A stretch of DNA of 63,689 nucleotides. It comes from Rhodovastum atsumiense (GTDB lineage: Bacteria; Pseudomonadota; Alphaproteobacteria; Acetobacterales; Acetobacteraceae). The position numbers were made by a program, and so were the translations under genes. The notes beneath the pieces were generated by a model. That model made no database searches. It was not told the origin of the DNA and saw nothing but the letters and a program-made list of their open reading frames with translations. The stretch lies in assembly GCA_026225115.1 (NCBI GenBank), contig JAMFSE010000015.1, positions 1 through 63,689 of the forward strand, given 5' to 3'. Within the stretch, counting starts at the first letter, position 1, and every line of letters starts with the position of its first letter. This document shows positions 1 to 63,689 of this stretch, in pieces.

Positions 1-127
1 AATCGGAGAGCTGCGGGCGTTTGTCCTCGCGGCTCTCAACGGCGCGGGAGAGCTGGGAGAGGGCGAGGACCGGCACCGCCAGTTCCTTGGCGATGGCTTT
101 CAGGCCCTGCGTGATCTGGCTGATTTC
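1..127. repeat. Terminal direct repeat, left copy (identical to window end)
   Basis: Bases 1-127 are identical, base for base, to bases 63563-63689. The repeat lies wholly within the dnaB coding sequence. Joining the two ends through it restores one uninterrupted dnaB reading frame. The length of exactly 127 equals a common de Bruijn k-mer size, so this is probably the overlap of a circular or looped assembly path and not two separate genomic copies. Confidence 0.95.
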
Positions 128-1207
128 CAGCACGCGGTTTTCCGGTTTGGTGCCGGCGGCCGGGCGCATCAGCTGCAGATAGTCGATGACGATCAGGCCG
201 AGGCCGTTGGTGCGTTTGAGGCGGCGGCAGCGGGTGCGCAGTGCCGAGAGGGTGAGCGCCGGGGTGTCGTCGATCAGCAGCGGCAATTGCGAGATGTCGC
301 GGGACACCGATACGAAATTGTCGAAGTCTTTTTGGTTGATTTCGCCGCGCCGGATGCGGTCGGCGGAGACGCGGGCTTCCTCAGCCAGCAGACGGGTGGC
401 TAGCTGCTCGGAACTCATTTCCAGCGAGAAGACGGCGATGGCCTGCTTGGCCATGGCGTTCGGGTTGTCGCGGCGGGCGTTGGCGAGCAGGGCTTTGGCG
501 GCGCCGAAGGCGATCTTGGTTGCGAGCGCGGTTTTGCCCATGCCGGGGCGGCCGGCCAGGATGATGAGATCCGAGGGGTGCAGGCCGCCCATTTTTTTGT
601 TGAGATCGCGCAGGCCCGTGTCGAGGCCGGAGACCGAGCCCTGGTTTTTATGCGCGGTGGCGGCGATGTCGATTGCCATCGTCAAAGCTTTTTCGAAGGT
701 GATCAGCCCGCCTTCGGCGCCGCCTTTGGTGGCGAGGTCGAACAGGGTTTGTTCGGCCGCCTCGATCTGGGCGATGCCGTTCAGCTCCGGCTCGGAGCCG
801 AAGGCGCGGTTGACGGTGACCTCGCCGATGTCGATCAGCTGGCGGCGGACCCAGGCGTCGTGGATGGCGCGGCCGTAATCGCCGGCGTTGATGATGCCGA
901 CCATGGCGCCGAGGAGCTGGGCGAGGTAGGCGGTGCCGCCGACTTCCTCCAGCACGCCGGTATGTTCGAATTCGGCGCGCAGCATCACCGGGTCGGCGAT
1001 CTGGCCGGCCTCGCAGCGCCGGGCGATGGACTGGTAGATGCGGCCGTGGATGGGGTCGGCGAAATGCTCCGGCGAGAGGAATTCGGAGACCCGTTCGTAG
1101 GCCTTGTTATTGGCCAGCAAGGCGCCCAGCAGCGCCTGCTCGGCCTGCACATTGCTTGGCGGTAGACGCTGGGATAGGCCCAGGAGCGGCGAATCGATGG
1201 AGTTCAT
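1..1207 (-). CDS. dnaB: Replicative DNA helicase DnaB, N-terminal and central part (gene continues across the window ends)
   Basis: DnaB is the hexameric helicase that unwinds DNA at the replication fork. The ATG is at 1205-1207 and the protein begins MNSIDSPLLGLSQRLPPSN. The N-terminal primase-interaction domain (about residues 17-120) is followed by the RecA-like core, with Walker A GRPGMGKT near residue 220 and Walker B-type LIVIDYLQLM near residue 355. The frame runs off base 1 and continues at 63562 down to a stop at 63285. The two parts total 1485 nt (494 aa), a normal DnaB length, so the gene is intact if the molecule is circular. No intein is seen. alr follows it downstream, an arrangement I expect in Acetobacteraceae. 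Confidence 0.97.
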   Translation of the reverse strand, partial: MNSIDSPLLGLSQRLPPSNVQAEQALLGALLANNKAYERVSEFLSPEHFADPIHGRIYQSIARRCEAGQIADPVMLRAEFEHTGVLEEVGGTAYLAQLLGAMVGIINAGDYGRAIHDAWVRRQLIDIGEVTVNRAFGSEPELNGIAQIEAAEQTLFDLATKGGAEGGLITFEKALTMAIDIAATAHKNQGSVSGLDTGLRDLNKKMGGLHPSDLIILAGRPGMGKTALATKIAFGAAKALLANARRDNPNAMAKQAIAVFSLEMSSEQLATRLLAEEARVSADRIRRGEINQKDFDNFVSVSRDISQLPLLIDDTPALTLSALRTRCRRLKRTNGLGLIVIDYLQLMRPAAGTKPENRVLEISQITQGLKAIAKELAVPVLALSQLSRAVESREDKRPQLSD

Positions 1208-1419
1208 CGGCTGAGCCTACGCTGGAATGGGGTCCGGAATCCATCGGCTGCCGGGTCCGTGCCGGGAAGAAAGCGGTTCATAAGGCCTGGGAAAAGCCGG
1301 GGATAGAAATGTATAAGATGTGCAACACACTGAGATATCAGGGGGACGAAGAAAATCGTAATTTTATTGCAACAAAGTGGGAACTCCGCAAGGTGACGCC
1401 AAATTGAAAGGGGGCAGCC

Positions 1420-1986
1420 ATGGACAAGATCGCGGACTATAACGGCAACCTGCTCAACCATGTTGAAACGCTCTATCGCCCGGGCGAGCGTGATCTGGCG
1501 GTCCGGCTGGTGGAGGCGCTTGGCTGCGCGGTCTCCGATACCGGCTTCAAGGGCGACGGCACGGAGAGCTTTCTTGCCGTGCATCCGAATCCGGATGATC
1601 GCAATATGCAGAACAACGCTTTCTATATGTCGCCGATGCGGCCGGAACAGCAGGTGATCGAGGCGCGTTTGCGGCGGCTGAGCGAGCAGGATGCTGAGCT
1701 GAAGGCGGGGCTGGATGGCTATCGGCAGGCGGCCAAAGTGGCGCCTTTCGGGATCTCACATTTCGCGCTGCGATACCCGACGGGGGCTGCCGTTCAGTCT
1801 GCGGCGGACAGGCTGGCGGAGGCGCTGGGCGCCACGCTTGGTGACCGTCTGAATATCCGGGTGTTCCGGCCGCAGGATGCGGATTCCGCGGGGAACACGC
1901 TCGTGCAGGGATTTGTCTATCAGGACGTTATCGTGTCGGGCTCTTTTCTCTATGGTCAGCTTATCGAATTGCAGAGCCAGCCATAG
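1420..1986 (+). CDS. Hypothetical protein, possibly VOC/glyoxalase-fold
   Basis: A 188-aa protein with a strong Shine-Dalgarno (GAAAGGGGG) ending about 6 nt before the ATG, so the start is well supported. I do not recognise the family with certainty. The pattern of an early HVETLY segment followed by LVEALGC, and a final YGQLIELQ, resembles the beta-alpha-beta-beta-beta modules of VOC (glyoxalase/dioxygenase) proteins, and a second module could begin at about GISHFALRY. No complete metal-ligand set can be assigned. It is divergent from dnaB, with 212 bp between the start codons, and ends 16 bp before the convergent DUF486 gene. Confidence 0.7.
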   Translation: MDKIADYNGNLLNHVETLYRPGERDLAVRLVEALGCAVSDTGFKGDGTESFLAVHPNPDDRNMQNNAFYMSPMRPEQQVIEARLRRLSEQDAELKAGLDGYRQAAKVAPFGISHFALRYPTGAAVQSAADRLAEALGATLGDRLNIRVFRPQDADSAGNTLVQGFVYQDVIVSGSFLYGQLIELQSQP

Positions 1987-2002
1987 CAGATTCGCCGCCC
2001 GC

Positions 2003-2347
2003 CTAGAACTTCTTGAAGCCGAAAAAGCAGGCGAGGACGATCAGACAGAAGGAAACCGCGTGGTTCCATTTGAGCGGCTCGCCCAGGAATAATATGGAGA
2101 ACCCGGCAAAGACCACTAGTGTGATGACCTCCTGCATGGTCTTCAGCTGAACCGCGGAATAGACCCGGTGGCCGAAGTGATTTGCCGGCACGGCGAGGCA
2201 ATATTCGCCGAGTGCGACCGACCAGCTGGCGATGATCAGCAGCCAGAGGGGGGTGTTGGGGAATTTGAACTGCCCGTACCAGGCGAAGGTCATGAATATG
2301 TTTGAGACGCAAAGTAGCCCGATCGGCGCCACGTAGCTCCAGTTCAT
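2003..2347 (-). CDS. DMT-superfamily membrane protein, DUF486 family
   Basis: A 114-aa very hydrophobic protein with four predicted membrane helices (about residues 5-22, 33-52, 69-88 and 95-112). It matches the DUF486 branch of the drug/metabolite transporter superfamily, which consists of small four-helix proteins usually acting as dimers. The AVPANHFGHR and YSAVQLKTMQEVITL segments are characteristic. The substrate is unknown. It is co-directional with the tusA-like gene 17 bp upstream and probably shares its transcript. Confidence 0.85.
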   Translation of the reverse strand: MNWSYVAPIGLLCVSNIFMTFAWYGQFKFPNTPLWLLIIASWSVALGEYCLAVPANHFGHRVYSAVQLKTMQEVITLVVFAGFSILFLGEPLKWNHAVSFCLIVLACFFGFKKF

Positions 2348-2364
2348 TCTGCTGTCCTTGTCAG

Positions 2365-2610
2365 TTAACCTTTCTGAATCACCAGCAGCCAGCTGCCGTC
2401 CGGCTGCTCCAACAGCTCCAGCGGGTCGTGGCCCTGGTCGGCGGCGGCGCGGGGGACGTTGGCGAGCGGGTCGGCGCCGATGAGGCGCACCAGCAGGATT
2501 TGGCCGGGCTCCAGCGCGTCCAGAGCCAGCCGGGTGCGCACGAATGTCATCGGGCAGGTTTCCGCCGTGATATCGATCGCTTTGTCATGTGCGGGAAGGG
2601 TGGTTGTCAT
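2365..2610 (-). CDS. TusA-family sulfur-relay-like protein with variant CPMT motif
   Basis: An 81-aa protein of TusA/SirA fold. Family members carry persulfide sulfur on the Cys of a CPxP motif and feed tRNA thiolation or redox sulfur chemistry. Here the motif is ETCPMTFVRTRLAL, so Cys is kept but the second Pro is Thr. A second TusA-family gene at 31754-32023 has the canonical CPMP. The start faces the fur-like gene across a 55-bp intergenic region that must hold both promoters. The variant motif argues for a paralogue with a different partner, though this is inference. Confidence 0.85.
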   Translation of the reverse strand: MTTTLPAHDKAIDITAETCPMTFVRTRLALDALEPGQILLVRLIGADPLANVPRAAADQGHDPLELLEQPDGSWLLVIQKG

Positions 2611-2665
2611 GCTGAGGGCTCTGAAAGGCTGGACCGGATAAAGAGATTAGTTCACAAGACTCGAG

Positions 2666-3130
2666 ATGGATATAAGCATCGAGCGCCTGTGCATAGCGAA
2701 CGGGCTGAAGATGACTGGCCCGCGCCGGGTTATTGCCCGTGTACTCGCGGAGGCGACCGACCATCCAGATGTGGATGAGCTGCACCGCCGCGCCAATGCC
2801 CTCGATAATCGTATTTCGCTGGCCACGGTCTACCGCACGGTACGGCTGCTGGAGGCCAAGGGTATTCTGGAGCGCCGGGATCTTGGCAGTAGGCGGGCCC
2901 GCTACGAGCCGACTGGGGACGGCCACCATTTTCATCTGATTGAGCGGGAAACTGGCCGGGTTTTGGAGTTTTCGGCCCCGGAAGCCGAAATTCTGCTGCG
3001 AGAAATTGCTGCCCGGCATGGGTTTGATGTCGCTTTGATTAAAATTGAGCTATTTGGTCAGCGCGTCTCTGGCGGTACGGGAGACAGTGCCGCATTGACA
3101 AAGGCTGATGCCGAGAGCGGGACGACCTGA
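2666..3130 (+). CDS. Fur-family transcriptional regulator (Fur/Mur-like)
   Basis: A 154-aa metal-responsive repressor-like protein. The N-terminal winged helix (about residues 10-85) contains the family signature HPDVDELHRRAN..ISLATVYRTVRLLEAKG. The dimerisation domain has HHFHLIERETGRVLEF, where the CxxC structural-zinc pair seen in gamma-proteobacterial Fur is absent. Loss of those cysteines is typical of alphaproteobacterial Fur/Mur proteins, so the sensed metal (Fe or Mn) cannot be assigned. The TGA stop directly abuts the ATG of the OlsB-like gene, indicating a translationally coupled operon. It is divergent from the tusA-like gene. Confidence 0.9.
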   Translation: MDISIERLCIANGLKMTGPRRVIARVLAEATDHPDVDELHRRANALDNRISLATVYRTVRLLEAKGILERRDLGSRRARYEPTGDGHHFHLIERETGRVLEFSAPEAEILLREIAARHGFDVALIKIELFGQRVSGGTGDSAALTKADAESGTT

Positions 3131-3964
3131 ATGAACAACGTGCTTAACCCTGGGCTGCCGCCTTTCGTTCTCGGCAATCTGGCGCCGGGCTTCGCCGAAC
3201 TACGCTCCAACAATCTCGGGGTACGGCTGGCGATTTCGGCCGATGAGGTCGATGCCGTGCAGGCGCTGCGCTACCAGGTGTTTTATAACGAGATGGGCGC
3301 CAGGCCGGATACCGCAACGCTGTTGAGCGCCCGGGACAGCGATGAATTCGACGCCATCGCCGACCATTTATTGGTGGTGGACCATGATTTGGGCGCCGGT
3401 CCGGAGAGCGTGGTGGGCACCTACCGGCTGGTCCGTCAGAGCGCCGCCGCCAAGCTTGGGCGGTTTTATTCGGCCGGCGAGTACGATATTTCGCGGCTTG
3501 AGGACTTTCCCGGCCAGGTGCTGGAATTGGGGCGATCCTGCACCGCCCAGACCTATCGCTCGCGCGCCGTGATGCAGCTGCTCTGGCGCGGCATCGCCGC
3601 CTATGTGTTCCATTACGGTATTGAGCTGATGTTCGGCTGCGCCAGCCTGCACGGCACGGACCCAGACGCGCTGGCCGGCGAGTTGAGCTATCTGTACGCC
3701 AACCATCTGGCGCCGGAGGCGATCCGGCCGCGGGCTCTGGAACACCGGTATGTGGCGATGAACCGCTGTGACGTCAGCCTGCTGGATGCGCGGCAGATCA
3801 TGACGATGCTGCCGCCGCTGGTTAAGGGATATTTGCGGCTGGGCGGGTTTGTGGGCGACGGCGCGGTGATCGACCACCAGTTCAACACCACCGATATTGC
3901 GGTGATCGTGCAGACCGACCTGGTTACCGAAAAATACTACCGACACTACGAACGCTCCCGCTAG
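3131..3964 (+). CDS. olsB: OlsB-like GNAT acyltransferase (ornithine lipid synthesis)
   Basis: A 277-aa protein of the hemolysin-like GNAT group (Acetyltransf_5). OlsB transfers a 3-hydroxyacyl group from acyl carrier protein to ornithine, the first step of phosphorus-free ornithine lipids. Visible family features are VRLAISADEVDAVQALRYQVF near the N-terminus, the acidic patch DEFDAIADHLLV, LELGRSCTAQTYRS and the C-terminal DVSLLDARQIMTMLPPLVKGYLRLGG. The gene starts at the base after the fur-like stop, so expression is coupled to that regulator. olsA, its usual partner, is not in the window. The gene-name assignment is by family resemblance. Confidence 0.82.
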   Translation: MNNVLNPGLPPFVLGNLAPGFAELRSNNLGVRLAISADEVDAVQALRYQVFYNEMGARPDTATLLSARDSDEFDAIADHLLVVDHDLGAGPESVVGTYRLVRQSAAAKLGRFYSAGEYDISRLEDFPGQVLELGRSCTAQTYRSRAVMQLLWRGIAAYVFHYGIELMFGCASLHGTDPDALAGELSYLYANHLAPEAIRPRALEHRYVAMNRCDVSLLDARQIMTMLPPLVKGYLRLGGFVGDGAVIDHQFNTTDIAVIVQTDLVTEKYYRHYERSR

Positions 3965-4111
3965 CTGGGCTGTTTGAAAACGCGCTAGGCTGGCCATCTG
4001 AGGCGCCTGTCTGCGCTTCCGGTGCTCACGGCCTGTAGGCCGCTCCGCGCCGGTTCTTGACAGACGTCCCAGCTGACTCAGCCTAGCGTGTTTTGAAACA
4101 GCCTAGGGCCA
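3965..4111. repeat. About 145-bp nested fold-back (inverted repeat) element
   Basis: The outer arms at about 3967-3992 and 4079-4104 are 26-bp inverted repeats with 2-3 mismatches (left arm starts GGGCTGTTTGAAAACG). Nested inside are a GTCTG/CAGAC pair and a tight hairpin CGGCC-TGTA-GGCCG. Part of the inside (4011-4063) is shared with a second element at 40629-40679. The element fills the space between olsB and sspB. It looks like a MITE-like or REP-like element, or a structured 3' UTR, and contains no credible reading frame. Confidence 0.8.
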
Positions 4112-4238
4112 TGGGTTTTGGAAGGCGTTTCCTGATTTTTGCTTGGCTGCCGCATTGTGGACATGGGGGGTCTTAATTCGACCTATTTGCGGGAGTTTAT
4201 GGGGTGGGTTATGACGCCGGACGCTCGGAGTGAAACCC

Positions 4239-4751
4239 ATGGCCAAAGACGAAGCCCCCGTTCCTGAAAGCCTGCTGCCCTATGATGCGTGGACGCAGGA
4301 AGCGCTGCTGCATGTGGTGATCAGCGCGGTCGCCCATGCCGCGCGCGAGGGCCTGCCGGGCGGGCACCATTTCTATATCACCTTTAAGACCGGCTATCCC
4401 GGCGTGATCATTCCGGACCGGCTGCGGGCGCAGTATCCGGATGAGATGACGATTGTCCTGCAGCACCAGTTCCACAGCCTGTCGGTTGACGAGCAGACGC
4501 AGGTCATCTCGGTCGGCCTGTCCTTTGCCGGCATCCCATCGACTCTGATCATCCCGGTTACCGCCATCACCGCTTTCGCCGATCCGGAAGTCCGGTTCGG
4601 GCTCAGCTTCGACGTTGACCTTCCGGAACAAATGGATCTTGCCGATTTTCCCGTGCCGGATGGCGACGACGCGCCGGCGCAGCGCGAAGCAGCGCCCGCG
4701 GAGGTGGTCAGCCTGGATGCATTCCGGCGCCGCAGTGGACCGAAAGATTAA
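4239..4751 (+). CDS. sspB: SspB-type ClpXP adaptor (stringent starvation protein B family)
   Basis: A 170-aa protein matching alphaproteobacterial SspB (PF04386), which delivers ssrA-tagged peptides to the ClpXP protease. The core is [20 protein letters not shown] followed by [14 protein letters not shown] and [25 protein letters not shown], the usual SspB beta-barrel signature. The C-terminal tail is acidic and disordered, ending [14 protein letters not shown], which in this family is the ClpX-binding tail. I chose the ATG at 4239 over the in-frame GTG at 4230 because CGGAG sits 8 nt upstream. fumarase follows 26 bp later. Confidence 0.92.
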
Positions 4752-4777
4752 ATTTTCCCGTTCGTGAAGGAAGTATT

Positions 4778-6424
4778 TTGAACGCAGAACCTAAACGCGC
4801 GCCTGGTTTCACCTATTCGCCGATGTTTCCCTTGGGCGAGGATAAGACAGTCTGGCGCAAGCTCGATATTTCCGGCGTCTCGACGATCGAGGTTGCGGGC
4901 AAGAAGGTACTGAAAATCAGCGCCGATGCGCTCTCCGAGTTGGCCTTTGCGGCGTTTCACGATATTGCGCATCTGCTGCGTCCGGCGCATCTGCAGCAGC
5001 TCAGCAATATTTTGAAAGATCCCGAAGCATCCGAGAACGATCGCTATGTCGCGATGGAGTTTTTGAAGAACGCCAATATCGCCGCGGCCGGGATTTTGCC
5101 AATGTGCCAGGATACCGGCACCGCCATCGTGTTCGGCAAGAAGGGCCAGCGGGTGTGGGTGGATGGCGATGAGGAAGAAGCCTTCAGCTACGGCGTGCAT
5201 CGCACCTATACCGAAACGAATTTGCGCTATTCGCAGATGGCGCCGCTGAGCATGTTCAACGAGGTCAATACCGGCAATAACCTGCCGGTGCAGTTCGATA
5301 TTCTGGCAGCGCCCGGCGAGCATCATGCCGATGAGTTCCATCTGATGTTCATCGCCAAGGGCGGTGGCTCGGCGAACAAGACCTATCTGTATCAGGAAAC
5401 CCGGGCGGTGCTGACGCCGGAGAAGATTATTTCGTTTATCGAGACCAAGATTAAAACGCTCGGCACCTCCGCCTGCCCGCCTTACCATTTGTCCATCGTC
5501 ATCGGCGGCACCTCGGCTGAGACGACGCTGAAGACCGTGAAACTCGGTTCGACCAAATGGCTGGATAATTTGCCAACCGTTGGCTCCAAAGCCGGGCATG
5601 CGTTCCGGGATCTGGAGATGGAGGCGCAGGTGCTGGAAGCGTCGCGCCGGATCGGCATCGGCGCGCAGTTCGGCGGCAAGTATTTCTGCCACGATGTGCG
5701 GGTGATCCGGTTGCCGCGGCATGGCGCGTCATTGCCGATCGGCATCGGCGTTTCCTGTTCCGCCGACCGCCAGGTGAAGGCGAAGATCACGCCGGAGGGT
5801 ATTTTCCTCGAACAACTGGAAACCGATCCGGCGAAATATCTGCCGGAGATCACGCCGGAGCATCTGGGGCATGAGGTCGTCGCCATCGACCTGAATCAGC
5901 CGATGGCGGAGATTTTGGCGACGCTGAGCCAACATCCGATCAAGACGCGGGTGGCGCTGACCGGCACCATCGTGGTTGCGCGTGACATCGCGCATGCGAA
6001 ACTGAAAGAGCGGCTGGACCGCGGCGAGGGCTTGCCCGATTATATCAAGAATCATCCGGTGTATTATGCCGGCCCGGCGAAGACCCCGAACGGCATGGCG
6101 ACTGGGAGTTTCGGCCCGACCACGGCCGGGCGCATGGATAGCTATGTGGCGGAATTCCAGGCCGCGGGCGGTTCGCTGGTGATGCTGGCCAAGGGCAATC
6201 GCTCGAAAGCGGTGCGCGATGCCTGCAACAACTATGGCGGGTTTTACCTGGGCTCCATCGGCGGCCCGGCGGCGGTGCTGGCGCAGAACAACATCACCAA
6301 GGTCGAGGTGCTGGAATATCCGGAGCTTGGCATGGAAGCGGTGTGGAAAATCGAGGTGAAGGATTTCCCGGCCTTCATCATCGTTGACGATAAAGGCAAT
6401 GATTTCTTCGCGGATCTCGCCTGA
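4778..6424 (+). CDS. fumA: Class I fumarate hydratase (single-chain, 4Fe-4S)
   Basis: Converts fumarate to L-malate in the TCA cycle using an oxygen-labile 4Fe-4S cluster. The 548-aa length fits the single-polypeptide FumA/FumB type. Cluster-ligand cysteines are visible in LPMCQDTGT (about residue 110), TSACPPYH (about 232) and VSCSADRQ (about 326). The C-terminal half has the beta-domain segments [21 protein letters not shown] and [20 protein letters not shown]. The start is TTG, preceded by GAAGGAAG about 6 nt upstream. Its TGA overlaps the ATG of the downstream glyoxalase-like gene, so the two are translationally coupled. Confidence 0.95.
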
Positions 6425-6819
6425 TGAAATTCACCGTCGACCGGATCGATCATGTGGTGATGACCTGCGCGGATCTGCAGGTGACCGCGGGCTGGTATCA
6501 GCGGGTGCTGGGGATGGAGCGCGAGGAATATGGCGGCAAAAATCGTACCGCTCTGCGGTTTGGGGCGGCGAAGATAAATCTGCATGAGGTGGGCCATGAG
6601 GTCTCCCCGCATGCGACGCTGGCGAAGCCCGGGACGCTGGATTTGTGTTTCGTTATTGCGGTTGGGCCGGAAGATGCGATTGCGCAGTTGCATGCCTGCG
6701 GGGTTTCCATTGAGCGTGGGCCGGTGTCGCGCATCGGCGCGCTGGGCGACATCATGTCGGTGTATTGCCGCGATCCGGATGGGAATTTGATTGAGCTGGC
6801 CTCGTATATGGGGGCTTAG
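6424..6819 (+). CDS. VOC-family glyoxalase-like protein
   Basis: A 131-aa single-domain VOC protein (glyoxalase I/bleomycin resistance fold). It begins FTVDRIDHVVMTCADL with metal-ligand His near residue 10, continues WYQRVLGMER and KINLHEVGHEVSPH, and ends RDPDGNLIELASY with the ligand Glu near residue 125. It resembles the group annotated as 'VOC family virulence protein', whose reaction is not established. The ATGA overlap with fumarase places it in the same transcript. A complete two-armed repeat follows immediately and probably terminates transcription. Confidence 0.88.
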   Translation: MKFTVDRIDHVVMTCADLQVTAGWYQRVLGMEREEYGGKNRTALRFGAAKINLHEVGHEVSPHATLAKPGTLDLCFVIAVGPEDAIAQLHACGVSIERGPVSRIGALGDIMSVYCRDPDGNLIELASYMGA

Positions 6820-6828
6820 CAAAGCGGT

Positions 6829-6969
6829 TGCTTCTTGAAAAAAGGCTGGCCGCCCGCACATCCGCAAAAACTTTTCTGAAACTGGGGTGCGGGCGTTGTT
6901 GCCGACACAGCCCATGGCCCGGATTAAAGAAGTCTTTTTGGTTCTTTTTCTTCAGAAAAAGAACTGCTT
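6829..6969. repeat. Two-armed palindromic repeat, family 1, copy A (full)
   Basis: A left T/A-rich arm (GCTTCTTGAAAAAAGG), a GC core (GGGCGTTGTTGCCGACACAG, then CCCATGGCCC) and a right arm with the perfect hairpin TTCTTTTTC/GAAAAAGAA, preceded by AGTCTTTTTG. The arms are inverted relative to each other. The core matches copies at 29503, 38208 and 42258. It fills the space between the glyoxalase-like gene and queA. Either arm could act as an intrinsic terminator. Confidence 0.85.
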
Positions 6970-7008
6970 GCTTGACCTTCGCATCAAACCCGCCCAACCA
7001 GCGCCGCC

Positions 7009-8049
7009 ATGTCCGCCCTTACCTTGTCCGATTTCGGCTATGATCTGCCGGTTACCCATATTGCAACCGAGCCGGCCAAGCCCCGGGATGCTGCCAGGCT
7101 GCTGCATGTTCGGGGCGAAACGCTTGTTGATTACAGCGTCTCTGATTTGCCCAGCCTGCTGCGGGCAGGGGATTTGCTGGTGGTCAACGACACCCGCGTT
7201 ATTCCGGCGCAGCTTGCCGGGACCAGGGGGGCGGCGCGGATTGGGATCACTTTGGATAAGCCCGCTGCGGATGGCAGCTGGCGGGCGTTGATCCGCAACG
7301 CCAAGCGGCTGAAGCCGGGCGATGTGGTGACGATTGCGGATGATTTTGCGGCCGAGGTGATGGCGATTCATCCCGATGGGTCGGGTAATTTGCAGTTCAA
7401 CCTGGAAGGCGAGGCTTTTCTTGCCGCCTTGCATCGCAGTGGCGCGCTGGCGCTGCCGCCGTATATTGCCCGGCCGGAGGGTATTACCGAGCGGGATGCA
7501 AGTGATTACCAGACCATGTTCGCGCAGCATCCCGGCGCGGTGGCGGCGCCGACGGCCGGGCTGCATTTCACCCCGGCTTTGATCCAGGCGCTGGGCGATC
7601 AGGGCGTTGGTATCGTGCAGGTTACCTTGCATGTCGGCGCCGGAACCTTTCTGCCGGTGCGGACCGAGACGCTTGCTGAACATGTCATGCATGCTGAACG
7701 CGGTGTCGTTTCCAGGGTGGCCGCCGATGCCATTAATGCCGCGCGCAAAAAGGGCGGGCGGATTATTGCCGTGGGCACCACCGCGTTGCGGCTGATCGAG
7801 TCGGCGGCTGACGAAAATGGGCGGGTTTCACCATTCGCCGGGGAGACCGATATTTTTATTTTGCCCGGCTATAAATTCCGCGTCACCGATTTGCTGTTCA
7901 CCAATTTTCATCTGCCGCATTCGACGCTGCTGATGCTGGTCTCGGCTTTCGCCGGCATCGAGACGGTCCGTCGCGCCTATGCGCATGCGATTGGATCAAA
8001 ATACCGGTTTTACTCTTACGGCGATGCCTGCCTATTGGAACCCAGATGA
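7009..8049 (+). CDS. queA: S-adenosylmethionine:tRNA ribosyltransferase-isomerase QueA
   Basis: Transfers and isomerises the ribosyl group of SAM onto preQ1 in tRNA to form epoxyqueuosine, the step after Tgt. The 346-aa protein has the standard opening [36 protein letters not shown] and, later, [13 protein letters not shown] and [14 protein letters not shown], all QueA signatures. It ends with [14 protein letters not shown]. The stop overlaps the tgt start by 4 nt, giving a queA-tgt operon. Confidence 0.97.
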
Positions 8050-9182
8050 GCTTTTTCTACACTTTGCAGGCGACCGACGGGCGCGCCCGCGCCGGTACGC
8101 TGACGACCGGGCATGGCGAGGTGCCGACGCCGACCTTCATGGCGGTCGGTACCGCCGGCACCGTCAAGGCGATGACCGCGGATGCGGTGCGCGCCACCGG
8201 CGCCAAGATCGTGCTTGGCAATACCTATCATCTGATGCTGCGGCCGAGCGCGGAGCGGGTGGCGCGGCTCGGCGGATTGCATAGAATGATGGATTGGCCA
8301 GGGCCGATCCTGACGGATTCCGGCGGCTTTCAGGTCATGTCGCTGGCGAAGCTTCGGAAGATGGATGAGACCGGAGTGACGTTCCGGTCGCATATCGACG
8401 GTTCGCCGTATCATCTGACGCCGGAGCGCTCCACTGAAATTCAGCATTTGCTGGATGCTACCATTAGCATGGTGCTGGATGAATGCACCCCGCACCCGGC
8501 GACCTATGACGAGGCTGCCAAGTCGATGCAGTTGACCACGCGCTGGGCGAAGCGCTCGCGTGCTGCGTTCGTGGCGCGCGAGGGGTATGGGCAATTTGGG
8601 ATCGTGCAAGGCAGCACCTTCGCCGATCTGCGCGGCGAGTCGGCTGAGACGCTGAAGGCGCTGGATTTCGAGGGCTACGCCATCGGCGGGCTGGCGGTCG
8701 GCGAGGGCCAGGAGATGATGTTTGCGATGCTGGACGTCACTTCGCCGTTTCTGCCTGAACAAAAGCCGCGCTACCTGATGGGGGTCGGCACCCCGGATGA
8801 TCTGCTGGGCTCGGTTGCGCGCGGGGTGGATATGTTCGATTGCGTGATGCCCACCCGCGCCGGCCGCACGGCGCGGGCGTTTACCTCAAAAGGGATCTTT
8901 AACCTTCGGAATGCGAGGTTCATCGATGATGGGGCGCCGCTGGATGAAGGCTGCCCCTGCCTCGCCTGTACCCGGCATTCGCGGGCCTATCTGCATCATT
9001 TGTTTCGCTGCGAGGAGATGCTGGGGCCGATGCTGCTCACCCAGCATAACCTCACCTATTACCAATCGCTGATGCAAGGCGCGCGGGCCGCGATTATCGC
9101 TAAGGATTATGCCGGATATTGCGCGGCGGTTCGCGCCGGCTGGTCCGAAGGGAGCGCTAGTCCAGAGATTTCTGCATCGTGA
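8046..9182 (+). CDS. tgt: Queuine/preQ1 tRNA-guanine transglycosylase Tgt
   Basis: Exchanges guanine 34 of GUN-anticodon tRNAs for preQ1. The 378-aa TIM-barrel enzyme has the general acid/base Asp in [12 protein letters not shown] (about residue 92), the nucleophilic Asp in [13 protein letters not shown] (about 268) and a zinc site built from CPCLAC and a following His. [12 protein letters not shown] and [11 protein letters not shown] are also standard. It is translationally coupled to queA. Its last 26 nt overlap the convergent GNAT gene. Confidence 0.97.
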
Positions 9183-9651
9183 CGACATCGAGCCAGCGGT
9201 CGAGCTTGAAGCCGACCTTGCGCATGGTGCCGACGGGCGTGAAGCCGAGGCTGGCGTGGACGCCGATGGAGCCGGTGTTTTCAGAGTCGCCGATCAGCGC
9301 CAGCATCTGGGTATAGCCCGCCGCGGCCGCATGGGCGAGCAATGCCGCGACGATGGCCTTGCCGACGCCCTGGCCGCGCACGGTTTCGCGGACGTAGACG
9401 CTATCCTCCGCGCAGTAGCGGTAGCCGGAGCGGGCGCGAAACTGGGCATAGTAGCCAAAACCCAGAACGCCGGAGGCGTCGGTTGCCACCAGATAGGCGC
9501 AGCCGCCGCCGGTCACGGCCTGGTAGCGGGCGGTGATTTCCTCCAAAGACGGGGGCGTTTCCTCGAAGGTGCCGGTGCCGTGCAGGACGTGATGGGCGTA
9601 AATCGCCTGGCAATCGGCAAGATCGTGCGGGGTGGCGGGGCGTATTTCCAT
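9157..9651 (-). CDS. GNAT N-acetyltransferase (phosphinothricin acetyltransferase-like)
   Basis: A 164-aa protein starting [22 protein letters not shown], the usual opening of the Pat/Bar/YncA group that acetylates methionine sulfone or phosphinothricin-like amino acids. The acetyl-CoA loop is [20 protein letters not shown] near residue 30 and [10 protein letters not shown] near the C-terminus are typical. A longer frame begins at 9705, but the ATG at 9651 matches the family N-terminus. The 3' end overlaps tgt by 26 bp in convergent orientation. Confidence 0.9.
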
Positions 9652-9791
9652 GGCTCGCAGCCTAGAGCATGGATGCCCTTGGTCAATCACGATCCGCGCG
9701 GGCAATGCTTACCGTAGGACTAGTCCGCGCGCCTTTTTACTATTTTAAGTTGTCTTGTTGCTATTAATGACAACCTAAGCCACCATTTGCT

Positions 9792-12068
9792 ATGGTTGCC
9801 TTACAACAGGCCAATCGAGAGATGAACGACAGGGTTCAGGCAAGTCCGGCTGAATATTTCACAGCGTCCGATGCATCGCCGGCCGGCGATGCGGGGGCCT
9901 GCCCGATGTCGCCTCGGGTGGCTGCGGCAATCAGCGTTGCGCGCTATCATGGGGTCGAGCTCGATCCGCAAACTGTCCGGCTGCAGCCGGATGAGGCAGC
10001 GCCTTCGCCGCCGGTTCTGGTGGCCTGGCTGCGGGACTCCGGGCTTTGGGCGCGCGGGGTCCGGCTGTCTTTCAAGCAATTGATGAAGATCGACGATCCG
10101 GCGCCGGTGGTATTGCTGCTGGATGACGGCGGCGCGGCGCTGCTGGTGGGACGCAATACTGAGCATGGCGCTTTGCTGTTGCGCGACCCGCATTCCGCCG
10201 GATCGGCGCCGGTGGCGGCGGATGCGTTGCAGTTGAAGCAATTGTGGAGCGGCGCCTGCCTGCTGGTGCGGGCCGGCCGGCAGGGGGTGGCGGAAGACGC
10301 GCCGTTCGATATGGCCATGCTGGCGCGGCTGGTCTGGGGCGAGAAGCGGATTCTGCGCGATATCGCCATCAGCTCCGTTACCATAACGATATTAAGCATT
10401 CTGCCGATTCTAATGATCATGACGACGATCAACACGGTCGTGCAATATCACAGCACCAATACGCTGACGCTGATTGTCGTGGTGCTGGTGATCGCGCTGG
10501 TCTTCGAGATGATCCTGACCTGGGGCCGGAAGTTGCTGACCGTTATTTTGGCGGCAAAGCTGGATGCGCGGCTGAACCTGCTGATTTTCGACCGGCTGCT
10601 GGCGCTGCCGGTGGATTTTTTCGAGCGGAACCAGGCCGGCGAACTCAGCTATAAAATCGCCCAGATCTACCAGGTGCGGGAGTTTCTCACCGGCAAGCTG
10701 ATGACGACGTTTATCGATATTTTCATGGTTCTGCTGCTGCTGCCGATTTTGTTTTACATGAATGCGAGTCTGGCGCTGACCGTGGTGATCGCGGCCGGTT
10801 GCATCGGGCTGATCATCTGGGCGTTTATTCCGATGCTGGCGCGCATGACGCAGCGGATTATCGCGGCGGAATCGGCCAAGGGCTCGGTGCTGGTGGAGAG
10901 CATTTACGGCATCCGCACGGTCAAGGCGCTGGCGCTGGAGCCGTTGCGCGCCGCCGAATGGGACCGCAAGGTGGCGAACTCCGCCGCGCTTAATCTGGAG
11001 GCGGGGCAGCTTGCCAACTGGCCGGCGACGCTGACGATGCCGTTGCAGCGCTATACCCAGGCCGGCGTGCTGGCGCTGGGCGCCTATATGGCGATGCATA
11101 GCAATAATCCGCTGATGATCGGCAGTCTTTTCGGCTTCATGATGCTGGGCGGCCGGGTGGCGGGGCCGCTGGTTTCACTGGCCAGTCTGATCGAGGATGT
11201 GCAGCGGGCGAAGGCGGCGATTGGCCAGGTGGGATCGGTGCTGAACCGGCCGACCGAGAAGCGGGCGATGACGCAGGGGCTGCGGCCGCAATTCGAGGGT
11301 GCCATTCGCTTCGACGAGGTGACCTTCCGCTATGAGGGCACGAGCGCGCCGGCGCTGGAGAAGATGAGTTTTTCGGTGCCCGCAGGCACGATGCTAGGGC
11401 TGGTTGGGCGATCGGGCTCCGGCAAGTCGACGGTGACGCGGCTGCTTCAGGGGATCAACCGGGATTATACCGGCAGCATCAAGATCGACGGCACCGATAT
11501 TCGCGAGATTAATCTGCGGCATTTGCGCAAGCATTTCGGCATGGTGCTGCAGGATAATTTTCTGTTTCGCGGCACGGTGCGGGATAACATCCTGGCGGGC
11601 CGGCCGGGGTTGAGTTTCGAGGATGCGGTGAGGGCGGCGCGGCTGGCGGGTGCTGAGGAGTTCATCGAGCTGCTGCCGCATGGTTATGACACCTATATCC
11701 AGGAGGGATCGCCGAATCTGTCCGGCGGCCAGAAGCAGCGGCTGGCGATTGCGCGCGCGGTAGTGTCCGACCCCAGGGTGCTTATTCTCGATGAGGCGAC
11801 CAGCGCCCTGGACCCGGAAAGCGAAGCGCTGGTGAATGCCAATCTGCTGCGGATCGCCGAGGGGCGGACCATGGTGATTGTTTCGCACCGGCTGTCATCG
11901 CTGATTGAATGTGATCTGATCATGGTGCTGGACCGCGGCCATATGGTGGATATTGGGCCGCATAAGGAATTGGTTGAGCGTTGCGCGATCTACCGGCATT
12001 TATGGCTGCAGCAGAACCGCCACATCGACTCCCGGCAACCCATCCCCAGCCTGGCCCAAAGAAAATGA
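9792..12068 (+). CDS. Type I secretion ABC transporter with degenerate C39 peptidase-like domain
   Basis: The inner-membrane permease/ATPase of a type I secretion system (HlyB/LapB class), 758 aa. The N-terminal domain (about residues 35-170) aligns with C39 peptidases around SVARYHGVELDP but has no catalytic Cys, as in the C39-like domains that dock RTX substrates without cleaving them. Six membrane helices follow (about 195-470). The nucleotide-binding domain has Walker A GRSGSGKST, signature LSGGQKQRLAIARA, Walker B VLILDEATSALD and the H-loop VIVSHRLS. An alternative start is the ATG at 9822. The downstream hlyD start lies inside its last codons. No TolC-type gene is in the window. Confidence 0.95.
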   Translation: MVALQQANREMNDRVQASPAEYFTASDASPAGDAGACPMSPRVAAAISVARYHGVELDPQTVRLQPDEAAPSPPVLVAWLRDSGLWARGVRLSFKQLMKIDDPAPVVLLLDDGGAALLVGRNTEHGALLLRDPHSAGSAPVAADALQLKQLWSGACLLVRAGRQGVAEDAPFDMAMLARLVWGEKRILRDIAISSVTITILSILPILMIMTTINTVVQYHSTNTLTLIVVVLVIALVFEMILTWGRKLLTVILAAKLDARLNLLIFDRLLALPVDFFERNQAGELSYKIAQIYQVREFLTGKLMTTFIDIFMVLLLLPILFYMNASLALTVVIAAGCIGLIIWAFIPMLARMTQRIIAAESAKGSVLVESIYGIRTVKALALEPLRAAEWDRKVANSAALNLEAGQLANWPATLTMPLQRYTQAGVLALGAYMAMHSNNPLMIGSLFGFMMLGGRVAGPLVSLASLIEDVQRAKAAIGQVGSVLNRPTEKRAMTQGLRPQFEGAIRFDEVTFRYEGTSAPALEKMSFSVPAGTMLGLVGRSGSGKSTVTRLLQGINRDYTGSIKIDGTDIREINLRHLRKHFGMVLQDNFLFRGTVRDNILAGRPGLSFEDAVRAARLAGAEEFIELLPHGYDTYIQEGSPNLSGGQKQRLAIARAVVSDPRVLILDEATSALDPESEALVNANLLRIAEGRTMVIVSHRLSSLIECDLIMVLDRGHMVDIGPHKELVERCAIYRHLWLQQNRHIDSRQPIPSLAQRK

Positions 12069-13495
12069 ACGTCGAGCGGCCAAGTTCCAGCCTTGCCAGA
12101 TCCCGGTTGAGTCGAAGGAGTCTTTTTGCTTCTTTTTCTTCAGAAAAAGAAGATTCCTTAGCCTTGCTAGAATTCCAATCACCTACTTCAGCCGTAATCG
12201 CGATGCCTGTGCCTGTGGTGGCCAGGATGACGTCGCTCTGGATCACGCTGCTGGTGCTGTCGCTGCTGCTGGTATCGGCGGTGGTGAAGGTTGATAAAAT
12301 CGTGTCCGCGCCTGGCAAGTTGGTTTCCACTGCGCCGACCATCGTGGTGCAGCCGTTCGTCACGTCCATCGTGCAGAGCATTAACGTTCAGGAAGGGCAG
12401 ATCGTTCATAAGGGCGACGTGCTGGCGACGTTGAACCCGACTTATGCGAGTGCTGATTTGACCGCGCTGACATCACAGCAGCAGGCGTATAGCGCGGCGG
12501 TGGCGCGGTTGCAGGCGCAGGAGGCCGGGCTGGTTTATAATCCCGATCCGTCCAATCCGGCTTCGGCATTGCAGCTTTCGACCTATAACCAGCAAGCGGC
12601 GGAATATAACGCGACCGTGCAGGGCTATAACGAAAAGATTGAGGAGGCGCAGACCAATATTGCGGGATATCACGATCAGGCGGCGTATTACCGGCAGCGG
12701 CTCGGCGTGGCGGAGAATGTCGAGAATATGCGGCAACGGCTGCAGAATTTGAATGTGGGCAGCAAGATCGATACGCTGGCCGCGACCGATGACCGGCTGA
12801 ATATTTCCGGCAATCTGGCGAATGCAGAGTCGTCGGCGGCGGCGGCGGAGCGGGATCTGGCGTCGCAGCAATCCGGGCTTTCGAGTTATCAGCAGAAATG
12901 GAAGGCAACGGTATCGCAACAGCTTGCCGATGCGATCAATAGTTTGACTCAAGGCGAGCAGGCTTTGGAGAAGGCGAAGCTTAACGATGAGTTGGTGATG
13001 CTGACGGCGCCGCGGGATTCGATTGTGCTCTCGGTGGCGCAGACTTCGGTGGGGGCGGTGCTGCAATCCGGCCAGACTCTGATGCAGCTGGTGCCGGTGG
13101 ATGCGAAATTGCGGGTTGAGGCGGATGTGGCCGGGAGTGATTCCGGTTATGTGCATGCCGGCGACAAGGTGAAAATCAAATTCGATACCCTGCCGTTCAT
13201 TCAATACGGGACGGCGGAAGGGGTGGTGCTGTCGGTCAGTCCGGATAGTTTCAACCCGGCGGATCCGTATAACCAGCAGCTGGCCGGGCCGGCTTTGCCG
13301 GAGGCGCCGCGGAACCTTTACTACAAGACCGAGATTTCGCTGGATGCGTTGAACCTGCATAATACACCGCCGGGTTTTCGGCTGGTGCCGGGCATGCCGC
13401 TCAGTGCCGATGTGCTGGTGGGAACGCGCACGATCATGGGCTATTTCACGCGGCGGATTTTGCCTGTGGCCTATGACAGCCTGCATGAGCCGTAG
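12065..13495 (+). CDS. HlyD-family membrane fusion protein of type I secretion, with a repeat arm in its N-terminal coding region
   Basis: Periplasmic adaptor linking the ABC exporter to an outer-membrane channel, 476 aa from the ATG at 12065. One membrane helix (MTSLWITLLVLSLLLVSAV) precedes the lipoyl half GKLVSTAPTIVVQPFVTSIV, a long coiled-coil region, and the C-terminal beta-barrel ending VLVGTRTIMGYFTRRILPV. The LLEFQSPTSAVIAMPVPVVAR segment before the helix looks native. Just before it the frame reads through a family 1 repeat arm (12119-12152) encoding SLFASFSSEKED. An ATG at 12254 (in MTSLW) or 12203 (MPVPVV) could start a shorter product. Confidence 0.92.
   Translation: MNVERPSSSLARSRLSRRSLFASFSSEKEDSLALLEFQSPTSAVIAMPVPVVARMTSLWITLLVLSLLLVSAVVKVDKIVSAPGKLVSTAPTIVVQPFVTSIVQSINVQEGQIVHKGDVLATLNPTYASADLTALTSQQQAYSAAVARLQAQEAGLVYNPDPSNPASALQLSTYNQQAAEYNATVQGYNEKIEEAQTNIAGYHDQAAYYRQRLGVAENVENMRQRLQNLNVGSKIDTLAATDDRLNISGNLANAESSAAAAERDLASQQSGLSSYQQKWKATVSQQLADAINSLTQGEQALEKAKLNDELVMLTAPRDSIVLSVAQTSVGAVLQSGQTLMQLVPVDAKLRVEADVAGSDSGYVHAGDKVKIKFDTLPFIQYGTAEGVVLSVSPDSFNPADPYNQQLAGPALPEAPRNLYYKTEISLDALNLHNTPPGFRLVPGMPLSADVLVGTRTIMGYFTRRILPVAYDSLHEP
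12119..12152. repeat. Family 1 repeat, single right arm (copy B), inside hlyD
   Basis: The sequence TCTTTTTGCTTCTTTTTC continues into TTCAGAAAAAGAAG, the same hairpin as the right arms of copies A and H. It lies in-frame in the N-terminal part of hlyD, so it is translated (residues about 19-30). This is the only copy I see inside a gene. Confidence 0.85.
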
Positions 13496-13504
13496 CGCGA
13501 TCTG

Positions 13505-15271
13505 ATGCGCAATCCGCTGCATCATGTTCGCGATACGCTGGCGGCGCGCAACCCGCGGCGGGCCATCGCACAAGCGGCGCTGTTGCAGCGGTCCGGTCAG
13601 ACGGCGCGGGCCGTGAAATTGCTCGTGGTTGCGGCGCGCTCGGGGGTGGCGGAGGCGCTGCATGCGATGGGCATGCGGTATCTCACCGGCGAGGGCGTGC
13701 TGCGTAGTCCGCTGGAAGCGGCGCGCTGGTTTTTGCAGGCCGCTGAGAAGGGATTCTTGGAGAGTCAGTTTCAGCTGGCCGGTTTGCATTTGGCCGGGGT
13801 GCCGGCGCGGGCGCTGCAGGCGGGGACCGGGTTGTTTGCAGGGGCCGAGAAGCCTGAGGCGGATTTCGATGCGGCGATGCTGTGGGCGCGCAGGGCAGCG
13901 GATGCAGGCTCGGCGGATGCGCAGGCGTTGCTTGGTTATATTCTGACGGCGGGGCCGGAGCGGCTGCGTGACGCTGGGGCGGCGGCAGCCTGGTATGAGC
14001 GGGCGGCGCTGGCGGGCTCGGCGCAGGGGCAACTGGGCCATGGGCTGGCGTTGATGCGCAAGGCAGAGACCGGCGCGGCGACGGTGGCGGCGATTGCGCA
14101 GATCACTGAGGCGGCGCGGGCCGGGTTGCCGAATGCGCATTATTATCTTGGCCTGGTCTTTGAAAAGGCGATTGGCGTGCAGGCGGATTTTGCGCGGGCC
14201 GCCGGGCATTTCAAAATTGCCGCTGAGGCCGGGCTGCGCGATGCGCAGGCCAGGTATGGGCTGATCCTGTTTGAAGGCCGGGGCGTGAAGGCCGATCCGG
14301 TGAACGGCGAATCCTGGCTGCGCCGGGCGGCACTCAGCGGCGATGCCGAGGCAGCGGCGCTGATCGGCGATATTTATGCGCGCGGCGGCGCGCTGCCGCC
14401 GAATTACGCCGAGGCGGCGATGTGGTTCCGGCGCGCGGCGGAGGCCGGGCAGAAAACGGCGGCGCGGGCGCTGGGCATGCTGTATCTGACCGGCGCCGGG
14501 TTGGCGCGCGATCCGGATGAGGCGGCGAAATGGTTCACCGTGGCGGCGCAGGCGGGCGATAGAATCGCGCAGGCGGATCTGGCGAGCCTGCTGCTTTCCG
14601 GCGTTACCGATGCGCAGGCGAGCCCGCCGCCGGTGCATGAATGGTTCGAGCAGGCGGCGCAGGCGGGAGACCTGGTCGGGGCGTATAATTACGGCGTCTG
14701 CCTGGCGCAGGGCGTCGGCGTGCAGAAAGACGAGGCGCAGGCGGTGGTGTGGTTGAAGCGGGCGGCGGAAGGGGTTGTCAACGCGCAGTATTGGTACGGG
14801 CGGATGCTGCTGGAGGGGCGCGGGGTGGCGGCGGACGCGGCGGCGGCCAGAGTCTGGCTGGAAAAGGCGGCGACGGGCAAGATGACGGATGCGCAGGTGG
14901 CATTGGCCGAGATGCTGGTAAATGGCCGCGGCGGGCCGCCGGACCATGCCAAGGCGCTGCGGTTGTTCGAGCAGGCGGCGGCTGCCGGCCATAGCGGCGC
15001 GATGTTCGCGCTGGGCGCCCTGCATGGCGGTGGGCACGATGTGCCGATGGCGCGCGAGAAGGCGATCATCTGGTTTCGGGCGGCGGCGGAGCAGGCGCAT
15101 CCGTTGGCGGCGCTGATGCTCGGGCGTTATTTGTGCAAGGGGCTGGCGGGGCCGGTCGATCTGATTGAGGCGAAGCACTGGCTGGAACTGGCGGCCCAGC
15201 ATGGCCTGAAGGACGCGAAAGCCGACCTCGCCGAGATTGAGGAAGCGCTGGCAATCTCCGCGGTTGGATGA
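13505..15271 (+). CDS. Sel1-repeat (TPR-like) protein
   Basis: A 588-aa protein built almost entirely of about a dozen 36-residue Sel1-like repeats. Examples of the A-x-W-x-x-x-A-A-E-x-G signature are AARWFLQAAEKGFLES, AAMWFRRAAEAGQKTAAR and AAKWFTVAAQAGDRIAQ, with GxGVxxD turns between. Such alpha-solenoids are scaffolds for protein-protein contacts. There is no signal peptide, so it is probably cytosolic. It sits 9 bp after hlyD, and its end overlaps the start region of the giant glycosyltransferase, so it belongs to the same operon as the secretion genes and could bind the export substrate or the glycosyltransferase (inference). Confidence 0.93.
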   Translation: MRNPLHHVRDTLAARNPRRAIAQAALLQRSGQTARAVKLLVVAARSGVAEALHAMGMRYLTGEGVLRSPLEAARWFLQAAEKGFLESQFQLAGLHLAGVPARALQAGTGLFAGAEKPEADFDAAMLWARRAADAGSADAQALLGYILTAGPERLRDAGAAAAWYERAALAGSAQGQLGHGLALMRKAETGAATVAAIAQITEAARAGLPNAHYYLGLVFEKAIGVQADFARAAGHFKIAAEAGLRDAQARYGLILFEGRGVKADPVNGESWLRRAALSGDAEAAALIGDIYARGGALPPNYAEAAMWFRRAAEAGQKTAARALGMLYLTGAGLARDPDEAAKWFTVAAQAGDRIAQADLASLLLSGVTDAQASPPPVHEWFEQAAQAGDLVGAYNYGVCLAQGVGVQKDEAQAVVWLKRAAEGVVNAQYWYGRMLLEGRGVAADAAAARVWLEKAATGKMTDAQVALAEMLVNGRGGPPDHAKALRLFEQAAAAGHSGAMFALGALHGGGHDVPMAREKAIIWFRAAAEQAHPLAALMLGRYLCKGLAGPVDLIEAKHWLELAAQHGLKDAKADLAEIEEALAISAVG

Positions 15272-18071
15272 GACCGTTCATGGCGCGGCTTCTCCGGAAA
15301 TAGCATGGCGCAATGGCGCCGCGGCGGCGGCCGGCGGCGATCATGATACGGCGCTGCTCTGGCTGGAGCGGGCGGTGCGATTGGCACCGGATGACCCGCG
15401 GATTGCGATGGATCTTGCCAATATCCGGCTTGGCATTGGCGGGGCTGAGCAGATCGCTTTGGCGGGTGCGGCGTTTGAAGTGCTGGCGGCGCGCTATGAT
15501 GTGACGGCAGCGTGGCTCGGTGTGATTGCGGCGCGGCGGCTGGCCGGGGCGCATGCACCGGCGGCTGAGGCGCTGGCGGCGCTTCTGACGCGCCATTGCG
15601 TGCCGGAGGATTGGGGTTTTACGGAGCTGGCATCGGCAGTGGCGCGCGCTGCCGGCTATCCCGGATTTTTCGGAATCGATGCGAACGCGAAGCTGCACAT
15701 GGTTACGGAAGATACGGTTGTTTCCTGCTATGTTGACAATGTCAGCATGCAGCTGCGGCATCTGGATGCGGCGCCGGCGGGAAAACTCAGTGTCTGGGCG
15801 GCGGGCAGGGAGTTACTGGGTAGCTCCATCGATCCGGCAGTGATGCGGCGGGTTGAGGGCATGGTGGAGGCGGTTGGCGGCGGGCTTGCGGGCTGGGCAA
15901 GCAGCCCCATGGCGCCGGCGCTTTGGGTGGTCGACGCCACGGGCCGGCGGCTTGCAATTCAGTTGGGTGAGGTTTTGGCGGCCGATGATGCGGCGCCGCT
16001 GACCGCGCGGCATGGATTTCAAATCTCCGCCGCTGCGCTGAAGGAATTCATGCCACCGTTGCGGGTGGTTGGGCCGAATGATCAGGACATTTTGGGCAGT
16101 CCGCTTGATCCTGCTGCGTGCCTCGAAGCGGCGCCAGCGGGGGCGTTGGGTTTGCTCAATTCCGTCATGCCGGAGCGTGCAAGGCTGGCCGTGGTGGTGC
16201 CGGTATATGCCGGGCTGGCGGTGACCCAGGCCTGCCTGACGGCGTTGCTGACGGCCATGCCGGATGGGGCCATGCTGGTGGTGGTGGATGACGCGACGCC
16301 GGATACCATGCTGGCGGACTGGCTGGGAGAATTTGCCCGCGCGAACAGGGTTTATCTTATCCGCCACGCGCGTAACCGCGGGTTTACGGCGGCGGCGAAC
16401 GCCGGGCTGATTGCCGCGGCGGGATGCGATGTGCTGCTGCTGAACAGTGATGCGCTGGTGCCGCCGGGGGCGATCGAGACCATGCTGGCGGCGGTGTATG
16501 CGCGCCCGGAGATCGGCAGCGCCACGCCGTTCTCGAACGAGGCGGCGATATTGAGTTATCCGCGACCAACCGGCGGCAATGCGGCGCCCGATCTGGCGGG
16601 GACGATCGCGCTGAACCGGATGGCGGCGGCGAACCCGGGGAGCTTTGAGATTCCAACCGGCATCGGGTTCTGCCTGTTGATGCGCCATGACTGCATTGCC
16701 GCCACCGGCCACCTGCGCGCGGCGTTATTCGCGCAAGGCTATGGCGAGGAAAACGACTGGTGCCAGCGGGCGCGGCTGAAGGCGTTCCGGCATGTGGCGG
16801 CGACCGGCGCCTATGTGGCGCATCATGGCGGGGTTTCGTTTGGCGCTGCCGGGCGGGCGCTGAACATGCGCAACGGGCGGCTGCTTGAGCGGTTGTATCC
16901 TGGTTATGTCGAGATGATCGAAGGGTTTTTGCGGGCAGATCCGCTGGCGCCGGCGCGGCGGAATTTCGATGCGGCGCGGTTTGCGGCCGGACGGAAAGAT
17001 GCAGCCGTGCTGTTGATTTCGCATAATCAGGGCGGCGGGGTACGGCGGCGGGTGGAGGCCGAGATGCGGCAGATTCGCCAGGCGGGCCAGCGGGTGATTT
17101 TGATTTCTCCGGTTGCGCCGCTTGATGATGCAGGTTTTCCGTGGGCGGCGCAGTTGAGCGATGGCGCGCCCGGCGATTTTCCCAATCTGACGTTTTTGCT
17201 GCCGGGCGATACCGATGCGCTGCTGGGAATGTTGCGGGCTGAGCGGATCGTGCATGCGAAGCTGCATCACGGACTCGGCCATAATGAAATGATACGCCAC
17301 ATCGCCGCGCGGTTGGACTGCCCGCTCGATATTGTCGTGCATGATTACGCGAGTTTTTGTCCCCGCGTGCATCTGATCGCGGAAAACCGTTATTGCGGTG
17401 AGCCCGATCTGCAGGGCTGCGCGCGGTGCGTGGCGCTGGCGGGTGATGAGACCCGTGAGTTTCTGGGACCTATGCGGCTGGTGGCGCGCTCGGCCCGGGA
17501 ATTTGCCGGCGCCAGACGCATCACCGCGCCTTCGGCGGATGCTGCGCAGCGGATCGCGCGGCATTTTCCCGGTGTGCTGCCGGAGGTCACGCCCTGGGAG
17601 GATGACCGGGCACCCGTGGCGCTGGCGCCGCCGCGCAATGGGCAACGGCGTGTTGCGGTTGTTGGCGGGATCGGCGTTGCGAAGGGCTTTGAGGTGTTGC
17701 TGGCCTGCGCCCTGGATGCCGGCCAGCGCGATTTGCCGCTGCAGTTTTTGATCGCCGGCAGCAGCAGCGATGACGAGACTTTGCTTGAGACCAAGCGGGT
17801 TTTCATCACCGGCGCTTACCTGCCCGAGCAAGCCGTTGGAGTGATCGCCGGCCTGCATGCGGATCTTGCCTTTATCCCATCGATCTGGCCGGAGACCTGG
17901 TGCTTTACGCTCAGCGAGGCATGGCAGGCGGGGCTGTATACGTTGGCCTTCAACCTCGGCGCCCAGGCTGAACGGGTGGTCGCCAGCGGCCGCGGCGCGG
18001 TGTTGCCTCTGGGCCTGCCGGCCGGGCGCATCAACGATATGCTTCTGGGCTGGCAACCGGGTACAGTTTAA
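15264..18071 (+). CDS. Large bifunctional glycosyltransferase (TPR - GT2 - GT4)
   Basis: A protein of about 935 aa. Residues about 15-60 resemble TPR repeats (LLWLERAVRLAPDDPRIAMDLA). A GT2 domain starts near residue 300 (LAVVVPVYAGLAVTQACL, VVVDDATPD, HARNRGFTAAANAGL, LLLNSDALVPPGAIETML). A C-terminal GT4-like part starts near 576 (LLISHNQGGGVRRRVEAEM) with VVHDYASFCPRVHLIAENRYCG, a CxxC pair and VGGIGVAKGFEVLL. No ATG fits the N-terminus. A TTG at 15264 or 15237 is likely, both inside the end of the Sel1 gene. It probably builds a glycan on a secreted protein or polysaccharide, but the substrate is unknown. Confidence 0.9.
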   Translation: MDETVHGAASPEIAWRNGAAAAAGGDHDTALLWLERAVRLAPDDPRIAMDLANIRLGIGGAEQIALAGAAFEVLAARYDVTAAWLGVIAARRLAGAHAPAAEALAALLTRHCVPEDWGFTELASAVARAAGYPGFFGIDANAKLHMVTEDTVVSCYVDNVSMQLRHLDAAPAGKLSVWAAGRELLGSSIDPAVMRRVEGMVEAVGGGLAGWASSPMAPALWVVDATGRRLAIQLGEVLAADDAAPLTARHGFQISAAALKEFMPPLRVVGPNDQDILGSPLDPAACLEAAPAGALGLLNSVMPERARLAVVVPVYAGLAVTQACLTALLTAMPDGAMLVVVDDATPDTMLADWLGEFARANRVYLIRHARNRGFTAAANAGLIAAAGCDVLLLNSDALVPPGAIETMLAAVYARPEIGSATPFSNEAAILSYPRPTGGNAAPDLAGTIALNRMAAANPGSFEIPTGIGFCLLMRHDCIAATGHLRAALFAQGYGEENDWCQRARLKAFRHVAATGAYVAHHGGVSFGAAGRALNMRNGRLLERLYPGYVEMIEGFLRADPLAPARRNFDAARFAAGRKDAAVLLISHNQGGGVRRRVEAEMRQIRQAGQRVILISPVAPLDDAGFPWAAQLSDGAPGDFPNLTFLLPGDTDALLGMLRAERIVHAKLHHGLGHNEMIRHIAARLDCPLDIVVHDYASFCPRVHLIAENRYCGEPDLQGCARCVALAGDETREFLGPMRLVARSAREFAGARRITAPSADAAQRIARHFPGVLPEVTPWEDDRAPVALAPPRNGQRRVAVVGGIGVAKGFEVLLACALDAGQRDLPLQFLIAGSSSDDETLLETKRVFITGAYLPEQAVGVIAGLHADLAFIPSIWPETWCFTLSEAWQAGLYTLAFNLGAQAERVVASGRGAVLPLGLPAGRINDMLLGWQPGTV

Positions 18072-18129
18072 GGTTGCTTTCTGTCGGTTCAGATATTAAT
18101 TTCAGGTTGAATCTCTGGAGACCAGGCTC

Positions 18130-18972
18130 ATGGCGCAACCGCTGGCTGCTTCCCGTAGTTCCGACCCGGCGGGAGCGGCGCCGCTGGCGCTGGATATGGT
18201 GCAGGGGCTGCGGGTGAGCGGGCATTTGATGTCGCTGCCGGCCGGCTTGTTCTGTATCGTCAATGAGCCTGGCGGTGCCCGAGACGGTTTACCGGGGATC
18301 AGGATTTCGCCGCCGCCGAGCGGGAATGCCGATGTCGAGATTGCCGGGTTCCGGCCGGATGGCTGGCTGGCGGCGAACGGCGATGCGGCTTTGGTGCGGG
18401 TGCACCGCGGGCCGGCGCAGGTGCTGGTGACGATCTATCAATCGCCAAATGGGCCGGATGCGGCGCCGAAACTGCAGGTGCGGCAGTTGATCGGCGGGGA
18501 GGCGCCGCAGCGGGCGGAAGCGGTTGTGCCGCAAAAGCCTGAGGAAATGGATGTGATGGCGCATATTCAGGCGCACGGCGATGTGGGCGCGAAGTTCGGC
18601 GATTGGCTGGGGCAGCCCGGTGGCGCCAATTGGATCGAAGGATTCGCGATTGCGGCGCCGGAGGGGATTGCGCCGGGGGATTTTTCCTATCAGGCGGTAC
18701 TGGGGCGCGGCTGGCTCTCGCCCTGGGTTGAGGCGGGGCAATATTGCGGATCGCGCGGCATGGCGCTGCCGCTGCTGGGGCTGCGGGTGCGGCTGCAGCG
18801 TGCGGCGGCGGAGCGGTATGAGCTAAGCTGTTCGGCGACGTTTATCGACGGCAGCGCCGCCGGGCCGGTGGGCAGCGATGCGACCTGCGAGAGCGTCAAG
18901 CTGGCGCCGCTGGAAGCGATGCGGATAACGCTGGTACCAAAGGCGCTAAAATCGGACCGGCCCAAACGCTAG
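18130..18972 (+). CDS. Hypothetical protein with two possible ChW-like (hydrophobic-Trp) repeats
   Basis: A 280-aa protein without signal peptide or membrane helix. I do not recognise the whole protein. Residues about 140-178 (MAHIQAHGDVGAKFGDWLGQ, then WIEGFAI) and 185-225 (FSYQAVLGRGWLSPWVEAGQ, then GLRVRL) look like two units of the hydrophobic-Trp repeat, with aromatic-Gly-Trp spacing followed by an L/I-G/A-hydrophobic strand. In other bacteria such repeats occur in surface proteins. The gene is 58 bp after the giant glycosyltransferase and 16 bp before the next one, so it is part of the same locus. Role unknown. Confidence 0.8.
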   Translation: MAQPLAASRSSDPAGAAPLALDMVQGLRVSGHLMSLPAGLFCIVNEPGGARDGLPGIRISPPPSGNADVEIAGFRPDGWLAANGDAALVRVHRGPAQVLVTIYQSPNGPDAAPKLQVRQLIGGEAPQRAEAVVPQKPEEMDVMAHIQAHGDVGAKFGDWLGQPGGANWIEGFAIAAPEGIAPGDFSYQAVLGRGWLSPWVEAGQYCGSRGMALPLLGLRVRLQRAAAERYELSCSATFIDGSAAGPVGSDATCESVKLAPLEAMRITLVPKALKSDRPKR

Positions 18973-18988
18973 TCGACGTTTCAATACC

Positions 18989-20281
18989 GTGAAATTTCTT
19001 TTCGTGCATCAGAATTTTCCGGGCCAGTATCTGCATATTGTTAGGTCTTTGCTGGAAGACAATAAAATCCGCGATGATACGCATGAGATCGTCTTCATGA
19101 CGGAGCCGAATAATAATCATCTGCACGGGGTCCGCAAAGTCACCTATGCGCGGCCACCAAAATCGCCGCTTGAAGTGCATCGGGACGCAGGAGATTTCGA
19201 TATCGCGGTACGCCGGGCGGAAGCCGCGGCGATTGGCGCATGTAAGATAAAGCTGCTGGGATTTACGCCGGATATTATTATTGGACACCATGGCTGGGGC
19301 GAGTTGCTGAACCTGGTCGATGTGTTTCCGGGCGTGCCGATTCTGGGGTATTTCGAGTTTTTTTATCGGACTGAAAATGCCGATGTGAATTGCGATCCGG
19401 AGTTTCCATTGGCGGCGGACCGGCTAAGCGGCGTGCGGGCGAAGAATGCGATCAATCTGCAGGCGCTGGCGCTGCAGCAGCATGGCCAGGTGCCGACACG
19501 CTGGCAGCTGAGCACCTATCCGGAATGGGCGCGGGGTTCGCTGAACCTGCTGGAAGAAGGGGTGGATCTGGCGCTTTGCCGGCCTGATCCGGCGGCGCGT
19601 GAGCGGGTACTGAAAATCGGTGGGATGAAAGTGTCGCCGGAGCAGAAATTGGTGACCTATGTGGCGCGGAATCTCGAACCCTATCGCGGTTTTCACAGTT
19701 TTATGCGCGCGTTGCCGGCAATACTTAGCGCGCGGCCCGATGTTGTGGTCTCAGTGGTCGGGGGGGATGAGGTGAGTTATGGCGCGGCGCATCCGCATGG
19801 GCCGTGGCGGCAGGTGATGCTGGCGGAGCTGGGTCATCGGCTTGATCTTTCGCGCGTGCATTTTCCTGGGAAAGTTCCCTATGAGCAGCATTTGAAATTG
19901 CTGCAGCGTTCCGATGCGCATGTGTATCTGTCTTATCCATTCGTGGCGTCTTGGTCGCTGCGTGAGGCGCTGGCCTGCGGCTGCGTGGTGGTGGGGGGCG
20001 ATACGCCGACTGTTACTGAATTTGTCAGGCATGATGAGAATGGAATGCTTGTGCCGTTTCTGGATTCCGGCGCCATTGCGCAGATGGTGTTGCGCGTGCT
20101 GGCGGATGAGAGGCTGGCGGCCGGGCTGCGGCGCGGCGCGCGGGCGGATGCGGAACGGCGGCTGGATTTGAATGCGTATCTGGCGGGTTACCGGACGTTG
20201 ATTGAGCAGGTTACGGGCAAAGAGCTGATCACATCAACTTCAGTGGTTCGCAGGCGGTCAAAAATCCCGCATCCAGCATAA
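18989..20281 (+). CDS. GT4-family glycosyltransferase
   Basis: A 430-aa GT-B fold enzyme. It opens VKFLFVHQNFPGQYLHIVRS from a GTG start. The C-terminal nucleotide-sugar half has YVARNLEPYRGFHSFMRALP, VSVVGGDEVSYG and VHFPGKVPYEQHLKLLQRSD, and ends the site with YPFVASWSLREALACGCVVVGG, containing the ExxxxG-type contact. The family moves sugars from NDP-sugar donors onto lipids, polysaccharides or proteins. It closes the secretion/glycosylation locus beginning at 9792. The acceptor is not predictable. Confidence 0.93.
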   Translation: MKFLFVHQNFPGQYLHIVRSLLEDNKIRDDTHEIVFMTEPNNNHLHGVRKVTYARPPKSPLEVHRDAGDFDIAVRRAEAAAIGACKIKLLGFTPDIIIGHHGWGELLNLVDVFPGVPILGYFEFFYRTENADVNCDPEFPLAADRLSGVRAKNAINLQALALQQHGQVPTRWQLSTYPEWARGSLNLLEEGVDLALCRPDPAARERVLKIGGMKVSPEQKLVTYVARNLEPYRGFHSFMRALPAILSARPDVVVSVVGGDEVSYGAAHPHGPWRQVMLAELGHRLDLSRVHFPGKVPYEQHLKLLQRSDAHVYLSYPFVASWSLREALACGCVVVGGDTPTVTEFVRHDENGMLVPFLDSGAIAQMVLRVLADERLAAGLRRGARADAERRLDLNAYLAGYRTLIEQVTGKELITSTSVVRRRSKIPHPA

Positions 20282-20320
20282 CAAAAGTTTTTGCGCCGCT
20301 TTTTTCAAAGGCTGCTTGCT

Positions 20321-20695
20321 TTATCGCTTTGATTTAACCGGCAATGTCGTATCCAGCAGCGTATGAATTTGTGCGACCGTTCCGGGGTCCAGGTTTCGCA
20401 GTTCGCGGGCCAGCCGGTTGCCGAGCGCGGTTTGTTCCGGGGTCATGCCGCCGGCGTTTAGGCGCAGGCGGGGGCGGGATAATTTTGCGAGCGCTTTCAG
20501 CTCGTCCGCATCGTCCCAGATGAGGCCTAGGTATTCGCAGATCTGATGGATTAATCCGGCGGAGGGGGCGCCGCGGCGGCCGTGTTCCAGGGCTGAGAGA
20601 TAGGCGGCGGATACGTCGAGTGCGGCCGCCATGTCACGCTGCAGCAGGCCGCGGGCGGCGCGCAGTTCGCGGAGTTTTGCGCCGAAGGGGGTCAT
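20321..20695 (-). CDS. XRE-family helix-turn-helix regulator
   Basis: A 124-aa DNA-binding protein. The HTH occupies about residues 6-62 (LRELRAARGLLQRDMAAALD, VSAAYLSALEHGRRG). The C-terminal half (LKALAKLSRPRLRLNAGG and RLARELRNLD) is a short helical dimerisation-like tail common in alphaproteobacterial XRE proteins. The start overlaps the smr stop by 4 nt, so it is the last gene of the lutB-lutC-smr operon. Targets are unknown, but autoregulation of the operon is plausible. Confidence 0.9.
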   Translation of the reverse strand: MTPFGAKLRELRAARGLLQRDMAAALDVSAAYLSALEHGRRGAPSAGLIHQICEYLGLIWDDADELKALAKLSRPRLRLNAGGMTPEQTALGNRLARELRNLDPGTVAQIHTLLDTTLPVKSKR

Positions 20696-21201
20696 CGGAT
20701 CCGGCGGAGCAAAATGCGCACGGAGCCGGTGTTGGCGGCATGCGGATGCGCCAGCGCCAGGATCAGCGGGCGCAGTTGCGGGGCGTTCAGCCAGTGCGGT
20801 AGTTCGCGCAGCAGCACCTCGCCTTTGCCGGTGATGATTTCCACCACGCGAAGCTGGCCGGCATGTGCGTGCTGGATGAATTGGAGCGTTGCGCGGTGCG
20901 CTGCTGCCGCGGTCATACCGTGCAGGTCCAGGACGCGCGCCGCGCGGCTCTCGCCGCTTCTGAATTTGCGCCAGGAGGATTTATCAAGGCCTGGCGGCGG
21001 CGCGCCGACTTCGACGTGTTTTGCCTGCGGGGTCGTTTTCACCTTGGGGGCGGCTGCGGCGGATTGCGGCCGCGGTTCGGATGCGGCGATTGGTTCAGGC
21101 TCGATGGGCAGGCGCGTTTTGCCTGGCAGCAGTTTCAGCGTCTGGCTGTAGGCCGCCCAGAGCTGCAGATCCGCCTTTGAGAGGCCTTTAACTTTCGCCA
21201 T
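20692..21201 (-). CDS. Smr-domain protein (MutS2 C-terminal-type nuclease fold)
   Basis: A 169-aa protein with a low-complexity Pro/Ala N-terminal half and a C-terminal Smr domain (about residues 85-169). It has the motifs RVLDLHGMT, VVEIITGKG and the final GSVRILLRR. Stand-alone Smr proteins are often DNA/RNA endonucleases, but activity here is inferred. It overlaps lutC by 14 nt and xre by 4 nt, indicating tight co-translation with lactate-utilisation genes. That pairing is common in alphaproteobacteria and not functionally explained. Confidence 0.93.
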   Translation of the reverse strand: MAKVKGLSKADLQLWAAYSQTLKLLPGKTRLPIEPEPIAASEPRPQSAAAAPKVKTTPQAKHVEVGAPPPGLDKSSWRKFRSGESRAARVLDLHGMTAAAAHRATLQFIQHAHAGQLRVVEIITGKGEVLLRELPHWLNAPQLRPLILALAHPHAANTGSVRILLRRIR

Positions 21202-21859
21202 CGATGATCAGCACGTGCAGGCGGCGCGGCCCGTGTGCGCCCAGTTCCAAGGTCTGCTCGATATCCGCGGAGCGCGACGGGCCGGTTACCAGCATGACGT
21301 TGCGGGAGATTTCGCCTTCCAGGCGCAGCAGGTCGAACGCGTCTTCGTAGGAGGCGACGATGTTTGCCGCGTGCAGCAGGACGATTGCGTGATCCGGCAG
21401 CAGGTTATTCAATACCGGGTGGGTTGGACCGGATGGCAGCATCAGCGTGCCGGTTTCGGCGATGCCGGCAAAGCCGTGCTGTAGGCCCACTGCATCTTCA
21501 GCGCCGGAGGTGCCGAAGCGCACGCTTAGCATTGGGGTTCGGTCAAAGGGGATCGCCTGCAGAACCGGGTGCGGCGAGGCGACCAGCGCGGGCGCCAGGT
21601 TTTGTTGCGCGAGGTATAGGGCAATGGCTTCCGGCACTGCAGCCATATCGGCCAGGCGCGTTACGGTGCCGAATTCGCGTTCGACATAATGCGTGAACAA
21701 CGCAACCCGCGCTTCCGGTTCCAATTGGCCGCGTTGGGGCACGATGTGGCGCGGGTGCGCCGCCATCCGTGATTGCAGCATTTGCCGTTGATCCGCCGGT
21801 AGCGGGCCGCGTTTCAGGCCGCGCTGGATCGCGCCGATGATCGCCTGCTTGCCGGTCAA
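21188..21859 (-). CDS. lutC: LutC/YkgG family protein (lactate utilisation)
   Basis: A 223-aa DUF162 protein, one subunit of the LutABC iron-sulfur complex that oxidises L-lactate to pyruvate. Typical segments are LSVRFGTSGAEDAVGLQHGF, GIAETGTLMLPSGPTHPV, PDHAIVLLHAANIV and LVTGPSRSADIEQTLELGAHGPRRLHVLI. It overlaps lutB by 4 nt upstream. The third subunit gene, lutA, is not in the window. Confidence 0.93.
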   Translation of the reverse strand: MTGKQAIIGAIQRGLKRGPLPADQRQMLQSRMAAHPRHIVPQRGQLEPEARVALFTHYVEREFGTVTRLADMAAVPEAIALYLAQQNLAPALVASPHPVLQAIPFDRTPMLSVRFGTSGAEDAVGLQHGFAGIAETGTLMLPSGPTHPVLNNLLPDHAIVLLHAANIVASYEDAFDLLRLEGEISRNVMLVTGPSRSADIEQTLELGAHGPRRLHVLIIDGES

Positions 21860-23274
21860 TGGCGTTGCTCACGCGCGTGGAGCGCGAAAAACGTGTCGCC
21901 TTCGGGCGCTGGAAAATCCCGTGTGTCGGTCCAGTTGCCGCCCAGCGGCAGCTTGCGAAAACTTCCGGTTCTGCGGCCGAGCAGACCGAGGCCGAAAGCC
22001 GCCGCGCGGGTTGCCAGCCGGTAGAATGCCGGGCGTTTGGCGAACCACACCCAGAAGCCGATTCCGTAACGCATGGTGGCAGGCTGCAGATGCCGCTCGA
22101 ACTCGCGTTCGCGCCAATGCCGCATCAAATTCGGGAGGGGTATTTTTACCGGGCACACGCTCTCGCATTTGCCGCAGAAGGTGCTGGCATTCGGCAACTG
22201 CCCGGCGGTCTCGACGCCGAGCAGCATCGGCGACAGCACCGCACCCATCGGCCCCGGATATGTCGCGCCATAGGCGTGGCCGCCGACCGCGCCGTAGACC
22301 GGGCAGTGGTTCATGCAGGCGGCGCAGCGGATGCAGCGCAGCATGTCCTGAAACTCCGTCCCCACCATGCCGGAGCGGCCGTTGTCCAGCAGCACGACAT
22401 GATACTCCTGCGGCCCGTCCGGATCGCCCGGCCGCTTGTTGCCGGTGGAAAAGGTTGTGTAGACGGAGAGATCCTGGCCGGTAGCGGAGCGCGCCAGCAC
22501 CCGCAGCAGCGCCAGCGTATCCTCGATCGTCGGCAGCACCTTCTCGATGCTGGTCACCACCACATGCACGCGCGGCAGGCTCTGGGTGAGGTCGCCATTG
22601 CCCTCATTGGTGACGATGACGCTGGTGCCGGTCTCGGCGATCAGAAAATTGGCGCCGGTGATGCCGACATCGGCTGCCAGAAATTTCTGCCGCAGTTTTC
22701 CGCGCGCCTCGGTGAGAATGTCCCGGCGTTCGGTGAACACGCGGTCCGCCGGCAGATCCGTATGCGCCTTGCGGAAACTATCCTCCCAATCCTCGCGGTT
22801 GAGATGCAATGCGGGTGCGACGATATGGCTTGGCGTTTCCTGCCGCAGTTGAATTACGTATTCGCCGAGGTCGGTCTCGACCGGGGTAATGCCGTTTTTT
22901 TCCAGGAAATGGTTGAGCTCGATTTCCTCCGTCACCATTGACTTGCCCTTGGTGACGGTGCGCGCGCCTGCGTCGCGGCAGATTTTCAGCACCGCCTGGC
23001 GGGCGTCCTGCGCGGTTGCACACCAATGCACCACGCCGCCGGAGCGCTCGACCGCCGCGGCATAGGTTTCCAGATAGAAATCCAGATGCGCGATGGCGTG
23101 GTTTTTGATGGCCATGGCCGCGTCGCGCAGCGCCTCGAATTCGGGGAGTGCCTCGACCGCCAGCCGCCGTTTTTTGATGAACAGCGGCTTGGTTTTTGCG
23201 AGCGCCTGCTGCAGCCCGGCATCATCCATCGCCCCGTTGGCGTTCTGCCTGAATGTCTCGCTGCCAGGTTTCAT
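21856..23274 (-). CDS. lutB: LutB iron-sulfur protein (lactate utilisation)
   Basis: A 472-aa iron-sulfur electron-transfer subunit of the lactate oxidation complex. The N-terminal DUF162 part contains VVHWCATAQDARQAVL, TKGKSMVTEEIELNHFLE and FLIAETGTSVIVTNEGNGD. The ferredoxin-like part has two cysteine clusters (CIRCAACMNHCPVYG and CGKCESVCPVKIPL) for 4Fe-4S centres. The ATG at 23272-23274 gives the canonical start. An open frame extends far upstream antisense to the permease gene but is not coding. It faces the AmpG-like permease across about 100 bp. Confidence 0.95.
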   Translation of the reverse strand: MKPGSETFRQNANGAMDDAGLQQALAKTKPLFIKKRRLAVEALPEFEALRDAAMAIKNHAIAHLDFYLETYAAAVERSGGVVHWCATAQDARQAVLKICRDAGARTVTKGKSMVTEEIELNHFLEKNGITPVETDLGEYVIQLRQETPSHIVAPALHLNREDWEDSFRKAHTDLPADRVFTERRDILTEARGKLRQKFLAADVGITGANFLIAETGTSVIVTNEGNGDLTQSLPRVHVVVTSIEKVLPTIEDTLALLRVLARSATGQDLSVYTTFSTGNKRPGDPDGPQEYHVVLLDNGRSGMVGTEFQDMLRCIRCAACMNHCPVYGAVGGHAYGATYPGPMGAVLSPMLLGVETAGQLPNASTFCGKCESVCPVKIPLPNLMRHWREREFERHLQPATMRYGIGFWVWFAKRPAFYRLATRAAAFGLGLLGRRTGSFRKLPLGGNWTDTRDFPAPEGDTFFALHAREQRH

Positions 23275-23376
23275 GGATTTCTTCTCCGTCCAGACGCGCA
23301 TATACGCAAGGTTTTTAAACGAAAACGGCCTATGCTTTCTTGACGCGGCGCGGCTGCGCCCGGTCACAATGGGGGC

Positions 23377-24645
23377 ATGGAATCCGCCCCGAAACTCTCC
23401 CCCAAACTGCTGCTGATGATAACGGTCCTGGGGTTCTCCTCCGGGCTGCCGCTCGCTTTGTCCGGCTTTACGCTCCGCATGTGGCTGTCCACCGAGCATC
23501 TGAGTCTCGGCGTGATCGGCCTTACCGCCAATATCGGGCTTTCCTATTCGCTGAAATTTCTTTGGGCGCCGATTTTCGACGAACTCGCGCCGCCCTTCCC
23601 GTTCAGCCGGCTGGGCCGCCGCCGGGGATGGCTTTTGCTCATCCAGGCGCTGCTGATCCTGTCCATTGCGGCGCTGGCGCTCTCGAACCCCGCCGCCAAA
23701 ATCATGCCGACGCTGATCATCGGCGCGTTCCTGGCATTTTTCTCCGCCAGCCAGGATATTCTGATCGATGCCTGGCGCATTGAGACCTTTCCGCTTCGGC
23801 AGCAGGGCACGGCGCTTGCCGGCTATGTATGGGGCTATCGCGGCGCTTTGCTGATCTCGGGTGCCGGTGTCATCGCCTGGTCGAAATATATCGGTTGGCA
23901 CCAGGCGATTATGTATATGGCGGGGCTGGCGCTGCTCGGGCCGCTGGCCACCTTGTTCACCGCCGAACCGAAGCCGGCGGGGCATGCCGTTCCCACGGGG
24001 TTCGGTGCCCGGTTTGCCGATGCGGTGCGCGCACCTTTGGCCGAGTTTCTGTCGCGCCGCGGGGCGGCGGTCATCATCGCCTTCATCATTCTGTTCCGCC
24101 TCGGCGAGGCGCTGGCCGGCGTAATGCTGGCACCTTACTACACCTATCTGGGCTTCGACCGTGTCGCCATCGCCATTGCCAACGGCCCCATCTCGCTTGC
24201 CGCCACGCTGCTCGGCGCGGCGTTGGGCGGGCTGCTGGTCGCGCGCATCGGCGTCGGCAAGGCGCTTCTTGTAACTGCCTTGTTCCAGACCGCCGCGTTG
24301 CTGATGTATCCGGCGCTCGGCCTGTTTCCGCACCAGCCGCATATGCTGGTGCTCACCTCGGTGTTGGAATCCTACGCCGAGGGCTTTGCGGATGCAGCCT
24401 TCCTCACCTACCTCTCGGGACTGTGCAACACTGCTTATACCGCCACCCAATACGCGCTGCTTTCCTCGCTGGCGCCGCTGGCGCTGCGCACCATCGGCGG
24501 CCTGTCCGGCTTCATCGCGGCGGCCACCGGCTTCATCCCCTTCTTCATCATCACCGCCTTCGCCGCGTTGCCGGCGATGGGACTGATGCTGATTATCCTG
24601 AAATACTACCCGCCCGCCGATAACCGGCGCATTGCGCCATCGTAA
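23377..24645 (+). CDS. ampG: MFS permease, AmpG (muropeptide transporter) family
   Basis: A 422-aa protein with about 12 membrane helices. The opening LLLMITVLGFSSGLPLALSG followed by LRMWLSTEHLSLGVIGL, the loop FDELAPPFPFSRLGRRRGWL and SASQDILIDAWRIETF are AmpG hallmarks. AmpG imports anhydromuropeptides for cell-wall recycling and beta-lactamase signalling. The window has no ampD or ampR. The specific substrate is inferred from family membership. Confidence 0.9.
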   Translation: MESAPKLSPKLLLMITVLGFSSGLPLALSGFTLRMWLSTEHLSLGVIGLTANIGLSYSLKFLWAPIFDELAPPFPFSRLGRRRGWLLLIQALLILSIAALALSNPAAKIMPTLIIGAFLAFFSASQDILIDAWRIETFPLRQQGTALAGYVWGYRGALLISGAGVIAWSKYIGWHQAIMYMAGLALLGPLATLFTAEPKPAGHAVPTGFGARFADAVRAPLAEFLSRRGAAVIIAFIILFRLGEALAGVMLAPYYTYLGFDRVAIAIANGPISLAATLLGAALGGLLVARIGVGKALLVTALFQTAALLMYPALGLFPHQPHMLVLTSVLESYAEGFADAAFLTYLSGLCNTAYTATQYALLSSLAPLALRTIGGLSGFIAAATGFIPFFIITAFAALPAMGLMLIILKYYPPADNRRIAPS

Positions 24646-24749
24646 CGGCAGCAAGCGCGGCAATGGGTCATTCACGTTGACACGCCGTTAACTCAAACTC
24701 CCTTACGCTGGCGGCAGATCATCCTGCCCCACAGAGCGAGACCGGCAAT

Positions 24750-26633
24750 TTGAAAAATCTCCCAATTATCGCCAAGTTCATGGCCATCCTTGCCGCGTTC
24801 GGGTTGTTCTCGCTGGGGACAGCGTTCTACGCTGCTCACCAGATGCGCCGGATCAATGATAATTATAGCGCTTTGATCGCCGGCAACGTGCAGGCCGAAA
24901 TCTCCATGGTGCGCGCCACGGGGCGATTATCCGACATGCGGGATGGCATCGCCGAAACCATTCTCGGGAATTCTCCGGCGCAAGACGCTACCGGCAAGGC
25001 TCTGATGCTGCTCGGCTTAACCGGAGCGAAATTATTCGCCGATGACGCCGCGAAGGCCGCCCCCGCCCATGCGGGCGCCATTGAGGCCCTTAGGGCCCGC
25101 ATGATTGATCTTGCTGCCAACCAATGCGCAAAAACCGTCAACGACGGTATGACCGCCAATGGCGGTTCCGCGCTTGCCACCGTAATCGACGAATATTTCA
25201 AGAGCTGCGCCCCGAAATTCGGACCGCTTTCAGACGGCTTCACCCTGCAGGAGGGGGCGCTGTTCGCCGAAACCACAGCTGACACCCAAACGTTGGAGGC
25301 GGTCGCCCACCGCACTATTCTCATTACGCTCGCCACCATTATCGGTGGCATGAGTTTGTTGATGGCGCTAGGTTTTTTCGCCATTAATTTCTGGGTGGTC
25401 ACTCCCATCAGGCTGTTGCGGGCCGTCACGAGCAGACTGGCCGATGGCGATTTCACGGCCGACATTTCCGCAACGGATCGCCGGGATGAACTCGGCGGTT
25501 TGGCGCGCGCCGTGCAGATTTTCAAGGATAACGGGCTGGAGAAGCTCCGGCTGGAAGAAAGCCTTAAAATCGCTCAGGCGGAGGCTGAGACCGAGCGCCG
25601 GGCCGCGGCCGAGTTACAGCGGCTGGAGGCACTGCGTCAGCAGTTCGTTGTCGATTCTCTGGCCATCGGACTCGCAAGCCTCGCCGATGGCGATCTGCTG
25701 TTCCGGCTCAACGAGGAATTTTCCGCCGAATACGAAAAACTCCGCGCCGATTTCAATCTGGCCATCAATCGGCTAGCGGAAACCATGATGGCGATTGCCA
25801 CCAATACGCAAGGCGTCCATGCCGGCGCCGCGCAGATCACCCAGGCTTCGGATGATCTTTCACGCCGTACCGAACAGCAGGCCGCCAGCCTTGAACAGAC
25901 CGCCGCGGCACTTGACCAGATCACCACCACGGTCCGCAAGTCCGCGGCCAGCGCCGGCGCCGCGCGCAATCTCGCCAACAACGCGCGCGGCGATGCCGAA
26001 AACTCCAGTAAGGTTGTTACCGAGACGGTTGGCGCCATGAACGCCATCGAAGGCTCATCGGGCAAAATTACCAGCATTATCGGTGTCATCGACGAAATCG
26101 CGTTCCAGACCAATTTGCTGGCGCTGAATGCAGGCATTGAAGCCGCCCGGGCCGGCGTTGCCGGGCGCGGCTTTGCCGTGGTGGCGACTGAGGTGCGGGC
26201 CCTGGCGCAGCGTTCGGCCGAAGCTGCCAAGGAAATCAAAACCCTGATCTCCGCCTCGTCCGAACAGGTGGTTTCCGGCGTCAGGCTGGTCGGGGAAACC
26301 GGTAAATCACTCGCCCGTATTATCGAGCATTTCAGCCAGCTCAACCAGTTGGTCAATGAAATTGCGGCTTCGGCGCAAGAGCAGTCTGCCGGGCTGGCTG
26401 AGGTCAATATAGCGGTCAATCAGATGGATCAGGCAACCCAGCAGAACGCAGCGATGGTGGAAGAATCCACCGCCGCCAGCCACAGCCTGGTCAGTGAAGC
26501 CGAGGCTTTGTCCGAACTGGTTGGACAATTTCGAATCACGAATTCCCAATCCGGCGCCAACCAGGCGCAACATCTTGCCATGCCCGCCAGGCGCCCCGTT
26601 GCGAAACTCGCACTGGTCGGTCCAGGCGAATAG
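24750..26633 (+). CDS. Methyl-accepting chemotaxis protein
   Basis: A 627-aa chemoreceptor starting at TTG. It has a first membrane helix (about residues 8-27), a periplasmic four-helix sensor-like region with two Cys ([18 protein letters not shown]), a second helix (about 188-212), HAMP ([18 protein letters not shown]), a linker with a second HAMP-like segment, and the signalling hairpin with [20 protein letters not shown] near residue 455. The adaptation regions are rich in [14 protein letters not shown]-type sequence. A five-unit tandem repeat follows its stop. The ligand is unknown. Confidence 0.96.
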
Positions 26634-26708
26634 GCTGCGGCCGGCCAGGCTGCGGCCGGCCAGGCTGCCGCCGGCCATGCTGCGGCCGGCCAGGCTGCCG
26701 CCGCCCGG
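26634..26708. repeat. Tandem array of five 15-bp units
   Basis: Five contiguous units of consensus GCTGCGGCCGGCCAG (26634, 26649, 26664, 26679, 26694), two of them identical to the first and the last diverging. Each carries the 8-bp palindrome GGCCGGCC or a one-base variant. The array exactly fills the gap between the stop codons of the convergent chemoreceptor and lipoprotein genes, and may act as a structured transcription barrier or vary in copy number. Confidence 0.92.
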
Positions 26709-26709
26709 T

Positions 26710-28647
26710 CTATTGCTCGGGCGGAGCAGGTGGGCCGGGGGGCAGGCCGGAGGAGATGATTTGTAGTTGCATGATGCGTTCCACCTCGGCGATGGCGGCT
26801 GGGTTGGATTGCGATGAATGGGTGGAGTGCACGACCAGTTCGGAATCCACGCCGGCGATATGGGCGCTCTGGTAGGAAACCACGCCGTCATTTCCGAGGG
26901 TGATCGGGCCCTTGGTTGCGACCGAGATGATGGAATGCGCGTGGATGCCCGGCGCCACGGGAATGGTGGCTAAGGTTTGAATGAACGGGCTCCCGGGCGA
27001 CATGCCGGAGATGCTTCCAACCACCATCCGCCTGTCACCAATAATCGCAACGCGGCCGTTGCCGCCAAAGCCTTCCGCGACGGCGCTGGTGAAATCCACC
27101 GGCAGCTTGACGAATTTTGCAACCATGCCGGCCAGCGAGAACCCGGCGACGAAACTGCCGTGCTGCGGCGTTGACAGGAAGATGACGCGTTTCACCTCCG
27201 GCATCGGCGTGTTGAAAACCATCGCCTTGATCAAGGCTTTGGATTTTGGCGAAACGTTAAGCGAGGCGAGCGGGGGCAGGCCGATGCCGTTCCATAATTT
27301 ATCACCCGGATTGATGACGAGCATTTTGGCGAGCAGCCCGCCCTGGCTATGGCCGATCAACGTTATCTGCCCGAGCGCAGGATCAGACTGCACCCCGCCG
27401 AGCTGTTGAATAGCCGCTGTAATGGACTGCCGCAGCTGCAAGGCGGAATAGGGGATTGGATTGCCCGAGGCGTAGGAGAAGAACCAGAACTCGAAATGAT
27501 CCCGAATTTCCGGGTCTTCTTCGAGATCGTTGATCATGTTGGCCCAGGTCGTCGAGTTCGAGGTGGTGCCGTGGATGAAGACAATCGGCATATAGCCGTG
27601 TTGATGCGGCTCAAGCGCCACGAGTGTGGGCTTTTGATTCCGGGTCTGGCCGTTCAAGAAAGCGAGCAGGCCGCGGATACGGCTGGGTGTCGAAGTCAGG
27701 CTGAACGCAAGTGTCGTCGTCTGGTCATAGTTCAGCGTCACGGGATTATGATCGATTTCGATGGTGCGCCGGTCGTAAATCGTGTGGATAACCAGGTTGC
27801 CGGTCAGCTTGCTTCCAGCGATCTGCTGGCGCGGGTTTTCCATCTCGAGCAGCAGGTTGGTAGGCACCCGTAACTCGGGCGCGAAATCCAGCGCCGCACC
27901 GGGACCGGAGCTGCGCGCGACCTCGGCGGCCAGCGGGTCGCCGATGCCCGATGTGCTGTAGTTGTTCGTCAGGCCCTTGGGCTCGAAGGTGGCGGTGCTC
28001 TGGAAGTCCGTAAAAGTTCCACCACGCCATTCCTGGTCCTTGGGGTCGGCGTTCAGCGAGATCTGGCCGAAGGGCAGTTTATAGGTTCCCGATGCGATCG
28101 GCTTCGGGCCGTTCACCGGCGGTGTCAGCCCCCAGACCAAGCCGAGATTATAGATGTCGCAGGCTTGCTGAAAAAGCCGGTCATAGGGGACCGGGGTCTC
28201 GCCGCTGCTGCCTGGCGCCAGATAGGCGTAGGCATAGAGAGAGGCAGCCAAGTAATCCCCCTGCGCGTGGGTGCGCTTGCCCTGCAAATAGCTTAGCTCG
28301 GCCAGGGAAAAATATTCCCGCCATAGGGACGGATTGGCAATCACGATGCCGCGCAGGCTGGCGATGGCGGCCGCGGGATCCTTCTGCCACAGGGGCATCA
28401 GGCCGTGGCGGCGCAGTGTGTTCAACGTGTCATTGCTCGGCTTGTCGCTGGAAAGCGCGCTGCGGTTGGCTTGCTGATAAGCTGCCTCCGGACCAAGCTC
28501 CTTGATCCCGAAGGGGGAGACGCAGCCGGAAAGGGAAATCAGCACCAGCATGCCGACGATGGCCGAAAAACGATGCAGAAACCGGCGGGTAAATCTTTTA
28601 TCGGGGCATTTCACTGGGGCGAAATATCGAAAATTCGTAACGCCCAA
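26710..28647 (-). CDS. Lipoprotein alpha/beta-hydrolase (esterase/lipase-like)
   Basis: A 645-aa predicted outer-membrane or periplasmic lipoprotein. The signal peptide ends in the lipobox LISLSGC (about residues 36-42). A helical/beta N-terminal half of unknown function is followed by an alpha/beta-hydrolase domain from about residue 355 (MPIVFIHGTTSNSTTWANMI). The nucleophile elbow is LIGHSQGG (Ser near 440), and a late Asp (NDGVVSYQSAHI) and His (VVHSTHSS) may complete the triad. The substrate is unknown. Confidence 0.9.
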   Translation of the reverse strand: MGVTNFRYFAPVKCPDKRFTRRFLHRFSAIVGMLVLISLSGCVSPFGIKELGPEAAYQQANRSALSSDKPSNDTLNTLRRHGLMPLWQKDPAAAIASLRGIVIANPSLWREYFSLAELSYLQGKRTHAQGDYLAASLYAYAYLAPGSSGETPVPYDRLFQQACDIYNLGLVWGLTPPVNGPKPIASGTYKLPFGQISLNADPKDQEWRGGTFTDFQSTATFEPKGLTNNYSTSGIGDPLAAEVARSSGPGAALDFAPELRVPTNLLLEMENPRQQIAGSKLTGNLVIHTIYDRRTIEIDHNPVTLNYDQTTTLAFSLTSTPSRIRGLLAFLNGQTRNQKPTLVALEPHQHGYMPIVFIHGTTSNSTTWANMINDLEEDPEIRDHFEFWFFSYASGNPIPYSALQLRQSITAAIQQLGGVQSDPALGQITLIGHSQGGLLAKMLVINPGDKLWNGIGLPPLASLNVSPKSKALIKAMVFNTPMPEVKRVIFLSTPQHGSFVAGFSLAGMVAKFVKLPVDFTSAVAEGFGGNGRVAIIGDRRMVVGSISGMSPGSPFIQTLATIPVAPGIHAHSIISVATKGPITLGNDGVVSYQSAHIAGVDSELVVHSTHSSQSNPAAIAEVERIMQLQIISSGLPPGPPAPPEQ

Positions 28648-28664
28648 CTCGCTTCACTCCCCAG

Positions 28665-28735
28665 CGTTACGCCATTGTTCGATTAACAATTATCAATCCG
28701 AAGCGCAAACTGACACAAAATTGAAACTAACATGG
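28665..28735 (-). promoter_or_regulatory. Possible promoter region of the lipoprotein gene
   Basis: This AT-rich spacer between tlyA and the lipoprotein start contains, on the minus strand, TTGTGT, 17 bases, then TGATAA, which would be a fair sigma70-type -35/-10 pair about 55 bp from the start codon. It is a by-eye match only. Confidence 0.3.
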
Positions 28736-28743
28736 CAATCTAT

Positions 28744-29481
28744 TCAGTGCTTGATCGCAGCAATCAAAAACTCCCGGTTGCCTTCAGGTCCCGTAATTGG
28801 GCTCGGCGTTATCCCAAGGACTTTCCAACCCTCAAGGCCGGACCACCAAGCTTCGATGCGTTCGCAAACTGCATCGTGCACGGCCGCGTCCCGCACCACG
28901 CCGCCTTTGCCGACATGCTCGGGCCCGGCTTCGAATTGCGGTTTGATCAAAGCGACCGCGAATGCGCCTTCCACACATAACGCCAAAGCCGCCGGCAAGA
29001 CGATTTGCAAGCCGATAAAACTCGCATCGCACACGAGGGCGCCGATCGGCTGCGGAATAATCTCCCGCGTCAGATGCCGCGCGTTGGTTTTCTCCAGCAC
29101 CGTTACCCGCGGGTCCTGCCGAATTTTCCACGCCAGCTGGCCGTGCCCGACATCCACCGCGAATACATGCGCCGCACCGTGATGCAGCAATACGTCGGTA
29201 AACCCGCCGGTCGAGGCGCCTACATCCAGACAGATCCGCCCGGCCGGATTCAAGCCAAAATGCTCCAGCCCATGCGCCAGCTTGACCCCGCCGCGCGACA
29301 CCCAGGGATGCTCCTGCCCCTTCACCGACAATTCACGATCTTCGCTGAGCATATCGCCGGCTTTGGCAATCCGCACGGTGCCGGAAAACACCTGCCCCGC
29401 CATAATCAAAGCCTGCGCCCGCGCCCGGCTCTCAACCAAGCCCCGAGCCACTAGAAGAACATCCGCGCGTTGCTTAGCCAA
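28744..29481 (-). CDS. tlyA: TlyA-family rRNA 2'-O-methyltransferase
   Basis: A 245-aa protein with an N-terminal S4 RNA-binding domain (RADVLLVARGLVESRARAQA) and a SAM-dependent FtsJ-like domain with motif I CLDVGASTGGFTDVLL near residue 85. It also has VFAVDVGHGQLAWKIRQDPR and ALIKPQFEAGPEHVGKGG. TlyA methylates 16S and 23S rRNA and determines capreomycin susceptibility in mycobacteria. It is separated from ispA by a family 1 repeat. In many alphaproteobacteria dxs sits in this position. Confidence 0.95.
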   Translation of the reverse strand: MAKQRADVLLVARGLVESRARAQALIMAGQVFSGTVRIAKAGDMLSEDRELSVKGQEHPWVSRGGVKLAHGLEHFGLNPAGRICLDVGASTGGFTDVLLHHGAAHVFAVDVGHGQLAWKIRQDPRVTVLEKTNARHLTREIIPQPIGALVCDASFIGLQIVLPAALALCVEGAFAVALIKPQFEAGPEHVGKGGVVRDAAVHDAVCERIEAWWSGLEGWKVLGITPSPITGPEGNREFLIAAIKH

Positions 29482-29502
29482 GAGTTTTCCGCTTTCAAAA
29501 CA

Positions 29503-29640
29503 AGCACTTCTTTTTCTGAAGAAAAAGAAGCAAAAAGACTTTTTTATACTGGGCCTCGGGCGTTGTCGCGGCCACAGCCCATGCCCCAGAAAAACAAAAG
29601 TTTTTTGGTTCTTTTTTTTAAAAAAGAACCTTTGCTTCAG
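29503..29640. repeat. Family 1 two-armed palindromic repeat, copy D (full)
   Basis: Left arm AGCACTTCTTTTTC/GAAAAAGAAG followed by CAAAAAGACTTTTTT. Core GGGCCTCGGGCGTTGTCGCG, then CACAGCCCATGCCCC. Right arm TTTTTTGGTTCTTTTTTTT/AAAAAAGAACC. The right arm overlaps the last codons and stop of ispA. It sits between ispA and tlyA and could terminate on either strand. Confidence 0.9.
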
Positions 29641-30548
29641 CTTTTTCTGGTTACCGTAAACTTGGCCAAAGCGCGCAGTAATTCTGCCTTGTCGCCGAAG
29701 CTTTCGAGATGCTGGGCGGCTTGCTCGGCTAAATGGGTGGCCTGGGCGCGGGCGCGTTCCAGGCCGAGGATGGAGACCATGGTGGCCTTGCCCTGGGCGG
29801 CGTCCTTGCCGGCGGTTTTGCCGAGTTCCTCGGCGGAGCCTGCTTCGTCCAGCACGTCGTCGTAGATTTGAAAGGCGCCGCCGAGTTCGCGGCCGTAGGC
29901 GGCGATGAAATGGCGCTGCTGTTGCGAGGCGCGGCCGAGGATGGCCCCGGCTTCGGCGCTGAACTGGATCAGGCGGCCGGTCTTCAGCGCCTGCAGCCGG
30001 GTGATTTCCGGGCCGGAAAGGGTTTTGCCTTCCGCCAGCATGTCGATCATCTGGCCGCCGACCATGCCGCGGGCGCCGGTGGCAAGGGCGAAGGCGGTGA
30101 CCAGCTCGCAGCGGGCTTCGGCGTCGGCATGGGTGTCTTCCTCGGCCAGCACTTCGAAGGCACGGGTCTGCAGGGCGTCGCCGGCGAGGATCGCGGTCGC
30201 CTCGTCGAAGGCTTTGTGACAGCTTGGCTTGCCGCGGCGCAGGTCGTCGTCATCCATGGCCGGCAAATCGTCATGCACCAGCGAATAGGCGTGCAGCATT
30301 TCCACCGCCGCAGCCACGCGGGCGGCGCAGGTTTGGTTGACTGCGAATAATTGCGCGGTCTGCATCACCAGGAACGCCCGCATCCTTTTGCCGCCGCCCA
30401 GCACCGCGTAGCGCATCGCCTCGATCAGCCGGGCTTCGGCGGCTTCAGGCACCGGCAGCAGCGCGTCCAGCTGGGCCTCGACCAGCCTTGCGGTTTCTTC
30501 CATTGCGCCGGCCAGCCCATCCGGTTTGGGTACGATATCCAACGCCAT
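29637..30548 (-). CDS. ispA: Farnesyl diphosphate synthase (geranyltranstransferase)
   Basis: A 303-aa short-chain polyprenyl synthase that condenses IPP with DMAPP and GPP to give FPP for quinones, bactoprenol and hopanoids. The first aspartate-rich motif is HDDLPAMDDDDLRRG (about residue 95), with the two-residue insertion typical of bacterial FPP synthases, and the second is QIYDDVLDE (about 230). GGGKRMRAFLV binds substrate. The start follows the xseB stop directly (1-bp gap). Its 3' end is overlapped by a repeat arm. Confidence 0.96.
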   Translation of the reverse strand: MALDIVPKPDGLAGAMEETARLVEAQLDALLPVPEAAEARLIEAMRYAVLGGGKRMRAFLVMQTAQLFAVNQTCAARVAAAVEMLHAYSLVHDDLPAMDDDDLRRGKPSCHKAFDEATAILAGDALQTRAFEVLAEEDTHADAEARCELVTAFALATGARGMVGGQMIDMLAEGKTLSGPEITRLQALKTGRLIQFSAEAGAILGRASQQQRHFIAAYGRELGGAFQIYDDVLDEAGSAEELGKTAGKDAAQGKATMVSILGLERARAQATHLAEQAAQHLESFGDKAELLRALAKFTVTRKS

Positions 30549-30549
30549 A

Positions 30550-30792
30550 TCAGTCCTCGTTCTTGAGCGAGAGGGAACCGTCGGCCCGCGCCACGATCGC
30601 CTGCACCCGCGCCTCTGCCTCGGCCAGTTTCGCCTCGCAATGCTTTTTCAATGCCGCCCCGCGCTCATAGGCGCCGATGGCGTCCTCCAGCTTCTGCTGG
30701 CCGCTTTCCAGCCCGCGCACGATCGCCTCCAGCGCCGCCAGCGCGTCTTCGAACGACATCGCCTCAATTTCAGTCATCGCAATTGGTGCCAT
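30550..30792 (-). CDS. xseB: Exodeoxyribonuclease VII small subunit
   Basis: An 80-aa helical protein with the XseB signature SFEDALAALEAIVRGLESGQ followed by LEDAIGAYERGAALKKHCEAKL. It binds XseA to form exonuclease VII, which degrades single-stranded DNA. The frame begins MAPIAMTEIEAMSFED. A later ATG is possible. It is directly upstream of ispA, a conserved pairing. xseA is not in the window. Confidence 0.95.
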   Translation of the reverse strand: MAPIAMTEIEAMSFEDALAALEAIVRGLESGQQKLEDAIGAYERGAALKKHCEAKLAEAEARVQAIVARADGSLSLKNED

Positions 30793-30824
30793 TGGCCGGT
30801 TTGACTACAAGGGACGGAAAAAAA

Positions 30825-31757
30825 TCACAACCTCATCAGGCTGCGGACATGGGCTGCGACACTCAGGGCCAACGCATCAACGTCGTAGCCGCCCTCCAGC
30901 AGGGAGATGACGCGGCCCGGACAATGCTTGTCCGCTACCGCCAGCAGCGCCTCGGTTATCCAGGTGAAATCCGCCACCTGCAGCCGCAACTGCGCCAGTG
31001 GGTCGGCGCCGTGGGCGTCGAAGCCGGCTGAGATGATCAGCAATTCCGGCGCGAATGCGTCCAGCGCCGGCAGGATGATATCCGCCCAGGCCGCCCGGAA
31101 CTCTGTTCCGCCGGAGCCCGGCCGCAGCGGCACGTTCACCACGTTTCCGGCAACACCACGCTCATCGGCCATGCCGGTGCCGGGGTAGCAGGGATGCTGA
31201 TGGGAAGAGGCGTAGAATAAATTAGCGTCCGGGGTGAAAATATCCTGGGTTCCGTTGCCGTGATGCACATCGAAATCAACCACCGCGATGCGGGTCAACC
31301 CGTGCCTGTCGCGGGCGTGATAGGCGGCCACTGCGGCGTTATTGAACAGGCAGAACCCCATGGCGCGGTTGCGCTCGGCATGATGCCCGGGCGGACGCAT
31401 GGCCACGAACCCGGCCTGTACCTTACCTTCCATCACCGCGTCCACCGCTGCCATGGCGCCGCCGGCTGCCCGCAGCGCCGCGTCGACCGAGCCGGAGCTC
31501 ACCACCGTATCGCCATCGATGTAGAATGGCCTTTTGGGCGCCGGCTGCATCGCCAGGATGCTCTCCACATGCACCTTGGTGTGCGCCGCCAGCAGTGCCG
31601 CCACCGGCGCCACGGGCGCGGTTTTGCGCAGCACGCCTTCGAATTCCGGCCGATCCAGCATTTTCAGCACCGAACGCACCCGGTCCGCGGATTCGGGATG
31701 GTGCCGGCCGGTATCATGCCCAAGCGCCGCGGGGTGGGTGAACATGGCAACGCTCAT
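30825..31757 (-). CDS. Histone deacetylase-family (acetoin utilisation-like) deacetylase
   Basis: A 310-aa Zn-dependent class II-like deacetylase. It shows RPPGHHAERNRAMGFCLFNN with the catalytic His pair, VVDFDVHHGNGTQDIF with metal-binding Asp/His, and ISAGFDAHGADPL with the second metal Asp. Substrates in bacteria include acetylpolyamines and acetylated proteins, and the one here cannot be told. It overlaps the upstream tusA gene by 4 nt and precedes xseB-ispA, forming a five-gene co-directional run to tlyA. Confidence 0.94.
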   Translation of the reverse strand: MSVAMFTHPAALGHDTGRHHPESADRVRSVLKMLDRPEFEGVLRKTAPVAPVAALLAAHTKVHVESILAMQPAPKRPFYIDGDTVVSSGSVDAALRAAGGAMAAVDAVMEGKVQAGFVAMRPPGHHAERNRAMGFCLFNNAAVAAYHARDRHGLTRIAVVDFDVHHGNGTQDIFTPDANLFYASSHQHPCYPGTGMADERGVAGNVVNVPLRPGSGGTEFRAAWADIILPALDAFAPELLIISAGFDAHGADPLAQLRLQVADFTWITEALLAVADKHCPGRVISLLEGGYDVDALALSVAAHVRSLMRL

Positions 31758-32023
31758 TGGGTTGCCGCTGGATCAGCTGCCGGATCGGCCGGCGCGGCAT
31801 CGGGCTTGCGGCGGATGGTGAAGCTGAACACGCCTTTAACCTCGCTGGTTGCCACCAGCGCATGGCCCGACACCTTGCAAAAATCCCGGAAATCCCCCAG
31901 CGCCCCTGGGTCGGTCGCCAGGACCCGCAGTTTCTCGCCCGCCGCCATGGACCGTAAGGCGCGGGCGGCGCGGAGCACCGGCATCGGGCATTTCATGAAC
32001 TGCGCGTCGATCAGTCTCTCCAT
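31754..32023 (-). CDS. TusA-family sulfur carrier (canonical CPMP)
   Basis: An 89-aa TusA-fold protein with the sulfur-carrying Cys in FMKCPMPVLRAARAL, followed by LRVLATDPGALGDFRDFCK and VFSFTIRRK. The C-terminal Pro/Ala tail is longer than usual. It lies just upstream of the deacetylase with a 4-nt overlap. It is probably a sulfur relay protein for tRNA modification, though the actual partner is unknown. Confidence 0.92.
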   Translation of the reverse strand: MERLIDAQFMKCPMPVLRAARALRSMAAGEKLRVLATDPGALGDFRDFCKVSGHALVATSEVKGVFSFTIRRKPDAAPADPAADPAATQ

Positions 32024-32079
32024 CCGCGTAACCTGCCCGTGGCCGTGGGCTTGAGCAATAGTGGAAATGGCCCGACATT

Positions 32080-32979
32080 ATGGTCATGACCTATCGCATT
32101 GGACTCGACCTCGGCGGCACCAAAATAGAAATCCTGGTCCTGGGGCCGGACGGCAACCCGGTGCTGCGCCGCCGCACCCCGACGCCGCGGGTCTATGGCG
32201 AGGCGCTGACGGCCATTGCCGCTTTGATCGCGGAATGCGAAGCCGAAATTGGCGCCCGGGCCACCATCGGCATCGGCATTCCGGGCACCATGAGCCCGTT
32301 GACCGGGCTGATGCGCACCCCGAATACCCAGTCCCTTAATAACCAGCCGTTTGATCGCGATTTCGCCGCCCTCATCGGACGCGAAATTCGCATTGCCAAC
32401 GATGCCAATTGTTTCGCGCTATCGGAAGCCGCGGATGGCGCTGCCGCCGGCGCCAGCGTCGTTTTTGGAGTCATCCTGGGTACCGGCGCCGGCGCCGGTA
32501 TCGTTGTCAACGGCCAGGTGCTGGGAGGCCGCAACGGCATTGCCGGGGAATGGGGCCATAATCCGCTACCCTGGATCACCGAGGCGGATCTGCCGCTGCG
32601 CCTTTGTCCCTGCGGGAAAGCCGGCTGTATCGAACGCTACGTCGCCGGGCCGGCTTTGGCATTTGAGGCCGATGGAGAAGGCGCGCGCGACGCCTCCCAA
32701 CTTCTCTCGCGCGCAGCCGCCGGCGATGCCGCCGCCCGCCTTGCGCTGCACCGGCATGCGGAACGCCTGGCGCGCAGCCTTGCTTCCATTACCAATATTC
32801 TCGACCCGGACGTCATTGTCATCGGCGGCGGGCTTTCCAACCTGCCGCATCTTTATACCGACCTCGAAGAACTCATGCGGCCGTTTGTGTTCTCGGACAG
32901 TTTTTCGGCCAAGATTGTGCAGAATAAACATGGTGATTCGTCGGGGGTTCGAGGCGCGGCCTGGTTATGGCCTGCGTAG
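32080..32979 (+). CDS. ROK-family sugar kinase (fructokinase/N-acetylglucosamine kinase-like)
   Basis: A 299-aa ATP-dependent hexose kinase. It has the phosphate loop IGLDLGGTKIEILVL at the N-terminus, FGVILGTGAGAGIVVNGQVL, the substrate/zinc segment EWGHNPLPW, and the ROK zinc motif CPCGKAGCIERYVAGPAL. It ends with LDPDVIVIGGGLSN. Enzymes with this arrangement include Mak fructokinase and NagK, and substrate choice is not decided by the sequence. It is divergent from the tusA-deacetylase operon. The second ATG at 32086 is an equally good start. Confidence 0.93.
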   Translation: MVMTYRIGLDLGGTKIEILVLGPDGNPVLRRRTPTPRVYGEALTAIAALIAECEAEIGARATIGIGIPGTMSPLTGLMRTPNTQSLNNQPFDRDFAALIGREIRIANDANCFALSEAADGAAAGASVVFGVILGTGAGAGIVVNGQVLGGRNGIAGEWGHNPLPWITEADLPLRLCPCGKAGCIERYVAGPALAFEADGEGARDASQLLSRAAAGDAAARLALHRHAERLARSLASITNILDPDVIVIGGGLSNLPHLYTDLEELMRPFVFSDSFSAKIVQNKHGDSSGVRGAAWLWPA

Positions 32980-33195
32980 AGTCAAGGTTTTTTGAAATGG
33001 CTGGCATCTGGCAATCATGCGCCTTGCCCTGGGGCCGCTTGGAATACTTCGAAATGGTCTACCAAGCGCCGATATGGCAATTTTGAAAGCGATCTAAGCG
33101 ACAAAAATCTGCTTTCTACACGGTGATTTTAGAGTATAAATCGTAATAAACTGCACCAGTGTCGAATTAGAAATATAGCATTTTGAAGGAAATCT

Positions 33196-34035
33196 ATGAC
33201 GCGTGAAGTTAAGATTAACATTACTGATAGACAATTAAATTCACTGCTAAAAGTCAATTCCAAGGAAGAAAGAAGATTTTCGCTTTCTAAGCTTGTCGAT
33301 CTTACCCAACTCATGTCGTTATTGGTCGCCGGATTGTGGGCGTATCACGAATGGAAAACTTTCCAACAAAAAAATGAACTATTGACGCTCCAACAGCAAT
33401 CGCTTTCCAACGACGTTGCGAAAACGACAATCAAACTGCAACAAATTGATCTGAACAATCGAACAAGCGCCCGATTCACTGTCGACGACAGTCTTCAAGT
33501 GATTAAAGTTAGCAATATCGCAAATTCAAATGATGCGATATATAAAGTTTGGGTGAAATTCACAATTAAAAATACTTCAGATTCTCCATTCACGGTACTC
33601 TATAATATTACGGAGTTGTTTTTGGCTGATCCGATGCGCTCCATACGGGAGGGCGGCAAGAATGGCGTTTATATCCCGTATCCTCCAAGCGTCCCGGATC
33701 GAGTCTACAATGTTGACGGATTTGCATCCAAATTTTGGGGGCAGAGCGTCGAGGCGGAAGCCTTCGCCTATCAGGATAGCGACATCGATCCCATGATCAC
33801 GTCGGCAGGGTACAAGCCGATCCTCGGAGGCGGGGGAACGGATGTCTTGCAGGCTGGTGAGATATCATCGAATTCTCCCGAATTCTTGGTAAAAGCAAAA
33901 AGAGATGCTTGGCTTGGGGTCGCCATCACGTTTGGGTTCGATGATAATCGTTATCATGATGTGGAATTAATGGACTCGATCGAGCCTGCGAGCGGGGAAT
34001 CTTCTCTTGCGAGATGGCATGATATTAAGAATTGA
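33196..34035 (+). CDS. AT-rich orphan gene, single-pass membrane protein of unknown function
   Basis: A 279-aa protein not recognised. It begins MTREVKINITDRQLNSLLKV, has a membrane helix (about residues 38-53, LTQLMSLLVAGLWAYHEW), a short coiled coil (residues 57-85, rich in Gln), then a beta-rich domain (IYKVWVKFTIKNTSDSPFTV, VAITFGFDDNRYHDVELMDS) probably outside the membrane. AAGGAA lies 8 nt before the ATG. The gene and its upstream 200 bp are clearly AT-richer than all neighbours and use A/T-ending codons, a strong sign of recent transfer. A terminator-like hairpin follows. No mobility gene is adjacent. Confidence 0.85.
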   Translation: MTREVKINITDRQLNSLLKVNSKEERRFSLSKLVDLTQLMSLLVAGLWAYHEWKTFQQKNELLTLQQQSLSNDVAKTTIKLQQIDLNNRTSARFTVDDSLQVIKVSNIANSNDAIYKVWVKFTIKNTSDSPFTVLYNITELFLADPMRSIREGGKNGVYIPYPPSVPDRVYNVDGFASKFWGQSVEAEAFAYQDSDIDPMITSAGYKPILGGGGTDVLQAGEISSNSPEFLVKAKRDAWLGVAITFGFDDNRYHDVELMDSIEPASGESSLARWHDIKN

Positions 34036-34052
34036 GTTTTCTCGTTCGGTTT

Positions 34053-34081
34053 CCACCTAATAATTTCGTTCGGTGGTTTTT
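34053..34081 (+). terminator. Probable intrinsic terminator of the AT-rich gene
   Basis: The stem CCACC (34053-34057) pairs with GGTGG (34072-34076) and is followed by TTTTT. It lies 18 nt after the stop of the AT-rich gene and before the convergent ATPase gene. Confidence 0.6.
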
Positions 34082-34099
34082 CGAGGTTTGCTACGGGGC

Positions 34100-35536
34100 C
34101 TAAGGTTTCGGCTTATCCGCACGAATCTTTAAATTCTTCAGGGCGTAATCCACCCATTCCAGATCCAGCCTGGGCGGGACTTCCAGAAACCGCGCGAACG
34201 CCACCACCTGGTCGATAATGAATCTTGCGTGAAACGCTGCCGGTTCCAGCTTTTTTTCCTGCGTTATTTTGTGGATGATTTGCAGAAGTACCTCCTCATC
34301 AGCCGGTACGCCGGCCTTCTCGCAGACGTTCCTGAAAATTGCCAGATAATTTTCAAGCGATGGTGCACCCACCTCGATTTTATACGGCAGCCGGCGTAGA
34401 AACGCCGGGTCCATCAAATCCTCAGGGTCGATATTGGTCGAGAAAATCACCAGCGCTTCGAAAGGTATGGAAAAGCTTTTGCCGGTATGCAGTTTCAGAT
34501 AATCCACCCGGCTTTCCATCGGCACGATCCAACGGTTCAGCAGCGTCGCCGGGCTGACCATCTGGCGGCCGAAATCATCCACCACAAAGCAGCCGCCGAG
34601 CGCCTTGATATGCAGCGGCGCTTCGTAAAATCCGGTTACCGGATCGTAGCGCAGATCCAGCATTTCCAGGGTAAGCTCGCCGCCGGCGACGATAAACGGC
34701 CGGCGCACCGGCACCCAGCGCGCGTCATGCTGCTCGCGCCGCAAGCCGCTGAAGACGCTTGGGCTCGTTGCCTCCTGATGCACCGGCTGGTGCAGGCTCG
34801 GATCGTATACGCGCATGATCTGGCCATCGATCATCACCGAATAGGGCACGTAGATGACGGATTTGAACACGTCGGCGAAGCTTTGCGCCAAGGTGGTTTT
34901 GCCATTGCCCGGCGGCCCGTACAGCAGCACGGCCCGGCCCGAATTCAGTGCCGGGCCAATCTGGTTGATCAGCGCGTCGGATACGTCGAAACCGTGCAGT
35001 GCTGCGCGGATATTGCCGTAGGTGACTTTATCGTTCGTCACCTTCTGGCGCATCACGCGCGCGCAGAAATCTTTCAGCGTCACCGGCGCCGGGCCGGCAT
35101 AGACGGATGCTTTCAGCGCCTCCTGGGCCCAGGCGCGGCCTTGCTCGCTCAACTCATAATACATCGCCAGGCCGGCGGCGCCGGTCGCCACCAGCAGCTT
35201 GCGCGCAATCGCCGTCTGCACCAGTTCTTCGACGATCTGCGGCGGCAGTTTGATGGCCTCGGTGAATTGCAGCACGGTCGCCAGGCGCGACGTGTGGATC
35301 AGTTTGATCAGCAGCGTCATCAGCTCGGGCGGGCCGATTCCGGTATCGGCGATGCGCTCCGGCTCCGCCGGAATCTGGTTCAAAAATGCCTCGAGGCGGG
35401 TTCTTGAAATGGCGTCCACCGCGACCAGCTGGTCGCCCAGCCTGCCGCCGAATTCCTGCTGCCTTTGTGTCGCCCGGTCGAGGTCCGAGTTTGTGATTAG
35501 CTTCGCCGACATCAGCAATTCACCTAGCCGCACCAA
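34100..35536 (-). CDS. AAA+ ATPase with GspE/MshE-type N-terminal domain
   Basis: A 478-aa protein. Residues 1-60 (RLGELLMSAKLITNSDLDRA, QEFGGRLGDQLVAVDAIS) match the MshEN/GspE N-terminal fold that in secretion ATPases can bind c-di-GMP. A winged-helix-like middle (about 70-150) precedes a AAA+ core with Walker A LLYGPPGNGKTTLAQSF (about 210), Walker B-like GGCFVVDDFGRQ and sensor-1 VIFSTNIDPEDLMDP. It is not a type II/IV secretion ATPase, because those motifs differ. No pilus or secretion gene is adjacent. Its function is unknown. Confidence 0.88.
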   Translation of the reverse strand: MVRLGELLMSAKLITNSDLDRATQRQQEFGGRLGDQLVAVDAISRTRLEAFLNQIPAEPERIADTGIGPPELMTLLIKLIHTSRLATVLQFTEAIKLPPQIVEELVQTAIARKLLVATGAAGLAMYYELSEQGRAWAQEALKASVYAGPAPVTLKDFCARVMRQKVTNDKVTYGNIRAALHGFDVSDALINQIGPALNSGRAVLLYGPPGNGKTTLAQSFADVFKSVIYVPYSVMIDGQIMRVYDPSLHQPVHQEATSPSVFSGLRREQHDARWVPVRRPFIVAGGELTLEMLDLRYDPVTGFYEAPLHIKALGGCFVVDDFGRQMVSPATLLNRWIVPMESRVDYLKLHTGKSFSIPFEALVIFSTNIDPEDLMDPAFLRRLPYKIEVGAPSLENYLAIFRNVCEKAGVPADEEVLLQIIHKITQEKKLEPAAFHARFIIDQVVAFARFLEVPPRLDLEWVDYALKNLKIRADKPKP

Positions 35537-35865
35537 GCTTCTCCGTTCCTGAGCTTTGCGGTTGTTTAGGATAAATTAGCAGTTATTTGGTTAATGCCCC
35601 TGTGCAGGTGCAACGCAAAGGGGCATTGTGAAGAATTGAAGGTTTTCATTGCGATTTGCCGCAAAAGCCAAATCTCGTATATCATGGCGACAGAGCAGGG
35701 ACGCACCCGGCCGAACACGGACGACCGACCAAAGTGCGACAATTTAAGATGAGCTCATTTCATGGGCGCAGCTTATGCCTGAGTCGACACTCTGTTTATT
35801 TAATCAAGCGCTGTCAGGCATTACCGCCGGACGGAAACCTGCCTTAAATTGGAGTCTCCTGATCT
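35537..35865. other. 329-bp intergenic region between the divergent ATPase and phasin genes
   Basis: No credible coding frame. It contains an 8-bp inverted repeat AATGCCCC (35593-35600)/GGGGCATT (35620-35627) and a shorter TTGCG-N6-CGCAA dyad near 35648. These could be operators or promoters for the ATPase (minus strand) and phasin (plus strand). GGAGTCTC before the phasin ATG is a plausible ribosome-binding region. Confidence 0.6.
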
Positions 35866-36336
35866 ATGTCGACCAAGAAAGCTACCGCGCCGCTGAACGA
35901 ACCCCTGGAGGCGGCTGAAGACGCCAAAACCTTTACGCTGGACCGTCTGAGCCAAGCGCAGGCCAAGATGCAGGACGGCGTTTCGGCGGCCATGGCCTAT
36001 TGGCAAAATTCTATGGCCTTCGGCCAGAGCCAGCTCTCCGCTTTGATGCAATCCTCGCAGATCATGGCGACCGGCCTGCAGGAGATCAGCAAGGAAATCG
36101 CCGCCAGCAATAAGGCAAGCATCGAGGATTCCGTCGCTTTCACGAAATCGCTGATCGCTGCGAAATCGCCGGCCGACGCCGCCAAGCTGCAGGCCGGTTT
36201 TGTTAAAGCCACGCTTGAAAAAGGCGTCGCCCATAACCGCGAGCTCAGCCAGGCGACGGTCGAGCTGGCCAAACAGGCGGCACGGCCGATCAACGACCAG
36301 ATTGCGAAGGCAAGCGCGGTCTTCAAAAAGAAGTAG
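35866..36336 (+). CDS. phaP: Phasin family protein (polyhydroxyalkanoate granule protein)
   Basis: A 156-aa all-helical amphipathic protein matching the Phasin_2 family. Examples are LSQAQAKMQDGVSAAMAYWQ and AASNKASIEDSVAFTKSLI, followed by AKSPADAAKLQAGFVKATLEKG and a basic end VFKKK. Phasins coat PHA granules and control their number and size. phaC and phaR are not in the window. A 30-bp perfect palindrome directly after the stop probably ends the transcript. Confidence 0.92.
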   Translation: MSTKKATAPLNEPLEAAEDAKTFTLDRLSQAQAKMQDGVSAAMAYWQNSMAFGQSQLSALMQSSQIMATGLQEISKEIAASNKASIEDSVAFTKSLIAAKSPADAAKLQAGFVKATLEKGVAHNRELSQATVELAKQAARPINDQIAKASAVFKKK

Positions 36337-36347
36337 CGCTTCGGGCG

Positions 36348-36377
36348 GAGTCTTTTCCCAAGCTTGGGAAAAGACTC
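36348..36377. terminator. Perfect 30-bp palindrome after phasin (likely terminator)
   Basis: A 13-bp arm GAGTCTTTTCCCA pairs perfectly with TGGGAAAAGACTC around a central AGCT. It lies 11 bp after the phasin stop and 12 bp before the dinB ATG, so it would form a strong RNA hairpin in the leader of any read-through transcript. Confidence 0.75.
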
Positions 36378-36389
36378 TAGACTGAACCC

Positions 36390-37682
36390 ATGCCTGAATT
36401 CTGCCGGGATTGCGATACCGAACTGCAAGCAAGCGCGCTCTGCCCCGCCTGCGGCGGCGCCCGGATTGTGCGGCATCCGGAATTATTCAGCCTGGCCATC
36501 GCCCATGTCGATTGCGACGCCTTTTACGCCAGCGTCGAGAAACGCGACCGGCCGGAGCTGGCCGACCAGCCGGTCATTATCGGCGGCGGCACCCGCGGGG
36601 TCGTCACCACCTGCTGTTATGTGGCGCGACTTTACGGCGTGCGCAGCGCCATGCCGATGTTCAAGGCCCTGGCGCTATGCCCCAAGGCCGTGATTATCCG
36701 GCCGGATATGGCGAAATACGTCGAAATCTCGCACCGGGTCCGGGAATTGATGGATAACCTCACCCCGCTGGTGCGGCCGCTTTCCATCGATGAGGCGGTG
36801 ATGGACCTCTCCGGCACCGAAGCTCTGCACGGCTGCCCGCCTGCCATCACCCTCAACCGCTTCGCCCGGCAGGTGGAGCGCGCGCTCGGTATCACGGTCT
36901 CGATCGGCCTGTCGCACAACCGGCTGCTGGCGAAGCTTGCCGCTGAGCGGGGTAAGCCGCGCGGCTTTTACGTCTTCGGCGCCGAGGCTGCCGCCACGCT
37001 GGCGTCCGAACCGGTATCATTGCTCCCCGGTATCGGCCCGGCGCAGGCCAAACGCCTGAGCGCGCTGGGTCTTACCCGCGTCGGCCAGCTCGCCGGTTTG
37101 ACCGACCGCGCGGCGCGGCAAAAACTTGGCGACGAAGGCCCGGCGATGGCCGCCCGCGCCCGGGGCGAGGATGTCCGCGCGGTCCATACCGATCGTGTCA
37201 GCAAATCCGTCAGCGCCGAGACGACGTTCGATGGCGATATTGCCGCCCAGACCGAGCTCGAGCCCTATCTTTGGCAGCTCTGCGAAAAACTTGGCCGCCG
37301 GCTGCGCGCGGAGCAGGTTGCCGCCGCCGGTATCGTGCTGAAACTGAAAACGGCGGATTTCCTCAGCCGAACCCGCGCACTGCGCCTGGCCAATCCTACC
37401 CAGCTGCCGGAATCCCTGTTCGAATTCGCGAAAACCCTGCTGGCCCGGGAGGCGGACGGCACCGAATTTCGGCTGATCGGCATCGGCGCCAGCCCGCTGG
37501 CGGACCAGGCCCTGGCCGACCAGGGCGACCTTGCCGACACCGCCACCCCGCGCCGCGCCGCGCGCCAGGCCGCCATCGACAATTTGCGCATCCGCTTCGG
37601 CAACCAGATCGTCACACGCGGTGTCGGCGGACAAGCAGGCCCGCGCCGCGCCGCCTTGCCGAAGCCCCCTGCCGCAAAGTAG
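36390..37682 (+). CDS. dinB: DNA polymerase IV (DinB) with N-terminal zinc ribbon
   Basis: A 430-aa Y-family translesion polymerase. Before the polymerase start is a zinc-ribbon-like segment with Cys pairs CRDC and CPAC (residues 5-24). The catalytic core has HVDCDAFYASVEKRDRPELA, PVIIGGGTRGVVTTCCYVAR and the acidic pair in RPLSIDEAVMDLSG, then LLPGIGPAQAKRLSALG in the thumb and a little-finger domain to the end. The usual Tyr after SIDEA is Val. It lies between phasin and a flavin reductase with no obvious SOS box seen. Confidence 0.95.
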   Translation: MPEFCRDCDTELQASALCPACGGARIVRHPELFSLAIAHVDCDAFYASVEKRDRPELADQPVIIGGGTRGVVTTCCYVARLYGVRSAMPMFKALALCPKAVIIRPDMAKYVEISHRVRELMDNLTPLVRPLSIDEAVMDLSGTEALHGCPPAITLNRFARQVERALGITVSIGLSHNRLLAKLAAERGKPRGFYVFGAEAAATLASEPVSLLPGIGPAQAKRLSALGLTRVGQLAGLTDRAARQKLGDEGPAMAARARGEDVRAVHTDRVSKSVSAETTFDGDIAAQTELEPYLWQLCEKLGRRLRAEQVAAAGIVLKLKTADFLSRTRALRLANPTQLPESLFEFAKTLLAREADGTEFRLIGIGASPLADQALADQGDLADTATPRRAARQAAIDNLRIRFGNQIVTRGVGGQAGPRRAALPKPPAAK

Positions 37683-37708
37683 GCTCCGGGCAACCCGGGG
37701 TAACTGCC

Positions 37709-38203
37709 ATGAATGATAATCACGTCGCCGATAAGACCACCTACCGTGAGGCGATGTCCCGCCTCGGCGCGGCGGTTAACATCATCACCACCACCGGACC
37801 GAATGGCGATTTCGGCTTCACCGCCTCAGCCGTGTGCAGCGTCACCGACGACCCGCCGACGCTGCTGGTCTGCATGAACCGCAGCAGCAAATCCTATTCC
37901 GCGTTTCAGGCCGCGCGAATCCTCTGCGTCAATGTCCTGGCGCACGAACACCAGGAACTGTCCGACCCGTTCGCCGGCGTCGGCGACGTGCCAATGGCAG
38001 AGCGCTTCGCCCGGGCAAAATGGATCCGCCTGGCGACCGGCGCGCCGGTTCTGGTAAACGCCGCCGCCGCATTCGACTGCACCATCGACCAGATTCTCGA
38101 AGTCGGCACACATAGCGTTTTCTTCTGCGGCGTCAAAACCATCGATCTCAGCGGCGCCAATTCCGGCCTGATCTATCATGGGCGCGCTTATCATAAGGTT
38201 TAG
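37709..38203 (+). CDS. Flavin reductase-family protein (HpaC/RutF-like)
   Basis: A 164-aa FMN-binding split-barrel protein. It has YREAMSRLGAAVNIITTTGP, the flavin-contact GFTASAVCSVTDDPPTLLVC, and the C-terminal SVFFCGVKTIDLSG, then LIYHGRAYH. Relatives use NAD(P)H to supply reduced flavin to two-component monooxygenases. No oxygenase partner is next to it. It starts 26 bp after dinB and is followed by a full family 1 repeat. Confidence 0.93.
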   Translation: MNDNHVADKTTYREAMSRLGAAVNIITTTGPNGDFGFTASAVCSVTDDPPTLLVCMNRSSKSYSAFQAARILCVNVLAHEHQELSDPFAGVGDVPMAERFARAKWIRLATGAPVLVNAAAAFDCTIDQILEVGTHSVFFCGVKTIDLSGANSGLIYHGRAYHKV

Positions 38204-38207
38204 GTGA

Positions 38208-38341
38208 AGCACTTCTTTTTCTGAAGAAAAAGAAGCAAAAAGACTTTATTACTCTGGGCCTGGGGGCGCTGGCGTCATCACGCCCATGCCCCAAATTAAA
38301 AAAGTTTTTTTACTTCTTTTTGTTCACAAAAAGAAGTGCTT
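38208..38341. repeat. Family 1 two-armed palindromic repeat, copy E (full)
   Basis: Left arm AGCACTTCTTTTTC/GAAAAAGAAG plus CAAAAAGACTTTATT. Core GGGCCTGGGGGCGCTGGCGT, then CACGCCCATGCCCC. Right arm TTTTTTTACTTCTTTTTG/CAAAAAGAAGTGCTT. It spans the gap between the stops of the convergent flavin reductase and flhB genes, a natural position for a bidirectional terminator. Confidence 0.92.
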
Positions 38342-38345
38342 TTCC

Positions 38346-39419
38346 TTAAATCATTTTAGCTCGCGCTGCTTGCGCTTCAAGCTTCCAAATATATGCGATG
38401 ATGTCGGCGACTGCTTTATAGTGCTCAACCGGAATTTCGCTTTCCACGTCCAGTTGGTGCAAAGCGCGCGCCAGTGGCGGGTTGGGCACCAGCGGTACGC
38501 GGCGCTCAGTGGCGAGTTCTCTGATGCGGGCCGCCATTTCGCCCATGCCTTTGGCGATGAGTTTCGGGGCCGCCTGGCTGTGACGATCGTAGGCGAGGGC
38601 CACCGCGTAATGGGTGGGGTTGGTTATGACCACGGTGGCGTTTGCCATTGCCTTTTTTAGATTTTGCCGAGTGCGGGCGTTGCGGATAGCTTTCAATTTT
38701 GCCTTGATCTGCGGGTTGCCTCCGGAATCCTTGTTTTCCTGTTTCACGTCCTGCAGGCTCATGCGCACCGAATTGCCGAAGCTTATCTGGCTCCATGCTA
38801 CGTCCAGCATTGCGATAAAGCCTTGCACCACGATCAGTGCGGCCGCGATGGCGACTATGCCGGTTTTGATAATTGCCGGCGCCGCATTCATGTTTTCCCG
38901 CAGGGCATCGGGCAGATTGCGGAGTTGCGCCGATAATGCCAGCCAGAGTGCGAAGCTCATTACGCCGATTTTCAGGATGGATTTCAGCGCATCGATGCCG
39001 TGATTGGCACTGAATAATTTGAAGAAGCCGGACAGCGGATTGATGCGCGAGAGATCCGGTTTGAAAGCGGCAAGGCGCAGGCTGAGGCGGGTTTGCCCTA
39101 GCACGATGGCAGCGCCGGTGACCGCCACGGCCAGCATCAGCGGCAGCAGCGCATCCGCCCAGATTTGCGCGCATTTGCGCAAAGCCGCGGTCAGCGCCGG
39201 GGGTGAATCGATGCTGCCGGCGCTGGCCAATATTGTGCCCAGGCGTAGTGCTGCGGTGCGGCCGAGTTGCGGCGCAAGCATCGCGATGATCAGGAGTGCG
39301 GCGCAGAGATTCGCGAATGAGGCAAGTTCGTGGGAGACCGGCGCTTGGCCTTCGGATTGCGCGCGGCTCAGCCGCGCCGGCGTGGCCGCTTCGGTGCGGC
39401 TGTCGTCGCCTTCGGCCAT
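38346..39419 (-). CDS. flhB: Flagellar export gate protein FlhB
   Basis: A 357-aa membrane protein of the flagellar type III export gate, which switches substrate class after autocleavage. Four membrane helices (about residues 30-50, 90-110, 145-165 and 185-210) precede the cytoplasmic FlhBc domain, with the self-cleaving NPTH motif in TVVITNPTHYAVALAYD (about residue 265). The opening DDSRTEAATPARLSRAQSEG is canonical. It lies downstream of fliQ and fliR. A 17-bp perfect hairpin sits immediately upstream of its ATG, with no recognisable Shine-Dalgarno. Confidence 0.96.
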   Translation of the reverse strand: MAEGDDSRTEAATPARLSRAQSEGQAPVSHELASFANLCAALLIIAMLAPQLGRTAALRLGTILASAGSIDSPPALTAALRKCAQIWADALLPLMLAVAVTGAAIVLGQTRLSLRLAAFKPDLSRINPLSGFFKLFSANHGIDALKSILKIGVMSFALWLALSAQLRNLPDALRENMNAAPAIIKTGIVAIAAALIVVQGFIAMLDVAWSQISFGNSVRMSLQDVKQENKDSGGNPQIKAKLKAIRNARTRQNLKKAMANATVVITNPTHYAVALAYDRHSQAAPKLIAKGMGEMAARIRELATERRVPLVPNPPLARALHQLDVESEIPVEHYKAVADIIAYIWKLEAQAARAKMI

Positions 39420-39421
39420 TA

Positions 39422-39478
39422 GATCAATATTGGTTTGAATTGAATCGCCAGATTCAATTCAAACCAATGAAATTGATC
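39422..39478 (-). promoter_or_regulatory. Strong hairpin directly upstream of the flhB start codon
   Basis: A perfect 17-bp inverted repeat (39430-39446 with 39451-39467, loop GCCA; arm starts TTGGTTTGAATTG) is enclosed by a second perfect 7-bp stem, GATCAAT/ATTGATC (39422-39428 with 39472-39478). The outer stem ends 2 nt before the flhB ATG. In mRNA this would leave little access for ribosomes, so it may restrict or regulate flhB translation, or end the fliR transcript. Confidence 0.7.
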
Positions 39479-39489
39479 GCAAAACATAC

Positions 39490-40275
39490 TTAGCCCGTCA
39501 AAAGCCGGGTCATGCCGGCGGCGGCGGCGCGTTGCCAGGCGGTGGCGATGGCGGTGGCCAGCAGCGCCAGCAATGCGAGGCCGCCCAGGGTTTGCCCCGG
39601 CATGGCCACCATGAAGATCTGCAATTGCGGCACCAGTTTCGAGATCACCGCAAGTCCGGCCTGCCAGAGCAATCCGGCCAGCAGAAAAGGCGTTGCCAAT
39701 TGCACCCCCATGGCAAAACTTTGCGTGGTGAGCATTTCCGCGATGTGGAGCGCCGAGCCGGCGGGAAAGCCGAGGCCAACCGGGAGGATATGATAGCTGG
39801 CCACCAGGGCCTGCAGCGGTAATGCGTATAATCCTGTCGCCAGCACCATGGTTGTTGCGAACAGGCCGAAGACGGTGCTGAGCAGCGTGCTTTCGGCGCC
39901 CAGGTCCTGGCTTGGCGTGATGACGCTGGAAAGGCCGATCTGATAGGAGATGATCTGCCCCGCGATCGGCAGCGCCAGCACGAACAGCCGCGCCATCAGG
40001 CCGAGCCAAATGCCGATGGCCAGCTCATGCGCCAGCAATGCCGCCAGCAGAATGAAACCGGGTTGCGCGGCGGGGATGGCGATGCCCGGCATGGATATGC
40101 TCGGCATTAGGAGCAAGGTAAGCGCCACGGCGAAACCGGCGCGCAAAGTCGGCGGCACCACGGTTTCGCCGACGCCTGGCAACAGCATCACGACGCCGCC
40201 GATCCGCGCCAGCGCGAGCGCGAAGGCGAATGCCAGCGGGAGCAACGCATGCAGCAGAGTCGGGTCGGCGATCAT
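39490..40275 (-). CDS. fliR: Flagellar export gate protein FliR
   Basis: A 261-aa membrane protein with about six helices, a component of the FliP-FliQ-FliR export channel. It shows the family segments RIGGVVMLLPGVGETVVPPTLRAGFAVALTL, ISYQIGLSSVITPSQDLGAE and LPVGLGFPAGSALHIAEM. It overlaps fliQ by 4 nt. Its 3' end is followed after 70 bp by flhB. Confidence 0.94.
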   Translation of the reverse strand: MIADPTLLHALLPLAFAFALALARIGGVVMLLPGVGETVVPPTLRAGFAVALTLLLMPSISMPGIAIPAAQPGFILLAALLAHELAIGIWLGLMARLFVLALPIAGQIISYQIGLSSVITPSQDLGAESTLLSTVFGLFATTMVLATGLYALPLQALVASYHILPVGLGFPAGSALHIAEMLTTQSFAMGVQLATPFLLAGLLWQAGLAVISKLVPQLQIFMVAMPGQTLGGLALLALLATAIATAWQRAAAAGMTRLLTG

Positions 40276-40544
40276 GAGCCGCCGGCGCGGATGATCTGGT
40301 TGAAAATGAAATGGGTGAAACTGTCGAGTGCCGCGACCATCGAGCCGCCGAGGAGCATGAGTGCCGCAAACATTGCAGCGACCTTCGGCAGGAAAACCAA
40401 CGTGGCTTCGTTGATCTGGGTAACGGCCTGAAAGATCGAAATCAAAAGCCCGGCCGCCAGCGCCGCCAGCAAAGGCGGCCCCGCCAGCCTCGCCGCCAGC
40501 ATCGCGGCAGTATGCAAAACAAGCGCGATCGACGGCGGGTCCAT
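40272..40544 (-). CDS. fliQ: Flagellar export gate protein FliQ
   Basis: A 90-aa, two-helix membrane protein of the flagellar export gate. The ATG at 40542-40544 gives MDPPSIALVLHTAAMLAARL, and the loop GLLISIFQAVTQINEATLVFLPK is the FliQ signature. Upstream on the same strand there is no fliP but purF, so this trio is detached from the rest of the flagellar genes, at least within this window. Confidence 0.93.
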   Translation of the reverse strand: MDPPSIALVLHTAAMLAARLAGPPLLAALAAGLLISIFQAVTQINEATLVFLPKVAAMFAALMLLGGSMVAALDSFTHFIFNQIIRAGGS

Positions 40545-40628
40545 GTGCTGCCCTTTTGGCAAAATGACGATATTGAGGCGCAAAGAGATTGTTTCAGAAG
40601 TCGGGCTGGTGAGTCGCATGGCGGTGAT

Positions 40629-40679
40629 TGTCGAGCACCGGAGCGGAGCGTACTTCAGTACGTGAGCACCGGAGCGCAG
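40629..40679. repeat. Family 2 palindromic repeat
   Basis: The hairpin CGTACT-TC-AGTACG is flanked by two direct copies of GAGCACCGGAGCG. In reverse orientation it matches 4011-4063, sharing GCGCT-CGGTGCTCACG, a short hairpin and CGCTCCG-CCGGT. It lies between the purF stop and fliQ start and could terminate purF transcription or be a REP-type element. Confidence 0.8.
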
Positions 40680-40721
40680 CCAAAGCGCGTTGAATGACCC
40701 GCCAGGACGAGTTCGGGGCCA

Positions 40722-42206
40722 TCAGCTCAGTTCGGCGAGCAGACTGAGTTGCGGGTCGCGCGGCTCGATGTTGTCGGTGAGCGAGATCGGGTATTCGCCG
40801 GTGAAGCAGGCATCGCAAAAGGCCGGCGCGGCGGGGTCGCGGCCGTCGCGGCCCAGCGCGCGGTACAAACCGTCGATGGAGATGAAAGCCAGGCTGTCAA
40901 CGCCAATGAGCTTTGCCATGGCGGCGATATCGTTTCGCGCTGCCAATAATTTGCTGCGCTCCGGCGTGTCGATGCCGTAGAAGCAGGAATGGGTGGTGGG
41001 CGGCCCGGCGATGCGCATATGCACCTCGGCGGCGCCGGCGGCGCGCACCATTTCGACGATTTTCTGGCTGGTGGTGCCGCGCACGATCGAGTCATCGACC
41101 AGGATCACGCGTTTGCCCTCGATGATCGCGCGATTGGCCGAATGCTTGAGGCGCACGCCGAGATGCCGGATCTGGTCGGTCGGCTCGATAAACGTGCGGC
41201 CGACGTAATGGTTTCGGATGATGCCAAGCTCGAAGGCAATGCCGCTGGTTTCGGCAAAACCCATGGCGGCCGGCACGCCGGAATCCGGCACCGGCACGAC
41301 AACGTCGGCCGCAACGGGGGATTCGCGCGCCAGTTGCGCGCCGATCAACTTTCGCGCGTTGTAGACGGAAATGCCCTCCATCACGGAATCCGGCCGCGCG
41401 AAGTAGATATATTCGAACACGCAAAAACGCGGGGCCAATACGGCAAAAGGTTTGACGCTGCGCAGCCCGCTATCGTCGATGAGGATGATCTCGCCCGGTT
41501 CGACATCGCGGACGAAATCGGCGCCGACGATGTCCAGCGCGCAGGTCTCGGATGCCAGCACCCAGCCCACCCTGCCGTCGGCGCCATGCGTGCGCCCGAG
41601 GATCAGCGGCCGCACGCCCAGCGGGTCGCGCACGCCGATCAGATGCTCATTGGTCAGCGCCACCAAAGAATAGGCGCCGACCACCTGCTTGATCGCGTCG
41701 ATCAGCCGGTCGATGACATTGGCGTACAGGCTGATGGCGATGAGGTGAACGAACACCTCGCTGTCCATGGTCGATTGAAACAGGCAGCCGCGGCGGGTCA
41801 GCGCCTTGCGCAAGGTATGCGCGTTGGTGAGGTTGCCGTTATGCCCGACGGCGAAGCCGCCGAATTCGAATTCGGCAAACAGCGGCTGCACATTCCGCAA
41901 TACCGTCTCGCCGGTGGTGGCGTAGCGATTATGCCCGATGGCGCGCGTGCCGGGCAGGCTGGCCATTATTTTGGCGTCGCCGTAGTTATCGCCGACCAGA
42001 CCCAGGCCCTTATGGGAGTGGAACCGCACGCCGTCATGAGTGACGATGCCGGTGGCTTCCTGCCCGCGATGCTGCAAGGCGTGCAGCCCCAAAGCGGTGA
42101 TGGCGGCGGCATCCGTGACATTCCAGACCCCGAAGACACCGCATTCCTCATGAGGCTTGTCATCATCAATCAAGAGCTTCGATTCCGTTGCGCTGTGTGA
42201 GGTCAC
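40722..42206 (-). CDS. purF: Amidophosphoribosyltransferase (glutamine PRPP amidotransferase)
   Basis: Catalyses the first committed step of purine synthesis, PRPP plus glutamine to phosphoribosylamine. The 494-aa protein has a 21-residue propeptide ending HEE before the catalytic Cys of [10 protein letters not shown], and the glutaminase segments [15 protein letters not shown] and [10 protein letters not shown]. The PRPP loop is [19 protein letters not shown]. It lies downstream of radA and cvpA on the same strand, separated from cvpA by a full family 1 repeat. Confidence 0.97.
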
Positions 42207-42257
42207 GTAAGCTTATGACACAACGATGTCGAGCTATATCGGGTATGAGAAAAAGAC

Positions 42258-42403
42258 AGTGCTTCTTTTTCTGAAGAAAAAGAAGCAAAAAGAGTTTTTC
42301 ATGTCGGGTCATGGGCGTTGGCGCCGTCACAGCCCATGCCCCAGTGTCAAAGAAGTTTTTTGGTTTGCCGGCGGCTAGCCTTTTTTCAAAAAAGAACTTC
42401 TTC
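42258..42403. repeat. Family 1 two-armed palindromic repeat, copy F (full)
   Basis: Left arm AGTGCTTCTTTTTC/GAAAAAGAAG plus CAAAAAGAGTTTTTC. Core GGGCGTTGGCGCCGTCACAG, then CCCATGCCCC, the best-conserved example. Right arm diverged, with CCTTTTTTCAAAAAAGAACTTCTT. It fills the gap between cvpA and purF and would interrupt that co-transcribed pair unless read through. Confidence 0.92.
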
Positions 42404-42406
42404 CAC

Positions 42407-43006
42407 TTATTGCGTGTTCGGCGTCAGCGCGCTTCCCGATACCGGCTGCTGCATCAGCGTGTTGGCGCTGGGGGCGCCGGGCTGCGGCAAGGCGTTGACC
42501 TTGGGCTGGTAGTCCGGCGGCAATAGCGAGACCAGCATCATCGCCCCGTTATGGGCGTAAGGCAGGAAGCGCGCGTTCATGACCGGGGCGGGCCATTCCG
42601 CCGGCACCAGAAATAACGACAGGCCGATATAGGCAAGGCAGACGATGACGCCGCCGCGGATGACGCCAAAGACGATGCCGAGCGTGCGGTCCAGCGCGGA
42701 CAGGGCGGAATCCCGCACCAACCCGCCGATCCAGGCGCTGATGATGCTGAGCAGGATCAGCAAAGCGATGAACACGATGCCGGCGGAAACGGGCACGATG
42801 AAATTCTTCGCGCTGACCACGCTGGCGACATAGGGTACGACATATTGATAGCCGCTGAGCGCGCCCAGTGCCGCGCCCACCCAGGCGCCGACGCCGAGCA
42901 CCTCGCGCACGAACCCGCGCACCAGCGAGAACAGCGCCGATAATACCACGACCCCGATTGCCGCGCCGTCAACCCAGGTCAAAAGATATCGCCATTTCGA
43001 AAGCAC
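42407..43006 (-). CDS. cvpA: CvpA-family membrane protein
   Basis: A 199-aa protein with four membrane helices in the first 125 residues (VDGAAIGVVVLSALFSLVRG, GAALGALSGYQYVV, FIALLILLSIISAWIGG, TLGIVFGVIRGGVIVCLAY) and a Pro-rich tail. Homologues are linked with colicin V production or envelope homeostasis and neighbour purF in many proteobacteria. The probable start is GTG at 43004-43006. radA lies 24 bp upstream. Confidence 0.92.
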   Translation of the reverse strand: MLSKWRYLLTWVDGAAIGVVVLSALFSLVRGFVREVLGVGAWVGAALGALSGYQYVVPYVASVVSAKNFIVPVSAGIVFIALLILLSIISAWIGGLVRDSALSALDRTLGIVFGVIRGGVIVCLAYIGLSLFLVPAEWPAPVMNARFLPYAHNGAMMLVSLLPPDYQPKVNALPQPGAPSANTLMQQPVSGSALTPNTQ

Positions 43007-43030
43007 CCAGTCCAGTATTTAAAAAGCTGA

Positions 43031-44458
<1,428 letters not shown>

Positions 44459-44461
44459 ACG

Positions 44462-45538
44462 CTAGCTCGCCCGCCAGCCGAACCGGGTTTGCAGGAAATT
44501 CTGCAGGCCAAGCTGGTCGGTGGGCGAGAGTGAAAACGCGCTCAGCTCCGCCTGGGTGCCGGGCGATCCGCGCAGATGCACGGAGCTGGCATCGGCCGCG
44601 GCGCCAAGTGCCGTGGTGCCGATGGCTGTCAACGCAGCCTCCTGCCAGCGCGCCTCGGCGGCCGGGTCGGTCAAATGCGGCAAGGTGATCAGGAAATCCA
44701 GCCGGGCGGCGGCGGCGGCGGCCTGATAGGCTGCGGCGAATGGCGTGTTCGTGGCAATCGGCGCGAAGTTTTCGGCAATCGGCAGGGTCGGGAACAGCGG
44801 GTCGCTGGTCAATATGCCGTCGTCGCCCATCCGGCCGATTGAGAAGACCGGAACGCCGCCATTGGCCGCCAAGGGTGCGATATCCTCCGGCACGCCTTCG
44901 CCGCAGAGGAACACCGCATCCGCCTCGCCGGCCAGGAAGGCCTTGGTCTTGGCATCGGTGCCGCGCAGGCCGAAAATTGGCGAGCTTTGCACGCCCATCC
45001 GCTGCAAGGCGAGCAAAGCCGCCAAGTCATTGCTCTGCGGCTGATCGACGGCGAGTTTCAGCACGCCGCCGGTCTGGATGGTTTGCGCGGTCGGCTTCAC
45101 ACCCGGTTTCTGGCGGACCACCAGCACCCCGGAGTTCGTGGCCGCCATCACCGAAACCCAATGCGTCGGATCGAAATGCACGCGGCTGTCGCCGGTGAGC
45201 CAGGCAATCAATGTCTCGCCCGGGAACATCGCCGCGGTCGCGCCGTCCGGCACCACCAAAGCGTCAAACTTATTGGCGCCGGTCACCCCGTCCAATCCGC
45301 CGGTGAGTTCCACCTGCAGGACCGGGTTGCCGGGAAAACCGGCCCCTAGCGCCAAGGCGCAGGCATTGCCCCAGCGGCTGATGAGCCCGCCGTCCGGGCC
45401 GGCGGCCAGCAAGGCATAGCCGGTGGGGTTATCGGCCAAGGCGCGGCCCGGCGTGAACAGCTCGGCGGCGCCTAGCCCGGCGGCGGCCAGCCCGGCGGCG
45501 CCTGCTGCCGTCATTCCAAGCAAAAGCCGGCGTTTCAT
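44462..45538 (-). CDS. Periplasmic solute-binding-like protein (possible TctC/TAXI type)
   Basis: A 358-aa protein with an N-terminal signal (MKRRLLLGMTAAGAAGLAAA). The mature part has periplasmic-binding-protein features: GYALLAAGPDGGLISRWGNA, LQVELTGGLDGVTGANKFDA, HWVSVMAATNSGVLVVRQKP and FLAGEADAVFLCGEG. The layout resembles receptors of tripartite tricarboxylate or TRAP-like transporters, but I cannot fix the family. No permease gene adjoins it. It ends 3 bp before the radA start, so it is upstream of radA in a likely transcript. Confidence 0.75.
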   Translation of the reverse strand: MKRRLLLGMTAAGAAGLAAAGLGAAELFTPGRALADNPTGYALLAAGPDGGLISRWGNACALALGAGFPGNPVLQVELTGGLDGVTGANKFDALVVPDGATAAMFPGETLIAWLTGDSRVHFDPTHWVSVMAATNSGVLVVRQKPGVKPTAQTIQTGGVLKLAVDQPQSNDLAALLALQRMGVQSSPIFGLRGTDAKTKAFLAGEADAVFLCGEGVPEDIAPLAANGGVPVFSIGRMGDDGILTSDPLFPTLPIAENFAPIATNTPFAAAYQAAAAAARLDFLITLPHLTDPAAEARWQEAALTAIGTTALGAAADASSVHLRGSPGTQAELSAFSLSPTDQLGLQNFLQTRFGWRAS

Positions 45539-45584
45539 AAAGCTATCATCCCGCTCGATCTGTTTTAGGTCAGCTGCGCGTTAT

Positions 45585-46100
45585 TTATGCGTCGTATTGA
45601 ATCAGCGCTTCAAACGGCACGTGAAGCCGGTCCCGGCCCTTCAAAAAGGAAAGCTCCATCAGCGCCACCGCGGCCACAACCTCGGCGCCGATACTTTGGA
45701 TCAGCTTGATTCCGGCCGACATGGTGCCACCGGTTGCCAGCAGATCGTCCACCACCACGACCCGGGCGCCCGGCTCTATGGCATCCGCCTGAATTTCAAC
45801 CCGGTCCGTGCCGTATTCCAGATCATAGTCCAGCCCGACGCACTGCCCGGGCAGCTTGCCGCGCTTACGCAGCATCACAAACCCGCAACCCAGGTTCAGC
45901 GCCAGCGGCGCAGCCAGCAGAAACCCCCGGCTCTCAACACCGGCCAGCACCGTCGGGTGATGCGCCCGCACCATCTTGCTCAATCGGCCCATGGCCACCT
46001 GCCAGGCATCGGCATGCCGCAACAGGGTGGAAATATCGTAAAAAAGGATTCCCGGCTTGGGAAAATCGGGGATGGCGCGGATATGATCTTTAAGGTCCAT
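45585..46100 (-). CDS. apt: Adenine phosphoribosyltransferase
   Basis: A 171-aa type I phosphoribosyltransferase that salvages adenine to AMP. It opens [20 protein letters not shown], has [20 protein letters not shown] and the PRPP-binding [18 protein letters not shown] near residue 125. Length and motifs are normal. Together with purF it makes two purine genes in this segment, though they are not in one operon. Confidence 0.97.
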
Positions 46101-46155
46101 GCCGGCGTCTATAGCGGACCGTACCCTTCCGGCAAACTTTGGTCAGGTCGGGAAA

Positions 46156-46254
46156 GGCTTCTTTTTTGAAAAAAAGCAGCAAAAAACTTCTGTTTACCGA
46201 GGCCTGGGACTGGGATTCGGCCTCAGCCTTATGGGTGGGACCTGGGCGTATGGG
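46156..46254. repeat. Family 1 repeat, degenerate copy G
   Basis: Left arm GGCTTCTTTTTTG/AAAAAAAGC followed by CAAAAAACTTC matches the family arm. The following GGCCTGGGACTGGG and ACCTGGGCGTATGGGC only loosely match the core, and no right arm is present. It lies between apt and the small Ser/Thr-rich gene. Confidence 0.65.
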
Positions 46255-46497
46255 CTAGGCTTTTACGTCTAAAAGCGCGTTGGGGTTGGCGGGCTGGTTT
46301 TGCGCGGTCGCCGGTTTTGTCACGGAGACCGAGACCACCTCGCCGTTCGCGGCGGTGACGGTGGTTGTGACAGAGCCATCCGGCGCGGTCGTCACGCTGG
46401 TTGTATTGCCCGAGGATGCGGAAGACGAAGCGCTCCCCGCCGAGCTTAAAAGACTTAGCGCGGTTGCGGCGCTGTTGCCGACGGCGGCGATGCTCAT
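46255..46497 (-). CDS. Small Ser/Thr-rich hypothetical protein
   Basis: An 80-aa protein of low complexity, rich in Ser, Thr, Ala and Val. It starts MSIAAVGNSAATALSLLSSA and continues with an alternating TTSVTTAPDGSVTTTVTAAN segment, likely a beta-hairpin. There is no clear signal peptide or Cys. AGGAG lies 8 nt upstream of the ATG, which supports that it is real. It is divergent from the Rieske oxygenase gene. Function unknown. Secretion without a signal is possible but not shown. Confidence 0.7.
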   Translation of the reverse strand: MSIAAVGNSAATALSLLSSAGSASSSASSGNTTSVTTAPDGSVTTTVTAANGEVVSVSVTKPATAQNQPANPNALLDVKA

Positions 46498-46617
46498 GGC
46501 GAAATCTCCTGAATTTGCCACCCACTGTGGCATGGATAGGTTAACGAAGGATTGATTGCGGCTGGACATTCGGCCGCAAGGCAAGCGAAACTGCGGCCTT
46601 ACGAGAAGGGGTGTTTT

Positions 46618-47706
46618 ATGGATCATCCGCCGGCCGAGAGCTCGCTTCCGCAGCTTCCGCAGCTCCCGCAGCTCCCGCAGCTCCCGCAGAATTGCAGCTT
46701 CGATGCCAGCGATTGGCATATTCTCAGCCAATTCTGGTTTCCGGTCGCCATCGCGGCCGAGCTCGGCCACGGCCCGATCGGCGCCGTGCTGCTGGACCAA
46801 AAGCTGGTAATTTACCGATCCGGTGAGACGATTGTCGTGGCCGATGATTTATGCCCGCATCGCGGCGTGCCGCTCAGCATGGGTTCACAGGATGGCGACG
46901 GCATTCGCTGCATTTATCATGGGCTGCATTTTGGCCCCGGCGGCAAATGCGACCATGTCCCGGCCAATCCGGACATGGGCATCCCGCCCCGGCTGAACCT
47001 GAAGACCTATCCGGCGGCGCAAAAATATGGCCTGGTCTGGACCCGGCTGCGCGCGCCGGAAGCCCCCGACCACCCACGCAGCGCCATTCCCACGATGCCG
47101 CATTGGGACGATCCGGGTTTCCAGCAGATCAACTGCCCCAGCATCGATATCGGCGGTTTCGCCGGGCGGCAGTTGGAGGGCTTTATCGACGTTGCGCATT
47201 TCGGTTTTGTGCATCTGACCACCTTCGGCGACCCGAACAATACGGTGGTTCCATCCTATGTGCCGGTCACCAATGAGGTCGGGTTTTCGGTCGATTACCG
47301 CAGCAGCGTCGCCAATTATCCGATCGGGGTTGAGTCCTCAGCGCCTGAGGGCTTTGTCTGGCTGCGGCATTTCGAGGTCCATCTGCCGTTCACGGCCTCG
47401 ATCACGGTGCATTTTCCCGGCGAGGCAAGGCTGGTGGTGATGAACTGCGCCTCGCCCATGACCTCGCGCCAGACCCGGCTGTTCTGCCCGATCGCGCGGA
47501 ATTTCGACCTGCATATTCCGGTCGAGGCGGTGCATGAATTCAACCGCCGGGTGTTCGAGGAAGACCGGCTGGTGGTGGAAGCGCAGAAACCGGAATTCTT
47601 GCCGCTCGACCCGACGCTGGAGGCGCATATCTCCGCCGACCGCAGCTCCTTTGCCTATCGCAAAGGGCTACGTGCCATGGGGTTTAGTCCGATATTTGCT
47701 GCTTAA
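46618..47706 (+). CDS. Rieske non-heme iron oxygenase (aromatic/vanillate-demethylase-like)
   Basis: A 362-aa terminal oxygenase subunit. The Rieske 2Fe-2S motif is LCPHRGVPLSMGSQDGDGI followed by RCIYHGLHF (about residues 79-107). The mononuclear-iron part has FIDVAHFGFVHLTTFGDPN with the two His ligands. Relatives demethylate or hydroxylate aromatics or sterol-like substrates. GAAGGGG is 7 nt before the ATG. Residues 9-24 are an unusual L-P-Q repeat encoded by near-identical 9-bp units. No ferredoxin reductase gene is nearby, so electrons must come from elsewhere. Confidence 0.93.
   Translation: MDHPPAESSLPQLPQLPQLPQLPQNCSFDASDWHILSQFWFPVAIAAELGHGPIGAVLLDQKLVIYRSGETIVVADDLCPHRGVPLSMGSQDGDGIRCIYHGLHFGPGGKCDHVPANPDMGIPPRLNLKTYPAAQKYGLVWTRLRAPEAPDHPRSAIPTMPHWDDPGFQQINCPSIDIGGFAGRQLEGFIDVAHFGFVHLTTFGDPNNTVVPSYVPVTNEVGFSVDYRSSVANYPIGVESSAPEGFVWLRHFEVHLPFTASITVHFPGEARLVVMNCASPMTSRQTRLFCPIARNFDLHIPVEAVHEFNRRVFEEDRLVVEAQKPEFLPLDPTLEAHISADRSSFAYRKGLRAMGFSPIFAA
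46648..46690. repeat. 9-bp tandem repeat in the Rieske gene 5' end
   Basis: About five units of CTTCCGCAG/CTCCCGCAG in a row encode repeated Leu-Pro-Gln triplets. Because the unit is a multiple of three, copy-number change would lengthen or shorten the N-terminus without breaking the frame. Confidence 0.85.
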
Positions 47707-47715
47707 GGCTGCCGA

Positions 47716-48480
47716 TCAGGGTTTTTGCAGGATGCAGACGGCCTGGCCAAGCGCTGACGAACCCGGGATCGCCTGCTCGCCATCGATGAATTCAATGACC
47801 TCCAGCCCGAGGCGGCCGGCCCAGAGTGTCAGGATCTCGCGCGACAGGAAGACGTTGAGCGGGCCCGACGGCGAACCTTTTGCGTCCGTCAGCGTGTTCA
47901 TGAAAATCGTCCAATGCGAGTCCTGGCCATAATTCAGGAAGGAGGCGACGATGCGGCCGCCCGGCTTCAGGACGCGCATGGCCTCTTGCAGATACCAGTA
48001 GCTTTGTTCGTGCAGCAGATGGGTCAGCACCGAGAAGAAGCAGACCATGTTGGCGCAGCCATCCGGTTCCGGAATGCCGATATGGTTGATGGTCTCAAAA
48101 CGCCAATCCGGCCGCGCCACTGTTTTCCGGGCGTATTCCACCAGATCGGCGACCACGTCGAAGCCTGAGTATTTGCCTTTAAGATAGGATGAAAGCGGCA
48201 CCGCGAGCCGGCCCGAACCACAGCCGACGTCGATGACCCATTGATTCGGCTGCAGCCCGGCGTGGCGCAATATGGCAACCTCGATCGGGCCGATGACGTC
48301 AAAGCCGCCGCCGACGGCCTGGCTCATGGCCTCTTCCAAAGGCAGGGTGTCAATGACCCGCTTCACGAAGCCGGTATATGCGCCCTTTAAATCCCGGGTC
48401 CGATCGACCGGCTTTTGGGTCTTGGCGATCATCCGCTGGAATTTATTGGAGATACGCCGAAGCGTCCTCTGCGTGGTCAT
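47716..48480 (-). CDS. Class I SAM-dependent methyltransferase
   Basis: A 254-aa protein with motif I WVIDVGCGSGRLAVPLSSYL (about residue 80), the acidic SAM-ribose residue in YSGFDVVADLVEYARK and post-motif LKPGGRIVASFLNYG. The N-terminal region (KFQRMIAKTQKPVDRTRDLK) is basic and helical. The target is unknown: glycan, lipid and small-molecule methyltransferases all look like this. It is convergent with the Rieske gene, with a 9-bp gap. Confidence 0.9.
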   Translation of the reverse strand: MTTQRTLRRISNKFQRMIAKTQKPVDRTRDLKGAYTGFVKRVIDTLPLEEAMSQAVGGGFDVIGPIEVAILRHAGLQPNQWVIDVGCGSGRLAVPLSSYLKGKYSGFDVVADLVEYARKTVARPDWRFETINHIGIPEPDGCANMVCFFSVLTHLLHEQSYWYLQEAMRVLKPGGRIVASFLNYGQDSHWTIFMNTLTDAKGSPSGPLNVFLSREILTLWAGRLGLEVIEFIDGEQAIPGSSALGQAVCILQKP

Positions 48481-48585
48481 ATTCTATCTCCTTGGGCGCG
48501 CGGCCTTCCCTGGTCGCTAGCTTTAAGATTATTCCACCTTACGTGACAAGCGGGGCGCGCCAAGCGGGTGACGCCAGGATAGGTT

Positions 48586-49425
48586 CTAGAATTTCACGGG
48601 TTGCAGCAGCACCGGCTCTCCGAACTCGACCAGCGTGGCGGCGGATTGCTGGAAATAGCCGGTCCAGAAATCCGCCAGATGCTTGAGCAGTTCCGGCCCT
48701 TCATACGGGGTCTGGCCCGGAGGTGGCAAAGCGCCGCCGATGACGAAGATTTTGGCGCCCCCGAAATTTGCCATCAGCCCGGCCGCTTCGGCACGGGCGA
48801 GCTCATGGGCGGGGTCGATGTTGCGGATGGCGCCGTGATGGTAAAAGCTGGCGACGGCGGAATTCTCCAGCCCGTCCGAGGCGAGGAACAGCGCTTTGTC
48901 CGGCGCCGGGTCGGCGGCGATGGCGGCGGAGAGCTGGTGCAATGTCGATAAAATGTCGGAATTTTCGAGGCTGCCGCTGCTGCCACTGAGCGCTGCGATC
49001 GCAGAATCATCGGCCATTTTTACCGCGTATGGACGCTGTTCGGCCAGGCAGGCGTTCAGGAGTTTTGCCGCGTCGATCGGGGTGTTGCCAATTTGTGAAG
49101 GCGGCATCGGGGCTTCGATGATGCCGGTATGCAGTACCTGCAGATAGTGTCCTTGGGAGAAGGCGGAGAAATCGGCGATGACAAATTTTGTCCCGGGCGT
49201 CAGGTTCAGGTTGAGATTGTCCATGATCCCGCTTTCGATATCGCGGTTCCAGGTGACGGTCTGGTCGATCAGGACATAGAACAGCCGGGAATAGCCGCGT
49301 TGATCCGCAGGCTGGATTTTGGCGGCGGCGTAGCAGCTTGGCACGTCGTTCAGCGCGCCGGCCAAAGCGGGGGAACCGGCGATGAAGACAGCGACAGCGG
49401 CCAAACCGAGCGCGCGCAGAATCAT
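48586..49425 (-). CDS. Secreted VWA-like protein of unknown function
   Basis: A 279-aa protein with a signal peptide (MILRALGLAAVAVFIAGSPALAG). The mature domain begins LFYVLIDQTVTWN, reminiscent of a von Willebrand A strand with a D-x-T-x-T metal site, and later has KALFLASDGLENSAVASFYH, resembling the second VWA strand with its Asp. It may therefore bind a divalent ion. The start overlaps the upstream membrane-protein gene by 4 nt (ATGA). Third gene of a three-gene operon. I do not recognise the family. Confidence 0.82.
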   Translation of the reverse strand: MILRALGLAAVAVFIAGSPALAGALNDVPSCYAAAKIQPADQRGYSRLFYVLIDQTVTWNRDIESGIMDNLNLNLTPGTKFVIADFSAFSQGHYLQVLHTGIIEAPMPPSQIGNTPIDAAKLLNACLAEQRPYAVKMADDSAIAALSGSSGSLENSDILSTLHQLSAAIAADPAPDKALFLASDGLENSAVASFYHHGAIRNIDPAHELARAEAAGLMANFGGAKIFVIGGALPPPGQTPYEGPELLKHLADFWTGYFQQSAATLVEFGEPVLLQPVKF

Positions 49426-50897
49426 ACTTCATCCACCCAGGACGGCGTGGCATTGCCGTGGCGAATCCGCTCGATTTCCGCCTGCAGCTCGGCGATTTCA
49501 GATTCGGTCAGCGTTGCGATGACCCGGCGGAGCGCGGCGCGGCGCGCAGGCGTGTCCGCGATGTTCATAATGCGCACAGCGGTGGCCGCCGCGTCGAATT
49601 TGGGCGGCGCCTCGAGCGCCGCTGCACGCTGGCCCGGGTCGGTTGTGCGGAGTGCGGCGCTCTCGGCCTGCATTTTCACCGTCAGCCAATGTTCGAAGGT
49701 GAGGGTGGAAGGCGGGGTCTGGGAATCGCGGTAAAGGCCGTTTTTGAGCTGCTGCAGCCGCCGTTCCGTGCGGCGGACCCGCGGGTCGAGCACATGGCGT
49801 TTGTAATCTTCGTAGCTGGAATAGCCCATGGTGCCGTTTTTATAGGCGGCTTTGACGCGGGCGCGCTCCAGATGGCCATAGCGGATGCCGAGCGTCATGG
49901 CGTAGACCTGGGTGAAGACGAAAATGACGCCGAGACCGACGATGCCGGCAACACCGCCCAGCAATTGTTCGGAATTTTCCTCGACCTGCACCTGTGCCTG
50001 AGCATCCTGCGCGTTCTGCGCGACGTCCGGCGGCAGGGCGGAGGGGGCGGCGAACGGGTTGCTGCCCTGGGTGGCGCCGGATTGCGCCTGCAAAGCCGAT
50101 TGCTGGGTGACGGCCAGGCGCAGATTCTCGTAGCGCAAAAGCGATGATGCGCCGAGCACGACGATGATGAACAGGAAGGCGGCGACGATGAATTTTTTGT
50201 CGGCCTTGTCATGGGTGGATTCGAGGACGCGATTGCCGAAGCGGGTTACATCGTCATCGCCATGATCGATCTCCTGATCTTCGTCATTGGCGATGGCGAT
50301 GCGATACAGGGGAATTTTACCGTTATTCGCGATGTGGCGCATTTTCGCGATCAGCCCGCTTTCGTAGAATTCGGCGCCGGCGGCATGGGTAAGGCCGGCG
50401 GCGATGATGGCCATGACGAAGGCGATGGCAAAGCCGATGATCTCGGCGGCGTTGGGGGTGATCTCGGCGGCGATAAACGGGGCTAACAGCATACCAAAGC
50501 CAAGGCCTTCGGCCAGCAGCAGGAGGAAAAGTATGGGCAGGCCCCAGAATGGCATCGGCCGGCGGTCCGATTGCTTGGAGAGCAGCAGGAAGCGGTAGGC
50601 GCGGTGGAAGCGCTCGCGGGTTATGACGCCGATATGGTTGAAATAGGTCGAGATGAGCGCCTGCTGGGCGGGGGTGATCATCTCAAGCGTGACGTCGTCG
50701 CGGACCGGATGCAGGTTTTTCTCGGCAATGGATTTATGCAACCCGCCGAAAAAGGGGAAAGCGTACCAGAAATCCGTCCAGTAGAATTCCTTGGTGCGGC
50801 GCAGCCAGATCAGGAAGATGACCAGGACCAGCGCGATCGCCGCAGTGATCACGGTGGCCAGATGATCGATCAAAAAATTCTCCACGCTTGGCTCCAT
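49422..50897 (-). CDS. Multi-helix membrane protein of unknown function, partner of the VWA-like protein
   Basis: A 491-aa protein with predicted helices at about residues 12-30, 118-140, 150-172, 240-260 and 320-342. It carries soluble loops and a C-terminal cytoplasmic-type helical domain (about 350-491) that ends ATLTESEIAELQAEIERIRH. The loop between the fourth and fifth helices is Gln/Ala-rich. It overlaps the VWA-like gene by 4 nt and follows the third gene of the cluster by 11 bp. No known family is recognised. The arrangement suggests a membrane complex with a periplasmic VWA-like subunit. Confidence 0.85.
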   Translation of the reverse strand: MEPSVENFLIDHLATVITAAIALVLVIFLIWLRRTKEFYWTDFWYAFPFFGGLHKSIAEKNLHPVRDDVTLEMITPAQQALISTYFNHIGVITRERFHRAYRFLLLSKQSDRRPMPFWGLPILFLLLLAEGLGFGMLLAPFIAAEITPNAAEIIGFAIAFVMAIIAAGLTHAAGAEFYESGLIAKMRHIANNGKIPLYRIAIANDEDQEIDHGDDDVTRFGNRVLESTHDKADKKFIVAAFLFIIVVLGASSLLRYENLRLAVTQQSALQAQSGATQGSNPFAAPSALPPDVAQNAQDAQAQVQVEENSEQLLGGVAGIVGLGVIFVFTQVYAMTLGIRYGHLERARVKAAYKNGTMGYSSYEDYKRHVLDPRVRRTERRLQQLKNGLYRDSQTPPSTLTFEHWLTVKMQAESAALRTTDPGQRAAALEAPPKFDAAATAVRIMNIADTPARRAALRRVIATLTESEIAELQAEIERIRHGNATPSWVDEV

Positions 50898-50908
50898 CCT
50901 TGAGGCAC

Positions 50909-51616
50909 TTACCGCTGAACCGTGAAAACACCCGCCGCGTCATATAGCCGGCCGCGGAACGGATAATATACATGGGCAGTGCCGGCGCCGGCGCCATTGG
51001 GAATAACGAGGTCGATGCAGGTAATGGGGCCGCCGACGAACATGCGGTATAAAAGCGCGCTGTTGCCGCGGGTAACGCTGACCGGCACGGGCTGCGAGAA
51101 GGCCGGCGGGCCGCCCTGGCGGTAGATTTGCAAAACAGGTTGCGGCGGCGGCGATCCGGCGTGGCGGGGCACGGTGACGTGCAAAGCGGCGATAAGATAG
51201 CCATTGACCGAAGCGACCCAGGGCGCGCCGTAAAGTCCGGGCAGATCATCGGCGATATCCCTTGGGGGTTTGCCCGCCGGCGTTGCGGGCGGCGCGGTGA
51301 CCAGGCAGGAGCGCGCCTGCGCGGGACGCGCGGCGCTGAAGGGCAGAAAACTTGCCCAGCCCCCGAGCCCCGCCGCGGCCCCAAGCGTGACCGTGGCGCC
51401 GGTGCCGCGCACTTGGCGGCCGCCGAAATAATAATTCGTGCGATACGGAACATGCAGGTTCAAGCCGCCGGAACGCGAGTCGTCCGCAACTTGCGTCTCC
51501 GGCTTTGGGCGGCCGAAAAGCAGGATCGCCAGGACGCAGGCAAGAACAAGCCGGGCCTCTGGCGGCAACCGCCATTTTCGTGAGTTCAGCCGGATCGCAG
51601 GACGGGGCAGGATCAA
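50909..51616 (-). CDS. Membrane-anchored hypothetical protein, first gene of the three-gene cluster
   Basis: A 235-aa protein with one N-terminal hydrophobic segment (LVLACVLAILLFG, about residues 23-35) acting as an anchor or uncleaved signal. The rest is Gly/Pro-rich beta structure (LNLHVPYRTNYYFGGRQVRG, ALLYRMFVGGPITCIDLVIP, GTAHVYYPFRGRLYDAAGVF) with two Cys that could pair in the periplasm. Not recognised. The proximity (11 bp) and same strand tie it to the next two genes. The exact start is uncertain. Confidence 0.75.
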   Translation of the reverse strand: MILPRPAIRLNSRKWRLPPEARLVLACVLAILLFGRPKPETQVADDSRSGGLNLHVPYRTNYYFGGRQVRGTGATVTLGAAAGLGGWASFLPFSAARPAQARSCLVTAPPATPAGKPPRDIADDLPGLYGAPWVASVNGYLIAALHVTVPRHAGSPPPQPVLQIYRQGGPPAFSQPVPVSVTRGNSALLYRMFVGGPITCIDLVIPNGAGAGTAHVYYPFRGRLYDAAGVFTVQR

Positions 51617-51657
51617 TGCGTTCCTCGAAGGTCCGGTTTGGGGCAGGCCGCCTAATG

Positions 51658-52347
51658 CTAGCGCAAACGCATCTGCGCGGCGACCTGCGCAACGCGGGCC
51701 CTGGTCTCCGACATGGTAGACGCGATCTGGGCGTTATAGGCCGCGAGGATCGCAGGGGAGGCCAGATCGGGCCGGCCGGAGTCGAAGGGAGGCGCCGGCG
51801 CATATTCGAGGCCAAGCTGGATTTGCCTGGCCGTGTCTTCGCCGCGCAGTTCGGCGATCAGTTCGAGGGCGAAGTCGATACCGGCGGTCACACCGCCGCC
51901 GCTGATGATATTACCGTCGCGCACGACCCGGCCGGGGTCGGGAATGGCGCCGAACAAGGCCAGCATGTCGCGCCATGCCCAATGGCAGGCAGCGCGTTTG
52001 CCGGCGAGCAACCCGGCGGCACCGAGAATGATCGCGCCGGTGCAGACCGAAGTGAGATAGCTTGCCGTTGCCCCGAGGCGGCGGATGTCCGAGAGGAAAT
52101 TTTCATTCTCGACCGCCGCAACGCAGCCAAAGCCGCCGGGGATGAGAGGGACGTCGCAATGGCTGACCATGTGCAGATCCGTCAGGCCGGCGAATACCAG
52201 GCCGCCGGCGTTGATGGGCTTTGCCTCGATCGAGGCGACGGTGATGGTGACATCCGGCGCGCGGCAGAGAAACTGATAGGGTCCCGTGAAATCGAGCTGG
52301 GTGACACCGTCGTAAATCGGGATGAGGATTGAGATTGGAGCGGGCAT
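51658..52347 (-). CDS. DJ-1/PfpI family protein (isonitrile hydratase-like)
   Basis: A 229-aa protein of the glutamine amidotransferase-like fold. It begins PISILIPIYDGVTQLDFTGP, with the nucleophile Cys in YLTSVCTGAIILGAAGLLAG and ACHWAWRDML after it, the pattern of Pseudomonas isonitrile hydratase InhA. The ATG at 52347 is preferred over upstream starts because AAGGAA lies 9 nt upstream. It ends 41 bp before the upstream end of the three-gene cluster and could be co-transcribed with it. The substrate is inferred only. Confidence 0.88.
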   Translation of the reverse strand: MPAPISILIPIYDGVTQLDFTGPYQFLCRAPDVTITVASIEAKPINAGGLVFAGLTDLHMVSHCDVPLIPGGFGCVAAVENENFLSDIRRLGATASYLTSVCTGAIILGAAGLLAGKRAACHWAWRDMLALFGAIPDPGRVVRDGNIISGGGVTAGIDFALELIAELRGEDTARQIQLGLEYAPAPPFDSGRPDLASPAILAAYNAQIASTMSETRARVAQVAAQMRLR

Positions 52348-52539
52348 CGGCGGCATTTCCTTCAACAGGCATCTACACGGTTTCGATGCCTTGCCAGTAC
52401 GGAATGGTTTTGTTGCCGTCGTATCCGGCCTTCGTCAATCTCGCGCCATTCCAAGTGAGCAAATGTTAAGGTGGGGCCGCCTTGAGAGCTGCGTGCGCCA
52501 CCCCAAAGTTAGGGCACACAACAACCTGCAGGAAATGCC

Positions 52540-52989
52540 ATGAAACAGCCCGAACATGCGGAGATGAGCCTGACGGATCTGGCCGATAAAATGGCCGGGA
52601 TCGATATCGCGATTCTGACGACGCGGATGGCAGGCGGCCAGCTGGCCGGGCGGCCGATGAGCAATAACGGCGATGTGAAATTCACCGGAGAGTCGTATTT
52701 TTTCACTTATGAGAATACCCATACGGTGGAGGATATCGAACGTGACGGCAATGTCGGGCTGGCGTACCAGGGCTCGGCCAAATTGTTCACGAATTCGAAG
52801 TTCTATGTGTTTGTTGAAGGCAAGGCCAGCCTTGTTCGCGACAAGGCGACGTACCAGGAACATTGGACTCCGGAGCTTGATAAATGGTTTGACGGTGGGA
52901 TCGATTCGCCTGAAATCGTGATGATCAAGGTGAAAGCTGAGCAGATCAAATTCTGGGATGGGATGAAGCAAGGCACCGTCAGGCTTTAG
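52540..52989 (+). CDS. Pyridoxamine 5'-phosphate oxidase-like (general stress protein 26 type)
   Basis: A 149-aa split-barrel flavin-binding protein. It has LADKMAGIDIAILTTRMAGG, GRPMSNNGDVKFTGESYFFT, DIERDGNVGLAYQG and VFVEGKASLVRDKATYQEHW followed by IKVKAEQIKFWDG. This is the 'general stress protein 26' branch, often binding FMN or FAD. The reaction is unknown. It is convergent with the LysR gene, overlapping its last 11 bases. A 174-bp spacer separates it from the DJ-1 gene start. Confidence 0.92.
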   Translation: MKQPEHAEMSLTDLADKMAGIDIAILTTRMAGGQLAGRPMSNNGDVKFTGESYFFTYENTHTVEDIERDGNVGLAYQGSAKLFTNSKFYVFVEGKASLVRDKATYQEHWTPELDKWFDGGIDSPEIVMIKVKAEQIKFWDGMKQGTVRL

Positions 52990-53872
52990 GGTGGCGAATT
53001 TCGTCGGATAGAAAATCCACAAAAGCGCGGGTTTTGGCCGAGGGGCGCGGGCCGCCCGGGAATACGGCGTGCACTTCCACCGGCGGCATTTTGTAATCGG
53101 GGAGCAGGCGCCGGAGGCTGCCGGATTTGATTTCCGCGCCGGCCATGGCGGTGGACGCGATTGCGATGCCAAGGCCCGCCATGACGGATGCAAAAAGCCC
53201 GGAGCCGGAATCGGTCTGGATTCTGCCGCGGACATTGATTGAAGTTACCGCGCGGTTCCTGGTGAAGGACCAGGTTTCCGCGCCAAGGCCGCCGGGGCCG
53301 AAAATACAATCATGACCGGCAAGTTCGGCGGGCGTTTTGGGCGTGCCGCGCGCCTTAAGATAGGCGGGGGAGGCCACCAAATAGCGCTCGAGCTCGGTCA
53401 GCTTGCGGGCGCCGAACATGGAGTCTTCCAGTCTGCCGAGGCGGATTGCAACGTCGGCGCCCTCGGCGATGAGGTCCTGCCTGATATCGGCGATCGTGAT
53501 CTCGACCCGCAACTGCGGGTGGAGGCTGAGAAATTTGGTCAGGCGGGGGATCACTTCGCGCGTGCCGTAAACGACCGGCAGCGCCAGCCGGATGGTGCCG
53601 CGCAGCGAGTCCATGCCGCGCGCGGCATCTTCCGCCGCTTCCCATTGCGCCAGCAGCGCCCGCGCTTTTTCAAGAAACAGCGCGCCGGCATCGGTGACGG
53701 TGATGCGGCGGGTGGTGCGCAACAGCAGTTTGACGCTAAGCCGGGTTTCCAGCTCGCTGATGATCCGCGAGACGGAGGGCTGGGACAGGCCGAGCTCCCG
53801 GCCGGCGCGCGAGAAGCTGCAGCACTCGGCCGCGCGCACGAAAACCGTCAGCTCCTGGTAGCGGTCATTCAT
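52979..53872 (-). CDS. LysR-type transcriptional regulator
   Basis: A 297-aa regulator. The N-terminal winged helix (residues 1-60) is RYQELTVFVRAAECCSFSRA followed by LGLSQPSVSRIISELETRLS. The effector-binding domain begins about residue 90 (GTIRLALPVVYGTREVIPRL). It is divergent from the SDR gene with 95 bp between start codons, the usual LysR/target arrangement, so the SDR is a likely target. The closest subgroup is the CrgA-like regulators. The effector is unknown. Confidence 0.95.
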   Translation of the reverse strand: MNDRYQELTVFVRAAECCSFSRAGRELGLSQPSVSRIISELETRLSVKLLLRTTRRITVTDAGALFLEKARALLAQWEAAEDAARGMDSLRGTIRLALPVVYGTREVIPRLTKFLSLHPQLRVEITIADIRQDLIAEGADVAIRLGRLEDSMFGARKLTELERYLVASPAYLKARGTPKTPAELAGHDCIFGPGGLGAETWSFTRNRAVTSINVRGRIQTDSGSGLFASVMAGLGIAIASTAMAGAEIKSGSLRRLLPDYKMPPVEVHAVFPGGPRPSAKTRAFVDFLSDEIRHPKA

Positions 53873-53967
53873 TTACATTCCAAATAAGTCTTGTTTGAAT
53901 TATCCGTATACCCCGGTTGGGTCGAATAGGCCAAATACTTGGCATCAATTCATGTAAGGATTTGGAC

Positions 53968-54717
53968 ATGTCGAATTTAGCGGGAAAAGTTGCCGTCATC
54001 ACCGGCGGCTCGAGCGGCATCGGGCTGGCGACGGCCCGGCGTTTCGTGGCGGAGGGGGCCTATGTGTTCATCACCGGCCGGCGCGAGTCTGAATTGGCGA
54101 AAGCCAAGGAAGAAATTGGGATGAATGTGACGACGGTTCAAGGCGATGTTGCGAACCTCGCCGATCTCGACCGGCTTTATGCTGTCGTTAAAGCGGAGAA
54201 GGGCGCGGTTGATATCGTCATTGCGAATGCGGGATTTATTGAGCATGCGCAGATCTTCGATCTATCAGAGGCGCATTATGAGAAGACCGTGGATATCAAT
54301 TTGAAGGGGGTGATTTTCACGGTGCAGAAGGCGCTGCCGTTGATGCGCAAGGGCGGTTCGATTGTCGTGGTATCTTCGGTGGTGAATGTGAAGGGGATCC
54401 CGGCGCATGGGACTTACTCGGCGGCGAAGGCCGGGGTGCGGGAATTGGTGCGGGTGTGGACGCAGGAACTGAAGGACATGGGCATTCGCGTGAATGCGCT
54501 GAGCCCGGGTGCGACCGAGACGCCGATCATCCGTGGGCAGTTTGACAGCGACGAGAAGGCGGATGCGGCCAGGGCGGGATTCGCTTCGATGACGCCGCTC
54601 GGGCGGCTTGGCTTGCCCGAGGAAATTGCCGCGGCGGCGTTTTTTCTGGCGTCCGATGAGTCGAGCTATGTCGCCGGGATTGATCTGCCGGTGGATGGCG
54701 GTTTGGCGCAGGTTTGA
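53968..54717 (+). CDS. Short-chain dehydrogenase/reductase
   Basis: A 249-aa classical SDR. It has the cofactor motif TGGSSGIGLATARRF, NAG in VIANAGFIEH, the catalytic Ser in VVVSSVVNVKG and Tyr-x-x-x-Lys in GTYSAAKAGVREL, with a C-terminal YVAGIDLPVDGG. The Arg after the first motif (TGRRESE) suggests NADP preference. AAGGA is 8 nt before the ATG. It is divergently paired with the LysR regulator. The substrate is unknown. Confidence 0.95.
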   Translation: MSNLAGKVAVITGGSSGIGLATARRFVAEGAYVFITGRRESELAKAKEEIGMNVTTVQGDVANLADLDRLYAVVKAEKGAVDIVIANAGFIEHAQIFDLSEAHYEKTVDINLKGVIFTVQKALPLMRKGGSIVVVSSVVNVKGIPAHGTYSAAKAGVRELVRVWTQELKDMGIRVNALSPGATETPIIRGQFDSDEKADAARAGFASMTPLGRLGLPEEIAAAAFFLASDESSYVAGIDLPVDGGLAQV

Positions 54718-54732
54718 TTTTTTGCTGTAAGC

Positions 54733-54754
54733 GGGGAGTTAGCGTAGCTAACCC
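54733..54754. terminator. Hairpin between the convergent SDR and DUF1003-like genes
   Basis: GTTAGC (54738-54743) and GCTAAC (54747-54752) form a stem around GTA, extended by flanking G/C bases, with a T-rich stretch on the upstream side (54715-54723). It is suitable as a terminator on the minus strand and perhaps on both. Confidence 0.5.
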
Positions 54755-54757
54755 AGC

Positions 54758-55183
54758 CTATAATTGTTTCGATATCAGCGCGTGGTGGATTTCTGTGGTC
54801 AATTTGTTGTTAAGCTCGATGAGCACGTGAACCTCATCCTGGATTTTCAGCAGCGCTTCAGCATCGTTATAGGTTTGCAGCGCCTGTTTGTCGGATGCCG
54901 CGGCGGCGACCTTTTGGCCGACCATGATTACCGACAATAGAACCAGCTGCAGGAAAGTCTGCGCGACCCATGCGACGAGCGTTGCGACGCCGCCTTTGAC
55001 GGCTTCCGGCAGGCTGATCAGGGCGATTGCCGCGAAAACATAGGCGCACCACATGGTGCCAACGACATTGGTGATGATGACGGCGATGCGGCCGTTGAAC
55101 CCGACATGTTCGTTATCGGTCACATGCGGGCCGTGCTTCTCACGTTCTTTTAGTCGCAAGTGGAGAAAATGTTTCGCTTCCAT
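54758..55183 (-). CDS. DUF1003-like small membrane protein
   Basis: A 141-aa protein with two predicted membrane helices (IAVIITNVVGTMWCAYVFAA, then ALISLP; and LVAWVAQTFLQLVLLSVIMV), followed by GQKVAAAASDKQALQTYNDA and a helical tail. The layout is that of DUF1003 proteins, where the second helix precedes a conserved N/GQ-rich, D-R-x-x-A segment. It is probably an inner-membrane protein with a cytosolic coiled end. Function unknown. Confidence 0.75.
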   Translation of the reverse strand: MEAKHFLHLRLKEREKHGPHVTDNEHVGFNGRIAVIITNVVGTMWCAYVFAAIALISLPEAVKGGVATLVAWVAQTFLQLVLLSVIMVGQKVAAAASDKQALQTYNDAEALLKIQDEVHVLIELNNKLTTEIHHALISKQL

Positions 55184-55310
55184 GGGTGCGGTTACCTAAG
55201 AGAATGAATTTTATGCGCGAATCTCCTTGCTCATAGCTGGGCGCGAATCAGCACGCAAATGCCTGGATGTCCGGCTGATTTGATTTGCGCTTAGACCGGC
55301 AGGGTGCGCC

Positions 55311-57088
55311 TCATTCAGCAGCGGAGGCGGCTTGCTGCGCGACCGTGGCACCGCCGATCGTGAACTCCCCAACCAGCCCGGCAAGGCCGGTTGCCTCCGT
55401 GGCCAGGTGACGGCTGGCAGCGGTTGTCTGTTGCACCATCGCCGCATTCTGCTGGGTCATCCGGTCCATCTCATTGATGGTCTGGTTGATCTGCTGCAAT
55501 CCGATGGCCTGTTCGCCGGCGGCGCGCGCAATTTCACCGACCAGCTCGCTGAGCTGGTGCACCTCATCGCCGATGCTCAACAGGGTACTGCCGGTGCTGT
55601 CCACCAGTTTCACGCCGCTTGCCACCTGCTGTCCGGAAGCGGAGATGATGGATTTATTTCCTTTGCCGCGTCCGCGGAGCGCTGCGCCAGGGTCCGCACT
55701 TCGGTCGCCACGACGGCGAAACCGCGTCCGGCATCGCCGGCGCGCGCCGCCTCGATCCCGGCGTTGAGCGCCAGCAGATTGGTCTGGAAGGCAATTTCGT
55801 CGATCACGCCGATGATTGTTGTGATCTGGCTGGATGATGTCGCAATGGCGCCCATGGCATCGGCGGCGTTGCGCACCACCACGCCGGATGCCTCCGCATG
55901 GGTGCGTGCCTTGATCGCGAGTGCTGCCGCGGTTTGTGCGCTGGCTGAACTGCTGCGGACGGTCGCGGTTAGTTCATCCAGCGCCGCGGATGTCTCCTCA
56001 AGCTGGGCTGCCTTCTGTTCGGTCCGGTGTGAAAGATCGTTGGCGGCGTGCAGGATTTCTCCGGCGCCGGTTTGCACATTGCCGGTGGTGCCGGCGATTT
56101 GCCGCATGGTTTCCTGCATTTTGGAAACAGCATCGTTGAAATCCATTCGCAGGGTTTTGTAATCGGCACTGAACCAGGTCTGGATATGGCAGGTAAGATC
56201 GCCGTTGGAAAAGCGGACCAGACCGTTCGCCAGCGCATCGACCACGAATTTCTGCGCTGCCGCAGCCTCGGCGCGCTCGGCCTCGACCTGTTTGCGCGCC
56301 GTCTCCGACGCCGCCCGTTCCCTCGACAAATCCTCTTCCGCCGCCTGGCGTTGGATGATCGCATCCCGGAAGATTTTTACCGAATGCACCATGTGACCGA
56401 TCTCGTCGTGGCGGGTCTGATACGGAACGTCGGTTTCGTAATTGCCGGCGGCCAGCGCCTCCATGTAGTCGCCCAATCGCTTGACCGGCGTCAACACCCG
56501 GCGGCTCATCATCCATAGGCCGGCAATGATGCCGCACAGCAACAGCACCGAGCCGGTCAGGACGACTGCGGTGTAGCGCTTGATCTGATGCGCGGCGCGG
56601 GCCTGGTTGTCGGCGTCGAACGCGGTCGCCTGGTTGACGATATCGTTCACCACCGTGCGATGCGCCTGGTAGATCCGGTTCAGCACCGCCATCGATTGCG
56701 TGACCGCCGCGGGGTTGCCGGATTTGATCGCCGGCAGCACCACGCCTTCCAGCTGGCGCCAGAATTGTTGCACGTCGGGATCGGACTTACGGTCCAGCTC
56801 CGCTCTGATATCGGCGGGCAGACCGCTCTGGCTCCAATAGCCGTGGCGGGCGCTATATTGCTGGTGGAGGGTCGCCAGTTCGGCGGTGTAGATGCTGAGA
56901 TTGCCGGGATCCCGGCTGGCCAGATTGGCATCCAGATTGGCCTCCACCACGTAGAGCGGCGGCGGTTCGATATCGCCGACCAACCCCTGGCCAAGCGCGA
57001 TCCGGTTATAGACCGGACCTGTGACCTCAAGCTCGGTCAGCGCGATCATGTTCAGTGTTACGACCGCGGTGAGCCCGAGGCAAAGCAT
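55311..57088 (-). pseudogene. Methyl-accepting chemotaxis protein, frameshifted
   Basis: The gene reads as a normal 592-codon chemoreceptor except for a -1 frameshift near 55648. The upstream frame ends [13 protein letters not shown] then goes off into [14 protein letters not shown], while the downstream frame resumes with [20 protein letters not shown] and the normal C-terminus. One missing A in the GAAATAAATCC run explains it. The rest is intact: membrane helix near 186-206, HAMP ([20 protein letters not shown]) and signalling tip [20 protein letters not shown]. The N-terminus is also abrupt (see findings). It could be a sequencing or homopolymer error, phase variation or true decay. It is divergent from the HD-GYP gene. 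Confidence 0.85.
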
Positions 57089-57291
57089 TGCGCCAAATAT
57101 TTTAAGGGTCGACGAATCGTGGGTTGCATAAACAGCTTTCGGGACGATTCCGCTTTGGCTACGTTAAATTCATTAGTTTCCGGTAAATGAAACAATGCCG
57201 CGGCGCCCCGGATAAGCGACACGGAGCAACTTAATTCATTGTTAGGCAGTCGTTCGTTAGACCGGGTGCATTCGGCCACCGGAGCGCGTGC

Positions 57292-58386
57292 ATGAAAGAG
57301 TCCAGGCCGAAACTTGTGCTTCTAGACGCGCATGCCGGGCTTCGCGAACAAATCACTGCGGCCCTTGGTCCACTTTACCTGATCAAGAATTTTTCACTGA
57401 CGGCAGACGCGCTGCGTTATGCACATGTAACGGAACCAAATGCGATATTGATTTCCGAAGCACGGGCGCAGGACATGAATTACGCGTTGGTCAAATCGAT
57501 GCGGCTGGATCCGCTTTTCGCCATGATGCCGATCGTCATATTGCTGGATGGCAATGACTCCGGGCAACGGGCGATGGCGCTGCGTGCCGGCGCGACTTCC
57601 TGCCTGGCGAAACCTTATAACCTTAGCAATTTTGTTCGCATTATTTCCACGGCGCTCAGCGCCAGTGTCGAAAAGCGGTGGGAAAGCCTGGCGCCTTTGC
57701 AGGCCGAAGCCCTGAAATGCGGTATTGCGGTCTTCAACGACGTGTCTGAACGGACGGTGGCGGGCGAGAATGTTCCGTATGCCGAAATCAGCGCTGCCTG
57801 CGAACCGCTGCTCGCGGCGGTCAATGACGACGATATTGATTCACTCCTGCAGGGCGTGCGGGATCACGATAATTATACCTTCTCGCATTCGCTCCGGGTT
57901 TCGGTATTTCTCTCGATGCTTGGCCGCGCTTGCGGTTTGACGGGCGACGACCTGAATATCCTGACCATCGGCGGATTGCTGCATGATATCGGCAAAATCG
58001 CTATCCCCTCGTTGATTCTCAACAAGGCGGGCAAGCTGAGCAACGCCGAGTTCACGATTATGAAAGGGCATGTCCCGGCGACGCTGAAGCTATTGGATCG
58101 ATCGCCGGGCCTGCCGCGCGGCGCCGTGATCATTGCCGGCCAGCACCACGAAAAAATCGACGGCAGCGGCTATCCTGACGGGTTGTCTGGCCGCCGCCTC
58201 AACGACCTGGCGCGGATGGCGGCAATTGCGGATGTTTTCGGTGCGCTGACGGACCGGCGCGTTTATAAAAGCGCCATGGCGCCGGAGCGGGCTTTTAGCA
58301 TCATGTCCGGGGAAATGCGGGAGCATCTTGATATGCATTTGCTAGCGCTTTTCCGGGAGATGCTGCTTGATGCGAAGCTGCATTAG
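57292..58386 (+). CDS. HD-GYP domain protein with degenerate receiver domain
   Basis: A 364-aa protein. Residues 1-120 have the receiver fold (KLVLLDAHAGLREQITAALG and LRAGATSCLAKPYN), but the phospho-accepting Asp is replaced (AILISEARAQD has Ser at the aligned site with a neighbouring Glu). The HD-GYP domain (about 180-364) has LLHDIGKIAIPSLILNKAGK and GQHHEKIDGSGYPDGL, the c-di-GMP phosphodiesterase signature with its metal-binding His/Asp residues intact. It probably degrades c-di-GMP. A 200-bp divergent region separates it from the frameshifted chemoreceptor. Confidence 0.93.
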   Translation: MKESRPKLVLLDAHAGLREQITAALGPLYLIKNFSLTADALRYAHVTEPNAILISEARAQDMNYALVKSMRLDPLFAMMPIVILLDGNDSGQRAMALRAGATSCLAKPYNLSNFVRIISTALSASVEKRWESLAPLQAEALKCGIAVFNDVSERTVAGENVPYAEISAACEPLLAAVNDDDIDSLLQGVRDHDNYTFSHSLRVSVFLSMLGRACGLTGDDLNILTIGGLLHDIGKIAIPSLILNKAGKLSNAEFTIMKGHVPATLKLLDRSPGLPRGAVIIAGQHHEKIDGSGYPDGLSGRRLNDLARMAAIADVFGALTDRRVYKSAMAPERAFSIMSGEMREHLDMHLLALFREMLLDAKLH

Positions 58387-58475
58387 CGCGGTTTCGTTCG
58401 CCGGCCGAAAATGCGAAAAAATTCTGCTTTCGTTTTCGAGGTCTTTTGGGCGGGGACGTCTTGAGAGTGATGTTT

Positions 58476-59027
58476 TTATCGGCGGCGTTTGCCGCGCCAG
58501 GCTATCCAATCGACGGGTTCGGTGGATTTAACCGCGACGGCGGTGGAGAGGCCCCGTTCCGCGAATAGCACCAGATTTGTTGAACTGTGACGCGCGCTGG
58601 GGACGAGCAGACCGTCGAATTCAAGGAAATGTGCGGCGGCTGCTAAAGCTTGGGTCGCGGTGTAGTCGAAGGATTCGTATCTGGAGATGTCGACGCCGAG
58701 AGGTGCGAGGCTTTCGATACTGGCGAATTTGAGTGTGCGCTCGCTCCGCGCGGTCAGTTTATGAATTTCGTGCTGCATGCGGCTGGGCCAGACTGGTTCG
58801 AGGGAGAGCCGGTAGCCGATTTCGGCTAGCGCGCCTTCGCGCTCCAGGCTGGTGTAGAGAACTTCTACCGTGCCGCCTGGGCTCCAGCGTCCGTTCGCTG
58901 CCGAGAAGCGGGTTGCATCGAAGCCGACGCGGGTGATGCGCCAGACGGTATTATCGAACCGTATTGGCGTCAGGGCGTCCAGGGCGTCGAGGGTGGCGCG
59001 ATCGTGGACGCGGCCCGTTTGGGCCAT
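58476..59027 (-). CDS. RES-domain toxin (NAD+-phosphorylase type)
   Basis: A 183-aa RES protein. The opening VWRITRVGFDATRFSAANGR followed by WSPGG and VLYTSLEREGALAEIGYRLS contains the conserved Arg, Tyr and Glu, with a conserved Ser later (SARHSSTNLVLF). Characterised members (MbcT) degrade NAD+ by phosphorolysis, and activity here is inferred. It starts 2 bp after the stop of the Xre-type antitoxin, as usual for the antitoxin-first RES-Xre operon. Confidence 0.93.
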   Translation of the reverse strand: MAQTGRVHDRATLDALDALTPIRFDNTVWRITRVGFDATRFSAANGRWSPGGTVEVLYTSLEREGALAEIGYRLSLEPVWPSRMQHEIHKLTARSERTLKFASIESLAPLGVDISRYESFDYTATQALAAAAHFLEFDGLLVPSARHSSTNLVLFAERGLSTAVAVKSTEPVDWIAWRGKRRR

Positions 59028-59029
59028 GG

Positions 59030-59368
59030 CTAGGTGTAGGACCCCTCGTTCAGGCTTTCGATCACCCCCAGCACCTCATCGGCGCGGCCGTTATGGATAA
59101 GATCGATCGCGCGCTCGCCGTTGAGCAGGCGGTGCTTGGAATAGAGCCAGACGCGGGTTTCCTCGGGGTCGTATAGTTCCGCCAGGCGGTCCACGATGTA
59201 GCGGAGATCGGAAATTAAAAGCTGGGTTTTGGGGTGCGGGAAGGAGGTGCCGGCTGTCCAACGGGATACGGTAGCCGGGGACACGGCAGCGATATTCGCG
59301 ACGTCGGTGCCTTTGAGGCCGCCCCTTTGTTTGAGATCCTCGAGGAGATTTGCGACTGCGCTTGCCAT
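59030..59368 (-). CDS. Xre/MbcA-type antitoxin of the RES toxin
   Basis: A 112-aa protein with an N-terminal HTH (about residues 17-45, GLKGTDVANIAAVSPATVSR, then W) and the C-terminal MbcA/ParS/Xre domain VWLYSKHRLLNGERAIDLIH followed by ADEVLGVIESLNEGSY, which inserts its end into the RES active site. It precedes the toxin with a 2-bp gap. It is likely to repress its own promoter in the region upstream (59369-59619). Confidence 0.93.
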   Translation of the reverse strand: MASAVANLLEDLKQRGGLKGTDVANIAAVSPATVSRWTAGTSFPHPKTQLLISDLRYIVDRLAELYDPEETRVWLYSKHRLLNGERAIDLIHNGRADEVLGVIESLNEGSYT

Positions 59369-59551
59369 GAAAGGCGCCTTTGGGGTGGTTCAGGGGAGCT
59401 ATATAACATTTTTCTTTCATAAAATCAAGAAATGAAATCTAAATGTTGACCAATTCGTCCGAGGCTTAAACCCTCTGAAAAGCTCTGCTTCGAAATCACC
59501 GGTGCTGTTTCTTCGACACCCCGCCTCAACCCGTCTAGCGGAAAATACACT

Positions 59552-59595
59552 GACAAATATAGTATTTACATCGCGACGTAAATACTATATTTGTC
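59552..59595. repeat. 44-bp near-perfect AT-rich palindrome
   Basis: The left half (59552-59573, begins GACAAATATAGTATTTAC) and right half (59574-59595) are reverse complements with one mismatch and no spacer. The centre reads ATCG-CGAC. It lies 24 bp before the ATG of the orphan gene at 59620 and upstream of the antitoxin on the other strand. It could be an operator or a cruciform-forming site. It differs strongly in base composition from the surrounding genome. Confidence 0.9.
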
Positions 59596-59619
59596 GCTTC
59601 TAACTTTGAATGGTGAGCT

Positions 59620-60318
59620 ATGAAAGATTGGAAGCGATATGAAAGGGGCCTCCACCACGTTGGTCCACACTGGGTGCGATTTTTCGGCGACGGTTTGATT
59701 GGAACAGCCTTTGAAAAGCGCACTGCCGAGGGAAGCTACGTCTGGTTTGTAACTGATCGAGAACAACCTGGGGCAAGGACGTTTGGGCAGGGTCTGGCTT
59801 CCAGCATTGATGAAGCAAAGCTCCTAGCTGACGCAGCGGTGCTAGACCGTAAACGCGGGCGTGTTGCCACCATTGAGGGCGGTCTAATGACCAGCACAGA
59901 TCGAAACCGGCGGCGGGTCGATCGATTGCTAGCTTCTGAAGCGTTAGCACGCAGGCTTAGCGAAGATCTCACCACTTACCACCGGGAACTTGTTGCGGCC
60001 GGCGACACGAAAACAGCGGATCGGGTTGCATTGTCATTACGTCGGGCAGCGTTGAATGGGCTTTCTGACTATATGCGCCGCACGGCAAAATTTCGGGCGC
60101 GGTCAGGAGCAAGCGCGGCATCACCTGAAGAAAAGCAGGCAGATGAGGAGACCGTGTTAGAGATCGCAGACGAGCTCGACACGTTGGCCGATGACGCCAG
60201 CGCCAGCGCCCACACTTTGGAGATACTTACAAATAAGCTCCGTCAGATGGGCGCGTTCCCTGATTCAGAACTTTATTACGCGGCAGTGCGAAGTTTTTAT
60301 CTTAAAGCGACAACTTGA
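59620..60318 (+). CDS. Orphan hypothetical protein downstream of the 44-bp palindrome
   Basis: A 232-aa protein of unknown family. The N-terminal 60 residues (RGLHHVGPHWVRFFGDGLIG, then EGSYVWFVTDREQP) look beta-rich. The rest is long helix with coiled-coil character (RRRVDRLLASEALARRLSED, then TVLEIADELDTLADDASASA). No membrane segment or signal. Codon use is intermediate between host-like and foreign. It is flanked by palindromes and sits beside a toxin-antitoxin pair, so it may be part of a small acquired cluster. Function unknown. Confidence 0.75.
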   Translation: MKDWKRYERGLHHVGPHWVRFFGDGLIGTAFEKRTAEGSYVWFVTDREQPGARTFGQGLASSIDEAKLLADAAVLDRKRGRVATIEGGLMTSTDRNRRRVDRLLASEALARRLSEDLTTYHRELVAAGDTKTADRVALSLRRAALNGLSDYMRRTAKFRARSGASAASPEEKQADEETVLEIADELDTLADDASASAHTLEILTNKLRQMGAFPDSELYYAAVRSFYLKATT

Positions 60319-60414
60319 AGGTTGGCTGTTGACAGCCGACCCGCCAATCTTGGCTATGTTATCGCCTCGGACTTCGTTCCGCTCCAATTCTGTTTCGTCG
60401 GTTATTTGGCATTT

Positions 60415-60498
60415 TACCACCTATTGCATTTAGGTGGTACCATTATGACATCGGAATGGTGGGGTGCGGAAGAGCACCCCACCCTACATCTGTAGGGT
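60415..60498. repeat. Stack of three inverted repeats (terminator/REP-like)
   Basis: Three consecutive dyads: TACCACCT (60415-60422)/AGGTGGTA (60432-60439), GGTGGGGTGC (60458-60467)/GCACCCCACC (60474-60483), and ACCCTACA-TC-TGTAGGGT (60481-60498). The second and third resemble the widespread TAGGGTGGGT...ACCCACC class of proteobacterial intergenic repeats. The stack lies between the orphan gene and mlaF. Confidence 0.8.
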
Positions 60499-60530
60499 AT
60501 TGTCGGCGCCAAACGCGATGATCAGCATAG

Positions 60531-60571
60531 AAGAGTCTTTTTGGTTCTTTTTCTGCAGAAAAAGAACTGCT
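60531..60571. repeat. Family 1 repeat, single right arm (copy H)
   Basis: AGAGTCTTTTTGGTTCTTTTTC continues into TGCAGAAAAAGAACTGCTTC, the same arm as in copy A with a PstI-type TGCAG centre. No core or left arm is present. It lies 16 bp from the mlaF stop and is a likely terminator for the dnaB-alr-mlaE-mlaF transcript on the minus strand. Confidence 0.85.
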
Positions 60572-60586
60572 TCGACTCGACTTGCC

Positions 60587-61354
60587 TTACTTCCGCAGCG
60601 CCATTTGGATTGGGCCTTCGCGGCGGCCGTGGGTGAATTGGTTTACGACGGGGTTGTCGCTGGTCAGCAGGTCCGGGGCGGGGCCGGTCCAGGTTACTTT
60701 GCCCTGGTAGAGCATGGCGGCCTGGTCGCCGATGCGCATGGCGCTCGCCATGTCGTGGGTGATGGCGATCGAGGTGCTGCCCAGGCGTTTGACGCAGTCG
60801 ACGATCAGGCCGTCGATGACGGCGCCCATGATGGGGTCGAGGCCGGTGGTGGGTTCGTCGAAGAACATGATGGCGGGGGCGCTGGCGATGGCGCGGGCGA
60901 GGGCGACGCGTTTTTGCATGCCGCCGGAGAGTTCGGCGGGGGAGAGCAGGGCGACATCCGCGCCTAGGCCGACCTGGGAGAGGATTTCGATGGCTTTGTC
61001 CTTGGCCTGGCCGCGCTTGATTTTTTTCTCGGCGAGCAGGCCAAAGGCGACGTTTTCCCAGACGGGGAGGCTGTCGAAGAGGGCGCCGTTCTGGAACAGC
61101 ATGCCGATCTGGCTGCGCAGTTCGTGGGCGCGGGCGCGGGAGGCTTTGAGGACGTCCTCGCCGTCGATTTCGATGCTGCCGGAATCCGGCGTGATCAGGC
61201 CGAGGATGGATTTGATCAGCACGGATTTGCCGGTGCCGGAGCCGCCGATGACGACCATGGCGGTGCCGGTGGCGACGTCGAGATCCACACCGTCGAGCAC
61301 GCGTTTTTCGCCGAAGGATTTTCTCAACCCGCGGATTTTGATTTTGATGCTCAT
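60587..61354 (-). CDS. mlaF: ABC transporter ATP-binding protein MlaF (phospholipid/toluene tolerance type)
   Basis: A 255-aa ATPase of the Mla system that moves phospholipids between the membranes to keep outer-membrane asymmetry. It has Walker A GGSGTGKSVLIKSI (about residue 40), Q-loop GMLFQNGALFDSL, signature ELSGGMQKRVALARA and Walker B AIMFFDEPTTGLDP. It overlaps mlaE by 4 nt. The substrate-binding MlaD gene, normally next, is absent: the sequence runs into a repeat arm. Confidence 0.95.
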   Translation of the reverse strand: MSIKIKIRGLRKSFGEKRVLDGVDLDVATGTAMVVIGGSGTGKSVLIKSILGLITPDSGSIEIDGEDVLKASRARAHELRSQIGMLFQNGALFDSLPVWENVAFGLLAEKKIKRGQAKDKAIEILSQVGLGADVALLSPAELSGGMQKRVALARAIASAPAIMFFDEPTTGLDPIMGAVIDGLIVDCVKRLGSTSIAITHDMASAMRIGDQAAMLYQGKVTWTGPAPDLLTSDNPVVNQFTHGRREGPIQMALRK

Positions 61355-62139
61355 AGCACGCGGAACAGCAGCTGGGTGAGGATGTAGTCCAGCGCCAGGA
61401 TGAGGATCGAGGCGGAGACGACGGCGGAGGTGGTGGCGGCGCCGACACCCTGGGCGCCGCCTTTGGAGCGGTAGCCGTTGAAGCAGCCCATCAGCGCGAT
61501 GATGAAGCCGAAGACGGCGGATTTGATCAGGCCGGAGATGACGTCGTTCGCCTGCAGCTCGGAGAAGCTATTGATGAGATAGGTGGTCGGGTTGAAGCCG
61601 AGTTTCAGGGTGGCGACCAGGAAGCCGCCGGCGACGCCGAGGATGTCGGCGACGATGACCAGCAGCGGCAAAGCGATGATGCCGGCCAGCAGGCGCGGGG
61701 CGACGAGGTATTTCATCGGCTCGGTGGAGAGGGTGGAGAGCGCGTCCACCTGGTCGGTGACGCGCATGGTGCCGAGTTCGGCAGCCATGGCGGCGCCGGC
61801 GCGGCCGGAGACCATGAGGCCGGCCAGAACGGGTCCGAGTTCGCGGGTGACGGAGAGCACGACGACGGCGGCGATCTGGCTTTCGGCGTTGAAGCGGGAG
61901 AAGCCGGTGTAGGATTGCAGGGCCAGCACCATGCCGGTGAACAGGGCCGTCAGCGCCACGACGGGGAGCGAGTAGAAGCCGATTTCCATCAGGCTGCGGC
62001 CGAGCTGGCGCGGGTAGAAGGGCGGGCGGAAGATATGGGACAGGCCGGAGGCGGCGAAGATGCCGAGCTCGCCCAGCAGTCCAAGCGCGTTCAAGGCCGC
62101 CGCCCCGATGGCGGCGATAAAATTCAAAATGGAATTCAT
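61351..62139 (-). CDS. mlaE: ABC transporter permease MlaE
   Basis: A 262-aa inner-membrane permease with about five helices. Characteristic motifs are QLGRSLMEIGFYSLPVVALT, LGPVLAGLMVSGRAGAAMAA and ELGTMRVTDQVDALSTLSTE. It is the partner of MlaF. It overlaps alr upstream by 4 nt and mlaF downstream by 4 nt, so the genes are co-translated with the racemase. Confidence 0.95.
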   Translation of the reverse strand: MNSILNFIAAIGAAALNALGLLGELGIFAASGLSHIFRPPFYPRQLGRSLMEIGFYSLPVVALTALFTGMVLALQSYTGFSRFNAESQIAAVVVLSVTRELGPVLAGLMVSGRAGAAMAAELGTMRVTDQVDALSTLSTEPMKYLVAPRLLAGIIALPLLVIVADILGVAGGFLVATLKLGFNPTTYLINSFSELQANDVISGLIKSAVFGFIIALMGCFNGYRSKGGAQGVGAATTSAVVSASILILALDYILTQLLFRVL

Positions 62140-63227
62140 GGGGTCTGCTGGCCCCCTATGTAGTGCCGGTGATAGCGGCGGCCGAGCGAGGTGAGGATTT
62201 CATAGCCGTTGGTCCCGGCTTCGGCCGCGATGGCATCGGCGTCATGGCCTGGGCCAATCAGCTCCAGGCTGTCGCCGGGTTGTGCGTCGGGGTGGCCGGT
62301 TACGTCGAAGGTGGCGAGGTCCATGGATACCCGGCCTACCAGGGGCACCGGGTGGCCGTCAAAGCGGGCGGTGGCGCGGTTGGAGAGCGAGCGGAGGTAG
62401 CCATCGGCATAGCCGGCGGCGATTGTGGCGATGTGGCTGCGGCGGGGTGCGGTCCAGGTGGCATTGTAGCCGACGGTTTCTCCGGGTTCGATGGTGCGGA
62501 TTTGCAGGATGCGGGCGGTGAGGCGGACCGCCGGGCGCATCGGGTTGGCGGCGTCTGGGGTGGGATTGAGGCCGTAGAGCGCAGCACCTGGGCGGGCGAG
62601 GTCGGCCTGAAAGCTCAGGCCGAGAAACATGCCGGCGGAGTTGGCGAGGCTGGTTTTGGCGGCGGGGAATTTGGGACGCAGCGCGTTGAAGCGTTGGAGC
62701 TGGGCGAAGTTGGTTTCGGCCTCGGGGATTTCGGAGCTGATCAGATGGCTTAGCAGAATTTTGACATCGATGCCGTCGAGGAGCGCGGGGTCGTTTTCGA
62801 GGGCGGCCATCTCAGTGGGCGTCATGCCGAGGCGGGACATGCCGGTGTCGGCGTGGAGGATGGCCGGGAGTTTGCGGCCGTGGCGGGTGACTTCTTTGCG
62901 CCAGCGCTCCACATCGCCAAGCGAGGTCAATACCGGGGTCAGGTCGCGCGCCACGAATTCGCTCGCCTCGCCGGGCAGAATGCCGTGGAGCACGGCTAGC
63001 ATGGCGCCTGGGAGCAGCGGGCGCAGCGGCAGGGCTTCGCTTAGATGGGCGACGAAGAAGTTTTGGCAGCCGGCGTTCAGCAGGGCCGGGGCGACCTGAT
63101 TAGCGCCTAAGCCGTAGGCGTCCGCTTTTACCGCCGCGCCGGTTTCGCCGGGATGCATTGCGTCCAATTGGCGCCAGTTTGATGCGATGGCGTCGAGGTC
63201 GATTTCTAGTGCGGTGGGGCCGGTCAT
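62136..63227 (-). CDS. alr: Alanine racemase
   Basis: A 363-aa PLP enzyme that converts L- to D-alanine for peptidoglycan. It starts MTGPTALEIDLDAIASNWRQ, with PLP-Lys in GAAVKADAYGLGANQ (about residue 36) and the catalytic Tyr in VGYNATWTAPRRSHIATIAAGYADGY (about 255). LARPGAALYGLNP and PLVGRVSMDLATFDVT are also typical. A frame-open extension to 63263 crosses a palindromic repeat and is unlikely. It lies 57 bp after dnaB. Confidence 0.96.
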   Translation of the reverse strand: MTGPTALEIDLDAIASNWRQLDAMHPGETGAAVKADAYGLGANQVAPALLNAGCQNFFVAHLSEALPLRPLLPGAMLAVLHGILPGEASEFVARDLTPVLTSLGDVERWRKEVTRHGRKLPAILHADTGMSRLGMTPTEMAALENDPALLDGIDVKILLSHLISSEIPEAETNFAQLQRFNALRPKFPAAKTSLANSAGMFLGLSFQADLARPGAALYGLNPTPDAANPMRPAVRLTARILQIRTIEPGETVGYNATWTAPRRSHIATIAAGYADGYLRSLSNRATARFDGHPVPLVGRVSMDLATFDVTGHPDAQPGDSLELIGPGHDADAIAAEAGTNGYEILTSLGRRYHRHYIGGQQTP

Positions 63228-63234
63228 TGAAGAT

Positions 63235-63270
63235 GATGGGTAACGCGCTGCGCGCTCACCCATCCTACGG
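63235..63270. repeat. Palindromic repeat between dnaB and alr (GGGT...ACCC class)
   Basis: GATGGGT (63235-63241) pairs with ACCCATC (63258-63264), with a GC-rich AACGCGC-TGCGCGCT interior. It is followed by CTACGG. In the reverse direction it reads CCGTAGGATGGGT..., a layout common in proteobacterial intergenic repeats. The stack at 60458-60498 is of the same general type. Confidence 0.7.
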
Positions 63271-63284
63271 TGCGGGGCTTTGGG

Positions 63285-63689
63285 TTAGCCATGCACGGTG
63301 TCGAGGTCGGCGAAGCGGGTGAACTCGCCTTCGAAGAACAGGTCGATTTTGCCGGTGGGGCCGTGCCGCTGTTTGGCCAGGATGAGTTCAGCCTTGTTGT
63401 AGACAGCTTCCATATCGCTCTGCCATTTCTGGTGGGCGTCGTGGAATTTGGTTTCGTTTTCGAAGGCGATGATTTTCGGCTCTTTCTGCTGCATGTAGTA
63501 TTCGTCGCGGTAGACGAACATCACGACGTCGGCATCCTGCTCGATGGTTCCGGACTCACGCAAATCGGAGAGCTGCGGGCGTTTGTCCTCGCGGCTCTCA
63601 ACGGCGCGGGAGAGCTGGGAGAGGGCGAGGACCGGCACCGCCAGTTCCTTGGCGATGGCTTTCAGGCCCTGCGTGATCTGGCTGATTTC
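63285..63689 (-). CDS. dnaB: Replicative DNA helicase DnaB, C-terminal part (gene continues from window start)
   Basis: The C-terminal part of the DnaB ATPase. It includes [20 protein letters not shown], the arginine-finger region [20 protein letters not shown] and the conserved end [20 protein letters not shown]. The TAA is at 63285-63287. The frame enters from the right end of the window. Bases 63563-63689 duplicate bases 1-127, so the non-redundant part is 63285-63562 (278 nt). Together with 1-1207 it makes one 494-codon gene, intact across the joined ends. Confidence 0.97.
63563..63689. repeat. Terminal direct repeat, right copy
   Basis: Identical to bases 1-127 (starts AATCGGAGAGCTGCGGGCGT and ends CTGGCTGATTTC). 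See the left copy. Confidence 0.95.

What the first reader, a model, noticed from the sequence alone, without database searches (positions are those of the whole stretch)
1..63689. Window ends share 127 identical bases: a circular or tandem molecule, with dnaB intact across the join
Bases 1-127 equal bases 63563-63689 exactly. Removing one copy gives 63,562 bp, and dnaB then reads 1207 + 278 = 1485 nt, an exact multiple of three and a normal DnaB of 494 aa. A chance overlap would not preserve frame and family length. The possibilities are: a real 63.6-kb circle (excised segment or unstable amplification), one unit of a tandem duplication, or a loop in the assembly graph where a dnaB segment recurs. 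127 is a standard assembler k-mer length, so an assembly loop must be considered first.
Basis: partly seen in the sequence, partly recalled or inferred. Interest (0 to 1): 0.85.

Follow-up and report, generated by a model that had tools for sequence, protein, structure and literature searches.

The report
Probable false circle from genome assembly
A 63.6-kb piece of an Acidocella genome looks like a circle because the assembly software most likely glued its two real ends together at a short repeated sequence, so it is probably an ordinary linear stretch of chromosome and not a new kind of molecule.

Summary
In detail: bases 1-127 equal 63563-63689, and dnaB reads through the join as 494 aa. 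The window is one whole contig (C14) of a 149-contig draft genome, genus Acidocella by its relatives. 127 is this assembly's k-mer overlap: two other contig pairs share exactly 127 bp. So C14 is a loop in the assembly graph. The dnaB join is genuine, but the loop is closed by a doubtful join elsewhere, at 40,633-40,668 between purF and fliQ. A 24-bp element there, taken from the start of contig C35, occurs with up to one mismatch at five places in the genome; a second contig, C9, also starts in it. C35 opens with crcB, which follows purF in 6 of 6 Acidocella loci where purF was found. C9 opens with fliE-flgC-flgB, which adjoin fliQ-fliR-flhB in 3 of the 8 flagellar loci fetched. The true order is therefore most likely C9-[fliQ...dnaB...purF]-C35, a linear chromosomal segment falsely closed at a repeat. 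Contig ends start in such repeats 8-11 times more often than random positions. Real amplification or excision between the two repeats gives the same geometry and cannot be excluded without reads.

The parts
1..127 (.). Left copy of the 127-bp terminal overlap (inside dnaB)
   Evidence: Identical to 63563-63689; other contig pairs of this genome also overlap by exactly 127 bp
63563..63689 (.). Right copy of the 127-bp terminal overlap
1..1207 (-). dnaB, 5' part (start codon at 1207)
   Evidence: Pfam DnaB and DnaB_C; reads on into 63562..63285 as a 494-aa protein
63285..63689 (-). dnaB, 3' part (stop at 63285)
   Evidence: Pfam DnaB_C
40633..40668 (+). Short repeat element at the inferred false junction; its first 24 bp are shared with the starts of contigs C35 (exact) and C9 (one mismatch)
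40272..40619 (-). fliQ: one inferred true end of the segment; expected neighbour fliE is at the start of contig C9
   Evidence: Pfam Bac_export_3; order in G019, G020, G022
39490..40275 (-). fliR
   Evidence: Pfam Bac_export_1
38346..39419 (-). flhB
   Evidence: Pfam Bac_export_2
40722..42206 (-). purF: other inferred true end of the segment; expected neighbour crcB is at the start of contig C35
   Evidence: Pfam GATase_7/Pribosyltran; crcB next to purF in 6 of 6 Acidocella loci in which purF was found
42407..43006 (-). cvpA
   Evidence: Pfam Colicin_V; radA-cvpA order kept in the 9 congener loci examined
43031..44458 (-). radA
   Evidence: Pfam and relatives
60587..63263 (-). mlaF-mlaE-alr, next to dnaB as in relatives
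   Evidence: Pfam; same order in Acidocella congeners
29502..29642 (.). Member of the dispersed palindromic repeats in which contig ends of this assembly are enriched (others near 3963, 6818, 38199, 42262, 46140, 60524)

Best explanation
C14 is an ordinary linear stretch of about 63.6 kb of an Acidocella chromosome that the assembler closed on itself. Its real ends are at purF and fliQ. Both carry near-identical copies of a short hairpin-type repeat (25 bp shared with C35, 36 bp with one mismatch shared with C9). The true connections purF-repeat-crcB (contig C35) and fliE-repeat-fliQ (contig C9) were lost, and the assembler joined fliQ to purF through the repeat instead. The graph then held a closed loop, printed as a contig cut at an arbitrary k-mer that happens to lie in dnaB, with the 127-bp k-mer repeated at both ends. 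Shown: the overlap, k = 127, the element shared by the window junction and two contig starts, and the gene orders. Inferred: that the fliQ-purF join is false, the step at which it arose (small-k contig carried upward, or gap closing), and local loss of coverage.
For: 127-bp overlaps elsewhere in the assembly. Own-genome searches showed no identical stretch of 127 bp or more outside C14; the best outside hits are chemoreceptor-type (MCP) paralogues at about 68-74% and repeats of up to about 160 bp at 75-89%. The 24-mer taken from the window and the C35 start occurs, with up to 1 mismatch, 5 times in 3.67 Mb; of the 3 sites not used to choose it, one is base 1 of contig C9. C9 and C35 starts dovetail by 24 bp with 1 mismatch, and each follows the window on one side of the junction only. 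C9 begins with fliE-flgC-flgB running toward its end, then divergent fliP; the order fliP/flgB-flgC-fliE-fliQ-fliR-flhB is present in G019 and G022, and flgC-fliE-fliQ-fliR-flhB in G020. C35 begins with crcB and a porin; radA-cvpA-purF-crcB-porin is the order in G002, G006, G007, G009, G010 and G011. Contig ends start within 10 bp of a repeat match in 8 of 66 cases against 55 of 5000 random positions; 6 of 64 without C9 and C35. Pfam found no replication initiator, partition, relaxase or phage structural gene in 59 of the 60 called genes, 7 of which matched no family.
Against: The same geometry (a hybrid repeat on a closed segment, both flanks ending at the repeat) would follow from real recombination between direct repeats. 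The repeat is much shorter than k = 127, so k-mers spanning fliQ-repeat-purF had to come from reads or from smaller-k contigs; which is not known. This reading needs two lost native junctions plus one false join, whereas a complete excision would need only one lost junction. The junction element does not fold unusually well (z -0.62). A looser test of contig ends near repeats gave no enrichment (3 of 56 against 46 of 1000). In Acidocella congeners the flagellar genes are a distant set without the fliE-fliQ order (0 of 3 congener loci), so the C9 side rests on other families. Each own-genome DNA search scored only the best 40 candidates.
Confidence: 0.87

Rival explanations
1. Tandem amplification, or a circle coexisting with the chromosomal copy, produced by recombination between the two direct copies of the short repeat that flank the segment in the chromosome.
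For: The repeat copies are in direct orientation at the two inferred ends, the geometry needed. The junction is present as contiguous sequence. The repeats at C35 and C9 differ at one base (C against T at position 21), as two native copies would; the artefact reading explains this equally well.
Against: It needs the native junctions to be lost from the assembly (C35 and C9 share only 25 and 36 bp with the window, not 127) while the recombinant one was kept, so the recombinant form would have to be the commoner one. The artefact reading also needs the native junctions lost, so this point does not separate the two; what does is that an assembly error needs no new biology. No read depth is available.
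Confidence: 0.08
2. A real, complete 63.6-kb extrachromosomal circle that carries the cell's only dnaB, along with alr, purF, radA, tgt and queA.
For: Closed loop in the graph with k-mer overlap and no shared 127-mer seen in other contigs; dnaB found nowhere else in the genome.
Against: No replication or partition gene recognised among 59 of 60 genes, though 7 matched no family. The chromosome should then carry a C35-repeat-C9 scar in one contig, but C35 and C9 are separate and disagree at one base of the shared 24 bp (a single base near contig ends). It would split the fliE-fliQ order. Matching blocks lie on large contigs in relatives, for example dnaB and radA on one 607-kb contig of G007.
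Confidence: 0.02
3. The loop arises because dnaB or a dnaB segment is repeated in the genome.
For: The overlap lies in dnaB.
Against: The first 1,200 bp match only themselves and the 127-bp end copy; DnaB_C is found above its cut-off only at the two ends of this contig.
Confidence: 0.01

Closest known systems
Falsely circular contigs caused by repeats (warned of in MIUViG, PMC6871006; one case of false circularization told in PMC8172020)
   Same: A partial genome printed as a closed contig whose ends overlap exactly; repeats are the cause named in both papers (passages seen)
   Different: [quoted passage not shown] here it is only about 24-36 bp, far shorter than k. [quoted passage not shown]
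Terminal k-mer overlap of circular contigs from de Bruijn assemblers (recalled; k tested here by the 127-bp overlaps of other contigs)
   Same: Overlap length equals k
   Different: Usually read as a sign of a complete plasmid or phage; here gene order speaks against that reading

Membership tests
Assembly-graph loop (artefact) | Terminal overlap length equals the assembler's k | tested here: met
   Exactly 127 bp; C5/C22 and C27/C39 also overlap by exactly 127
Assembly-graph loop (artefact) | An internal adjacency contradicted by gene order, lying in a repeat | tested here: met
   fliQ|purF at 40,633-40,668; expected partners fliE and crcB are at the starts of C9 and C35, in the same element
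Assembly-graph loop (artefact) | Reads cross the native junctions and not the loop junction | not testable with these tools
   No reads available
Circular plasmid or chromid | Own replication or partition genes | tested here: not met
   None recognised by Pfam (E <= 0.001) in 59 of 60 called genes; 7 of the 59 matched no family
Circular plasmid or chromid | Related plasmids hold the region | tested here: not met
   6.1 kb around the junction: 87 plasmid records match, 0 over 80% or more of it; the 5 rows listed are 1.5-4.6-Mb replicons matching 36-40% of it at 68.5-70.2%, within 40,773-44,259, the purF-radA side
Tandem duplication or amplification | Neighbouring contigs share k-mers with both ends of the repeated unit | tested here: inconclusive
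   No 127-bp identity to other contigs in the stretches searched, but an undisturbed chromosome would leave such overlaps or continuous contigs too, so the native junctions are missing under either reading
Tandem duplication or amplification | Raised read depth | not testable with these tools
   No coverage values

The most novel reading that the evidence does not exclude
The segment from fliQ through dnaB to purF really does recombine between two direct copies of a 24-36-bp hairpin element, giving a 63.6-kb circle or tandem amplification that carries the cell's only replicative helicase, so the copy number of dnaB and other core genes would be switchable.
Probability: 0.1. Interest if true: 0.7.

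Novelty: not a real feature. Interest (0 to 1): 0.1.

Why it matters
An exact k-mer overlap plus an intact gene across the join can look like proof of a circle. Here both are present, yet the contig is most likely a closed-up chromosomal fragment. The check that exposed it is simple: look for the join on the far side of the loop, and for other contigs that start in the same short repeat. A plasmid finder that trusts terminal overlaps could call this contig a dnaB plasmid.

Tried and rejected
Recurrent dnaB as the cause of the loop: rejected. A branch at the contig ends shared with other deposited contigs: none found. Synteny of the window against stretches of G007, G010 and G017 around dnaB: only dnaB-alr-mlaEF and, in G010, the ftsJ-polyprenyl-synthase block matched closely; gene order differs among these relatives, so simple collinearity could not place the break. 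In relatives an 866-aa gene and rplI stand on the 5' side of dnaB; own rplI lies on contig C42, but the window is contiguous there, so I read this as a rearrangement. A first test of whether contig ends lie within 300 bp of the repeats gave no enrichment (3 of 56 against 46 of 1000). The stricter test, made afterwards (match starting within 10 bp of the end), did: 8 of 66 against 55 of 5000, or 6 of 64 without C9 and C35, which prompted adding the junction element. GC skew was not informative. The plasmid search gave partial matches only. Paper searches: listings seen; passages read in PMC6871006, PMC8172020 and PMC4719071. PMC4719071 ties Illumina errors, not coverage loss, to inverted repeats, so loss of coverage at the repeat is my inference. 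I also dropped a chance estimate that had counted C35, from which the pattern was taken.
Full report
Observation. The 127-bp identity of the two window ends is real and is the only exact terminal overlap among lengths 1 to 399. The window is the whole of contig C14 in a 3.67-Mb, 149-contig genome. DnaB read across the join has 494 residues and aligns through the join with DnaB of Acidocella aquatica (414 of 495 positions equal, stop included). The best named match is A. aquatica at 85% DnaB identity (records of the window's own genome may be left out there). Relative G009, of the same genus, is probably that record: its contig C79 has the same length, 76,368, and dnaB lies at the same place (inference).

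What the 127 bases mean. Among 58 ends of 39 own contigs, C14 included, three exact overlaps of 20-399 bp were found, all of length 127: C5/C22, C27/C39 and the window with itself; C30 and C31 also start with the same 30 bases. So 127 is the assembler's k, and C14 is a loop in its graph. Searches of the window against its own genome showed no other identical stretch of that length (each scored the best 40 candidates; 63,501-63,562 was not queried). The loop therefore shows no branch to another deposited contig. The position of its cut, inside dnaB, then carries no biological meaning (inference from how such assemblers print loops, recalled).

Content. Of 60 called genes, 59 were scanned with Pfam (55,311-55,625 was not). 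They look like chromosomal genes: dnaB, alr, mlaEF, radA, cvpA, purF, fliQ-fliR-flhB, ftsJ, a polyprenyl synthetase, tgt, queA, fumarase, sspB, fur. No replication initiator, partition, relaxase or phage structural gene was recognised; 7 of the 59 matched no family. No tRNA and no Rfam match were found.

Where the loop is falsely closed. In A. aquatica (G009) purF is followed by two genes whose best matches, at 60-62%, among the own sequence then in hand (39 contigs, most in part) lie at the very start of own contig C35. C35 begins with 25 bases that also stand in the window just downstream of purF. A search of the whole own genome for the 24-base core with up to one mismatch gave 5 sites: the window junction and base 1 of C35, from which the pattern was taken, then base 1 of C9 and two internal sites in C64 and C83 (the reversed control pattern gave 0). 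For one of three further sites to fall on a contig end by chance (298 ends in 3.67 Mb) the odds are about 2.4e-4 by my arithmetic. C9 opens with fliE, flgC and flgB running toward its end, then divergent fliP (Pfam, in which FlgB and FlgC are named by domain and order). The window side begins with fliQ-fliR-flhB.

Gene-order test. Ten Acidocella relatives had a radA match; nine of these loci were fetched (G005 was not). purF was found beside cvpA in 6 (G002, G006, G007, G009, G010, G011), and crcB followed purF in all 6. In the other 3 (G001, G003, G004) no purF match was found in the stretch. Eight flagellar loci were fetched: fliE stands next to fliQ-fliR-flhB in 3 (G019, G020, G022). G025 ends inside fliR, G024 has no fliE match, and the three congeners (G004, G006, G009) carry a distant set without that order. 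G019 and G022 show the complete order including divergent fliP. Thus the fliQ end of the window expects C9 and the purF end expects C35, and both contigs start in the very element that joins fliQ to purF.

Artefact or recombination. The geometry is what recombination between direct repeats would also give. Against a complete excised circle: it would leave one scar joining C35 to C9, but these contigs are separate and disagree at one of the shared 24 bases (one base near contig ends, weak), and the circle would hold the only dnaB without a recognised replication gene. Against a tandem array or coexisting circle there is no direct evidence here: the native junctions are missing from the assembly under that reading and under the artefact reading alike. 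I prefer the artefact because it needs no new biology and because this assembly tends to break at such repeats: 8 of 66 contig ends start within 10 bp of a repeat match against 55 of 5000 random positions (6 of 64 without C9 and C35). A looser test made first gave no enrichment (3 of 56 against 46 of 1000). Other short dovetails between ends exist: C2/C43 55 bp with no mismatch, C15/C34 33 bp with one, and an 18-bp self-palindrome at C8. The junction element itself does not fold unusually well (z -0.62).

Verdict. The overlap is real and technical; dnaB is intact because that join is true; the circle is most likely false. Confidence 0.87. What would change it: read depth, or reads over the three junctions, which I could not obtain.

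Literature. MIUViG (PMC6871006, passages) warns that repeats can make partial genomes assemble as circular contigs. PMC8172020 (passages) reports one case of false circularization at a repeat too long for the reads, and asks for an exact end overlap of at least 100 nt that is longer than any other repeat. C14 would probably pass that rule, since its other repeats found are inexact, which shows that the rule alone is not enough.

Noticed in passing
38346-40619 and contig C9 (L135:108-2477): FlhB scores higher against five other families (163-219 bits) than against the 11 Acidocella congeners searched (112-145 bits), though identities overlap (30-36% and 31-35%); the flgBC-fliE-fliQR-flhB order is that of other families. 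Perhaps a lineage-specific flagellum or a replacement.
   Followed up: partly
3963-4119, 6818-6987, 29502-29642, 38199-38349, 42262-42402 and elsewhere: Palindromic interspersed repeats of about 100-160 bp, mostly 75-89% alike, dozens of copies across the genome.
   Followed up: partly
33000-36350: Low-GC stretch (0.53 at 33,001-36,000) with an AAA ATPase and a phasin between ROK and a Y-family polymerase gene; those two are adjacent in G006, G010 and G018.
   Followed up: no
58476-59368: RES-domain protein next to a small protein with a weak helix-turn-helix match, looks like a RES/Xre toxin-antitoxin pair (pairing recalled).
   Followed up: no
1207-2610: Upstream neighbours of dnaB (DMT_6, TusA, then Fur) differ from those in congeners (866-aa gene and rplI in A. 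aquatica); rplI is on own contig C42.
   Followed up: partly
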